From: Bacteroidales bacterium
GTDB lineage: Bacteria > Bacteroidota > Bacteroidia > Bacteroidales > Marinilabiliaceae
Direction: 5' to 3'
DNA length: 44,958 nucleotides
Assembly (NCBI GenBank): GCA_017417385.1
Contig: JAFPZF010000042.1
Span: forward strand, 1-44,958
Part shown: positions 1 through 44,958 of the stretch, in pieces
Numbering within the stretch: position 1 is the stretch's first letter
Layout of the letters: every line of letters begins with the position of its first letter
The notes under the pieces: generated by a model
Told to the model about the DNA's origin: nothing
Database searches by the model: none
Seen by the model: the letters and a program-made list of their open reading frames with translations, nothing else
Made by a program: the position numbers and the translations under genes

Positions 1-1240
1 GACTCCGACCCCCTCCGCCCTCTCCCCTCTCTCTGTGATCTCACTCTGCGAGAGTCAGCTCGCCTCTGTGGTCTAAAAAACTCTGTGCCTCCGTGCCCTC
101 TGTGTGAGGCCATTTCTCCCACGTCTCGCTCTCCCGTCCCCTCCGACACTTCCGCCCCCTCCGACGACTCCGACGATTCCGACGACTCCTACCCTTCCGA
201 CGATTCCGACGCTCCCCCCTTCCCAATTGCTAATTGCTAATTGCTCTCTGTGCTCTCTCTGCGAGCGTCAGCTCGCCTCTGTGTTCTAAAAAACTCTGTG
301 TCTCCGTGCCCTCTGTGTGAGGCCTTTTCTCCCACTTCTCGCTCTCCCCGTCTCTTCCGACTACTCTGACAATTCCGACGACTCCGACCCCTCCCGTTCT
401 GCGAGATTTGCAATCCCGCAACTTTGAGTATAAGCATTTGCAATGCGATAAACACTTCCTTTCTCCCTTGCCCCAAACACCTTCCGTTCCCTCTGACGAC
501 TCCGACCCCCTCCGCCCTCTCCCCTCTCTCTGTGATCTCTCTCTGCGAGCGCCCGCTCGCCTCTGTGTCCTAAAAAAACTCTGTGCCTCCGTGCCCTCTG
601 TGTGAGACCCTTTCTCCCACGTCTCGCTCTCCCCGTCTCTTCTCCTGATAATTGTTCAGATAGCCGCGGAGGTCATCGGTGCTGATGTGGACCACCTCCT
701 TCTCTATCTTCAAGAGGGTGTTGACTATCGTACTCTTTATGAGATCGACTTGTCAGAACAGCCTTCGACCCGTTCTGCGGGATTTGCAATCCCGCAACTT
801 TGAGTATAAGCATTTGCAAAGCGATAAACACTTCCTTTCTCCCTTACCCCAAACACCTTCCGTCCCCTCCGACACTTCCGTTCCCTCCGACGACTCTGAC
901 GATTCCGCCCTTCTGACGACCCCGACGACTCCTACCCCTCCGACGATTCCGGCGCTCCCCCCTTTCCAATTCCTAATTGCTAATTGCTCTCTGTGCTCTC
1001 TCTGCGAGCGCCCGCTCGCCTCTGTGTTCTAAAAAACTCTGTGCCTCCGTGTCCTCTGTGTGAGGCCTTTTCTCCCACGTCTCGCTCTCCCCGTCCCCTC
1101 CGACGACTCCGACGATCCCGTTCTGCGGGATTTGCAACCCCTCAGCTTTGAGTATAAGCATTTGTAATGCGATAAACACTTCCTTTCTCCCATACCCCAA
1201 ACACCTTCCGCCCCCTCCGACCAATTCCTAATTGCTCATT
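1..1240. repeat. Non-coding array of long dispersed repeats
   Basis: There is no credible gene here, only two interleaved repeat modules. Module 1 (starts near 81, 294, 579 and 1037) reads CTCTGTGCCTCCGTGCCCTC then TGTGTGAGG and TTTCTCCCAC. It is preceded by a small hairpin such as GCGAGCG-CC-CGCTCGC. Module 2 (starts near 393, 769 and 1117) contains the hairpin GCGGGATT-TGC-AATCCCGC followed by a conserved stretch of about 70 bases ending in CCCCAAACACCTTCCG. Between them lie degenerate CCGACGACTCCGA-like runs and AATTGCTAATTGCT runs (223-245, 967-988, 1222-1241). Short open frames across the region translate these repeats in several frames and are not genes. Confidence 0.8.
642..757 (-). 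pseudogene. Scrap of a tyrosine recombinase (integrase) N-terminal domain
   Basis: Read on the minus strand, this stretch encodes a segment containing KEVVHISTDDLRGYLNNYQ. That resembles the core-binding domain of Bacteroidales tyrosine-type integrases, where a (I/V)xxITTDDIRxYL-like motif is typical. There is no start codon, a stop lies just upstream in frame, and both sides run into repeat modules, so at most about 38 codons survive. Its codons (CTC, CGC) differ from those of intact minus-strand genes nearby, which fits an imported relic. The assignment rests on a short motif and is tentative. Confidence 0.4.
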
Positions 1241-1312
1241 GAATTGTATTAGCCTTGTATTAGCCCTGACCCGTACAAATACCCATCTTTTTGTGCACAC
1301 TCCTCCCCTTTT

Positions 1313-1966
1313 CTACTTCCCCGTCCCTATCGGACTCATATACACCGTCCCAGGACCCGTTATCCTCATCATGCTCACACCTTCTCCGCGCAGCACGTTC
1401 CCTATCGACCATCCCGCCTGTATCCTACTCTCGCTGATGCCCCTCATCGCCACCAGATGACGTTCGTCAACCTCTATCGTCTCCCCAGCATTGAGAACTC
1501 TCTCTATCGCCGTCCCCGCCGAATCTACGAAGACCGTCGCATTCCCCTCAATCTTCTGAAACATAGCCCCGAGCCCCCCTAGCAATCCCGAGACCGACAG
1601 ACGCATCCCGACCTCCACTCTTGCCGTCGACGCCACGTAATACCCGAGCCGGCACACCAGCGGCTCACCTTGTATCTTTATAGCTATCAGCGAACTGACA
1701 CTCCCCGCCAGCACCGCCTTCAACTCCCGGCTAGTCGGATTCGTCATCTTCAGTATCATCAGACTCTCGCCAGAGAGCGCCGACTTCACCGCCCCGGCTA
1801 TCAGCCCCCCGAGACCCGAGTTCCCGTTCGAGCCCGTCATCTCCACGTCCCTGCGCATGTCCGTATCAACATACACTATGCTGCCCCGCTCCGCATAAAA
1901 CGTCTCCCCGGGACCCAGCGTCACCTCAAGCGTCTTGAAGTCATACCCTACTATCTTGCAATTCAT
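1313..1966 (-). CDS. AIM24 / TIGR00266-family protein
   Basis: A 217-residue protein of the AIM24 family (formerly DUF124, TIGR00266). It shows the family's Gly-rich beta-solenoid pattern: an early LGPGETFYAERGSIVYVD segment (about residues 17-35), a central block with GGLIAGAVKSALSGES, a middle FVDSAGTAIERVLNAGETIEVD segment and a late LRGEGVSMMRITGPGTVYM segment. The length is typical of bacterial members. No signal peptide or catalytic residues are visible, and the biochemical role of bacterial AIM24 proteins is unknown. It starts about 15 bases downstream of where transcription from the -7 box at 1988-1995 would begin, so it is probably transcribed alone. The next gene upstream ends with its own terminator. 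Confidence 0.85.
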   Translation of the reverse strand: MNCKIVGYDFKTLEVTLGPGETFYAERGSIVYVDTDMRRDVEMTGSNGNSGLGGLIAGAVKSALSGESLMILKMTNPTSRELKAVLAGSVSSLIAIKIQGEPLVCRLGYYVASTARVEVGMRLSVSGLLGGLGAMFQKIEGNATVFVDSAGTAIERVLNAGETIEVDERHLVAMRGISESRIQAGWSIGNVLRGEGVSMMRITGPGTVYMSPIGTGK

Positions 1967-1987
1967 TTTCTTCCGTTTTTGTCTCTA

Positions 1988-1995
1988 CAAAGATA
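1988..1995 (-). promoter_or_regulatory. Bacteroidetes -7 promoter box of the AIM24 gene
   Basis: The minus strand reads TATCTTTG, matching the Bacteroidetes sigma-ABfr consensus TAnnTTTG, 22-29 bases upstream of the start codon at 1966. No clean -33 TTTG is seen, because that position falls inside the terminator hairpin of the preceding gene. Confidence 0.55.
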
Positions 1996-2001
1996 GCAAA
2001 T

Positions 2002-2049
2002 AAAAAAAACAGTGCGACCCATGCAGCCGCCGCTGCACAGGTCGCACAC
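2002..2049 (-). terminator. Rho-independent terminator of the large surface protein
   Basis: On the minus strand, arms GTGCGACC and GGTCGCAC enclose an inner TGCAGC/GCTGCA hairpin and are followed by TGTTTTTTTTATTTG. It lies 36 bases past the stop codon of the 1058-residue gene. Confidence 0.85.
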
Positions 2050-2084
2050 TATACCTACTTCCTTTCGGAAGCCTATACCTTATT

Positions 2085-5000
2085 CTACTTCACCATGATC
2101 AACTTACCGCCCTTGATGAAGAGACCCTTCGTCGGGTTCATGACCTTCTTGCCAGAGAGATCATAGATCGAGCCGTCCTCGCTCTCGCTCTCGACAGTCA
2201 TGATCGTCGTCGGCTGCTCTACCGGACCGTCAGTCTTGACGATGTAGATGTAGTCAAGCATGCGGTTCTCGTTGCCAGCTGCCTCTACCCATACTCGCGT
2301 CGGCTCCGTGATCTCAAACTCCTCAGACGTTGCGCTCATAACATTGCCATTCAGCTCTACTGTCAATGTTGCCTCGTGGTCGTCCTCCGTCGTGAAGATG
2401 TCAAAGAAGGTTCCAGAGTTGCCCCAGCCACCAGCCGTGATCTTGTACTTGCCCGGCTGAAGTGTCGTCAAGGTCGTCCTCTCCGTGAAGAATCCACCCT
2501 TGCCACCTGAGCATCTTACCGGCGCATTAGCCTGATCGGTCATCGTTGCTCCAGGTATGTCCTCTGCCTCCTTGTAGTATGCGACGTTCTCTATGTCCGT
2601 AGCCGCGTACTCGATGACTATCTCGTTATCTTCGTTGTCCGACGAGATCACCTGAGTCTTTCCCCAATATGCGCCACTCTGCTTCGGTGCAGAATACAGC
2701 GTAGTGCCAATAAGTTTGTACTGCGTGAAGTATGCCGTCACGCTCTCTCCGTCAAACGTCTCTCTCTCTGCTACTACTGTCTCCTCGTCGTCTATCTTGT
2801 TCTTGACTACGTAGGAGACCTTCGGGATCTCGTTAAAGTATGCCTCGATCACGTTCTGCGCTGCGTCCGCGTTAAGCACGATTTGCATCGCACTCTCAAA
2901 CATATACTTCTTGCCGTCCGTCGTGTAGTATGCCGCCTTGTCCTCGTCCGTTATCGACGCCGTAGTGCCTATCTCGACTCCCTCATATACGACTGGCTCC
3001 CTGAACTCCTCGTCTGTCTCGAAGTCATAGAACCTGACTGTGTAGTTCGTCAGCTTCGACGGCTCGACTGTAGTGAGTGTCAATACTGGCCTGTTCTCAG
3101 ATGCCGCACCATAGAGCGTTCCGCCAGCTGCTGCTCCAGCAAGCGTGAATACTATCTCATTCGCCCCTCTCTTCAAGAGATCCCTGACGCCCTTCGTGAC
3201 GTCTACCGTCTTCAACTGGTCTGTCCTGTTGTCCGTCACCGAGCCTATGGCAACACCACAGTCTGCCTTAGCCGCAAGAGCTATCTTGTCATACTCGATT
3301 TCCCCTCCATCTCTGTAGCAGATCTCGATTACTCGACCGTCATACTTGCCTCCACAATGAGACAAGAATGTCAACTCTGCCTTCGACACAGCATATCCTG
3401 CCGGGACATTCTCAAGAGAGAAACCAATGTACGCCTGCGCTGCCCATGACGTGACACCCCAGTTGTTGTAGTAGTGGGTCTCTGTGTCCAGACTCGTGCC
3501 TGCCGCATTCGAGCCACCCTGGACTGCAGCCGTGTGCACCAGCGTCGCTACCATCTTGTCCGTCTCATTGAAGTACACGTAGATTACGTTGTCCTCCACG
3601 TCTTCCATAACGAGGACGTCATTCGATGCATGGTCGTAGACATACTTCCTGCCGTTCGCTGCAATGATGTCTGCCTTGTCCGACTCTTCTATCGTCGCTA
3701 TCTCGCCTATCGGCGCATCCTTATAGATCTGTGCTTCCTTCAACTCTGTCGTCTCGTCTCCGTTCAATACGTACTTGACCATGTATTTCGAAGCCTCCTT
3801 GAAAATCAACTCGATGACATTTTCCTCCGCGTTTGACGAGAGCGCCTCGATATCTTTGACCTCTACACATACATACCTGACATCCTCGAAGCTGAACGCC
3901 GCCTTATCTTCGTCCGTTGCTGCCGCTGCCTCGCCTGGGACTCCGTCGCGTACTACTGCATCCTTCAATTCTGTCTCCTCATCGTCCAAAAGATACTTGA
4001 CGGTGTATGTCGTCATCTCCTTGAAGAACGCTAAGATGACGTTCTCCTCCGCATTCGTCGACAACGTGATCTCGTCCGCCGATACGAAGACGTACTTCCT
4101 GCCGCCCTTCTCTATGGTCGCCTTGTCATCGTCGCTCGCAGCTGCCGTGCTCCCTGGCTCTGCGTTATTATAGACCTTAGCCTCTTTCAGGTTGTTCTCC
4201 ACGTTGTCCAGCTCGACATACTTCACCGTGTAGGTCGTCACTGCGTTGAACAATACCTCGATGACGTTATCCTCGCCGAGGACTATCGTCTTGCCCTCCG
4301 TCGAGCCAAATACGTAGCGGACACCCTCATACGTGATGTCTGCCTTGTCCTCGTCGCTCGCTGCTACCTCCTGTCCGTTGACTACGTCCTCATAGACCTT
4401 AGCCGTCTTCAGCTCCGCCTTGTCGCTCGCCCTGAGGTACTTGACGGTGTACGTCGTAGCCTCGTTGAAGTAGACGTTGAGCTGATTCTTCTCCGCATCA
4501 CCCGTCGTCGTCAACGCATCAGCCGATGCAAAGAGATACTTCTTGCCTTCAACCTCTATCTCTGCCTTCTCCTCTTCGGTAGCATTCACTACCGACCCCG
4601 GAATTACCTCCGTATGAGCGACTGCTTCTTTCAGCACCCCGTTGTCCGCCTTGTTCAGGAAGTTCACGGTGTAGCTCGTCAACTCGCTCTTCGGCAAAGT
4701 CTTGATCGTCAATGTCGGCTTCCCGGTCTCTGCACCGGCTCCATAGAAATCTCCGCTTCCTTGCGAACCTCCAAGTACAAATACTATTGAATTCGACTCT
4801 GCTGCATACAAAGCCTTGACGGCTGCTGTCGCATCGATGGTCTTAAGTGTGAACGAACCCTTCGGGTCATCTATGGTTGCTATATTGGTACCCGAGTTCC
4901 CCCATGCGACCAATTCGATCGCATTATAGTCGAAGTCTGTGCCGTCAATGTAGTTGATATCCAACTTATAATTCTTAGCACCCATTGACGAGAATCCTAA

Positions 5001-5261
5001 CGTTGCCTCAGATACGACATGACCCTCTGGTATTGTAAACGAGAATCCTATGTACGCCTGGGCTACCCAGCCCGTCGTTCCCCACATGTTATAGTGATGG
5101 GTCTCAGCGTCAAGCGTTTTGCCCGACGCATTAGAGCCCCCTTGAACCGCCGCCGTGTGTAGCAACGTCGCCTCCGTCTCGACGATGTCCGCCGAAACAC
5201 TGCCACTTACGCCAAACAATAGCGCAGCAGCCGAGAAAAGACTTGTAATCAATCTCTTCAT
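2085..5261 (-). CDS. Large modular secreted surface protein (DNRLRE-like and MucBP-like repeats)
   Basis: A 1058-residue exported protein. Residues 1-24 form a signal peptide. Two related domains (about 25-190 and 568-735) share HTAAVQGGSNA, AQAYIGFS and a LTIKT/LTLTT end. They resemble DNRLRE (CBM96-type) carbohydrate-binding beta-sandwiches. Five roughly 73-residue repeats lie at about 195-567 and a sixth at about 737-812. Each starts YTVKY-like, has an acidic DEDKA box, a (K/R)YVF box and ends NVIEVxFNE, similar to MucBP-type repeats. A CBM6-like region (about 880-1010, GKYKITAGGWGNSG) follows. The last 30 residues (YDLSGKKV, PTKGLFIKGGK, VK end) match the C-terminal tail of Bacteroidales exported surface proteins. 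There is no catalytic domain, so glycan binding or adhesion is likely. Domain names are inferred from pattern, not from a search. Confidence 0.75.
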   Translation of the reverse strand: MKRLITSLFSAAALLFGVSGSVSADIVETEATLLHTAAVQGGSNASGKTLDAETHHYNMWGTTGWVAQAYIGFSFTIPEGHVVSEATLGFSSMGAKNYKLDINYIDGTDFDYNAIELVAWGNSGTNIATIDDPKGSFTLKTIDATAAVKALYAAESNSIVFVLGGSQGSGDFYGAGAETGKPTLTIKTLPKSELTSYTVNFLNKADNGVLKEAVAHTEVIPGSVVNATEEEKAEIEVEGKKYLFASADALTTTGDAEKNQLNVYFNEATTYTVKYLRASDKAELKTAKVYEDVVNGQEVAASDEDKADITYEGVRYVFGSTEGKTIVLGEDNVIEVLFNAVTTYTVKYVELDNVENNLKEAKVYNNAEPGSTAAASDDDKATIEKGGRKYVFVSADEITLSTNAEENVILAFFKEMTTYTVKYLLDDEETELKDAVVRDGVPGEAAAATDEDKAAFSFEDVRYVCVEVKDIEALSSNAEENVIELIFKEASKYMVKYVLNGDETTELKEAQIYKDAPIGEIATIEESDKADIIAANGRKYVYDHASNDVLVMEDVEDNVIYVYFNETDKMVATLVHTAAVQGGSNAAGTSLDTETHYYNNWGVTSWAAQAYIGFSLENVPAGYAVSKAELTFLSHCGGKYDGRVIEICYRDGGEIEYDKIALAAKADCGVAIGSVTDNRTDQLKTVDVTKGVRDLLKRGANEIVFTLAGAAAGGTLYGAASENRPVLTLTTVEPSKLTNYTVRFYDFETDEEFREPVVYEGVEIGTTASITDEDKAAYYTTDGKKYMFESAMQIVLNADAAQNVIEAYFNEIPKVSYVVKNKIDDEETVVAERETFDGESVTAYFTQYKLIGTTLYSAPKQSGAYWGKTQVISSDNEDNEIVIEYAATDIENVAYYKEAEDIPGATMTDQANAPVRCSGGKGGFFTERTTLTTLQPGKYKITAGGWGNSGTFFDIFTTEDDHEATLTVELNGNVMSATSEEFEITEPTRVWVEAAGNENRMLDYIYIVKTDGPVEQPTTIMTVESESEDGSIYDLSGKKVMNPTKGLFIKGGKLIMVK

Positions 5262-5376
5262 TCTTGTCTTTTTTATCTGTTAATAATTGTTTGTCTTTTT
5301 CCCACATCTCATCACCTCATGCCCAGCCATCTATGCAACTCCTACGACCCCGCATTACTGTGATTCCGAAGCTTCG

Positions 5377-5421
5377 CAAAAGAAAACAGTGAGACTCGAC
5401 GCTCCACGCGCCCGTCTCACT
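5377..5421 (-). terminator. Probable terminator downstream of the HAD gene
   Basis: Arms AGTGAGAC and GTCTCACT flank an 18-base loop. On the minus strand the hairpin is followed by GTTTTCTTTTG. It lies about 270 bases past the HAD stop codon. The rest of 5262-5692 is pyrimidine-rich (CTTCTTCCCC-like runs at 5515-5600) with no gene visible. Confidence 0.6.
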
Positions 5422-5692
5422 GCCACTTTCTTTATGCAAAATTATAAAAAATCCAAAACAAATATTACTCCTGGCTACTTTTATCTTAAAAAAATGCTCG
5501 CTTTCTTAATTTCTCCTTTCCCTTCGCTCCCTTCTCCCCCATTCTTTCCCTTCTTCCCCTTCTTCCTCTTCTTCCCCTTCGTCCTCTTCTTCACTCTCCC
5601 CCTTCACCTCATTATGCTGATACTCACATTCTCATTACCACTCCGCATCCATTCTCTCCCTCTACGCCACCCTGCCTGCCTATCCGTCATTT

Positions 5693-6367
5693 CTACTGCC
5701 GGCTCGCTTCCTTCGCCATCTCTACCAGCTCCTTCTTCAGGTCCTCCCACTCGAGTTCCTTAAATCCATATACGTTCGCTGACTTCTTGTTCTTTATCAT
5801 GACGCACCGCATGCCAGCCCTCACTGCCCCCGCAGCATCGGTGTCAGCCCTGTCACCGACGACGACACAGTCCTCGACCTTTTCTCCGACCTTGTCCGCT
5901 ATGGCTATAAACGCCTCCTTGCTCGGCTTCAGAACTCCGAGCTCCTCCGTGCTCCATGACATCAGCTCTAGCGACCCTAGCCCTATCGCTATCAGCCTCT
6001 GCGTCGTGCACGGATAGTCCGAGAGGACTACGACCTTCGCCCCCTGGCGCCTGAGTTCTTCTATCATCTCAACAGCCCCAGGACGAGCCTTGTAATGACG
6101 ACGCAACACCTCTACCATGTTCGGCATGTACGTGTTCAGATACCAGTCCTCCATCACGTCAACCGACTTCCCTGTCCGCTTCGACATCAACTTGAAGAAC
6201 TCGCTCCGCAACGCTACCTTGTTCCCAAAGTCCTGACCAGCTATCGCCTTCCGAGCCTTCCGCTCCGCCAATGCCCACAACGCATGTCGCAGGTCTCGCA
6301 TGACTAGCCGCCGCGCAAAACCTTTCCCGTCATATAGCGTGTTGTCAAGATCCAATATTACAAGCAT
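5693..6367 (-). CDS. HAD-superfamily hydrolase (phosphatase-like)
   Basis: A 224-residue haloacid dehalogenase-like hydrolase. Motif I is DLDNTLYD at residues 6-13 (nucleophile Asp6, acid/base Asp8). Motif II is the Ser of VVLSDYP (about 116), motif III the Lys of GVLKPSKEAF (about 147), and motif IV GDRADTD at about 171-177, binding Mg2+. Residues 20-95 are helical and form a C1-type cap. This is the arrangement of small-molecule phosphatases such as phosphoglycolate-phosphatase or YjjG-like enzymes, but the substrate cannot be read from the sequence. No signal peptide is present, so it is cytoplasmic. Between it and the upstream GH3 gene lies one of the structured interspersed elements, so the two are probably separate transcripts. 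Confidence 0.85.
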   Translation of the reverse strand: MLVILDLDNTLYDGKGFARRLVMRDLRHALWALAERKARKAIAGQDFGNKVALRSEFFKLMSKRTGKSVDVMEDWYLNTYMPNMVEVLRRHYKARPGAVEMIEELRRQGAKVVVLSDYPCTTQRLIAIGLGSLELMSWSTEELGVLKPSKEAFIAIADKVGEKVEDCVVVGDRADTDAAGAVRAGMRCVMIKNKKSANVYGFKELEWEDLKKELVEMAKEASRQ

Positions 6368-6383
6368 ATACCTATATTACTAA

Positions 6384-6741
6384 AGGGGATTTATAGAAAT
6401 TAGATTTTTCCTGGCTTGCGAACTTTTGAACACCAGAGTGTACTATAAATACATGAGGATTTCAAAAGAGAGCATATCATTTCGATTAAGCGAGAGAAAA
6501 CTTTCGATTAAGCGAGTGCATAACGAGCTTGCTCGTTATGCCAAGCGGTAGAAAAGTCAGCGAAGCTAACGTGAGAAAGTAAGGCGCCAGTCAATGGAGC
6601 TTGCTCCAATTTGCCGAGCTTTTCGATTGAGCGAGTGCAGAACGAGCTTGCTCGTTCTGCCGAGCGTGAGAAAAGTCGACGAAGTCAACGTGAGGAATGA
6701 AGACAAAGTCAACGCAGAAAAAGCAATTTATAGTAGTTCCC
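6384..6741. repeat. Structured interspersed element, copy 1 (358 bp)
   Basis: It begins AGGGGATTTATAGAAATTAG and ends GCAATTTATAGTAGTTCCCT, an imperfect inverted pair. Inside are arms CTTTTGAA and TTCAAAAG and three copies of a module built as arm, GATTAAGCGAGTGC (or GATTGAGCGAGTGC), palindrome, GCCGAGCGTGA, arm. Two palindromes, at 6518-6541 and 6637-6660, have arms GCATAACGAGC/GCTCGTTATGC and GCAGAACGAGC/GCTCGTTCTGC. They differ by a T:A to G:C pair swap that preserves pairing. No open frame is conserved between copies. Confidence 0.85.
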
Positions 6742-6778
6742 TAAAAAAAGCCCCGAGTATGGTCACCACCTCGGGGCT
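6742..6778 (-). terminator. Rho-independent terminator of the GH3 gene
   Basis: On the minus strand, AGCCCCGAG pairs with CTCGGGGCT and is followed by TTTTTTAG, 25 bases past the GH3 stop codon. It ends exactly where the structured element begins. Confidence 0.9.
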
Positions 6779-6802
6779 CTATTATTACGTCCTATCTCGC
6801 CT

Positions 6803-8506
6803 CTACTCGACGACGAGCTTCGCAAACTTCGGATACCTCTTCTCGTCCTTGTACTGTAACAGCATCAACTTGAACTGTCCGTCCCTAGCGCCCTCTGCTA
6901 TGCACTCCTTCTTGAACTTCTCGTATGCGTTGTCGACAAGCCTGTGTGTCACCGGCTCCTTGACCCTGAACGAGTCCCTCTTGGCCTCATACTCCTGGTT
7001 GATCTTCTTCAGATTCTCGTCGACTGCCTTCGTGAACTCCTCAGCCTGCTCCTGTGTCGTCTGCTGGTCGTCGAACTCATAGAAGAAATGATATCCCGAA
7101 TAGTCAGGATCAGCAAAGCCGATGAAGAAGTGTACCTTCCTGCCGAGCTGCTCCTCTGCCTGATGTACCGCCATGATGTACTGCCTCTCGTGCAGCTTCT
7201 CGCCCGTCAACGTGATGATGCCGTTCACCTTCTGTATGAACTGTATCATCGGGATCTCTCCGTCAAAGCCCGTCACCTGTATCAGGTCGTTCATGTTATA
7301 CCTGTACAGTCCGCTCCACGTCGTCACGTACATGCAGTACCTCTTGCCGAGTTCGAGCTGGTCGAGCGTCAGGAACTCTGGATTTGGATTCTCAAGATCC
7401 TCCTCCTTCGTGAACTCGAAGAAATGCTTGTGCGCAAAGAGCGTCGTGTCCTCCTTCTCGTTCATAACAAGACCCGGACGGCACTCCGATGCGAAGTAAC
7501 CGAACTCGATCTCCTTCGTCGTCTCCGGGAACGCATCCTTTATCTTGTCAAAATATATCTTCGTGTTTCCACAGTGCCACGTGTTCACGACAGCCATGTC
7601 CGGCCAGTAGTGCTTCGGCAGGACCTCGCCATACTTCTCCTTCAGTTCCCTCAGCTCCTTAGCCCTCTCCGGGTTCGGCTTCAGCCTGCTCTTCAACGCC
7701 TCCCTGACGTGCTGCGGGATGTCAAGATCTGCCTTCAGCGTGCCGTTCTCGATGTCCTTGACATACTCGTCATAGAACTCGTTGACGTTCTTCATCATCT
7801 CGATGATTGTCGACGGGTTCGCCGTGATCAGGACTGTCGAATTATACTCGATGCCGAAACGCATGATGGTGTAATACCTCGCCCTGTAGTCCTTGATCTC
7901 GAACACGTCCGCCGGCGACGAGTACGCGACCTTTACGAAGTCCGGACAGTTCGTGAACGATACTCCACTGACGCTGCCCATGATCGTGCCGTCCGGAGCA
8001 TATCCCTCTATCGCCTTGCCGACTATCGAGACTACACCACCCGCAAATGAGTGTTTGTTCGCCGAAATCAACGTCGACAGCCACAGCTTGTTCATCTTGC
8101 CATACACGTCCTCGAAATACTTGAACGTGATTGGTATGTTCTTCGGCAAGTTCGTCGTGCCACTCGTCGTAGCATACATCTTCGGCTTTCCCGGGAACAG
8201 GATGTTCTCCTCGCCATGCATGTGCCTGTCAATGTACGCCCTCAAATCCTCGTAGTCATTGATCTTCACATACTTCTTGTAAGCCGCAAACAGCCCCTCG
8301 GGCGTCTTCTCGGCTACTATCTCCGCAAAATGATGGTTCTTACCATACTCCGTGTCCTTCGACTCCGTCAGTATGTCCCTGAGGGTCTTGGCCTGCGTCG
8401 CCTTCACGTCCTTCGAGGCCTTCCTAAGTTTCATCCTCTCAATGAAACCTACTATCCCAATGGCGAAGTTTATCTTTCTCCACCCACTAATCCATTTGCC
8501 TTGCAT
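6803..8506 (-). CDS. GH3-family acyl-adenylating enzyme (GH3 auxin-responsive promoter family)
   Basis: A 567-residue member of the GH3 family, firefly-luciferase-like (ANL) enzymes that adenylate a carboxylic acid and, in plants, join it to an amino acid. The ATP-binding loop is ATTSGTTNLPK at about residues 112-122. Downstream are EFGYFASECRPG (about 330-345) and TWSGLYRYNMNDLIQVTGF (adenylate-binding and hinge region), followed by a GEKLHERQ motif and a C-terminal domain. Length fits bacterial GH3 proteins, whose substrates are not known. It has no signal peptide. The promoter box is at 8532-8539 and its own terminator at 6742-6778, so it is probably monocistronic. Confidence 0.9.
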   Translation of the reverse strand: MQGKWISGWRKINFAIGIVGFIERMKLRKASKDVKATQAKTLRDILTESKDTEYGKNHHFAEIVAEKTPEGLFAAYKKYVKINDYEDLRAYIDRHMHGEENILFPGKPKMYATTSGTTNLPKNIPITFKYFEDVYGKMNKLWLSTLISANKHSFAGGVVSIVGKAIEGYAPDGTIMGSVSGVSFTNCPDFVKVAYSSPADVFEIKDYRARYYTIMRFGIEYNSTVLITANPSTIIEMMKNVNEFYDEYVKDIENGTLKADLDIPQHVREALKSRLKPNPERAKELRELKEKYGEVLPKHYWPDMAVVNTWHCGNTKIYFDKIKDAFPETTKEIEFGYFASECRPGLVMNEKEDTTLFAHKHFFEFTKEEDLENPNPEFLTLDQLELGKRYCMYVTTWSGLYRYNMNDLIQVTGFDGEIPMIQFIQKVNGIITLTGEKLHERQYIMAVHQAEEQLGRKVHFFIGFADPDYSGYHFFYEFDDQQTTQEQAEEFTKAVDENLKKINQEYEAKRDSFRVKEPVTHRLVDNAYEKFKKECIAEGARDGQFKLMLLQYKDEKRYPKFAKLVVE

Positions 8507-8531
8507 AAATCATTTACATGTTTTCGCACTG

Positions 8532-8539
8532 CAAAGTTA
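8532..8539 (-). promoter_or_regulatory. -7 promoter box of the GH3 gene
   Basis: The minus strand reads TAACTTTG, matching TAnnTTTG, 26 bases upstream of the GH3 start codon. A convincing -33 element is not seen. Confidence 0.5.
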
Positions 8540-8641
8540 CTAACCCTACCTCTCTTAAATGTTAGTAGTTTTACGAATTTTGGCTGCTCCTTATACCCCT
8601 ATTCCCCACGCCATATCGCCCCTCCAGCCCTCTGTAACTTC

Positions 8642-8696
8642 CGCCCCGAAGGGGCAAAATAGTCCTTTACCTAGGGCGACACCCTAGGTAAAGGAC
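8642..8696 (-). terminator. Tandem hairpins after the DUF4861 gene, including a perfect 15-bp stem
   Basis: GTCCTTTACCTAGGG (8662-8676) pairs perfectly with CCCTAGGTAAAGGAC (8682-8696) around a 5-base loop. On the minus strand it is followed by TATTTTG and then a second hairpin, GCCCC-TTC-GGGGC (8643-8655). It lies 30 bases past the DUF4861 stop and probably ends that transcript. AATTGC/ATTGCTC runs (8698-8740) flank it, as in the 1-1240 repeats. Confidence 0.6.
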
Positions 8697-8724
8697 AAAT
8701 TCCTCATTCCTAATTGCAAATTGC

Positions 8725-9981
8725 TCATTGCTCATTGCTTATGCTCACCATCTTCGCCTTCATCGGCTCCTTTAGGTTCGCCGCATACTCCTCAAGATAC
8801 TTCCGCCACTCACCAATGCTGTCCATCCCAGCCTCGCTCCACGCCGCTCCCCAATAGTAATCCAACGACTCCCCCTCAAACATCTCCCTCATCCCGAGCA
8901 CATGCCCAAACGCCCCACGCTCCTTAGCCTCCGCCTCGCCAAACAATACGAGACGTGCATCAGACAACTTCTGCACAAAGACCGCTCCTACGTATATCTT
9001 CCCGCTCTCCCCGTTTCGCCTGTCTGTCGGGTCTTCATAGCCGACGACGCATTTCTCGACATCCGCAAAGTACTCGCCGCCATCACTATGATGAACGACC
9101 GGACCAGCCACGACCTCCGTCCCCTCCTTGACGCCTTTGTACTCGACGACTGTGTGGTTCAGCCTCGACTCTGCATCAAGGGTTATCGTCCTGACTTCCG
9201 TTACTCTCATCTCGCCTATGTGCTTCGGCTCATACGTCAGCCTGACTCTGAACCTCAACGGCCCATTCTCGAGTATCTCATACGTCTGGTAGCAATACGG
9301 ATATAGTATCGAGTCCCCCAGCATCAGCGCAGACGCACCTCCTCCGAGTGTCGGTCCCACGCTGTAACAGTCGAGCCCGTCGCCATGATCGTTATGATAG
9401 CTGGTCTCGTCTCGTAGTCTGTTCGCAGCCCTCCTGTCCTCGGGATTTCCAGTCCGCCGCAACGAGTCTATCGTATTGTTTGTGGCCGGGTCCAGATGCT
9501 TCGCATACCTCGCATCGACGACCGGCTCCTCCGTGTTCTTTACCCAGATGTCATATCCATACGCCTTCTCGCCTCTCGCCTGTAGTGCCGGCCCATACGC
9601 CCTGAATGCTATCTTGTCGTTCTCCCACGCTATGTCGTCGAGCCTGTTCGCATATACTTTCCCCGTTGCCAGGGTCTTCATCTCCTCCGGCTTCTCCCCG
9701 ACGATCCGATACGTCGCCTTGCTCCTCGCCTTGACGTCAGCCACAAATATCAACGCCCTGTCCTGCGTCACCTGATAATCGACCTGCTTCCCCGCCGCAT
9801 CTTTTATCGTGACTGCCTTCCCCGCAAACTTCCCCGCCTCCTTCGACGTCAGCGATACCGTCACGACTTCCCTCCGGTCTCTGTCCGTACTGTTCGAGAC
9901 CTCTATGCCGTTTCGCACCCCCTCGCAAGACTCGACCATCAGCACCATCGCCAATGCTGCTATTATTCCTCCCGTCTTCAT
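8725..9981 (-). CDS. DUF4861-family lipoprotein
   Basis: A 418-residue secreted or surface protein matching the DUF4861 family, commonly found in Bacteroidetes loci for uronic-acid glycans. The start at 9981 is chosen because AGGAGG (9988-9993) lies six bases before this ATG. A longer in-frame TTG start at 10005 would overlap the preceding terminator. A short lipoprotein signal ends at Cys19 (VESC). Recognisable blocks are WENDKIAFRAYGPALQ, the GYDIWVKN segment, SYHNDHGDGLDCYSVGPTLG with several His/Asp, and near the end YYWGAAWSEAG. The gene follows kduD behind a terminator, so part of its expression may be separate. The activity is unknown to me. Context suggests a role in processing the same uronate-containing glycan. 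Confidence 0.8.
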   Translation of the reverse strand: MKTGGIIAALAMVLMVESCEGVRNGIEVSNSTDRDRREVVTVSLTSKEAGKFAGKAVTIKDAAGKQVDYQVTQDRALIFVADVKARSKATYRIVGEKPEEMKTLATGKVYANRLDDIAWENDKIAFRAYGPALQARGEKAYGYDIWVKNTEEPVVDARYAKHLDPATNNTIDSLRRTGNPEDRRAANRLRDETSYHNDHGDGLDCYSVGPTLGGGASALMLGDSILYPYCYQTYEILENGPLRFRVRLTYEPKHIGEMRVTEVRTITLDAESRLNHTVVEYKGVKEGTEVVAGPVVHHSDGGEYFADVEKCVVGYEDPTDRRNGESGKIYVGAVFVQKLSDARLVLFGEAEAKERGAFGHVLGMREMFEGESLDYYWGAAWSEAGMDSIGEWRKYLEEYAANLKEPMKAKMVSISNEQ

Positions 9982-9987
9982 CTCTGT

Positions 9988-9993
9988 CCTCCT
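9988..9993 (-). promoter_or_regulatory. Strong Shine-Dalgarno deciding the DUF4861 start
   Basis: AGGAGG on the minus strand is six bases from the ATG at 9981. Such a strong site is unusual in Bacteroidales and supports the shorter start. Confidence 0.7.
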
Positions 9994-10003
9994 GATACTT
10001 GTC

Positions 10004-10037
10004 AAAAAAGCCGTGTCGCTTGTCTCCGCGACACGGC
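10004..10037 (-). terminator. Rho-independent terminator after kduD
   Basis: On the minus strand, GCCGTGTCGC and GCGACACGGC (10-bp perfect stem) are followed by TTTTTTG. The hairpin lies between the kduD stop (10078) and the DUF4861 start (9981). Confidence 0.9.
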
Positions 10038-10077
10038 TCCATTTTATTTATTTTCTTCTCCCTTTCGGTAGTCTTCC

Positions 10078-10884
10078 CTACTTCGGCTGCTTGCCGATGT
10101 AGGCGAGGATACCTCCATCTACGTAGAGGATGTGTCCGTTGACTGCATCCGATGCGCTCGACGCAAGGAATACTGCCGGACCACCAAGCTCCTCCGGATT
10201 AAGCCACCTGCCTGCCGGTGTCTTCGCACAGATGAACGAGTCGAACGGATGACGGCTGCCATCTGGCTGCTTCTCCCTCAACGGCGCCGTCTGTGGCGTT
10301 GCTATGTAACCCGGGCCAATGCCATTGCACTGGATGTTGTACTCGCCATACTCCGAGCAGATGTTCCTCGTCAGCATCTTCAGGCCACCCTTAGCTGCTG
10401 CGTATGCCGATACGGTCTCTCTTCCGAGCTCACTCATCATCGAGCAGATGTTGATGATCTTTCCTGCCCTCCTCTCCATCATCTCTGGTATGACGGCCGA
10501 CGAGACGATGAACGGACCGACAAGGTCGATGTCGATGACCTGCTGGAACTCTGCCCTGCTCATCTCGTGCATCGGGATGCGCTTGATGATGCCCGCATTG
10601 TTCACGAGGATGTCTATCTGACCAACCTCCTTGTGGATCCTCTCGACGAGCGCCTTGACGTCTGCCTCCTTCGTGACGTCACATACATAGCCGTGGACAT
10701 TCGTGATGCCTGCCTCCTTGTATGCGGCAAGTCCCTTGTCTACGAGCTCCTGCTTGATGTCGTTGAAGATGATGTTCTTGATGCCTGCTCCTGCAAACGC
10801 CTTTGCAATGTTGAAGCCAATGCCGTATGACGCTCCCGTCACCCACGCATTCTTCCCCTCTAGTGAGAATGGATTGTTTGCCAT
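10078..10884 (-). CDS. kduD: SDR oxidoreductase, KduD / gluconate 5-dehydrogenase type
   Basis: A 268-residue classical short-chain dehydrogenase. The nucleotide-binding motif TGASYGIG is at residues 16-23, NNAG at 95-98, and the catalytic Ser148, Tyr161 and Lys165 (YAAAK) are present. The PG motif (GPGYIATPQT) and C-terminal VDGGILAYIG match the KduD/IdnO group. Next to kduI, the likely reaction is NAD-dependent reduction of 2,5-diketo-3-deoxygluconate to 2-keto-3-deoxygluconate. Sequence alone cannot exclude gluconate 5-dehydrogenase. It is cytoplasmic. It lies 159 bases downstream of kduI in the same orientation and ends at a strong terminator, so kduI-kduD is probably one transcript. Confidence 0.88.
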   Translation of the reverse strand: MANNPFSLEGKNAWVTGASYGIGFNIAKAFAGAGIKNIIFNDIKQELVDKGLAAYKEAGITNVHGYVCDVTKEADVKALVERIHKEVGQIDILVNNAGIIKRIPMHEMSRAEFQQVIDIDLVGPFIVSSAVIPEMMERRAGKIINICSMMSELGRETVSAYAAAKGGLKMLTRNICSEYGEYNIQCNGIGPGYIATPQTAPLREKQPDGSRHPFDSFICAKTPAGRWLNPEELGGPAVFLASSASDAVNGHILYVDGGILAYIGKQPK

Positions 10885-11043
10885 TATTTCTTCCTCCTTT
10901 GTATGTTTATTACTCTTTTCGCGACCTCTCCGGATTCTGCCCCTCCGACGCTCTCCTCTTCAGCCGTCTCTCTCTATCTGTCGAGAGTTCCGACCTCAGA
11001 TTCTATATCGTTCGCCAGAAAAGCCTCCTCCCTCAAGCCGCTC

Positions 11044-11880
11044 TTACTTTAAGTCTGTTATCTTCGAGAAGTCCTGATCCCCATAGTCCAGGTTCTCCCC
11101 TGCCATGCCCCAGATGAACGTGTAGTTGTGCGTCGCTGCTGCAGAATGTATGCTCCAGCTCGGCGACAAGACCGCCTGCTCATTGTGCATCCAGATATGC
11201 CTCGTCTCATCGACCGGTCCCATGAAGTGGCACACTGCATCCTCCTCCGGCAACTCGAAGTAGAAATACGCCTCCATCCTCCTGTTGTGGACGTGAGCCG
11301 GCATCGTGTTCCAGACGCTCCCCGGTCGTAGCTCCGTCATCCCCATCTGCAACTGGCATGTCGGCACGACCGAACTGACGATCATCCTGTTTATCTGCCT
11401 GTCATTCGAGCCCTCAAGCGAGCCCAGTACGAGGACATCTGCCTCGCCCTTCGTGACTTTCTTGCTCGGATACTCCTTGTGTGCCGGCGCCGAGTTGAAG
11501 TACAGCTTCGCTGGCTTATTCCTATCGACCGACGTGAACGTGACGTTCCGCTTTCCCCGACCGATATACAGCATGTCCTTATACCCGACCTCGAACTTCT
11601 CCCCGTCGGCCTCGACTATCGCCGTACCGCCTACGTTGATTATGCCCAGTTCCCTGCGCTCCAAGAAATATTCGGACTTGAGGTCCTCGACGGTCTCGAG
11701 CTTTATGGTCTTATATACTGGCATGATGCCGCCGACTATATACCTGTCATACAGCGAGTACACCATGTTGATGTCGTCGCGCGTGAACACGGTCTCTATC
11801 AGGAACTCTTTCCTCAACCTCGCCGTGTCATAGTGCTTCGCATCTTCCGGATGCGACGCATATCTCAATTCGTAATTCAT
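11044..11880 (-). CDS. kduI: 5-keto-4-deoxyuronate isomerase (4-deoxy-L-threo-5-hexosulose-uronate isomerase)
   Basis: A 278-residue KduI, the same length as characterised homologues. It is a cupin-fold zinc enzyme that converts 5-keto-4-deoxyuronate, the spontaneous product of unsaturated uronates released by polysaccharide lyases, to 2,5-diketo-3-deoxygluconate. The metal ligands are all present at the positions expected from the E. coli enzyme: His196 and His198 in PAHVHNRRMEAY, Glu203, and His245 in SWSIHSAAATHNYTFIWGM. It is the upstream partner of kduD and shows that the locus handles lyase-derived uronic acids. It is not contiguous with the SusCD part of the locus, because def and ruvX lie in between. 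Confidence 0.95.
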   Translation of the reverse strand: MNYELRYASHPEDAKHYDTARLRKEFLIETVFTRDDINMVYSLYDRYIVGGIMPVYKTIKLETVEDLKSEYFLERRELGIINVGGTAIVEADGEKFEVGYKDMLYIGRGKRNVTFTSVDRNKPAKLYFNSAPAHKEYPSKKVTKGEADVLVLGSLEGSNDRQINRMIVSSVVPTCQLQMGMTELRPGSVWNTMPAHVHNRRMEAYFYFELPEEDAVCHFMGPVDETRHIWMHNEQAVLSPSWSIHSAAATHNYTFIWGMAGENLDYGDQDFSKITDLK

Positions 11881-12002
11881 CTACCTGTTCCTTCTCGCTT
11901 GGGGGCTACTCTGTCTTCCTCAGCCTCACCCCGTTTGTTTCCACCGCTAATTTAATTATTTTTTGCAAATATGCACCTCTCTCGCCACTCTTTTGTTCCT
12001 TC

Positions 12003-12554
12003 CTATGGCGCGACGGTCCTGTACTTCGTGTTGACCTTCCCCTTCATGATGTTCGTCAGCTTGTTCTTTATGAGCCGCTTCCTGAGCATCCCGATGTGGT
12101 CTATGAACACCTTACCGTCCAGATGGTCATACTCGTGCTGCACTACTATCGCCCCATACCCTTTGATGACCTCCTTGTGGTGAACGAAGTCGAGGTCGTC
12201 ATACTCTATCTCTATCTCTGTGCTCCTGCTGACGTTCTCGTTGATGCCCGGCAGACTCAGACAACCTTCGTTGGTCTCCATCTCGTCTTCCGACCTCTTC
12301 GTGATGTGAGCATTGATGAACACGCGCTTGAACCCCTCGACCTCCGGATAGTCCTCCGCAACTGGCGATGCGTCTATGACGAACAGCCTGATCGACTTCC
12401 CGACCTGTGGCGCTGCTATGCCGATTCCATCACTCTTATACATGGTCTCGAACATGTCGTCCACGAGCTTCTTCAACTCGGGGTAGTCCTTCGTGATGTC
12501 CTCCGCTACTTTCCTGATTACGGGATGTCCGTAAAGATAAATTGGTAGTATCAT
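12003..12554 (-). CDS. def: Peptide deformylase
   Basis: A 183-residue peptide deformylase, which removes the formyl group from nascent N-termini. All three motifs are present: [10 protein letters not shown] (residues 43-52), EGCLSLPG with metal ligand Cys98, and QHEYDHLDG with His140, Glu141 and His144. The frame stays open for a further 79 codons upstream, but that stretch translates a purine-rich tandem repeat into Arg/Glu/Gly-rich sequence, while [15 protein letters not shown] is the conserved deformylase N-terminus, so the start is placed at 12554. It lies 311 bases downstream of ruvX. The def-ruvX pairing is common in Bacteroidales. Confidence 0.95.
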
Positions 12555-12695
12555 TATTCTTCTCTTTTTATTCTTTCTTTTCTGCCGCCACCGACGCCTT
12601 CTTGCTAGCTCTGGCTCTCCGACGACTGCTCTACTGTCTGCCCGGCAATCTGTTCTCGTCCTCCCCCTTCTCTTCCCTCCTCTCCCCTTCTCTTC

Positions 12696-12752
12696 CTCTT
12701 CTCCCCTTCTCTCCCTCTTCTCCCCTTCTCTCCCTCTTCTCCCCTTCTCTCC
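12696..12752. repeat. 19-bp tandem repeat, three perfect units
   Basis: Three exact copies of CTCTTCTCCCCTTCTCTCC, preceded by degenerate copies from about 12660, fill most of the ruvX-def gap (12555-12865). It is a pure pyrimidine/purine tract. No gene is seen in the gap. Confidence 0.9.
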
Positions 12753-12865
12753 CCCTGTCTTCCTCCGAGATTCCCGTGCATTCCTCTGCAAAAATAGTCA
12801 AACTTTCTCTCTATTCCCTTTTTATTCTCCCTTTTTGCTCCAATTCGTGCTTTTTCCCAGCCTCT

Positions 12866-13282
12866 CTACCTCGACATCTCCATGTATGTCTGCAATATTA
12901 TTGTCGCCGACACCATATCGACTAGCCCGTTCTTGTTGTTCCTGTCCTTCTTGCTGACTCCCCCGTCTATCATCGCCCTCTGCGCCAGCTTGGTCGTAAA
13001 TCGCTCATCAACCATCTCGACTTTCATGTCGGGTAGCTCCTTCCTGAGTCTCCCGAGAAACGGCTTTATGTACGCCATGGTCTCGCTCTCGCTCCCATCC
13101 ATCTGCCTCGGCTCCCCCATCACGATGACGCCGACGTCTTCCTTTTGGACATAGTCCTTGACGAACTTCATCAGCTCTCCCGTAGCTACTGTCGTCAGCC
13201 CGCCAGCCACGATCCGCATGGGGTCACTGACTGCTATCCCGCAACGCTTCTTCCCATAGTCTATCGCCAATATCCTGCTCAT
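12866..13282 (-). CDS. ruvX: Putative Holliday junction resolvase RuvX (YqgF)
   Basis: A 138-residue YqgF/RuvX family nuclease with an RNase-H-like fold, implicated in 16S rRNA 5' processing and recombination. The N-terminal LAIDYGKKRCGIAVSD contains the first catalytic Asp (residue 8). VIVMGEPRQMDGSES, VDERFTT and a C-terminal GLVDMVSATIILQ supply the other acidic residues. The start codon lies only four bases after the stop of the upstream DUF5703-like hydrolase gene, so this housekeeping gene appears to be co-transcribed with the polysaccharide locus. def follows downstream. Confidence 0.93.
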   Translation of the reverse strand: MSRILAIDYGKKRCGIAVSDPMRIVAGGLTTVATGELMKFVKDYVQKEDVGVIVMGEPRQMDGSESETMAYIKPFLGRLRKELPDMKVEMVDERFTTKLAQRAMIDGGVSKKDRNNKNGLVDMVSATIILQTYMEMSR

Positions 13283-13286
13283 CTCG

Positions 13287-15473
13287 CTAATATAGTTTGT
13301 AATAAACTTTGCCCCACGTCTCTGGCCATGCCGGCTTCTCTATCCGCCTTCCGCTCTTGTCGTGCTGAAGGAGCATCTTCTGGAGGCCTATCATCGCCGA
13401 CCCCGCCCTGTTATGGTCCGGCGCCCAGTCAAATCCCGACGGGTAAAACGCCGGAAACCTATAAGGCCCGTCCGCAAACTTCTCGCTCGTCAGTCGCGCC
13501 GCTTCGCTCTTGTTCCCGAGGCACGCAGCCCAGATGTTGTCCTGCTTCCACCCCTTGCTGCTCCTCATCTTGATGGCCTGCGGATCTACTGTCCACGTGT
13601 TTATCGCAGTCTCTATGTCGTCCCGCCCGAGTCCGTATATCCCCCACGGCCAGACGGGATACATCTGCGGCGTCTCGCTGTTCTGGACTCTCATCCACGC
13701 AAGGGCTGGCGCTATGCACTTCTTCCCCTCTATCTCCCTCGTCGGTATCTCGGGGACTCGGCTTAGCAGCTCTTCTATCTGCCTGATTCGCTCCTCACCG
13801 GCTTCCTTTCTTTCGAGGTAGCTCTTCCACTCCTCGCCGACTCTCTTCAACGCTGCTATGGTGCTGCTCGGATTATACGCCATCTTGTATGTCTCGCACC
13901 CCGAGCCGGGATATATGACTATCTTCCCCGCCTCGTCTGTCTCCTTCGCTCCCCTCTTCTTCGCCATGTATCTGTAATGCTCGTCGAAGAATGTCAGGCA
14001 CTGCCATATCAGCTCCTCATACTCCTTGGCGTCGAAACTGTCGAACTTCTTGTCGGCCTCGAGCGCCATCATGCAAAATTCTAACGACGTGTCCCACAGA
14101 TACTCGAGCCACGCATTCCGCTCGACGCCGGGGTCACTGCCATTCTTTGGCTTCCCGTTCTCAGCCGGGTTCGGCAGCCCGAAGTTCTCTATCTGCTCCG
14201 TGAACGACGCTCCTCCATGCCCCCAGTATGCCCTAGTCCTCCTGACGGCATTCGGCAGCATCTTCTTATACGTGTCGAGCTGTACCCTGAGCTGTCCGAG
14301 GTCTCCGCTCGCTATGGTATGCCAATACACGAGCCGCTGATTCTGCGCGGTCATGGTCCCGCCTCCCCATCGCCTATAGTCGGGCGTGAACGGATTGTCA
14401 TCCCTGACATACTCTGGGTCGAACGTGAACAGCCCGCCGTTGAACTTGGTCGGCCAGTGTCCCCTCTCGTTGCACCCCATCATGTACCTGCATAGCTCGT
14501 ATGCCCTGACTACCATCTTCGCCGTGTCGTTGTTGGCGCTCTTGTCGAGGACTATGTAGCTCCGCTGCCAATAGGCCTTCCACCATTCCGCACTCCGCTT
14601 CCTCGACTGCTTCTCTGTCGGGGCCGCCGAGACCTGCCCGTGGTCGCTCGTCGTCAGCCGGACGTGTATGGTCTCCTTCTTGACTCTGCCCTCATAGTTG
14701 TACGCAGTGTACTCTGTCGAGGCGTATTTCTGCCCCCCGACTTTTCCGGTATACGTCAACTTCCCTGTGCTGAGTTCTCCCCGCATCTCTCTGCCGCCTA
14801 TTGGGTCCACGAGTTCCCCCTTGATGCTTTCGAGCCCCTCTCTCCCGACTGTGTAGTCGAAGACTGTCTCCCTCCGATTCTTATGGCTGAAGGTCAACTT
14901 ATTCCTGCTCGCCTCGACGCTGTCCGCCCTCGTATAAACTTCGCTGTTGACGACCCACTTGTACGAGCACTGCTGAGAGTCGTCTTTCGTCACCTTCCTG
15001 TCTCCCCTCCTCCACGTCTCGTACGTGAGTCTGACCTTATGCTCCTTCTTGCTCTCGTAGGTTATGAAGATGTCGGGCGTCTCGGTGTCTGCCCATATCC
15101 TGATGCCTATGTCGTCCCCCTCTATCCTGACGCTCCCGTCCTCGAGGCTCAGCGTCTGTCTGAAGCCTTTCTCCATCGCCGTCGCCGCATCTTCAGTCCG
15201 TAGTCTGAGTCTGCCACACTTGAGCAACGTGTTGTTCTCGTCGAACCACCCGCTCTGCGAGAGATACACGAGGACGTCTCCCTTCTCGACCCAGACGTTC
15301 ATCCCTATGTCGCCGCCTCCACATGGCATCGACCCAGACGAATTCACGCTCTGACTGGTCCAGACGTAGTCCGCCGGATGATACTCCATCCCCTTAGGCA
15401 ACTCCTGAGCCTCTACGACTGACGCCATCGTCGCCGCCATCAGCAGACTCGCTATGTTTATTCGATTCTTCAA
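13287..15473 (-). CDS. Secreted DUF5703-like glycoside-hydrolase-fold protein
   Basis: A 728-residue exported protein. Residues 1-22 are a signal peptide (cleavage near VEA-Q). The N-terminal part (about 30-270) is a beta-sandwich-type domain starting with MPCGGGDIGMNVW, characteristic of DUF5703_N and related GH95-like proteins. The rest (about 300-728) is helix-rich with Trp/Asn/Asp-rich segments (WPTKFNGGLFTFDP, RRWGGGTMTAQNQRLVYW, YPVWPWGIYGLGRDD) typical of (alpha/alpha)6-barrel glycoside hydrolases. It is probably periplasmic and acts on oligosaccharides imported by the upstream SusC/SusD. The substrate and catalytic residues cannot be named. It follows the acetylesterase, with element copy 2 in between, and is nearly contiguous with ruvX. 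Confidence 0.75.
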   Translation of the reverse strand: MKNRINIASLLMAATMASVVEAQELPKGMEYHPADYVWTSQSVNSSGSMPCGGGDIGMNVWVEKGDVLVYLSQSGWFDENNTLLKCGRLRLRTEDAATAMEKGFRQTLSLEDGSVRIEGDDIGIRIWADTETPDIFITYESKKEHKVRLTYETWRRGDRKVTKDDSQQCSYKWVVNSEVYTRADSVEASRNKLTFSHKNRRETVFDYTVGREGLESIKGELVDPIGGREMRGELSTGKLTYTGKVGGQKYASTEYTAYNYEGRVKKETIHVRLTTSDHGQVSAAPTEKQSRKRSAEWWKAYWQRSYIVLDKSANNDTAKMVVRAYELCRYMMGCNERGHWPTKFNGGLFTFDPEYVRDDNPFTPDYRRWGGGTMTAQNQRLVYWHTIASGDLGQLRVQLDTYKKMLPNAVRRTRAYWGHGGASFTEQIENFGLPNPAENGKPKNGSDPGVERNAWLEYLWDTSLEFCMMALEADKKFDSFDAKEYEELIWQCLTFFDEHYRYMAKKRGAKETDEAGKIVIYPGSGCETYKMAYNPSSTIAALKRVGEEWKSYLERKEAGEERIRQIEELLSRVPEIPTREIEGKKCIAPALAWMRVQNSETPQMYPVWPWGIYGLGRDDIETAINTWTVDPQAIKMRSSKGWKQDNIWAACLGNKSEAARLTSEKFADGPYRFPAFYPSGFDWAPDHNRAGSAMIGLQKMLLQHDKSGRRIEKPAWPETWGKVYYKLY

Positions 15474-15526
15474 TGCGTGCTTCTGTGTTTAGTATTGAAT
15501 TCTACTGGGATTTTCTATAAATATAT

Positions 15527-15789
15527 AGGGGAGTTCTAGAAATTAGATTTTTCAAGGCGTGCATGCACTTAAACACCGGAGTTTACTAAAGGAAACCTTT
15601 CGATTAAGCGAGTGCAGAGGGAACTTGTTCACTCTGCCGAGCGTGAGAAAGGTCAGCGAAGCAAATGAGGATTTTAAGTGCGACGCACAACATTCCGATT
15701 AAGCGAGAGAAATGGAGCTCGCTCCAATTTCCGAGCCTGAGGAATGGAGGCAACGCCAACGCAGAAAAAGCAATTTATAGAAGTTCCCT
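15527..15789. repeat. Structured interspersed element, copy 2 (263 bp)
   Basis: It starts AGGGGAGTTCTAGAAATTAG and ends CAATTTATAGAAGTTCCCT. The internal arms are GCACTTAAA (15565-15573) with TTTAAGTGC (15673-15681), ACCTTTC (15595-15601) with GAAAGGT (15647-15653), and CATTCC (15691-15696) with GGAATG (15741-15746). The core stem differs in sequence from the other copies but still pairs. It occupies nearly all of the gap between the acetylesterase and DUF5703-like genes, ending 12 bases from the acetylesterase stop. Confidence 0.85.
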
Positions 15790-15801
15790 ATAGAAGATTC
15801 C

Positions 15802-17283
15802 CTACTTGATGTCATACTCCTTGCCAATCTTGACGTCAGCCTCGTCATCCCAGTCGTCGGTCCTGAACGAGCTGACTGGCAGTCCGTCACACCTGAGGTC
15901 TCCCTCGACCCAGTTGTGGAAGGCATACCTCACGGCCTTGGGCTGCTTGACCTCTCGGCTGACGACGTACACTCTGTTCCTATATACCCACGCCTGTGCC
16001 TTGTGGAATACCCGGTCCTCGCCCGCCACCTCGAAGTTGTCCTTCGCGCGACCGTTCTCGAAATGTACCCACATCCTCGACCTGTCGAAACTGATAACGG
16101 CGGTGTCATTCCTGAACTCCACTGCCTCATACCTCGCACTCTTGCTCAGCCCCTCCATTCCATAGGCATCTGCCAACGCATGCATGGCAAGTCGCTCGCC
16201 TGCCGTCCTCTTCTTCTTCGGATGTATGCAGTACTGCAGCCCCGCATCCAGCAAGACTATCATGTTGGTGTTCTTGACTGTCTTCTCGACTATCTGCTGC
16301 TGCTCCCTGAGGAGCGCACTGTTCACCTTCCACTCTATGATGTTATAGTCGTATGGCGCTATCTGGCAGAACTCGAACGGGAAGTCACCCTGCTTCCACT
16401 CGCTCCTCCATCCCTCGATCATCTTCTTCTGCATCTTAGCGTATGTCTTGTACCTCGGGATGTTGTCCTCCCCCTGATACCATATCACGCCCTTCATCGT
16501 GTAACCGATTATCGGGTGTAGCATGCCGTTATACAAGACTGTCGGTGTCCTGTTCGGACTCTTGATGTCCCCCTCCTTCTCGGGGACGACGTATGTCCTC
16601 TCCCCGGGATTGTTCTTCCTGTCTGTCTCCGGGAACTCCTTCAGCCACTCCTTCGCCATCCAAGCCTCGCAAGACGACCCGCCCCACGACGCACTGATGA
16701 GACCGACCGGCACCCCGAGGCTACGCCTCAACTGCCTCCCGAAATAATATGCGCACGCACTGAACTTCCTGACGCTCTTGGCCTCCGCCTCTTGCCATTC
16801 TCCCTCGACGTCGTCCTGTGGCTCCATCTTGCTCGCATGGCCGACTGTGAAGAGTCTCAGCTGCTCGTCCTTGCTCTCCATGAGATCTACGATGGCCCCC
16901 TCGACGACCTGTCCCTTGTAGCCCTCCATGGTCATCTCCATGTTGCTCTGTCCCGAGCATACCCAGACCTCGCCTATCAAGACGTTACTTATCTTCTTCT
17001 CCTGCCCGTCGCTGAGGACTATCTCATACGGTCCCCCAGCCTCCCCGGTCTCTACCTGTGCCTTCCATTTGCCGTCCTTCCCCGCCTTCGTCTCGACGGT
17101 CTTACCGTTCCACGTCGTCCTTATCTTGACTGTCGCACCTGCCTTCGCCGTACCCCAAAGGTTTGGCTTGCTGTCGCGCTGGAGTACCATTCCGTCCGTA
17201 AAGAGCCGCGGCATCTTGACCTCGGCTCGTATCTGTGCCACTACTGTCAGTAGCAACGTCAGTAGCATTATCTGTTTCTTCAT
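15802..17283 (-). CDS. Sialate O-acetylesterase-type SGNH carbohydrate esterase
   Basis: A 493-residue exported esterase of the sialate O-acetylesterase family. The signal peptide is residues 1-20 (MKKQIMLLTL... cleaved after IRA). The start at 17283 is preferred because 20 further in-frame codons upstream translate a perfect hairpin. The N-terminal sandwich domain (LFTDGMVLQRDSKPNLWG) is typical. Catalytic block I is CSGQSNMEM with Ser113. VIWYQGED is the family's oxyanion-region motif, and the Asp/His pair probably lies in LLDAGLQYCIHP. Despite the family name, members in plant-glycan loci remove acetyl groups from pectin, xylan or mannan. Given KduI/KduD, an acetylated uronate glycan is likely here. 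No sialic-acid genes accompany it. Confidence 0.88.
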   Translation of the reverse strand: MKKQIMLLTLLLTVVAQIRAEVKMPRLFTDGMVLQRDSKPNLWGTAKAGATVKIRTTWNGKTVETKAGKDGKWKAQVETGEAGGPYEIVLSDGQEKKISNVLIGEVWVCSGQSNMEMTMEGYKGQVVEGAIVDLMESKDEQLRLFTVGHASKMEPQDDVEGEWQEAEAKSVRKFSACAYYFGRQLRRSLGVPVGLISASWGGSSCEAWMAKEWLKEFPETDRKNNPGERTYVVPEKEGDIKSPNRTPTVLYNGMLHPIIGYTMKGVIWYQGEDNIPRYKTYAKMQKKMIEGWRSEWKQGDFPFEFCQIAPYDYNIIEWKVNSALLREQQQIVEKTVKNTNMIVLLDAGLQYCIHPKKKRTAGERLAMHALADAYGMEGLSKSARYEAVEFRNDTAVISFDRSRMWVHFENGRAKDNFEVAGEDRVFHKAQAWVYRNRVYVVSREVKQPKAVRYAFHNWVEGDLRCDGLPVSSFRTDDWDDEADVKIGKEYDIK

Positions 17284-17295
17284 GTATCTATATGA

Positions 17296-17334
17296 TTTGG
17301 GCAAGGAGGTCTTCTCCAAACCTCCTTGCCCAAA
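17296..17334 (-). promoter_or_regulatory. Perfect 15-bp hairpin in the acetylesterase leader
   Basis: TTTGGGCAAGGAGGT (17296-17310) pairs perfectly with ACCTCCTTGCCCAAA (17320-17334), with a 9-base loop. On the minus strand it ends 12 bases before the ATG at 17283. The stem contains AAGGAGGT, a perfect Shine-Dalgarno core, base-paired in the hairpin. No U-run follows, so it is less likely a standard terminator than a leader hairpin or RNA-stability element. Confidence 0.65.
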
Positions 17335-17369
17335 ATTAATCATTTTCCCCTTGTTGCAAAAACATTATG

Positions 17370-17698
17370 AGGGTCTAGAAATTAGATTTTTCACTTGTGC
17401 GATTAAGCGAGCGCAATAGAGCTTGCTCTAATTGCCGAGCGCGAGCACATGAGGCGTAGCCAAGGCGCACGAGACTTTGAACACCGGAGTGTACTGTATG
17501 AAACCTTTCGATTAAGCAAGAGCAGAACGAGCTTGCTCGTTATGCTGAGCGTGAGAAAGGTCAGCGTAGCTACATGAGGATTTCAAAGTTGAGTGCAACA
17601 TTCCGATTAAGCGAGTGCAAAGCAAGCTTGCTTGCAATTTGCCGAGCGTGAGGAATGAAGGCAACGCCAACGAAGAAAAAGCAATTTATAGAGCTTCA
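17370..17698. repeat. Structured interspersed element, copy 3 (329 bp)
   Basis: It runs from GGGTCTAGAAATTAGATTTT to GAAAAAGCAATTTATAGAGC and touches the SusD stop codon. Arms are TGTGC/GCACA, ACTTTGAA (17474-17481) with TTCAAAGT (17582-17589), ACCTTTC (17503-17509) with GAAAGGT (17555-17561), and CATTCC (17599-17604) with GGAATG (17652-17657). Each encloses a GATTAAGCGAG (or similar) module with a central GAGCTTGCTC- or CAAGCTTGCTTG-type palindrome. Confidence 0.85.
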
Positions 17699-17699
17699 T

Positions 17700-19946
17700 T
17701 TAGTTGGCAAGTGGATCAAAAGTACCATTCGCCCCCCCATTATTGCTATCCTTCCATCCTATGGTCTGCAGCAATCGCGTGTTGTCACTCATCGTGCCCT
17801 GGTTGAACCCGAGGAAGTAGTACTTCGCAAAGTAATGCATGTACTCGTCGTCATGGTTGTTGTCCCTCGCATCGCCCTTGTTCTCCTTGAACGCTAGATT
17901 GTCCTGATACCATGCCTTCAAGGTCTCCAACTGGCTGTCAAGCGGCTTCCGCAAGTCGACGGCATCACACCTCGACGCCTTAGCCGCTGTATAGTAGTCC
18001 ACCGACTTATACGCCTCGTTCGACTTCTTGAAACTCAAGACGAGCGGGTCGCTGTCCATCGTCGTTCCACTCATCCCGTAGTCCTTCGGGACTCCATACT
18101 TGTCAGCCGTCCTGTACTGGATGGTCTCGCGCCTCTGTCCGTTCATCGGCTTGAACCCGAGCCATTCACACGTGTTGCCGTTCCATCCGGTCAACTTCCA
18201 CGTCGACGGACATCCCTCGACTTCGCTCATGTTCGCACCTCCGTCAAAAAGCATCCACCTTCTCAGGTCCTCAAATCGCTTGCCCTCGTATGCGAGCTCT
18301 ATCATCCTCTCATAGAGGACTGCACTCATGCAAGCCGCCTGGTCGCCCTCGATGCCTGCCGACAGCCCGTAGTTGTTCTCGCCGGTGTACCCGACTCGCT
18401 CCCTGAGCTTCCTGAGCTGCTCGACAGCCTCATCCATGTGACCCGCACCACACGCCGCCTCCGCAAAGTTCAGCAGGCACTCGGCATAGCGTATCTCGAT
18501 ATACGGCGCCCCAGAGAACTGGAATGCCTTGCCATCTGTCGACGCATCGTATGAATAGAGCGCTCCGCTAATGTCCTTGTCGTCTGTCCTCTTCCTGACA
18601 TATACGCCCTGCTTGCTCGTCAAGAGGTTGTCCGCTCCGTATGAGTTTCCACTCTCGACGTTCCCGGCATCGCTCTTATCGACATACCATACGTAGTTCC
18701 ACAACTCGTAATCCTCGCCACTGTTGTAGTCCGGATTATCGACGTTACCGGTCCGTGCATCGCCCGTGAAAGCCCACCTGAATCCTGGGAACGCAAAGGT
18801 CCTGTAGAATCTCGGGTCCCTGTTCATGAACGGATACTCCGCGTCATACTCTATCGCAGACGCCTCGAGCTTGCTGTACGTCTCGACTGTCGACGGCTTC
18901 TTTCCGTCCTTCATCGGGAACTGGTTGAGTATCATCGACGACGGCGCCTTGCCACCACTGCCCGACGTGTTCCTCGGCCTTATCGAGTTCTCCCACGTGT
19001 TGTTCTTCTGCCCGTCTCCGGTCTTCACTGTGTTGAAGAGGGTCACGAATATGGCCTCGTTCGACTGATACTGTGAGAATACGCCCGCAAAACTTGCTGC
19101 ATTGGTCACACCGGCTCCGGTATACAGCCCGTGTCCCTCTGCCGTGATGGCATCAAGGTCGGCCTTCATGGTGTTATACGCATTGTTCCACCTGCTCTGG
19201 TCGTTTGCCCTGTTCATGACTGGGCTCGCCCATAGCAACAAGACTCTGCCCCTCAACGCCAACGCCGCACTCTTGGTGATCCTGCCATATCCGTCCGAAC
19301 TGTAGCTCTTCCCGTCCAGCATCCTCGCACTGGTCTCCAGGTCGCTGAGTATGAACTCTATGCACTCCCTCGCCGACGAGCGTGGTACGAACGAGCCCTC
19401 GTCCGGCAACTGCACTTCCTTGACTATCGGAACTCCACCATACCACCTGACGAGCTGGTAGTAGCACCACGCCCTGAAGAAGTATGCCTGACCTAGCAGG
19501 ACGTCCTTGTCCTTCTGGTCTAGCGTTCCATTGCTGATGCCGGTTATGACGTCATTGATGTTCCTGATTCGTCCCCAGACGCTCTGCTGGATGTTGTTGC
19601 TCTGATTCCTGAAGAAGTCCGGGACTATCGTTCCGTTCATCGCGTCATACTCGCTGTCCGGATTGACGAAGCCTCCAAAACCTGCATACTCCTCCGTGCT
19701 CTTGCTCTCCTCGTCTGGGAGGCCCGTCGAGTTGTTGTTCCACGCCGACCCTGTGTTTGGATTCGGCAAGCACCACGAGTACAAATCGTTGACTCGACCG
19801 TTCGCACCGTCTATGTTGTTGTATATCTCGGTGCTGACATTGTCATAATTTCGCTTGTCCTGCAGAAACTCATCGCTGCACGACATCATGCTCATTGCCG
19901 CTATCACCGACAACAACGCTATCCCCCTATATCTATTGTCTTTCAT
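17700..19946 (-). CDS. SusD/RagB-family nutrient-binding lipoprotein
   Basis: A 748-residue surface lipoprotein of the RagB/SusD family, the glycan-binding lid of the SusCD importer. The start at 19946 gives a signal ending at Cys23 (MSMMSC), while the longer frame adds 11 unlikely residues and overlaps susC. The body carries the expected TPR-like helices: the N-terminal QDKRNYDNVSTE, GQAYFFRAWCYYQLVRWYGGVPIV (the family's most conserved segment), and the C-terminal segment YEGKRFEDLRRW near YERMIELA. At roughly 750 residues it is longer than the usual 500-650, suggesting extra loops. It lies 19 bases after the SusC stop, an obligate operon partner. Confidence 0.95.
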   Translation of the reverse strand: MKDNRYRGIALLSVIAAMSMMSCSDEFLQDKRNYDNVSTEIYNNIDGANGRVNDLYSWCLPNPNTGSAWNNNSTGLPDEESKSTEEYAGFGGFVNPDSEYDAMNGTIVPDFFRNQSNNIQQSVWGRIRNINDVITGISNGTLDQKDKDVLLGQAYFFRAWCYYQLVRWYGGVPIVKEVQLPDEGSFVPRSSARECIEFILSDLETSARMLDGKSYSSDGYGRITKSAALALRGRVLLLWASPVMNRANDQSRWNNAYNTMKADLDAITAEGHGLYTGAGVTNAASFAGVFSQYQSNEAIFVTLFNTVKTGDGQKNNTWENSIRPRNTSGSGGKAPSSMILNQFPMKDGKKPSTVETYSKLEASAIEYDAEYPFMNRDPRFYRTFAFPGFRWAFTGDARTGNVDNPDYNSGEDYELWNYVWYVDKSDAGNVESGNSYGADNLLTSKQGVYVRKRTDDKDISGALYSYDASTDGKAFQFSGAPYIEIRYAECLLNFAEAACGAGHMDEAVEQLRKLRERVGYTGENNYGLSAGIEGDQAACMSAVLYERMIELAYEGKRFEDLRRWMLFDGGANMSEVEGCPSTWKLTGWNGNTCEWLGFKPMNGQRRETIQYRTADKYGVPKDYGMSGTTMDSDPLVLSFKKSNEAYKSVDYYTAAKASRCDAVDLRKPLDSQLETLKAWYQDNLAFKENKGDARDNNHDDEYMHYFAKYYFLGFNQGTMSDNTRLLQTIGWKDSNNGGANGTFDPLAN

Positions 19947-19965
19947 TGCTCTCTGGATTCTTGCT

Positions 19966-22900
19966 TTAGAACGATACATTCAGTCCAATTGTCCACTTAC
20001 GCAACGTCGGATACTTTCCGTACGCCGACATCGGATCCATAAACTTCTTTGGCAGCGGATTGTAGAAACTCAACAGGTTCTGACCCGTCACGTTCAACCT
20101 CGCATTCTTGACGTGCAACTTCTGCACCCAGTCCTTAGGGAAGGTATAGCCTATTGTTACACGATTCCACTTCGCCCTTGTCCCGCTGATCCTCCAGAAA
20201 CTCGACGTCGTGCTGTTTACACTCGCATATGCGAGGTTTGGCATCGACCCATTCCTGTTCTGCCTCATCACGGTGTTACCGCTGCCGTCGGTTATGTCCT
20301 GATAGACGAACATGTCATCTGGATTCCAGAACGACGGCATGTTGGTGTACTCCTTGTCCGCAAGGAACTTCAACGCCCTGCTATCTACAAAGCTGTATCC
20401 GCCCCAGCTGACGTTGAACTGGGTGTTGAACGAGATGCCCTTCCAGCTTGCCTTCAGGTTCAATGTCGCACCGTATGGGTTCGACCTGTTCGAGAGGCGT
20501 ACCTGATCGTTCTCGACATCTACTATGCCGTCAGGCCCTGCATACGAGCCGTCCGGCTGCTGAGCGCCCCTGATGTCTTTGTATATGAGCATTCCGGGGC
20601 GTACGTCCTTCTTCGCGAGCCCCATGTAAGAGGTGATGTTATACGTGTCGAAATACTCCTCGATGTCCTGGAAGCTCCTGAACATGCCGATGCACTGCAT
20701 TCCCCACGATCCTATGTCCGAACGCTCGTTCTTGTGTATCTTCCTATACGTGTACTCGTTGTCGAAGTCCATCACCTTCACCTTGTTGTCTGAATACCCG
20801 GTCTGCAGCGTAGCACTGTACTTGAAGTCCTCGCCTATCTTGTCCTTGTAGGTGACCGAGAGCTCATATCCCCAGGTGTCCATCTCGCCCAGGTTGACCG
20901 CCGCACTCTGCGTACCAACTGTCCCTGGAACGCTCCTCTGTATGTTCATCAGCATCTCCCTGTTCCAGTTCCTATAGTGGTCAAACGTGACTGCTATATG
21001 ATCCTCCATGAAGTTGAAATCTACACCGATATTGCCCTTGTAAGACTTGTCCCAGTGTACGTCCCTGTTGACCGCCGAGTTGTTCTTGTTGATGGTGATG
21101 CGGCTTCCGCTCGCCGCGCCTGTCGAGGCCCCAAAGACGGCTCCCCTGTTCGCATCCTGCGCATAGACCTGCATCCACTGCCACGGACTCGTATTGTCTC
21201 GTCCCGTCAGTCCAAAAGACGCCCTCAGCTTCAGGAAGTCTATCCACGGCAACTTCTCCACAAACCAGTCCTCCTTGCTCACTACCCATCCTAAGCTGCC
21301 CGATGGGAACTTGCCCCAGTAGTTGTTCGGCGCAAACTTCGTCGACGCATCTGCTCTCAACAGGAACTCCACGAGATACTTGCCGTCATAGTTATAGTTC
21401 GCTCTGCCGATGTACGAGAGTGATCCGCTCTCGCTCCTCGTGAACTGTGTCGACGCCTCGCTCGTCTCCTTCACTGAGTTGTACTGGTGCGTCGTGAAGC
21501 TATATGGGTCAGTCTTTGCACCATATAGGTACTCGCTCTCTGCCTCGCCCTTCTCTATCGAGAAGAGCAGCCCGACGTCATGCTTCCCGAACTGCCTGTT
21601 ATACGTCGCCGTGAAGTTCACCTGATAGTTGTCGGTCCTCGTCCCGTTCCTCGAGAGGTACGACGGGTTGCCGTTCGAATAGGTGATCGGCTTCATGTTG
21701 TCTGAGTTCGCTACTGTCGAATAGTCTGTCCCGCTGACCGGCGTATACAGGTGCTGGCCGCTTCCACTCCTGTTCGTCAACTGATAGACGGTGAAGTCGG
21801 ATCCATACTCGTTGCCCTTGTCTGTCGAGATGCTCTTTGAATAGGTGAGCTTTAGCTTGAGTCCCTTGACGTACTCGTTCCACCCGAAGTCATACTCGAT
21901 TCCCGCATTGAACGTGGTGTTCTGGTTGACGGTGTTCGAATAGTCTCCGTTGTTCTGGAGTGTGTCGAAATGATACAACTGCTCCGCACTGTTCTGCTTG
22001 TTGCTCGGACCAAACGACGCTACTGGCTTCCCGTCGACATACTCGGGTATGTACCTCGGATGCGTCAGGAGCAGTAGGAACTCTTTCTCCTGATTGGATC
22101 CGCCTACCTTGACGTTCGGCTTGTTCTTCTTGCCGTTGTCGCCACTGACTGTCAAGTTTGCCTTGACCCACGTCGCTATCGTCAGGTCTACGCCTGCCCT
22201 GTAGTTCCACCTCTGATAGTCGAGCTTCCCGAGGTTGCCGTCCTGGTTGAAGTAGGAGACACCGCCGAAATAGCTTGCATTGCCTCCCGCTCCACTGACG
22301 GTGACGCTGTGCTGCTGCGTGAAGCCTACTTTCCAATACTCGTCAAGCAGGTCGTAGTCGAGTCCCTTCATGGCCTCAAGCTCGTCTGCCTGGAAGAGCT
22401 CGGTCGTCCTGTTGATGTTCCCGCTCTTCGTCGGGTCGGCATCAATGACGGCATTGTATAGCTTGCCATACTCGTACGCACTCAGCATCTCTGGCTTCTT
22501 CAGCCAGTTGGTGATACCAAACGTGCCACCGTATGCTATGACTGGCTCGCCCTGATGTCCCTTCTTCGTCGTCACGAGGATGACGCCGTTCGCCGCCCTC
22601 GCTCCATAGACTGCCGCCGACGCATCCTTCAAGACGGATATGCTCTCGATGACGCTCGGGTCAAGGTTGTTGAACGCCTCCGCGCCATAGTTCTGCGTCG
22701 TGTTGCCGACTTTTATGTCGTTCGGATATATGTAACCGTCAATGACGAAAAGTGGCTGCTGCGCCGTAGAACCGACATCACTGAGGCTGTTCGTGTCGCG
22801 GATGTATATCTGCGCATTCTCGCCTGGCCTGCCGTCTCCTCCACTGACCGACAGTCCGTTCACGAGTCCCGACAACGTGCTGCCAAGACCGCCAGCCGAG

Positions 22901-23304
22901 AGATCCTGTATCGCCTCTGTGTCGACTGTCGCAACCGAACCCGTCAACGTCGCCTTCTTCTGTACTCCATATCCGACGACGACTATCTCGTCCATCTCGG
23001 TCATCTCGTCGTGCAGCGTCACCTTGTAGTCCGCTATCCCGTCCTGAATCGCCAGGCTCTCCTTGTCATACCCGATGAACGATACCTGTATCTTCGCCCC
23101 AGGCTCAACATTCAGCGTCCAGTTTCCGTCTATGTCTGTGATTGTTCCTGTCGTCGTCCCCTCTATGATGACACTCGCACCTGGTATCGGCTCGCCCTTC
23201 TCGTCGACTACTGTACCCTTGACCGCATGCGTCTGTCCCATCGCCGTCACCGACAACATCATCCACGCACCCGCTCCAAGTACTTTTATCAATCTTTGCT
23301 TCAT
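19966..23304 (-). CDS. SusC/RagA-family TonB-dependent outer-membrane receptor
   Basis: A 1112-residue outer-membrane transporter. Signal peptide residues 1-23, then a carboxypeptidase-D-regulatory-like beta-sandwich (about 27-97, VKGTVVDEKGEPIPGASVII). The TonB-box region EMDEIVVVGYG (about 103-113) is followed by the plug domain (LVNGLSVSGG, PLFVIDGYIYP, SVLKDASAAVYGARAANGVILVTTKKG, to about 250). A beta-barrel of about 850 residues ends in the terminal Phe (GLNVSF). It imports glycan fragments with the downstream SusD partner using TonB energy. Substrate is not readable from the sequence. The beta-helix lipoprotein gene lies 35 bases upstream in the same direction, an inverted order relative to the usual susC-susD-accessory layout. 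Confidence 0.96.
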   Translation of the reverse strand: MKQRLIKVLGAGAWMMLSVTAMGQTHAVKGTVVDEKGEPIPGASVIIEGTTTGTITDIDGNWTLNVEPGAKIQVSFIGYDKESLAIQDGIADYKVTLHDEMTEMDEIVVVGYGVQKKATLTGSVATVDTEAIQDLSAGGLGSTLSGLVNGLSVSGGDGRPGENAQIYIRDTNSLSDVGSTAQQPLFVIDGYIYPNDIKVGNTTQNYGAEAFNNLDPSVIESISVLKDASAAVYGARAANGVILVTTKKGHQGEPVIAYGGTFGITNWLKKPEMLSAYEYGKLYNAVIDADPTKSGNINRTTELFQADELEAMKGLDYDLLDEYWKVGFTQQHSVTVSGAGGNASYFGGVSYFNQDGNLGKLDYQRWNYRAGVDLTIATWVKANLTVSGDNGKKNKPNVKVGGSNQEKEFLLLLTHPRYIPEYVDGKPVASFGPSNKQNSAEQLYHFDTLQNNGDYSNTVNQNTTFNAGIEYDFGWNEYVKGLKLKLTYSKSISTDKGNEYGSDFTVYQLTNRSGSGQHLYTPVSGTDYSTVANSDNMKPITYSNGNPSYLSRNGTRTDNYQVNFTATYNRQFGKHDVGLLFSIEKGEAESEYLYGAKTDPYSFTTHQYNSVKETSEASTQFTRSESGSLSYIGRANYNYDGKYLVEFLLRADASTKFAPNNYWGKFPSGSLGWVVSKEDWFVEKLPWIDFLKLRASFGLTGRDNTSPWQWMQVYAQDANRGAVFGASTGAASGSRITINKNNSAVNRDVHWDKSYKGNIGVDFNFMEDHIAVTFDHYRNWNREMLMNIQRSVPGTVGTQSAAVNLGEMDTWGYELSVTYKDKIGEDFKYSATLQTGYSDNKVKVMDFDNEYTYRKIHKNERSDIGSWGMQCIGMFRSFQDIEEYFDTYNITSYMGLAKKDVRPGMLIYKDIRGAQQPDGSYAGPDGIVDVENDQVRLSNRSNPYGATLNLKASWKGISFNTQFNVSWGGYSFVDSRALKFLADKEYTNMPSFWNPDDMFVYQDITDGSGNTVMRQNRNGSMPNLAYASVNSTTSSFWRISGTRAKWNRVTIGYTFPKDWVQKLHVKNARLNVTGQNLLSFYNPLPKKFMDPMSAYGKYPTLRKWTIGLNVSF

Positions 23305-23339
23305 TGTAAGCTATGGTTATTGTCCTCGTTTATTGTTTT

Positions 23340-24683
23340 CTACGGCAGCCACCTCGGGTCGCCTGCCCCTGCTGCTATCTGCTCCGACCCACTTACTGTA
23401 AAGTCGCCATTAGCCGCATCCCTGAATCCTGGATCTGTCACTATCGCACTCTCCGAATTGTCATAGACTGTGCTGCCATCATCGCTCTGACCAGTCTCAA
23501 AGTCTCCACTCGACGTGCCGTATGTGTTGTGGTCAAACAAGACTTCCTTGTACGTCTCAGCAGTCCTGCCGCCGAGGAATCGACGCGCTATATCCTTGCA
23601 ACAGTTCATGAATATGCACTTCGTCATCGTCCAGCCTGACTCTGCCTTCCCTGAGAACCCACTGTAGTTGCCGAACTGCCCACCTATACACATGCTGTAG
23701 AATGTGCACTGGTTGAACGTCACCGAACATGTCTCGTAGCCCGCCTTCGTGCATCGGTTGCCTCCATACTGGACGATGTACTTGACTGCCGCCTCGCCCG
23801 TGTTATAGAACGTCGTGTTCTCTACTTTCAGGTCGTTTATCGCACCGTTGCCTTTGTTCACGAAGAACAACGCTCCTGCCTGTCCCTTGCTCGTCGTCTT
23901 GGTGTGGAAGACGCAGCCATCTACGACGAAGTCCTTTATCCAGTAGTTCTCCTGGTTGTCATATATTATGTATGTCTGGAGTCCCTCGACGTTGCAGTTC
24001 TTTATGTTCGTCGGCTTCACTATGTGCCTGTACGAGTTCGACGCATTCCCGAGCTTATACTCCTCCACGACTGCCTCCTTCGAGAACGCAAGCAGCGGAT
24101 TCGCACAACTGTCGAGATTTACGTCAAGCTCCTTCAACGTCATCCCGGCACTGTACTCTATCGCGCCATTCTTGAGATAAGAGACTGTCGCATGCGGCGT
24201 GTTACCGAGTGTCCTCAGCCCGACATTGTTCGTCTTGAAGTCTATCTTCCCAGATACTGTATAGACGCCCCCCTTCTCGAGGTCAAACATCAGCTCCTCA
24301 TCGCTCGCCGGCCACTCGAAGTCCTTGAAGTACTCGTAAAGGTCCGTCCCGCTCGGGATCGACTGATATCCGAGGGTGTACGAGTCAAAGGCTATCGTCG
24401 TCGCAGACGGCGCATCACTGTTCCCGAGACTCTTGTCTCCCAAGGTCTGTATCGAGAGCGTGTACTCCGTGTCCTCCGTCCTCGGCAGTAGCAACGAATA
24501 ACCATCTACCACCGTGTCCGTAGCAACCTTCCACTCGCCCGCCGCATCTACATACGTCAACACTACATGAAATCCTACCGCTCCATACTGCACTGGCCAA
24601 CTGACATTCGTATTCGTACGCGTCGCGTTCGGCGCTATGCTGACATTGCTCGCCTCCGGAGACACCATCTGCGTGTTCCGCAC
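23340..24683 (-). CDS. Surface glycan-binding beta-helix protein (DUF4957/DUF5123-like), 5' end frameshifted
   Basis: A 447-residue body (opened by GTG at 24683) without its own signal peptide. Residues 10-110 look like a fibronectin-type domain (TRTNTNVSWPV, TEYTLSIQTLG). Residues 150-420 are repeated short beta-strands with N- and C-rich turns (KNCNVEGLQTYIIYDN, VENTTFYNTGE, VTFNQCTFYSMC, MTKCIFMNCC), the right-handed parallel beta-helix of DUF4957/DUF5123 proteins in pectin-type loci. The C-terminus (DPGFRDAANGDFTVSGSEQIAAGAGDPRW) is typical of that family. The frame stays open upstream to FDDGESFSHSVRNTQ, and the missing lipoprotein signal lies just upstream in another frame (24709-24810). 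One base removed near 24711-24716 would join them into about 488 residues. The role is probably glycan binding; lyase activity is possible but unproven. Confidence 0.75.
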   Translation of the reverse strand: MRNTQMVSPEASNVSIAPNATRTNTNVSWPVQYGAVGFHVVLTYVDAAGEWKVATDTVVDGYSLLLPRTEDTEYTLSIQTLGDKSLGNSDAPSATTIAFDSYTLGYQSIPSGTDLYEYFKDFEWPASDEELMFDLEKGGVYTVSGKIDFKTNNVGLRTLGNTPHATVSYLKNGAIEYSAGMTLKELDVNLDSCANPLLAFSKEAVVEEYKLGNASNSYRHIVKPTNIKNCNVEGLQTYIIYDNQENYWIKDFVVDGCVFHTKTTSKGQAGALFFVNKGNGAINDLKVENTTFYNTGEAAVKYIVQYGGNRCTKAGYETCSVTFNQCTFYSMCIGGQFGNYSGFSGKAESGWTMTKCIFMNCCKDIARRFLGGRTAETYKEVLFDHNTYGTSSGDFETGQSDDGSTVYDNSESAIVTDPGFRDAANGDFTVSGSEQIAAGAGDPRWLP

Positions 24684-24708
24684 CGAATGAGAGAAACTCT
24701 CCCCATCG

Positions 24709-24810
24709 TCAAACTTCGTCCTGCGCGCAGGAATACGCTACCATCGACATCGCTACCGCCGACAACGCCACAAGCATCCCACGACATGACTTGTGTTTTC
24801 TTACTCTCAT
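24709..24810 (-). pseudogene. Detached lipoprotein signal peptide of the beta-helix gene
   Basis: ATG at 24810 opens 33 codons, MRVRKHKSCRG then a hydrophobic stretch ending MSMVAYSCAQDEV and a stop. This is a textbook lipoprotein signal with Cys at residue 28. The stop arises only because of a frame change. In the other frame the next residues are FDDGESFSHSVRN, continuous with the downstream protein. Confidence 0.7.
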
Positions 24811-25188
24811 CTTCGTTCTATTTTCTTTTTGTCTATGTTTGCTTCCTTTTCGCCCACTTCACGACTTACCCAAGTCGCTCATTAAGCACATAAAATTACT
24901 AAAAAAATCATAATGTCAATACTTCCACCTCAAATTTACGCCTGCTTTCGCTTTTTTTCTCTTTTTTTCTCTTTACCCCAGAAACAAAAGCTATTGGCGT
25001 CCTCACCTCTGCTCGCCACCCCTGATTGCAACCTCCATGTAGCCTCTCTGGGTTAGTCTTGTATTAGAGTTGTCCCTCTTATGTTAATCTCACGCCCCCC
25101 CTCTTAGGTGTCTCCCCTACCCTCTCTTAATTTGTCTATACCGCCCCTATTGTCTCCTTCCCGCCCTTCCCCACTCGCCTACACACAT

Positions 25189-25228
25189 AAAAATTTTGCG
25201 CAAGGCATCTATCCGACACCTTGCGCAA
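25189..25228 (-). terminator. Rho-independent terminator of the fucI operon
   Basis: On the minus strand, TTGCGCAAGG pairs with CCTTGCGCAA and is followed by AATTTTTATG, 28 bases past the fucI stop. The remaining 24811-25188 holds no gene. It has T-rich runs and a TTAG-rich stretch (25048-25080) that resembles 1243-1272 and 41790-41825. Confidence 0.85.
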
Positions 25229-25255
25229 CTTCTTTTCCTGTCGTCTATGAAAGAC

Positions 25256-27046
25256 TTATCGCTTTGTCACTCCATACAAAGGCCCGAAATTCTGGCACGC
25301 CCTGTAGTCCGCACCCTCCTTGTCCATGCCGAACGAGTTCCAGACTGCCGGACGGAAGATGTCCTTGTCTGCGACGTTGTGCATGCACACCGGTATCCTC
25401 AGCAACGACGCCAAGGCTATCAGGTCGGCTCCTATGTGTCCGTGAGCTATCGCACCATGATTCGCCCCCCAGTTGTTCATGACTGAATAGACGTCCTTGA
25501 ATGCGTCCTTCTGCGGGTCAAGTCTTGGCGTAAACCACGTCGTCGGCCACGTCTTGTCTGTCCTCTTGTTCAGCGTGTCATGGACGTCGGCAGGCACGTC
25601 TATCGTCCACCCCTCTGCTATCTGCATGACTGGACCAAGGCCCTTGACTATGTTGACCCTCAGCATCGTCATCGGCATCCCGCCCTTCGTCAGGAAGTTA
25701 GACGAGTATCCTCCGCCCCTGAAGTAATCTCTGTCAGCCGGATACCACGTCGTAGCCCCGAGGCATGCCTCGACGTCTTTCTCTGTCATGTTCCACGGCT
25801 CCTTCATCGTCGGCCGTCCTTCTTCGTCCTTCATGGCGCCCGTCGCGTCAAGTGTCGTAGCTCCAGAGTTGATGAGGTGTATGAAGCCTCGAGCCGCAAG
25901 CCCCTTCAACTCGTGCCCAGTGACTCTCTTGACGGCCTCGGGACTCCAGTACGTCCTTATGTCGCTGAACATGACTCCCTTGTTCGTCAGCAAGTGCCCG
26001 AATAGCATCGAGATGCCGTTCAGCGAGTCGTTCTCTGTCGCTAGTGTGTCCGCCTCCCTGATGCCGTTCCAGTCAAACGACGTGCACATCAGCGCCTCCG
26101 GGAAGTCGAAGTTTGGCTGGTAGTCTGTCCACTGCCGCTGCCCCTGCACGCCTCCGAGTATCGCGTTGTGTCCGAGTGCCTCCTCTTTGTAGCCCATCTC
26201 CAGCAACTTCGGATTGCCATGCATCAGGTCCCTGATTATCATCATGTTCTTGACGGTGAACTCCCAGTCTGCATCCTTCTGCTCCCGAGTCTTCTGCTTC
26301 TCCGGCCTGTTGTAGTCCGTCCCCTCATGCGGCTTGCAATACTTCTTGGTCCACTCCATCGCCTTCTTGAACTCCTCGTGGTCGTATATCTCGTAATCAA
26401 CTCTCCTCAGTATCTCGACGAGGTCTGCATACTCTGTCCTGATTCCGAGGTAGTCCTGGAAGAAGTCGGCATTGACTATCGACCCGGCTATGCCCATGCA
26501 CGTGTTGCCAAGTGAGAGGTACGACTTGCCCCTCATGGTCGCAACGGCCTGCGCCGCCTTAGCAAATCTGAGTATCTTCTCCGCGACATCCTCGGGTATG
26601 CTGTTGTCCGAGAGGTCCTGGACGTCATGCCCGTAGATGCCAAACGCCGGGAGTCCCTTCTGAGCATGCGCCGCCAGCACCGCCGCAAGATACACTGCCC
26701 CAGGCCGCTCCGTCCCGTTGAAGCCCCATACTGCCTTCGGATAATATGGGTTCATGTCCATCGTCTCCGACCCGTAGCACCAGCACGATGTGACTGTGAT
26801 TGTCGAGCCGACTCCCGCATTCTCGAACTTCTCCGCACACGCCGCACTCTCCGCTACTCGTCCTATTGTCCCGTCTGCTATGACACACTCGACCTTGCTG
26901 CCATCCCCGTTCCTGAGATTGCTCTCTATCAAGTCCTTCACTGCCTTCGCTAGCGCCATCGTCTTGTCCTCGAGGCTCTCCCTGATACCCCCCTGGCGCC
27001 CGTCGATGACTGGGCGTATTCCGATCTTTGGATATGTCTTTCCCAT
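25256..27046 (-). CDS. fucI: L-fucose isomerase
   Basis: A 596-residue FucI, which interconverts L-fucose and L-fuculose (also D-arabinose and D-ribulose) using Mn2+. Length fits the family (about 590). Typical features are the N-terminal [43 protein letters not shown], metal-site segments [12 protein letters not shown] (Glu) and MFSDIRTYW (Asp), and a C-terminal [16 protein letters not shown] with the ligand His. It is cytoplasmic, the last gene of a three-gene operon after a symporter (40-base gap) and a DHDPS-family aldolase. No fuculokinase or fuculose-phosphate aldolase is in the window, so the pathway is incomplete here. Confidence 0.95.
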
Positions 27047-27086
27047 CGTTATGCCGTTTTTGGTTTGTTCTATTACTCTATGGCTC

Positions 27087-28574
27087 CTAAAGGTCTTTAC
27101 CCTTAGGGGTCTTTTTTAATACTTTGTTCACTGCCGCCGACAATACGAATCCGACGGCAAAGATTGTTGTCGTGCCCAGGACTATCGCCAAGTACTCGTG
27201 CAGGTGTATCCCCGGGAGGCCCAGCTTCCCTGCCAACGATATCCACCCTATCACGAAGATGCCACACACGCAACCTACTATCGCCGCCGTCTTGCTGACG
27301 TGCCTCGTCATGTAGCTCAACAGGAACAGCCCCAGCATCCCTCCAGAGAATATCGACGACAATGTCCACCAGGCATCTATGATGCTGTCTACTTTCAACA
27401 TCATTATCGCTACCAGCATCCCGAGCGCCCCGACAAGAATGCTCGCGATTCTCAACACTCCTATGTGATGGTCCTTGTGCCCTCTCATCAACGGCTCGTA
27501 GTAGTCCTTCAGTATTATCGTCGCAGCCGATGTCACGCTCGTCGAGACTGTACTCATCCCCGCCGCAAATATGCTCGCTATCAACAGGCCTCTCAGCCCG
27601 TATGGCAACGAGGTCACTATGAAATACGGAAAGACGTAGTCGGGCTTCGACGCTATCTCCGCCGGCAACTCGCCGACTCCTACTTTGTAATATGAGTACA
27701 ACGCCGTCCCGATCATGAAGAACAACGCCGAGACGGGTATGAAGAGATACCCTCCAAACAATGCGGAGAACCTCGCCTCCTCATCTGTCCGCGCCGCATG
27801 ATACCGCTGGACGTAGTTCTGGTCCACCCCGTAGTTCTGGAGGTTGATGAAGACTCCGTATATCAGACACACCCAGAACGTGCTGCTCGTCAGGTCCGCG
27901 CCAAACGACCCTAGCGAGAACTTGTTCCCGACCTCACTGTCTATCGCGACTCTGAACGTCTGCATCACGCCCTCCGGCATCGACCAGAGTAATATCCCGA
28001 GGCAGAGTATCGCCCCGCCTATCAGGATTATACCTTGTATGGCGTCCGCCCAGATGACTGCCCTCAAACCGCCCATCATCGAGTATAGTATTATCGCAGC
28101 CGACGTCAGGCAGATGACGACGTGCAGGTCCCAACCCATCAAGATGTGCATCGGGACGGCTAGCAGATACAATATGCTCCCCATCCGCGCTATCTGGGTC
28201 AACAGGTAACAAAGCGACGCATACATCCGCGCCCACTTACCGAACTTCTCCTCGAGATGACTGTACGCCGAGACTCGTCCCCCGTTCCTGTAAAATGGGA
28301 CGAAATGCTTCGCCGCAAAATACGACGCTATCGGTATCGACAGCGAGAACACGAACGCATTCCAGTCCGACGCAAAGGCCTTCCCTGGATAACCTATGTA
28401 ACTGATCGACGAGACGTATGTCGCAAATATCGACATGCCGACTACCCACCCCGGCAGACTGCGCCCCGCCGACGTGAAATCATCTGCCGACTGGTCGCTC
28501 CTGAAGAACGAACAGCCGAACAACACTACACCAAGCGTAAATATGACGAAGACTATGATGTCTACGACCTCCAT
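27087..28574 (-). CDS. Sodium:solute symporter (SSS family)
   Basis: A 495-residue integral membrane protein with about 13 hydrophobic segments, of the sodium:solute symporter family. Characteristic pieces are [32 protein letters not shown] near the N-terminus (substrate and sodium site, TM1-2), [22 protein letters not shown] (SSS signature region) and [25 protein letters not shown] (sodium-site helix). It has the residues expected for Na+ coupling but no motif that fixes the solute. Context with fucI and a 2-keto-acid aldolase suggests L-fucose, a related sugar, or a sugar acid. It sits 17 bases after the aldolase gene and 40 bases before fucI. Confidence 0.92.
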
Positions 28575-28591
28575 ACTCCGACCTGTATCTC

Positions 28592-29527
28592 CTATATGGC
28601 TATCTTCCCACCGACTATCGGCAGCGCATCAAGTGCCCGACGTATCTTCTCGCGCTCCGGCTCCAGGAACTTGTAGAATGGCGGCGACACAAAGTCATCC
28701 TTGATAATCCCTAATACTGACAACGCACACTTCAATCCTTTTAAATATGACGACCCATGCCTGCCTACTGTGTATATGCTCGTCGATATCTGCATGATGA
28801 CCCTCTGCAACTTCTGGACTCTGTCGATGTCTCTGTCCCTCGCCGCCTCATACATGCCGACATACAGCTCGGGGAACATATTCGCGCCACCACTGACTCC
28901 TCCATGAGCCCCGAGTAGCACGCTCTCGCCCATCATCTCCTCCGGACCGACAAGCATCGAGAACCGCTCATACGCCCTGACTGTGTGCATGACGCTCTGA
29001 AAGTACACGGCATTCCCACTCGAATCCTTGAAACCGAGCACCCTCTCGTCCTCCGCCAACTTCAAGACTGTGTCTGCCGAAAACGATACTTTCACATGGC
29101 TCGGCATGTTGTATAGGAATAGTGGCAACGGCAACTGCGGTATCAACTCCTGATAATACTGTAGCAACTCCGGCTGTCCCGTCGCAAAGTAATATGGCGG
29201 CGCCGCCACCAGCGCATCTGCACCCGCATCCGCAGCCACTCGCCCGAGATTGCAGCTCTCAGCTATGCTCGTGTCCGTCACGCAGACGAGCAACGGCAAC
29301 CGACCTCTGTTTATCCGCGCCGTCTCACGTATCATCTCCTGCCTCGTCTTCACCGGCAACGACTGCTCCTCGCCTGTCGTCCCCAATATGAATAGTCCAC
29401 TGACTCGCCCTGCTATCAGATGCTCCACGAGATTCTCTAGGCTCGCGACGTCAAGCGTCCCGTCCGACTTCAACGGCGTCACGAGCGGAGGCACTATGCC
29501 CCTTATCGGCTCATTCTTCGATATCAT
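28592..29527 (-). CDS. DHDPS / N-acetylneuraminate-lyase family aldolase
   Basis: A 311-residue TIM-barrel class I aldolase of the dihydrodipicolinate synthase/NAL superfamily. GTTGE is at residues 49-53, the catalytic Tyr139 lies in LYNMPS and the Schiff-base Lys167 in GFKDSSG. Such enzymes cleave or dehydrate 2-keto-3-deoxy acids or make dihydrodipicolinate. A linkage to sugar transport and fucI argues for a 2-keto-3-deoxy sugar-acid aldolase rather than lysine synthesis. In Campylobacter jejuni a dapA-annotated homologue belongs to the fucose pathway, an analogous arrangement. It is the first gene of the aldolase-symporter-fucI operon, with structured element copy 4 starting 22 bases upstream of its start codon. 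Confidence 0.88.
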   Translation of the reverse strand: MISKNEPIRGIVPPLVTPLKSDGTLDVASLENLVEHLIAGRVSGLFILGTTGEEQSLPVKTRQEMIRETARINRGRLPLLVCVTDTSIAESCNLGRVAADAGADALVAAPPYYFATGQPELLQYYQELIPQLPLPLFLYNMPSHVKVSFSADTVLKLAEDERVLGFKDSSGNAVYFQSVMHTVRAYERFSMLVGPEEMMGESVLLGAHGGVSGGANMFPELYVGMYEAARDRDIDRVQKLQRVIMQISTSIYTVGRHGSSYLKGLKCALSVLGIIKDDFVSPPFYKFLEPEREKIRRALDALPIVGGKIAI

Positions 29528-29548
29528 TGTCTCTTCTTAAATTTTTAT

Positions 29549-29671
29549 AGGGGGCTTCTAGAAATTAGATTTTTCAAGGCACACGAGGCTTTGAACACCG
29601 GAGTGTACTATAGTACATGAGGATTTCAAAGTTGAGTGTAACGCAGAAAAAGCAATTTATAGAAGAACCCT
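29549..29671. repeat. Structured interspersed element, minimal copy 4 (123 bp)
   Basis: It starts AGGGGGCTTCTAGAAATTAG and ends GCAATTTATAGAAGAACCCT. The core arms CTTTGAA (29589-29595) and TTCAAAG (29625-29631) enclose ACACCGGAG and the palindrome GTACTATAGTAC. There are no GATTAAG modules, so this copy looks like the unexpanded core of the family. The rest of 29528-29978 is pyrimidine-rich filler. Confidence 0.8.
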
Positions 29672-29918
29672 TTCCGTGATTCAGTGCCTAAACCCTAAGC
29701 ACCCTTCACAAAGATAGAGACTATATTACATATATAAACACTCCCCCGTTATGTTCCACAACATCTTTCCCTTTCCTTTCCCTTCGTTTCTCCATTCCAC
29801 GCTTACGTTTCTCTTCGTTCTCCCCCCTCTTCTCCTATCTCTATCTTTCGTTCCCTCTGTTCTCAACACCTTCTTCCTTCCCCCACCCTCTTCTCCATTT
29901 TTCCAACTCTCTCCCCCT

Positions 29919-29956
29919 AAAAAAATAGGGTCAGCCACCGTTCAGCGACCGACCCT
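29919..29956 (-). terminator. Rho-independent terminator of the FadL-type porin
   Basis: On the minus strand, AGGGTC and GACCCT enclose a partly paired stem and are followed by ATTTTTTTAG, 23 bases past the porin stop. Confidence 0.8.
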
Positions 29957-29978
29957 CTTGTTACTATCATTCTATTCC

Positions 29979-31568
29979 CTAGAACCGGAAACCTACCGTG
30001 ACTACCGCACTGTGCGTCTTCGTCGTCAGCTTCGCCGGGAAATTCGTCTCGTAGATATATCCCTCACTCGTGTCCGGCATCACCCAATAATCACCAACTC
30101 GCTTCCCGCATACATACGTGGCGTCAATGAAGAAGTTGTTCATCCTGTATCCTATTCCTCCAGAAATCGCCGTGTCCTTCGGCTTCGTGTAATAATAGTC
30201 GCTTGTTATTGGGCTCGTCTTCATCCTATATCCGAGTCGCAGATACATCGGCTGGAAGACGCTGACCTCAGCACCAACCCTCAACGTGTTCGACGCCTGC
30301 AATATGTAGTTCTTCATGACTTCATTGATGCCGTCCATCGCTGCATCCTCCTGATAGTCCGTCAGGTCGTCATCATCGGCCTTGAACTTGCTCTTCGCCT
30401 CGTTCTGACGCTCGTAGTCTACCGATATGAGTCCATAGTGACCTATCACGCCTGCTATGCTCGCTATGATCCTGCTCGGACTCCTATACCTGTACTCGCT
30501 CTCGAAGTCTACTGTCCTCTCTACCCTCCCGGTCGGATGATTCGGATTGTTCAACTCTGCATAATACTTCTCGTTTAGGCTCAAGAACGTCGGCGAATGG
30601 AGCGCAAAACCCAGCCTCAACGCATTGACCGGCTTCACTATCACGCCCAGCTTGAAGTTTACTCCCGCACCGTTCTGGTCAAGATACGAACGATATGTGT
30701 AAGACGTCGGAGCATTGGCCACCACTGTGTAACCATCAAACACCTCCTGATGTAGCATCGTCTCCTCATACCCCAACGCTATGATGCTCAACGAACCTCC
30801 GACGAATACTTTGTTCGAGATGTTCGCAGCGTACGCGAACGAGATGTCTCCCTTCGAGCCCCTGGTGTTCACCTTCTTATTCACCATGACCAGCCCACTG
30901 CCATCTGCCCCATCCTGCCTGAATGTGACGTCGAGCTTGCCGTTCCCGAGATAGTTCTCCCATACATTATATGAGATTGGTATCTCGTCCCCGACTTCAT
31001 TGACGAACGTCGTATCGTTCATCATCCATGCGTCATACGCCAAACCTCCTGTCATGCTCGCCTTCCTCTGCTCTTCCGTACAGAAATAGTCGAGTAGCGA
31101 GTTATGCGAGAACGGATCTACATACTTCTCGTTCCCCGCATAGTTGGCTATCCTGTTATAGCCGACGTAGAATGTCGAACCGACCAGACCCGTCGTCTCC
31201 TCCCTCATCAGGCTGTTGTTGAACGCGAAGCCTATCTGGCTGAACGGGACGCGTACCCGATCCTCATTGGCCTTCGAGTCGTAATACCGCGACTCGTTGT
31301 TTATCGCGTTCACCCCAAGCGTCAAGCCCATTTCTGTCGCCCTATAGACGCCAAGACCCGCCGGGTTTATCGTGACTGTCGAGAGGTCCGCACCGAGGGC
31401 TCCAAATGCTCCTCCCATCGCCTGCTGACGTGCCGTGCCGACAAGGTCATTCCTGTTGAATCGCAACGCATCTGCCACCCCCTGAGCCACTGCGCTTCCT
31501 GCTACCAGCGACATCGCCACTGCTGCTATCAATCCTGTCGGCTTCAAACTATATCTCTTCGTTTCCAT
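29979..31568 (-). CDS. OmpP1/FadL/TodX-family outer-membrane transport protein
   Basis: A 529-residue outer-membrane beta-barrel. The signal peptide ends about residue 28 (GSAVAQ). The N-terminal segment DALRFNRNDLVGTARQQAMGGAFGALGADLSTVTINPAGLGVYRATEMG is the hatch or plug region diagnostic of FadL/OmpP1-like porins, with the NPAG motif. The remainder alternates amphipathic strands and ends with aromatic VTVGFRF. FadL-type channels pass hydrophobic molecules such as long-chain fatty acids; the ligand here is unknown. It lies 127 bases downstream of the Trp/Tyr-rich lipoprotein gene, an arrangement possibly co-transcribed, and ends at a clear terminator. Confidence 0.88.
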   Translation of the reverse strand: METKRYSLKPTGLIAAVAMSLVAGSAVAQGVADALRFNRNDLVGTARQQAMGGAFGALGADLSTVTINPAGLGVYRATEMGLTLGVNAINNESRYYDSKANEDRVRVPFSQIGFAFNNSLMREETTGLVGSTFYVGYNRIANYAGNEKYVDPFSHNSLLDYFCTEEQRKASMTGGLAYDAWMMNDTTFVNEVGDEIPISYNVWENYLGNGKLDVTFRQDGADGSGLVMVNKKVNTRGSKGDISFAYAANISNKVFVGGSLSIIALGYEETMLHQEVFDGYTVVANAPTSYTYRSYLDQNGAGVNFKLGVIVKPVNALRLGFALHSPTFLSLNEKYYAELNNPNHPTGRVERTVDFESEYRYRSPSRIIASIAGVIGHYGLISVDYERQNEAKSKFKADDDDLTDYQEDAAMDGINEVMKNYILQASNTLRVGAEVSVFQPMYLRLGYRMKTSPITSDYYYTKPKDTAISGGIGYRMNNFFIDATYVCGKRVGDYWVMPDTSEGYIYETNFPAKLTTKTHSAVVTVGFRF

Positions 31569-31632
31569 TGCTTCTGTGTTTTTATAGAGGGAGAACGCTA
31601 TTCTTTTTTGGGGCTCTTCGCCTCTTGATTAT

Positions 31633-31676
31633 CACCTTTCGGTGTTTTTGCAAAGGGCGGACACTACGCCCGCCCT
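31633..31676 (-). terminator. Weak hairpins between the Ser/Arg-rich lipoprotein and the porin
   Basis: On the minus strand, AGGGCGG/CCGCCCT is followed by TTGCAAAAAC without a good U-run. Next to it is CACC-GAAA-GGTG (31633-31644), which on the plus strand is followed by TTTTT. It may attenuate rather than end transcription. Confidence 0.4.
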
Positions 31677-31695
31677 CTTATCTTCGTGTCGACGC

Positions 31696-33222
31696 TTAAC
31701 GGCTTCGTCCGCCGCCACTGCGTCCACCTCCTGAACTCCTGCCGCCACCAGAGCTGCTCCTGCCTCCGCCCGAGCTGAAGCCGCCACTGCGTCCGCCTCC
31801 ACTCCTCGAGCTGCTGCCAGAACTATAGCCCCTCGAACTGCTGCCGCTTCTCGAACTGCCGCCAGAGCTGTAACTCCTCGAACTGCTGCTCCGCGTGTTG
31901 CCACTGCTGTATCCTCTCGACGAGCTGCCAGTCGATGGCGTGTAGCTAGATGTGCTCTGCCTGCTGTTGCCCGTACTGCGTGTCGTCGTCCTGCTGTTAC
32001 CGACAGATGGCGTATATGTCGATGTCGACCTGCTGCCACTCGTGCTGACGACGTTGCCCTGACGGCTATTGCCCGTCGTCGTTGCCGCACTCCTCGACGA
32101 ATTGCCCGTGCCCGTCGTCGCTGCACTGCTCCTCCTTGTATTTCCCGTGGCTACGGTTCCCGTCGACGCACCCGTCGCTACCGTCGCTCCACTCCTGCCT
32201 GTGCTGACTTCCGACGCTCTCCTCGTGTTCCCTGTCGAGACTCGAGTAGCCTCGCCTGTCGTCGTCCTTGTGTACGAGCGCGATGTCAAGCCTGTCTGAT
32301 ACCTCTGAGCTGCCCTCGAACTGTTAGGATTGACGGTCGAATTTCTTCCGTTGACCTCGCTCCTCGTCCTCGTAGAATAGCTCTGTGGATTCGTAGTGAA
32401 GCGCGATGCGTAAGCCCCGTGATGATGATGGTGGTGGTGTCCCCATCCGTAATAGTAGCCCGGATAATACCACGGCGAATACCACCCATGATAGTAGCCT
32501 CCCCAGGCATAATCCCATCCATATCCATAATACCCGTAGTGATGATAGTACCACGGCGAATACCAGCCTAATCCATAATATCCCCAGCGTCCGCGCCAGC
32601 CCCAGCCATAGTTCCATCCATACCATCCATAGTGGTTCCAGCCACCCCATCCATAGTAAAAGTCATTGTACCACGGATTCGACCACGTCGGGACTGCATA
32701 CGCACTGCCCCAACTGTCTATGTATAGGTTCCAGTCTCCCGAGTAACGTACGTAGCTGACGAGTGGCGAGTAATACGTCACCGTCGCCATCGGCCTGTGG
32801 AATCGTATTATCCTCTCTGCATAGCTCTGCTCGTAGTCCGAGCCGTCAAAGCCTCCGACCCACTGCCCGTCCTGCTGCTGGCTCGTGCTGTTGCTCGTAT
32901 ACTCGGTCGTCTTGTTGCCTGTCGTCTCTGCCGACGGGGTCGCGCTGGCATTCGAATAGTACTGCTGGATCGACGAGAAATCTCTTGCCTCACCACCCGA
33001 GCTAGCCGGCGTATATCCCGCTACGCGCCTGTCGTATGATGCAATGTCGTCGCTCGTCACCGCCGCACTCCTGCCCGCCTCCGGAGCAGTCGCTATCGAC
33101 GACTGACCACTGTAGTAGATGTCGTCCGCAAAGGCATTGCTGTTCGAGAGCCTCATGCCCGTGCAACTTGTCATCGAGACTCCAATCCCGACTATCAGGA
33201 CTGTAGCTCTTGCGTTTTTCAT
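31696..33222 (-). CDS. Low-complexity Trp/Tyr/Gly- and Ser/Arg-rich lipoprotein
   Basis: A 508-residue predicted lipoprotein. The start at 33222 is chosen because GGAG lies seven bases before it, and the signal ends at an MTSC lipobox (another ATG sits four codons upstream). A polar region (about residues 25-150) precedes a short conserved-looking segment (RIIRFHRPMATVTYYSPLVS). A block of about 90 residues made almost entirely of Trp, Tyr and Gly, with WYSPWYY twice, follows. Then comes a run of seven His and a 225-residue Ser/Thr/Arg/Gly-rich tail with SSSRGYSSG-like repeats. Similar Bacteroidales proteins have been labelled vitellogenin-like, with no known function. A role in the cell envelope or matrix, or metal binding by the His run, is possible but unproven. 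Confidence 0.72.
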   Translation of the reverse strand: MKNARATVLIVGIGVSMTSCTGMRLSNSNAFADDIYYSGQSSIATAPEAGRSAAVTSDDIASYDRRVAGYTPASSGGEARDFSSIQQYYSNASATPSAETTGNKTTEYTSNSTSQQQDGQWVGGFDGSDYEQSYAERIIRFHRPMATVTYYSPLVSYVRYSGDWNLYIDSWGSAYAVPTWSNPWYNDFYYGWGGWNHYGWYGWNYGWGWRGRWGYYGLGWYSPWYYHHYGYYGYGWDYAWGGYYHGWYSPWYYPGYYYGWGHHHHHHHGAYASRFTTNPQSYSTRTRSEVNGRNSTVNPNSSRAAQRYQTGLTSRSYTRTTTGEATRVSTGNTRRASEVSTGRSGATVATGASTGTVATGNTRRSSAATTGTGNSSRSAATTTGNSRQGNVVSTSGSRSTSTYTPSVGNSRTTTRSTGNSRQSTSSYTPSTGSSSRGYSSGNTRSSSSRSYSSGGSSRSGSSSRGYSSGSSSRSGGGRSGGFSSGGGRSSSGGGRSSGGGRSGGGRSR

Positions 33223-33339
33223 GAAGGTCTCCATATCTTTCGGTTTTTATTTGTTTCTACTTTATGACTGTACTCGCTTGTCTGCTATCGTACACCCTCA
33301 CTTATTCAAAAAGCATACCAAAAACGACCGCTCGGAAAC

Positions 33340-33840
33340 CTATATCGCTATCTGTCGCTTGATGGTCTCCTCCAATGATATGATCGTCTCCGTCGACGCT
33401 ATCCCCGATATCTGCTGGATCCGCTCACTCAAGATGTACTTCATGTGCTCGTTGCTCCGCGCATATATCTTTACGAACATCGCATACTTGCCCGTCGTAT
33501 AATGGCACTCGACAACCTCAGGTATCTTGTCCATCTCTGCTACGACCTGGTTGAAGCTCCCGGCCTCCTTCAGAAATATCCCGATGAACGCACACGTCTG
33601 AAACCCTATCTTCGTCGGCGACACTATGAACTCCGATCCCTTGATGACGCCTATCCGCTCCAGCCGCTGAACCCTCTGGTGAACAGCCGCTCCCGATACG
33701 CCACACATACGCGCAACCTCCAGGAATGGCATGCGCGCATTACCCGTTATCAGCTTCAGTATCTTCCGATCTAGCTCGTCTATGTTGTCGAGAGCCCCGA
33801 AGTCCCACTTGCCCGTCGTCTCGCCTGTGTTCTTTTCCAT
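33340..33840 (-). CDS. Lrp/AsnC-family transcriptional regulator
   Basis: A 166-residue regulator. The N-terminal winged helix-turn-helix (about residues 20-75: LDNIDELDRKILKLITGNARMPFLEVARMCGVSGAAVHQRVQRLERIGVIKG) is followed by a RAM ligand-binding domain (about 85-160, GIFLKEAGSFNQVVAEMDKIPEVVECHYTTGKYAMFVKIYARSNEHM). This matches Lrp/AsnC feast-famine regulators in order and length. It is divergent from the aldo/keto reductase gene across a 95-base AT-rich gap with an AAAAATAGCTATTTTT palindrome, a plausible operator for self-regulation or control of the reductase. The effector is unknown. Confidence 0.9.
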   Translation of the reverse strand: MEKNTGETTGKWDFGALDNIDELDRKILKLITGNARMPFLEVARMCGVSGAAVHQRVQRLERIGVIKGSEFIVSPTKIGFQTCAFIGIFLKEAGSFNQVVAEMDKIPEVVECHYTTGKYAMFVKIYARSNEHMKYILSERIQQISGIASTETIISLEETIKRQIAI

Positions 33841-33861
33841 TCTATTTCATTTTAACTCCAA

Positions 33862-33877
33862 AAATAGCTATTTTTCT
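33862..33877. promoter_or_regulatory. AT-rich palindrome in the Lrp / reductase divergent gap
   Basis: AAAAATAGCTATTTTT, a perfect 16-base palindrome, lies 22 bases upstream of the Lrp start. The minus strand within it and beyond contains TATTTTTG, which fits a -7 box. It could be an operator and promoter for the Lrp gene; binding is inferred only. Confidence 0.4.
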
Positions 33878-33935
33878 ATCAAAAACAACTACCTTAGCCT
33901 AACAAAATTTCTGATTCTAATCTAAACTACTGATT

Positions 33936-34925
33936 ATGCTATACAAACGTTGCGGCCGTAGCGGCCTGCTCCTCCCAGAGGTCTCTCTCGGCCTCTGGCA
34001 CAACTTCGGCTCCGAAGACAGCTTCTCCAACGCACGTCAAATACTCCTCCACGCCTTCGACTGCGGCATCACTCATTTCGACCTCGCCAACAACTATGGA
34101 CCAGAGCCTGGCTCCGCTGAGATTAACTTCGGCCGTGTCCTCAACTCCGACCTCGCCACTCACCGCGACGAAATGGTCATCTCTACAAAGGCGGGCTACA
34201 AGATGTGGGAAGGCCCCTACGGCGACTGGGGCTCCCGCAAACACATGCTCGCAAGTCTAGACCAGAGTCTCAAGAGAATGAATATCGACTACGTCGACAT
34301 CTTCTACTCTCACCGCTTCGACCCAGAGACGCCTCTCGAAGAGACTATGAGCGCTCTCATTACGGCTGTCAACAGCGGACGCGCTATCTACGCCGGCATC
34401 AGCCGCTACCCCGTACCGCAAGCCCTCAAGGCCTACGAGATTCTCCGCTCCGCCGGAGTCCCCTGCCTTATCCACCAGGAACGCTTCAATATGTTCGACC
34501 GCCACGCAGAACAGCACGTCGGCTCCCTAGAGACTCCGACGCTTATCGATACGGTCTCCGAGTCCGGCGTCGGACTTATCACTTTCTCACCTCTAGCTCA
34601 AGGTCTCCTCTCCGACCGCTACCTCAACGGGATTCCCGATGGCTCCCGCATGACGCAAGGGCGCTTCCTCAAGCCCGAGGCCCTCACCCCGGCTCGCCAC
34701 GCCGCTATGGTCAGCCTCAACAAGATGGCTGCCGAGAGAGGTCAGTCCCTCGCCGCCATGGCGCTCCAGTGGAACCTCCAGAGGCCTGCCATAACGTCTG
34801 TCCTCATCGGCGCTTCGAGTGTCGAACAGCTCGACCGCAACCTCCTCGCCCTCGACGGACCTGCATTCTCCTCCGAACAGCTAGCCGAGATCGACCGCAT
34901 CCTCGCTCCTGTCGAGCCGATGTAG
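33936..34925 (+). CDS. Aldo/keto reductase (YghZ/MgrA-like)
   Basis: A 329-residue aldo/keto reductase of the group that includes E. coli YghZ (L-glyceraldehyde 3-phosphate reductase) and potassium-channel beta subunits. Catalytic residues are visible: Asp and Tyr in FDLANNYGPEPG, Lys in ISTKAGYKMW and His in DIFYSHRFDP. Cofactor-binding segments near the C-terminus include GASSVEQLDRNLLAL. This is one of only two intact plus-strand genes and uses C-ending codons and CGC for Arg, opposite to the minus-strand genes. It is NADPH-dependent by family; the natural substrate is unknown. A terminator follows 20 bases after the stop. Confidence 0.93.
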   Translation: MLYKRCGRSGLLLPEVSLGLWHNFGSEDSFSNARQILLHAFDCGITHFDLANNYGPEPGSAEINFGRVLNSDLATHRDEMVISTKAGYKMWEGPYGDWGSRKHMLASLDQSLKRMNIDYVDIFYSHRFDPETPLEETMSALITAVNSGRAIYAGISRYPVPQALKAYEILRSAGVPCLIHQERFNMFDRHAEQHVGSLETPTLIDTVSESGVGLITFSPLAQGLLSDRYLNGIPDGSRMTQGRFLKPEALTPARHAAMVSLNKMAAERGQSLAAMALQWNLQRPAITSVLIGASSVEQLDRNLLALDGPAFSSEQLAEIDRILAPVEPM

Positions 34926-34944
34926 TATCTCCGAAATACTTTTT

Positions 34945-34987
34945 AAGGGGCGAGAAAACTTCCTTTCCCGCCCCTTTATTTTTTCAC
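34945..34987 (+). terminator. Rho-independent terminator of the aldo/keto reductase
   Basis: AGGGGCG (34946-34952) pairs with CGCCCCT (34969-34975) and is followed by TTATTTTTTC on the plus strand. Confidence 0.85.
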
Positions 34988-35105
34988 TTGTCTCGCCCTC
35001 TTATATTCTCCCTCTCGCTATGTCATCAAATAGTCCTATGTTCCGTGGCCACCATCCGCCTTGCGCATGATGTCAAAGTCCAAACCTTATTCCGCGTCTC
35101 TCCCT

Positions 35106-35339
35106 CTACTTCTCATGATCACACACCTTCGACGCATCTACCGTGAAACCTCCGCCCATCGGCTTGAACTTGCCATGCTCCTTCAGAAAATCTATAAGGC
35201 CCTGCGCCGTAAGTCCCTCGGCACTACATGTATAGAACCTCTCTTCCGAGCCAAACCGCTCTATGATCGCCTTCAGCAATCCCTCTTCCGTGTATGCCTT
35301 GCCTTCCATCATGGCAAGAACTTCATGACCATGCGTCAT
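35106..35339 (-). CDS. YecH-family putative metal-binding protein
   Basis: A 77-residue small protein matching the YecH family. It starts with a HGHEVL motif, contains FYTCSAEGLTAQGLIDFLKEHGKF and ends near VCDHEK. The HGH, C and CxH residues are the conserved putative metal ligands. Length fits (about 75-80). It lies 19 bases after the stop of the unknown 177-residue gene and so is the last gene of a flavodoxin, unknown, YecH operon. Its function is unknown. Confidence 0.82.
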   Translation of the reverse strand: MTHGHEVLAMMEGKAYTEEGLLKAIIERFGSEERFYTCSAEGLTAQGLIDFLKEHGKFKPMGGGFTVDASKVCDHEK

Positions 35340-35358
35340 CCTAAACGTTTATTTTTGT

Positions 35359-35892
35359 TCACAAATCTACTTTCGTCATGTGATACCCCATACGCCTCAG
35401 CTGTATCGCTGCGCCAAACAGATATAGCTGATGCAGACAGGCGACATAGCCGTCAAAGGCCTCCTTCGTCCCCGGCTCGAGCCGCTGACGCATCAAGGTA
35501 TTATAGACCCGCGAAGCACACTCGCCCGCTACCTCCTCTATGTCTTTATAGCTCTTGCCCTTCAATTTCAGAACCTCCCCGCGTATGTATTCGTCCATCA
35601 CGTCATACCCTCGCTTGTCACGCATATAGACGTACAACCCCTCTATCTTGGAATATCTGTCCCAGTCCGTGTCCCACATCTTGGCAACCGCCATCCCTAT
35701 GTACATCATCCATCCGAGCGACGCCGATGGATAGTCCTGGAACTCCCGTATGCCGTCCGGTATGTAGGCATTGGCCATCTCGTCCCACTTCCACTCGACA
35801 TCCGGACACTCCGGCATCCTTTCGTCAACCTCCTTCACACTCAGCAGGTACTGATGCAGGTCCTCCCGCAATTGTTCTTCAAATTTCTCCAT
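35359..35892 (-). CDS. Conserved-looking hypothetical protein (177 aa)
   Basis: I do not recognise this gene. The 177-residue product has no signal peptide and is rich in Tyr, Met, Asp and Glu. It is predicted mostly helical, with a central GWMMYIGMAVAKMWDTDW segment that is amphipathic rather than clearly membrane-spanning. The ORF is well formed, has minus-strand codon bias (AGG, GAG) and sits tightly between the flavodoxin (13-base gap) and YecH (19-base gap) genes. It is therefore very likely a real gene in that operon. Confidence 0.8.
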   Translation of the reverse strand: MEKFEEQLREDLHQYLLSVKEVDERMPECPDVEWKWDEMANAYIPDGIREFQDYPSASLGWMMYIGMAVAKMWDTDWDRYSKIEGLYVYMRDKRGYDVMDEYIRGEVLKLKGKSYKDIEEVAGECASRVYNTLMRQRLEPGTKEAFDGYVACLHQLYLFGAAIQLRRMGYHMTKVDL

Positions 35893-35905
35893 TTTCGCTT
35901 TTACC

Positions 35906-36508
35906 CTATTCTGTTATTCCTAACCCCTTAATCCACTCCTCGACTTTCGACCTTTCACTCCTGACGTCATGACCATATATCGAAAACTCTCCCTTCACCA
36001 CGGCTTTCGGATAGGCTTTCTTCACGTCCTCTACGCATCTCCCCAGTCCGCTCCCCTCATGCGTCGTGAAGGGTATTATGGTCTTGCCGTTGAGGTCTTT
36101 GTCCCTGAAGAAGGTGAACATTATCCGTGGATATGTCCCTCCCCAGACTGGCCCTCCGATGAATATTGTGTCATAGTCTCTCACATCGACATCGCCTTCA
36201 TACTCTGGCAATTCTCCTTCCTTTGCTTCTCTGCTCGCCAAATCGCACAAGGGCTTGAATGCCATGCCGTCATATTTGTGCGTGGCTATCTCGAACTGCT
36301 CTGCCCCTGTCAGCTCCGTAATATAGTCTGCCACGACCTTCGTGTTGCCGACTTCCACATTCCCGACGGCATAGTTATCCCCCGCGTGAGAGAAATACAC
36401 GACCAACGCCTTCCCTCGCTGTCCCCCTCCCTGTTGCTTCTGTCCCCAGCTACTCGACACCGACACCACCAGTGCAAAGAATACTGCTATGATGCTTCTT
36501 ATGTTCAT
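35906..36508 (-). CDS. Exported flavodoxin-family protein
   Basis: A 200-residue flavodoxin-like protein with a signal peptide (residues 1-22, ending SSSWGQ). The FMN-binding loop is VVYFSHAGDN-like (residues 36-45) followed by GNTKVVADYI. Phosphate and isoalloxazine loop segments (FIGGPVWGGTYPRIMFTFF and PFTTHEGSGLG) are also present, as in Bacteroidetes flavodoxin/NADPH-dependent reductase-like proteins. Export of an FMN protein suggests a periplasmic redox role. It is the first gene of the flavodoxin-unknown-YecH operon, 57 bases after the end of the restriction-modification gene. Confidence 0.85.
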   Translation of the reverse strand: MNIRSIIAVFFALVVSVSSSWGQKQQGGGQRGKALVVYFSHAGDNYAVGNVEVGNTKVVADYITELTGAEQFEIATHKYDGMAFKPLCDLASREAKEGELPEYEGDVDVRDYDTIFIGGPVWGGTYPRIMFTFFRDKDLNGKTIIPFTTHEGSGLGRCVEDVKKAYPKAVVKGEFSIYGHDVRSERSKVEEWIKGLGITE

Positions 36509-36565
36509 ATTCTCGTGTATTTTAAATCAAGTTCAAACACGTTACACAACTTCTCTTCCATCTTG

Positions 36566-38620
36566 TCACTTCATCTCCCGCACCTCTCTCTCTACGAACG
36601 CCCTTTCCTCATCCGTCAGCCCATACTTGTCATATAGCTGCCTGTCTATCCCCTCTATATCCACAGTCCAGTCTATGTCTCCCTTACTCGTGAAATCCTG
36701 CATCGGCACATTAGCCCACGTCGATTTCGGATTATCCTGTGTCACCTTCAACGTGCCAAGCATCGCACGCATAAATTTCGTCTTGATGTATTTCAGACAA
36801 GCCTCCGCCTCTTCCAGTGTTTCAAACTTCCCTATACACAAAAATGTTGTACTGCACCCTTCACACGGCTTCCCAATCAATGGTGATGATAACACTTCCC
36901 CGAATGCACATGTCCCATTACTCTTAGGTATAAAAACCTTGAAATAACCAAAGTTATCTGGCGTTTCTATGTACTCACGCTTTATCCATTTGATACTCCG
37001 CCCATTACTCTGTGTTCTTCCAAGAATGCCTGCATTCTCTTCTTCCGATTCCTCTTCAAAAAACAATTCAGGCAGCACCTTGAATATATTCGAACCGACA
37101 TCATATCTATGTCCCTTACTATGCCTTCCCTCTGCCCATGGATTGTCTTCATACAACTTTTCTGTCAATCGGTACAAATCTCTCGGATAGACTATCTCAG
37201 AGAACGCCCTGAAGTCTACTTGCTGCAACACCTTGCTCAACATTCCTCTCAATACGTCATTCGCAACAAAAACACCTGTCTTTCCATATTCTTCCATATC
37301 ATCCCATCTTAATATCGATACACCTCCCTTCAAGTCTACTAGCGGAAACACTTTTGCACTTTCACCCTCATATCTGCAAACCTTCAAATGTATGTCATTC
37401 AGCATTTTCTGATTCCATTCCTTGGGTGTCTTACCAGCGTTGAATAGAAATCGTCCCGGTTGTATCGTCACTCCTTTGTCAACCGACATTCTCGCTATAT
37501 CAAAAAGTAAATGATATATCGGATCCGAACCATTCGCCGAACCGCTCGCCTCCTCCTGATACGGCGGATTTCCTATCGCCGCCTCAAACCTCATTGTATC
37601 TGCCATTTTCTCTACTTCGTCTTCTATTGTTATCTTGTTCATCGGCTTCCGCTGATTCAGCAAACGCCTTATCTTGTCATTATCTACCTCGCCTCGCTTG
37701 TTCTTCACCTTCAACAGATCATAGCTGGTGAAATGCTCCGCTATGTTACCAACCTCAAGCCCAAGTACCTCATATATTTTCCTCGTAAACTCGTATGCAT
37801 GGGCAGACGACGGGATGGAATATATCAAGTCGCAATATAGTTCCCTCTTGTAACCAAGTTCCTCCATCCTCTTGCTCGTCGCTATTGCAAACTCGCCTAT
37901 CTTGCTATTGATGTCTATTATGCCCCTCTTCCTGCTGACTGCTTCACGTAATACGTCATCTCCAAGATAACCAAGCATCTCCTTGCACACCTCTGGCGGT
38001 GTCACTATCTCGCTCGCCCCTAATCGACCGAACTTCCTGAGTGCTGTCTCCGCTCTCTCCATCGGCGCAACACTCACGTCATTCGCCAACCTACTGAGAT
38101 TCTGTATCTTATAGTCCAGCGCATTCAACCCCATCTTGTCCATGTGTCTCAACACCAGACGTAGAACATCTACGTCTATACCAAGGTTCCCGAGTATCCT
38201 CCTGTTGTCCACCTTCCTACTGACTTTCAATATGTCCTCCGTCGACGTAAGTCCATCTTTTGACAGAAATGCAAAAAAGAGTATCCGCGAATAGTACGTC
38301 CGCCACTTCCTCTCGAAGCTCTTGATATCCGTTCCCGTCTTCTCCTCCTTCTCTTTTCCATCTTTCTCATCCTCCGGCCCGTTTTCGATACTTCCCCCTT
38401 CCCCCTCTATTTCGATGTCCTTTCCTTCTCCCTCTGACGCTATCACCTCAAACCCTTCTTTTCCGCCCATCTCGCCCTGCCGCTCTATCTCTCTCCGTAT
38501 GCTGTCTATCCCGAGCAAAGCTATGTCTATCGGTATCTCCCCGGCCTCTTCTGCAACTCCCTTATTCGCAGAATACTTGCTGACTTCCGCCAATATGTCG
38601 GTTGCACGAACTTCCACCAT
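36566..38620 (-). CDS. Eco57I-type adenine methylase half of a split nuclease-helicase-methylase
   Basis: A 684-residue product that is the C-terminal part of a longer protein. Residues 1-130 are a helical and acidic linker. The SAM motif I is IIDINSKIGEFAI (about 234-246), an odd variant of DxGxGxG, and motif IV is NPPY at 351-354, typical of N6-adenine methylases. A CxxC pair (GKPCEGC) and a C-terminal segment ending in DKYGLTDEERAFVE (a target-recognition-like domain) follow. Its ATG overlaps the end of the upstream helicase frame by 59 bases. In-frame residues before it (AVNAGR) continue sensibly from SPII in the helicase frame if one extra base near 38639-38640 is removed. The intact protein would be about 1352 residues. 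Confidence 0.85.
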   Translation of the reverse strand: MVEVRATDILAEVSKYSANKGVAEEAGEIPIDIALLGIDSIRREIERQGEMGGKEGFEVIASEGEGKDIEIEGEGGSIENGPEDEKDGKEKEEKTGTDIKSFERKWRTYYSRILFFAFLSKDGLTSTEDILKVSRKVDNRRILGNLGIDVDVLRLVLRHMDKMGLNALDYKIQNLSRLANDVSVAPMERAETALRKFGRLGASEIVTPPEVCKEMLGYLGDDVLREAVSRKRGIIDINSKIGEFAIATSKRMEELGYKRELYCDLIYSIPSSAHAYEFTRKIYEVLGLEVGNIAEHFTSYDLLKVKNKRGEVDNDKIRRLLNQRKPMNKITIEDEVEKMADTMRFEAAIGNPPYQEEASGSANGSDPIYHLLFDIARMSVDKGVTIQPGRFLFNAGKTPKEWNQKMLNDIHLKVCRYEGESAKVFPLVDLKGGVSILRWDDMEEYGKTGVFVANDVLRGMLSKVLQQVDFRAFSEIVYPRDLYRLTEKLYEDNPWAEGRHSKGHRYDVGSNIFKVLPELFFEEESEEENAGILGRTQSNGRSIKWIKREYIETPDNFGYFKVFIPKSNGTCAFGEVLSSPLIGKPCEGCSTTFLCIGKFETLEEAEACLKYIKTKFMRAMLGTLKVTQDNPKSTWANVPMQDFTSKGDIDWTVDIEGIDRQLYDKYGLTDEERAFVEREVREMK

Positions 38621-40625
38621 TCTCCCCGCATTGACTGCTTATAATCGGGCTGACCTTTAGCTCCTTTTCTATCCTATCCCCAAGTTTACTGTTTCCTCCC
38701 TTATCTACGTTAGCATTGTATATCAAAGACCTCTGCTCCTGCATTTTAAATACTCTGCACACATCAAAGTCTACCAGAAGCGTCTGCGGTTTCATGTTGT
38801 ACTTAATAGTGTCCCCACTCTCAGTCACCATCGTCCGAACATACTGATTCTGAAGTCTAAATATCGCCTGATCATATTCCTGAGGACTCGACGTGTCCTT
38901 GAAATACAGCATCGTATCCCACTGCTCGACTGTCGTCCCTGTCAACATCCTGTTGACTGTTAGCGTCATCGTCTTTTCTCCTACTTTCTCAGCTTCTGCT
39001 ATTGCTTGCTTGACTGACGACACGCTGCTATACGCGTCCCCCTCTACTCCTGATATGTTGATTATCTTGTATCCCCCGAGATTCCTGAACCGATCCTTGT
39101 TCTCCTCTATCAACGCCTCAAGTGCATCACAACTCGCACGATACGGCAACACAACGACTATGTGCCGACACATCTTCCCTTTCTTTATCCTCTCGCTGTC
39201 AAGAAACCCGAGTAAGTTGTCATCGCTCTTCGTCCCATCTATGACCTCCATCAAGTCAAGTATTTCAGCCTCGTTCTCAAATCTCTTATGAAGACCACCC
39301 TCTGCATCCTTCACTATTGAACGTGGCTTGAATAGTCTACTGAGCGCAAAGGTAACTCCCGCCTCCCTCATCTCTCCAATCTTCCTCATACACTTCTCGC
39401 TCGGATTGAACGCAAAACGTATCATCTGCGGAAATCCATAGTATGGATTATCCCATTCTTTCACCTCATCCCTGATACCGTTCTCCTCGTCCCATCGTCT
39501 CTGTGCGTCCGCTATGTCCGTGAACTGGCAGAAGCACACTATGTCCTCCTTCCTGAACTCACCCCCCATCAATATCCTATACGGCGTACCAGAAAGGTGT
39601 AGCTTTATCTTCGCCTTAGTCAGCGTCTTGACTATCTTCTCAGCCTTCTCCGTGTCGAAATAGTCCTCCCTCTTCTCGCTACCTTCTGCCTCCCAAACTT
39701 CATGTTCACCATTTCTCAGCACTTCCCCATAACTCCCAGCTCTCGCCCCGTAGTGTGTCTCGTCTACTACCAGCAAGTCTATCAGCGTCTCAAATACTTC
39801 CCTGTGCTTCTCCTTTATGTTCCTTCCTTGCAAGTCCTGAAGCGTGAGAAAAACAACTACCTTTCGACCGCTCTTCCTCCTCTTGCTTATCGCCTTCGCA
39901 TCTGCCCGAAGATCGCTCGCCTCTATGAAGTCATACTCCACAAAGTTCCCCGGCACTTCGACATTTTTCTTCCACTCTCCCTTGACATCTGCCTTTCCCG
40001 AAACTACTACGACAACCTTCGCCCCTATTGCCTTTGCACAACAAAGCGACGTGAACGACTTCCCAAATCTCATAACGGCAAACATCAGCATATTTGTCCT
40101 GCCCGCCTTTACCGCCCTAACAAAGTTGTCTATTGCATCCTGCTGATTGGGGCGCGGCTTCCACTCCTCCTCCTGCCGGACGTATTTGAATGTCGTCGCT
40201 GCTTTGTCTATCCTACTGTAATACTGATACTCACCGGTATTCTCGCCGTGAGCCTTCCTTATCGCTTCTACAGCCTCCTCTACTTCCTGCGCCTTAGTGT
40301 CCCTAAAAAACTCATTTGAATAATGCGGACATCCTGGATATATTCTGTCGAGATCATTCTCGGTCAATCTGTGCTTCCCCTTCTTCGTCTCGAGATAACT
40401 ATGGACTGCATAGTCTCTGAAATATGTATTCTCATCGACTGTCGCCTCTCCCTCATACTGCTTCTCAAGATTCGGGAACATAGTGCGCCATTCCTCTATC
40501 CGGACCGAGACAGGACGATACGTATCGCCGACTTTCAGATAGTCCGGGATAGAGTTTGTCCGAAAGGCATATATCTTCGGCTCAATCCGCCCTTGTATTA
40601 CACTGTCAAGTATCGTGCTGTCCAT
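38562..40625 (-). CDS. GIY-YIG nuclease plus SF2 helicase half of a split restriction-modification protein
   Basis: A 687-residue product. The N-terminus (about 10-90: KIYAF, YLKVGDTYRPVSVRIEEW, YFRDYAVHSYL) fits a GIY-YIG / T5orf172-like nuclease. Then comes a superfamily-2 helicase: RPNQQDA (158-164, Q-motif), a Walker A variant MRFGKS (185-190, lacking the usual Gly before the Lys region), DETH (288-291, Walker B) and LSGTPYR (about 350, motif III). Motif V/VI is LTVNRMLTGTTVEQW and DQAIFRLQNQY. The last 25 residues (after SPII) are nonsense created by a frame change and read into the methylase gene in the wrong frame. Together with the next ORF it forms one enzyme that would cut, translocate and methylate DNA. 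Confidence 0.85.
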   Translation of the reverse strand: MDSTILDSVIQGRIEPKIYAFRTNSIPDYLKVGDTYRPVSVRIEEWRTMFPNLEKQYEGEATVDENTYFRDYAVHSYLETKKGKHRLTENDLDRIYPGCPHYSNEFFRDTKAQEVEEAVEAIRKAHGENTGEYQYYSRIDKAATTFKYVRQEEEWKPRPNQQDAIDNFVRAVKAGRTNMLMFAVMRFGKSFTSLCCAKAIGAKVVVVVSGKADVKGEWKKNVEVPGNFVEYDFIEASDLRADAKAISKRRKSGRKVVVFLTLQDLQGRNIKEKHREVFETLIDLLVVDETHYGARAGSYGEVLRNGEHEVWEAEGSEKREDYFDTEKAEKIVKTLTKAKIKLHLSGTPYRILMGGEFRKEDIVCFCQFTDIADAQRRWDEENGIRDEVKEWDNPYYGFPQMIRFAFNPSEKCMRKIGEMREAGVTFALSRLFKPRSIVKDAEGGLHKRFENEAEILDLMEVIDGTKSDDNLLGFLDSERIKKGKMCRHIVVVLPYRASCDALEALIEENKDRFRNLGGYKIINISGVEGDAYSSVSSVKQAIAEAEKVGEKTMTLTVNRMLTGTTVEQWDTMLYFKDTSSPQEYDQAIFRLQNQYVRTMVTESGDTIKYNMKPQTLLVDFDVCRVFKMQEQRSLIYNANVDKGGNSKLGDRIEKELKVSPIISSQCGENGGSSCNRHIGGSQQVFCE

Positions 40626-40627
40626 AT

Positions 40628-41686
40628 CTACTGTTTCTTTGTTCGCCTAGTCGACTTTCTATTCCACTTCTCCGCATTCTCGTCTATCCTCATCGTGTCT
40701 ACGAAACGAACCACCTGACCGGTCTTCCAGTCCATTATCTTGCAATAGACCCCATTATGATACTTCATGGTTGCCAATCCATACCCTCTCCTGCAACCCT
40801 CGCATGGCTTGCTGACGATAGCCTCCCCCAGCAAGCTCTTCTCTACAACCTCTGTCGTATGGCACGAGCATGGGATTACGCTCCGCAGACCATCCATCTG
40901 CCACAAGTTCCACGACGTCCTCTCTGCAAACGACATCAACTCCCCCTTCGGAAATGGTTTGCCAAATAAATACTCGTAATGCTCTATCGTAGTCAACAAA
41001 AAAGCCTCCCTCGCCAACAACAGACTGTCACCACTCCACTCAAATCCGTATGTACTCTCGACCGCCCGACGCGCCCACTCTATCCACTCCGACTCACCGA
41101 CCGTGTTCTCTCCAACTATTCTCAACTTCCTGTCGAGTAGCCCCATACGCCTCGGAACTTCTATCGGCTCTCCCGTCACGACGTCCGCTCGACTGACAAG
41201 ATACGGAGCCTCGCCACACGTTATCTCTATTCTGTTACTCAGGACGTAATCCTCCCACGTCTTTCCCCCCGCAAACTCTACTTTCTCCTTTGTAGGCTCC
41301 CACGTCCTGAGGTCTTCACTCATGACGTTAATCTCCTTTCCCTCGACAAACCAACCCTCGTCAACAAGATTGCACTGGTAGTTACACACCCATGCAGGAG
41401 TGAACACCTCCGCCATCTTCTTCACCCTCTCAGTTTGTTTCTCCTTATTCTTCTGGCATCTCGGACGTATGATCTCACTCTTTCCCTCTCCTGTTATGTT
41501 CTCCGCTCGTATCTGATCATGATAACCATACCCTTCCCCTAGATGCTCATAGTCATGAGTCATCCACGAGATGTTCACCTGCTCGCCATCCTCGCTCAAC
41601 GTCCTGTCTGCAAGCAACGTCTGTAATAGTCCCTCCACCTCGCCGAGAATGTCATTTTCGCTTATATCTACCCCCTGTGCTTTCAA
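40628..41686 (-). CDS. Restriction-modification accessory subunit (methylase-subunit-M-like)
   Basis: A 352-residue protein similar to the small 'restriction endonuclease subunit M' partners that precede GIY-YIG/helicase/Eco57I proteins in Bacteroidales. It contains KKMAEVFTPAWVCNYQCN (an N-terminal motif seen in N6-adenine methylases), GKTWEDYVLSNRIEITCGEAPYLVSR, and NLWQMDGLRSVIPCSCH followed by KPCEGC, a likely zinc site. No NPPY motif is present, so it may supply recognition or cofactor binding rather than catalysis. No ATG fits. The frame opens with TTG at 41684-41686 after an in-frame TGA, so the start is uncertain. It ends two bases before the helicase start, so the two are co-transcribed. 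Confidence 0.75.
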   Translation of the reverse strand: MKAQGVDISENDILGEVEGLLQTLLADRTLSEDGEQVNISWMTHDYEHLGEGYGYHDQIRAENITGEGKSEIIRPRCQKNKEKQTERVKKMAEVFTPAWVCNYQCNLVDEGWFVEGKEINVMSEDLRTWEPTKEKVEFAGGKTWEDYVLSNRIEITCGEAPYLVSRADVVTGEPIEVPRRMGLLDRKLRIVGENTVGESEWIEWARRAVESTYGFEWSGDSLLLAREAFLLTTIEHYEYLFGKPFPKGELMSFAERTSWNLWQMDGLRSVIPCSCHTTEVVEKSLLGEAIVSKPCEGCRRGYGLATMKYHNGVYCKIMDWKTGQVVRFVDTMRIDENAEKWNRKSTRRTKKQ

Positions 41687-41721
41687 ATCTCAATGATCTA
41701 TTATGCCGTTCCCTTTTTTTG

Positions 41722-41729
41722 CAAAGATA
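41722..41729 (-). promoter_or_regulatory. -7 promoter box of the restriction-modification operon
   Basis: The minus strand reads TATCTTTG (consensus TAnnTTTG) 36-43 bases upstream of the TTG start of the accessory subunit. It marks a promoter reading only into the R-M genes. Confidence 0.55.
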
Positions 41730-41943
41730 CTAAAAAATCCCTCTTCTCTCCTCCATCTTCCACTCGCTATTAGCCCCAAAATCGCCCTAATGTTAGACTT
41801 GGGTTAGCCCTGATATAGACTTGTCCCCCTCTCTTTGCGCTAGTCCTCCGCCCGACCGCCATCTTTTTCCGCCGTCTTTTTCGCCTATCTCTCCGCTATT
41901 CGAGTTTTTTTCTTTTCTTTGCAATATCAAATATCAATAGACA

Positions 41944-42516
41944 ATGAAAAAACTATCTCTGGCTCTCGCCGCCTGCCTCGCCCTCGCCGCTTGCAACAGC
42001 ACCACGAGCAACACTGGCAGCGCAAACAACACCAACAACACTCCCGCCCAGTCTTCCACGACGAGGCAGGAAGCATCTGTAACTGACACTATTAGCAAAG
42101 AAACTATGGAAAAGAATATGCAGGAAGTTCAGGCCTACCTGAAGGAATGTGGCGCTTTCTTCATCGCCACAACTGACAACGACCAGCCACACGTCCGCCC
42201 CTTCGGCGTCTCCGAAGTTATCGACGGCAACTTCTACATCATGACCGGCAAGGTCAAGGACGTCTACAAGCAGATTGCCGCCAACGGCAAGTTCGAGATC
42301 TGCGCACTCAAGAAGTCCTCGACCGAGTGGATGAGGCTCAGCGGAACGCTCGTCCCCGAGGAGTCTGTCGCACTCAAGGAGGAGTTCCTCAACCGCAACC
42401 ACGGCCTCAAGTCTATGTACAAGGCCGACGACGACAACATGGCTCTCCTCCGCGTCACGGGCGCTACTGCCCGCTTCTGCTCCTTCGCCGGACCAGAGCG
42501 CAAGATCAACTTCTAA
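41944..42516 (+). CDS. Lipoprotein with pyridoxamine 5'-phosphate oxidase-like (FMN-binding) domain
   Basis: A 190-residue lipoprotein. Signal residues 1-16 end in an ALAAC lipobox with Cys17, then an Asn/Ser/Thr-rich linker (about 18-50). A PNPOx-like split barrel fills 55-190: LKECGAFFIATTDNDQPHVRPFGVSEVIDGNFYIMTGKVKDVYKQIAANGKFEICAL. This is the pattern of FMN-binding or heme/F420-like flavoproteins of the PNPOx clan, normally cytoplasmic, here exported. The substrate is unknown. It is the second intact plus-strand gene, C-rich like the reductase. A perfect 12-bp-stem terminator follows. Confidence 0.85.
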   Translation: MKKLSLALAACLALAACNSTTSNTGSANNTNNTPAQSSTTRQEASVTDTISKETMEKNMQEVQAYLKECGAFFIATTDNDQPHVRPFGVSEVIDGNFYIMTGKVKDVYKQIAANGKFEICALKKSSTEWMRLSGTLVPEESVALKEEFLNRNHGLKSMYKADDDNMALLRVTGATARFCSFAGPERKINF

Positions 42517-42548
42517 TCCATCTCTCTATCCGAGAGGACATTAACGCA

Positions 42549-42595
42549 AGAGAGGGGCGTCAAGACTCACCGTCTAACGCCCCTCTCTCTGTTTT
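42549..42595 (+). terminator. Rho-independent terminator of the PNPOx-like gene
   Basis: AGAGAGGGGCGT (42549-42560) pairs with ACGCCCCTCTCT (42577-42588) and is followed by CTGTTTT. It lies between converging genes and may serve both. Confidence 0.88.
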
Positions 42596-42604
42596 ATGAC
42601 ATGT

Positions 42605-43660
42605 TTACTCGTAATGTCTTATCCTGACGTCTATTCCCTCGCCCGCTAATTGAGACGCTATGCCGCTGACGTCCGTCTTGCCATAGTGATACGGGAAGAG
42701 CACCTTCGGTTTGACCGTCTTCGCCGCCTTCACCAACTGCTCCGGCGTCATCGTATACGGCTGATTGCACGGCATGAAGGCTACGTCTATGTCCCCGAAG
42801 GACCCCATCTCTTCTATGTCCTCGGTGTCGCCTGCTATGTATACCCTGAGCCCGTCGATGCTGACTATGTAGCCGTTATCCCTCCCCTTGGGATGGTACT
42901 GCTGCCGCCCCTCTGTCGTGTTGTACGCCGGGACGGCCTCGACCGTGATGTCGTCCGCTATCTGCTCCTTGTCGCCGTTCGCCATTGCCTTGCCCGCGCC
43001 ATACATCTCCGCGCACCGCTTGTTCATGACTATCTGCGTACCCTCTTTCGTGAGCGTCCTGAGCACCGCCTCGTCATAGTGGTCGCCATGCTCATGCGTG
43101 ACTAGTATGTAGTCCGCCTTCGGCATCTCGCTATAGTCGATGGTCCTGTCTCCGAGCTTCGAGACTGGGTCGACCTCTATCTCCCGCCCGTCATACTCGA
43201 TTCGGATGCTCCCATGCATCAGCGCATACATCTTGACCCTCTTGCCGCTCTTTGTCTTGAAGACGTCTGTCTCATACTTGTCGACGACGACTTTCTTCCC
43301 TGCGTCCTTCCATGCAATGATTCCACCTTTGAGGTTGACACTCTTGAACCCCTCTGCCACGAGTCTCCCCGCCGCACTCGCCGACCGACGCCCGCTCCTG
43401 CAATAGACTGCTATGGTCTTGCCCGTCGGCAGCTCGGCCTTCGCCCTCTCTATGAAGTCCTTCTGTGCCTGGTCGATGTTGATGGCCCCCTCGAGATGCC
43501 CCTCGTTGTACTCCTTCTCCGTCCTGACGTCCAGCACCACAGATCCTTGAACTTCAACTATCTCTGAGAATTGCTTCACATCAAAATCTTCATAGCTCTG
43601 CTGACCACATGCCGTCGTCAACCCCATGAATGCCAATAAATATGAGACTGCCTTTTTCAT
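42605..43660 (-). CDS. Rhodanese / metallo-beta-lactamase fusion lipoprotein
   Basis: A 351-residue exported fusion. The lipobox TTAC gives lipidation Cys18. Residues 25-125 are a rhodanese domain (DVRTEKEYNEGHLEGAINI, active-site CRSGRRSA with Cys87). Residues 140-351 are a UlaG-like metallo-beta-lactamase domain with the HEHGDHYD motif (189-196), AGDTEDIEEMG and FPYHYGKTD as further ligand segments. The two domains together suggest sulfur-transfer or thiol-linked hydrolysis in the periplasm, but no substrate can be assigned. Its -7 box is at 43693-43700. It converges with the PNPOx-like gene. Confidence 0.9.
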   Translation of the reverse strand: MKKAVSYLLAFMGLTTACGQQSYEDFDVKQFSEIVEVQGSVVLDVRTEKEYNEGHLEGAINIDQAQKDFIERAKAELPTGKTIAVYCRSGRRSASAAGRLVAEGFKSVNLKGGIIAWKDAGKKVVVDKYETDVFKTKSGKRVKMYALMHGSIRIEYDGREIEVDPVSKLGDRTIDYSEMPKADYILVTHEHGDHYDEAVLRTLTKEGTQIVMNKRCAEMYGAGKAMANGDKEQIADDITVEAVPAYNTTEGRQQYHPKGRDNGYIVSIDGLRVYIAGDTEDIEEMGSFGDIDVAFMPCNQPYTMTPEQLVKAAKTVKPKVLFPYHYGKTDVSGIASQLAGEGIDVRIRHYE

Positions 43661-43692
43661 CCCTTTTGTTTATTTGTTTTCTCTTTATCTCT

Positions 43693-43700
43693 CAAAAATA
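43693..43700 (-). promoter_or_regulatory. -7 promoter box of the rhodanese fusion
   Basis: The minus strand reads TATTTTTG (TAnnTTTG), 33-40 bases upstream of the ATG at 43660. Confidence 0.5.
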
Positions 43701-43953
43701 CTGAACTATTTTGAAAATTCCCCCGCCTCCCTGTAAAAAGAGCAATCATCTTCTCCTTAGACTACTCCTATATCCTCTCCCGACAGGATCTAAGGAAGGC
43801 TCCTCACAACGCCACCTACCCCTCTCGCCTCTTCACGCAATCGTTCTATCTCTTCTCCCCGCAATAGCTCCACAGTAGCACGTCCTTCTTCTCCTCATTT
43901 ATCAACATGTACAGTTACCTTTGAGGTGACAATACCGAATAAAACGCTCGCTT

Positions 43954-44233
43954 ATGACTGCAAATATAGCATTGTTCGCCCAGATAGTCGGCAAAACTTG
44001 ACAAGAACTCTTTCCGAAAACTTGTCAAGGAGAAGGCAACAGACAAGCACAGCAAGGGCATAAACAGCTGGACGCACCTGATATCCATGCTGTTTTAGTC
44101 CACTTCGGTGCGCGACATATCCTCCGGTCTCAAATCAGCCTCGGGCAACTTGAACCATCTGGGCGTAGAAAGAGCCCCATCCAAATCAACATTGAGCTAT
44201 CAGAACTCAAGACGCGACCATACACTGTTTCGC
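43954..44233 (+). pseudogene. Remnant of an IS4-type (DUF4372-like) transposase
   Basis: The plus strand encodes MTANIALFAQIVGK, then after a one-base frame change KLDKNSFRKLVKEKATDKHS and the segment KGINSWTHLISMLF. A stop and shortened joint precede SVRDISSGLKSASGNLNHLG and VERAPSKSTLSYQNSRRDH. That order matches the N-terminal DUF4372 domain of IS4-family transposases common in Bacteroidetes. At least one frameshift, an in-frame stop and the loss of the whole catalytic part make it a dead fragment. No terminal inverted repeats are seen. It sits at the point where the base composition of the window changes. Confidence 0.75.
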
Positions 44234-44316
44234 AGAGTAGGCTCCTTTATTGAAATCTTCATTTATGCCTTTTCCGACGCAAGCGAGTCACATTTACTTT
44301 TCAATACAAAAGTTAC

Positions 44317-44958
44317 TCAACTGATAGATTTATACTCGCCGGGAGTCATGCCGGTGAGGCGACGGAAGTATTTTGAGAAGAATGAGGGATTGGCAAAATG
44401 CATCTCATCGGCAATCTGTGCTGCAGGTTTATCCGTGTGGCGCAGTTCTATTTTTATACGCGTGATGAGGGCACGGTCAATCCAGTCTTTGGCTGTGACG
44501 CTGCTTGTTTGGCGGATAATGGTGCTCAGGTAGCGCTCAGTTAGGCACATGCGGTCGGCATAGTATCCTATCTGATGATGTTCGGCACAGTGTTGGGTAA
44601 CCAGTTGGAGGAAGCGATCGAAGATGGTCTGCTCGCGCGAACGACTGCTGGCCTGTTGGTCGATCTGCTGCTGGAACAGCTGGTTGTAGTGGTGCATCTG
44701 GGCTGCTACGAGGGCTGTGACGGTGGGACGATGATAGTCGTCGGAGGCATGAACCATTTGCCAAATGGTGTCCAGAATATGTCTGGCAGTAGCGATATTC
44801 TCTTCGCTGACGAGTAACTGGAAGTCGCGCACCTGCCCGTTGAAGGCCGACGGCATCTGTCCCTGTGCAAAGGGCATGGGGAAGTTAGAAAAAAGTCCCA
44901 TTCCGAAGATGCGGAGGTCAGGCGACAGACGCTTGGGATGGATGATGGTACCAGGACC
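44317..44958 (-). CDS. AraC-family transcriptional regulator (5' end beyond window)
   Basis: A partial gene whose frame stays open to the window edge, so its start is outside (ATG at 44901 is internal: in-frame HPKRLSPDLRIFG precedes it). The visible 213 residues include a C-terminal AraC-type DNA-binding domain with two helix-turn-helix units (IGYYADRMCLTERYLSTIIRQ and KPAAQIADEMHFANPSFFSKYFRRLTGMTPGEYK) after a helical linker. It uses CGC/CGT for Arg and C-rich codons, unlike the intact minus-strand genes in the window. Combined with the transposase scrap beside it, this suggests a different origin or an inverted segment. Confidence 0.88.
   Translation of the reverse strand, partial: GPGTIIHPKRLSPDLRIFGMGLFSNFPMPFAQGQMPSAFNGQVRDFQLLVSEENIATARHILDTIWQMVHASDDYHRPTVTALVAAQMHHYNQLFQQQIDQQASSRSREQTIFDRFLQLVTQHCAEHHQIGYYADRMCLTERYLSTIIRQTSSVTAKDWIDRALITRIKIELRHTDKPAAQIADEMHFANPSFFSKYFRRLTGMTPGEYKSIS

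Follow-up and report, generated by a model that had tools for sequence, protein, structure and literature searches.

Copies in the window and across the genome

The window, that is, the whole stretch of 44,958 nucleotides that was analysed, contains four copies of a folded repeat (Table 1), and all four of those pointed out in a preliminary description were confirmed when the sequence was read. The earlier bounds were kept for two copies and adjusted for the others, from 6384-6741 to 6384-6742 and from 17370-17698 to 17366-17700. Imperfect terminal inverted repeats were found in all four copies, the arms of the core stem differ between copies and yet pair, and the arms and palindromes of the inserted modules likewise vary and still pair, all of which agrees with what had been described. 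The modules themselves are present as described, except that those of the copy at 6384 are nested inside a larger one. The four copies share one orientation, as had been stated, but this orientation opposes that of the flanking genes. Copy 3 shares 1 bp at its 3' end with the stop codon of a SusD-like gene on the minus strand, and exact 3-bp flanking repeats are present at two of the four copies (copies 1 and 2).

Table 1. Positions of the element copies and their modules in the window
Feature	Positions	Strand	Length	Remarks
Element copy 1	6384..6742	+	359 bp	core with nested modules; AAA/AAA flanks
Module motif in copy 1, nested	6506..6551	+		arm ACTTTC
Module motif in copy 1, nested	6625..6670	+		arm CTTTTC
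Element copy 2	15527..15789	+	263 bp	core and 2 modules; ATA/ATA flanks
Module in copy 2	15602..15647	+		arms CCTTTC/GAAAGG
Module in copy 2	15697..15741	+		arms CATTCC/GGAATG
Element copy 3	17366..17700	+	335 bp	core and 3 modules
Module in copy 3	17401..17445	+		arms TTGTGC/GCACAT; pairing part TGTGC/GCACA
Module in copy 3	17510..17555	+		arms CCTTTC/GAAAGG
Module in copy 3	17605..17652	+		arms CATTCC/GGAATG
Element copy 4	29549..29671	+	123 bp	bare core; best single illustration of the fold

The window copies are part of a set of about 115 across this genome. When 3 mismatches at most are allowed, the motif of the 5' end has 115 occurrences and that of the 3' end 118, versus none for the reversed-pattern controls, and the recurrence of the element is far beyond chance. 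An insertion sequence acting as partner would be expected to have ends like AGGGRNNTTCTATAAATT or AGTGTCTGTCCATAAAGTC. For the counts below, the stretches retrieved contained 120 5' ends, of which 99 were paired; discarding two pairs that had arisen by chance (22 and 59 bp) and a duplicate from the reverse strand left 96 copies, spanning 123 to 610 bp; the 21 unpaired 5' ends (contig ends and lone ends) stand outside these counts. The copies share loci and ancestry and are therefore not independent of each other. Most lie between genes called with our own simple gene caller, a few overlapping a called gene.

Among the matches listed (75 end pairs built from 100 places of each end motif), sizes cluster at 123, about 193, 263, 334, 401 and 473 bp, with some in between, which is a series made up of the 123-bp core and n modules, each about 70 bp long and in some cases nested. 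We found 156 modules, and 138 of them had a structure simple enough for counting; 133 of these form 5 or all 6 of their arm pairs (mean 5.70 versus 4.21, sd 0.092, when shuffled), and 131 carry a CTTG apical loop. Modules are mostly found inside other hairpins and are also present outside the elements. In two congeners, G003 and G006, the module is part of open reading frames, the frame in G003 matching Rhs_assc_core.

A conserved fold on one strand

In what follows, F denotes the plus strand of the window copies and R its complement. In an alignment of 23 bare cores (A1), both sides had changed in 22 of 46 pairs (81 cells against 20.7, sd 4.0), and 94.6% were paired, versus 35-50% when the alignment was slid. 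In a cross-genus alignment (A3), 43 of 46 pairs covary (854 cells against 261.4, sd 16.2), although an exact motif was used to choose its rows, and these were aligned to the model; the lack of variation in the innermost stem is therefore a product of this choice, and the pair counts are biased towards the model. Covariation in this larger number of copies is thus well above both controls, as would be expected from the preliminary description. In every one of the 96 copies, F folds to a lower energy than R, with RNA as well as DNA parameters, and the median fold z is -6.8 for the 23 bare cores; R folds well too, the mean energies being -70.1 for R and -83.6 for F.

The mismatches also distinguish the strands. 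With mostly-G.U pairs left out, non-Watson-Crick cells on F in A3 comprise 181 G.A versus 9 U.C and 113 G.U versus 65 A.C. The G.U test leans to whichever strand is used, because the fold predicted from R also gives R more G.U than A.C in its variable pairs (12 versus 7, compared with 31 versus 11 for F). Conservation between copies and genera concerns the pairing and a few internal-loop letters, namely CAAGGC/AACGCNG, CGGAG/TGAG and the repeated CGAG/CGAG tandem G.A, and not the arms. One could argue that template switching, by correcting quasi-palindromes, has produced the covariation as a side effect and that the fold has no function, and the arms do vary widely while remaining complementary; however, such correction would be expected to erase one-strand mismatches, which have been kept in the G.A excess just described, and we regard this explanation as very improbable. 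The earlier suggestion that the element acts as an RNA structure is supported as regards structure, for which covariation and strand-specific folding speak, but RNA and single-stranded DNA are not separable here. Rfam 15 gave no accepted match: the window had none at the gathering score, 801 bp of locus L114 had none at E<=1, and locus L319 at E<=5 had only two mir-2820 matches, far below the cut-off.

The preliminary description had proposed a model search across related genomes, and a model of the core found matches in 97 of the 393 Bacteroidales genomes searched. Six other genomes have 33 to 103 model matches each, numbers in which a strong copy may be counted twice, once for each strand. 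Beyond the order, the core motif occurs with different arms in Pseudomonas, Halomonas, Mariprofundales, Clostridiaceae and others. The motif search gave at least 118 stretches, of which 80 were read among the matches listed; 57 of 58 stretches tested from these 80 gave a model match at E<=0.1. Different termini surround the same core, and apparently the same pairing and loop letters are kept between phyla. A partial literature search, which is no proof of absence, found no published description of this core.

Orientation relative to replication and to genes

Orientation in this genome is not random. F lies opposite to the leading strand in 67 of 68 copies with clear skew (|z|>=3) and in 90 of 96 copies in all, and when the net gene direction and the skew disagree, the element follows the skew in 10 of 11 cases. 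Gene direction was therefore set aside as the cause of the orientation, which follows replication better than it follows genes, a reason other than the one that had been implied. In three other genomes the link to replication is weak or absent, with orientations relative to the skew of 23:7, 14:8 and 11:14 (16:7, 8:4 and 1:2 with |z|>=3). Three one-contig genomes of the phylum, used for an ori-ter comparison, gave small numbers, 3 to 6 matches each and 15 in total.

These results bear on the proposal, in line with a reading raised in the preliminary description, that the element is a cis-acting RNA such as an mRNA stabiliser, terminator or processing site. The covarying structure in A1 and A3 would suit such a role, a stop codon lies within 30 bp of 42 of 76 copies, and five weaker matches, in sense orientation, lie around a 16S rRNA gene of a Clostridiaceae genome, a case compatible with folding as RNA. 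However, in 66 of 96 copies the better-folding strand runs antisense to the genes on either side, and all but one of the discordant copies follow the skew, so that an active role in transcript processing is unsupported. The antisense bias is itself absent from two of the three other genomes (12:10 and 12:18) and present in one (18:7 in G125). Taken together, a cis-acting RNA appears unlikely.

Alternatively, the element may insert both ways, with the copies whose F hairpin falls on the lagging-strand template being lost afterwards by cleavage or deletion. F is the better-folding strand in every copy and is off the lagging-strand template in nearly all copies with clear skew, as such a purge would require. 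In contrast, the fold difference between the strands is moderate, and both orientations relative to the skew are found in the three genomes with similar elements. This explanation, which accounts for the orientation only, is a realistic possibility, but we do not favour it.

Probable mobility and comparison with known repeats

The elements are short, present in many copies, located between genes and bounded by terminal inverted repeats, as MITEs are. Exact 3-mers flank 24 of 95 copies versus 6.1 expected, a figure near the top of a scan over 1331 combinations of offset and length, and flank identities on the duplication diagonal number 265 versus 209.4 (z 6.8, other shifts reaching up to 3.6). 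On statistical grounds only, this indicates a short target site duplication of 3-4 bp and, with the copy number, the inverted termini and the size classes, it supports the earlier term "MITE-like".

An autonomous transposon with the same termini, which had been suggested as a target of search, was not found in limited searches with PF01797, PF01609 and PF05598. PF01797 (Y1_Tnp) gave no match in this draft genome (98.64% complete), while the control gave matches in 5 of 14 genomes, and PF01609 (DDE_Tnp_1) likewise gave none in this draft genome. PF05598 gave five hits in nine other genomes, none with matching termini nearby. At the L079 locus, an empty site was sought in 14 congeners, in which the flanking genes are not together. 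Viral contigs contained no exact match of the core motif or of two termini, and a Stutzerimonas copy had no blastn match in phages. The motif does occur in 14 plasmid records, 13 from Pseudomonas and one from Halomonas, with no listed gene beneath the match in an incomplete gene table.

A single-strand transposon of the IS200/IS605 or REP/REPIN type, whose Y1 transposase reads a hairpin, would also combine strand-specific hairpins with replication-linked orientation, as the excerpts available describe for IS608 (PMC5371812). This reading was already weakened by the lack of a Y1_Tnp match in the draft genome and by the position of F, which is not on the lagging-strand template. Furthermore, a short target duplication is indicated here, and the IS200/IS605 family is not known to make one. 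We consider this type of transposon quite improbable.

As far as excerpts of the published accounts go, several known repeats resemble the element in part. BOX of Streptococcus pneumoniae, composed of boxA, a variable number of boxB and boxC, is also small, numerous, modular, folded and suspected of mobilisation in trans (PMC3049150); compared by architecture only, not by the boxA-boxB-boxC sequences, the present elements differ in that modules nest, arms covary, orientation follows replication in this genome and the core turns up elsewhere in the order and outside it. REP/BIME/REPIN sequences with RAYT (PMC2817692, PMC3116915) likewise form short palindromes and hairpins in intergenic mosaics, whereas here we found no Y1 transposase and observed long inverted termini, an indicated target duplication and one prevailing orientation. 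Rickettsia palindromic elements (PMC10969869) lie in frame within genes, which recalls the module in the open frames of G003 and G006, but here the module is mostly found inside other hairpins and carries conserved CGAG/CGAG loops. MITEs with many copies are described in Bacteroidota and Pseudomonas, namely those of P. gingivalis such as BrickBuilt (PMC4596501) and the R0/R2 repeats of P. fluorescens (PMC2718517), whose termini match resident IS elements. BrickBuilt differs from the present elements by its tandem repeats of 23 nt and its IS5-type termini, and the excerpts describe no shared covarying core for BrickBuilt or R0/R2. The elements may overlap with one of the P. fluorescens repeat families.

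The elements are probably non-autonomous MITEs mobilised in trans that belong to a widespread superfamily in which a conserved single-strand hairpin forms the body. A putative transposase supplied in trans would act on the terminal inverted repeats, and insertion would leave a T/A-rich target duplication of 3-4 bp. Because pairing and a few loop letters are kept on one strand while the arms are not, some factor would read the folded F strand, as single-stranded DNA or as RNA. Because F is almost always opposite to the leading strand, insertion could be tied to the replication fork, or else copies facing the other way could be lost later. Modules of about 70 bp and similar design insert into hairpins, giving rise to nested copies. 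More speculatively, and with some doubt on our part, one structured motif, defined by pairing and a few loop letters on one strand, might persist across phyla through MITEs with unrelated termini, read in its folded form by some factor and placed in step with the replication fork, which would make it a new class of mobile structured element and not just a further MITE family.

MITEs are commonly regarded as the transient remains of a single insertion sequence, and their bodies as able to drift freely. Here this is reversed: the body is conserved, the termini change and the fold is constrained on one strand, which suggests that the spread of small repeats involves a recognition step so far overlooked. 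The approximately 115 end pairs in one genome, together with six other genomes, form a ready set for testing how the direction of replication shapes the insertion or survival of hairpins.

Copies and anatomy of the element

The preliminary description had reported four copies of a nested, MITE-like hairpin element in the window, and this was borne out when each sequence was read. The 3.6-Mb draft genome that holds the window contains Bacteroidota-type genes, SusD, GH3 and TonB plug among others, and when it was searched with 20-base motifs allowing up to 3 mismatches, the 5' end motif was placed at 115 and the 3' end motif at 118 places, with 0 places in the genome for the reversed-pattern controls of both. 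Among the matches listed (the first 100 places of each end), 75 elements could be paired, and their sizes cluster at 123, ~193, 263, 334, 401 and 473 bp; two others measure about 600 bp, and some have intermediate sizes. The 96 full copies analysed were taken from fetched stretches and include the four in the window. Lone 5' ends (TTCTAGAAATTAG-like) with no 3' end were seen in four stretches (L032, L037, L054 and L109), some seemingly paired with a new partner close by. The GC skew of the window is negative, and its called genes, which include SusD-like, TonB-plug, L-fucose isomerase-like and esterase genes, are nearly all on the - strand.

Coordinates of element copies and of the other features discussed
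Feature	Location	Strand
Element copy	window, 6384-6742	
Element copy	window, 15527-15789	
Element copy	window, 17366-17700	
Element copy	window, 29549-29671	
Negative GC skew	window, 1-44958	
Open frame with module, congener	L384:3-773	-
Open frame with module, congener	L385:402-1301	+
Core-like matches around rRNA, Clostridiaceae	L292:1082-3601	
G-rich strand not carrying most genes	C41:10001-30000	

In the long hairpin of the core, the termini pair as the outer stem; further in lie an inner stem, the small CCGGAG/TGAGGA internal loop and an apical stem, for example GTGTACT/AGTACA. Modules of ~70 bp are inserted in the core, apparently at favoured positions. Each module runs from an arm through CGATTAAGCGAG, a palindrome with apical CTTG, and CCGAGCGTGAG to the matching arm. 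Of 156 modules in all, the 138 simple ones were used for statistics: 133 form 5 or all 6 of the arm pairs, 131 have the apical CTTG, and the mean number of arm pairs is 5.70, compared with 4.21 (sd 0.092) after arm reshuffling. Because the arm types are few, the modules represent lineages and not independent changes. Modules also occur inside modules. In addition, nested-module arrays that have no outer termini, some adjoining CTCCGACGACTCC-type repeats and further hairpins, were found in four stretches (L379-L382, from contigs C32, C41, C45 and C56 of genome G000), and with these arrays the modules have a second type of carrier, a composite one. Insertion of hairpins into hairpins extends to other genera: in L191, L192, L193 and L223 (genomes G125 and G254), the element stems contain further short palindromes as well as a CGATGYGTTGAGC..GCCGAAA insert.

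In two congeners, a module is located within an open frame. In the L384 frame, whose module carries AAT at one end and AAC at the other, a match to the RHS-associated core domain starts at profile position 31 of 76; since this is directly after the module, the module probably interrupts that domain. The L385 frame gave no domain match. In-frame palindromes are known in Rickettsia (PMC10969869).

Covariation and the folding strand

The suggestion that the arms differ between copies and still pair held in 23 bare cores, in which 22 of 46 pairs vary on both sides, two-sided changes occupy 81 cells as against 20.7 (sd 4.0) in shuffles, and 94.6% of cells pair, compared with 35-50% when slid. In the 96 copies, the outer letters from -6 to -2 also pair above the shuffled level (for instance 87 versus 76.8, sd 1.4, at -5), and pairing at -7 is not above it. 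The + strand of the preliminary description (F) had a lower folding energy than its complement in all 96 copies, with both RNA and DNA parameters. In the outer stem from -6 to +2, there are 100 G.T cells versus 21 A.C cells, the numbers being similar (16 and 12) at -6 to -4 alone. When matches across genera were aligned to R1, a covariance model of the core, this wider alignment held 181 G.A versus 9 U.C cells and 113 G.U versus 65 A.C cells, the G.U test being biased toward the strand used for fold prediction. The G.A pairs of CGAG/CGAG are of the sheared type, and G(CUUG)C loops are stable in RNA. The family in the host genome is large, covarying and strand-specific, with inverted termini, and we infer that the folded F strand is recognised, as RNA or single-stranded DNA.

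No match was obtained in Rfam at its cut-off, and no published account of the core was found in the literature searched, the coverage of which is incomplete. The nearest known system in build is BOX (PMC3049150).

Mobility and orientation

On either side of the element are 3-4 bp direct repeats: in a scan of many offsets, exact 3-mers were found in 24 of 95 cases versus 6.1 expected, and identities on the target-duplication diagonal numbered 265 versus 209.4 (z 6.8, other shifts reaching up to 3.6), which indicates short target duplications. Together with the inverted termini and the copy number, these repeats fit a MITE. Limited searches found no partner transposase, and no empty site was found in congeners at the one locus tried. 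The element would be mobilised in trans.

By our own simple gene caller, 66 of the 96 copies are antisense to both neighbours, 4 are sense, 10 are flanked by convergent and 8 by divergent genes, and 8 have a neighbour missing on one side. When strands were instead assigned by GC skew at four-fold sites, F lay opposite the G-rich strand, which we took as the leading strand, in 90 of the 96 copies; among the 68 with a clear skew (|z|>=3), this held for 67. Skew and net gene direction are discordant in 11 of these 68, and 10 of the 11 go with skew (binomial p 0.012). Third-position skew mostly tracks strand and not sense: of 13 stretches that have genes on both strands, 11 show opposite signs for the two gene sets when each is taken in its own sense; the G-rich strand carries most genes in most stretches read, with one clear exception on contig C41. 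The orientation in the host genome is linked to replication, and the bias may arise by targeting or by purge. Replication-linked orientation is also a known feature of Tn7 and IS200/IS605, and there are reports of it for several IS families (PMC5371812). The counts of orientation versus skew in three other genomes with similar elements (23:7 in G254, 14:8 in G186 and 11:14 in G125) argue against the generality of the link seen in the host genome.

Distribution across genomes and phyla

With blastn, the 123-bp core matched 4 of 61 genomes, one of them the host genome itself, and no congener of the 14 searched; a later search picked up short matches to modules in three congeners. Within the order, R1 had matches in 97 of 393 genomes and in 65 of 206 genera, the host's among them. 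Six genomes gave 33 to 103 matches each, where one copy may match on both strands. The termini vary between groups, and the core stays. An exact-motif search of named genomes gave at least 118 stretches, from Bacteroidales, Pseudomonas, Stutzerimonas, Halomonas and kin, Mariprofundales, Chitinophaga, Amoebophilus, a Bdellovibrio bin and a member of the Clostridiaceae, among others, though bins may be misassigned, and the motif is set in other arms in the 80 examined. Of 58 stretches given to R1, 57 yielded matches, 67 in all, which were aligned, and in this wider alignment 43 of 46 pairs vary on both sides (854 cells versus 261.4, sd 16.2), with the innermost stem fixed by row choice, the alignment fitted to R1 and the weakest rows at E ~0.05. 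R2, the model built from it, was run on 395 genomes of the phylum and at E<=1e-5 matched 45, of which 40 belong to one family; these represent 6 of 171 genera, and the apical stem is variable among these matches (GCGTAC with GTACGC or GTACGT). In a Clostridiaceae genome, five weaker core-like matches (E 1.9e-5 to 0.014), in the rRNA sense, flank on both sides what we take to be a 16S rRNA gene. The same fold is present elsewhere, and its likeness across phyla may reflect descent, transfer or convergence.
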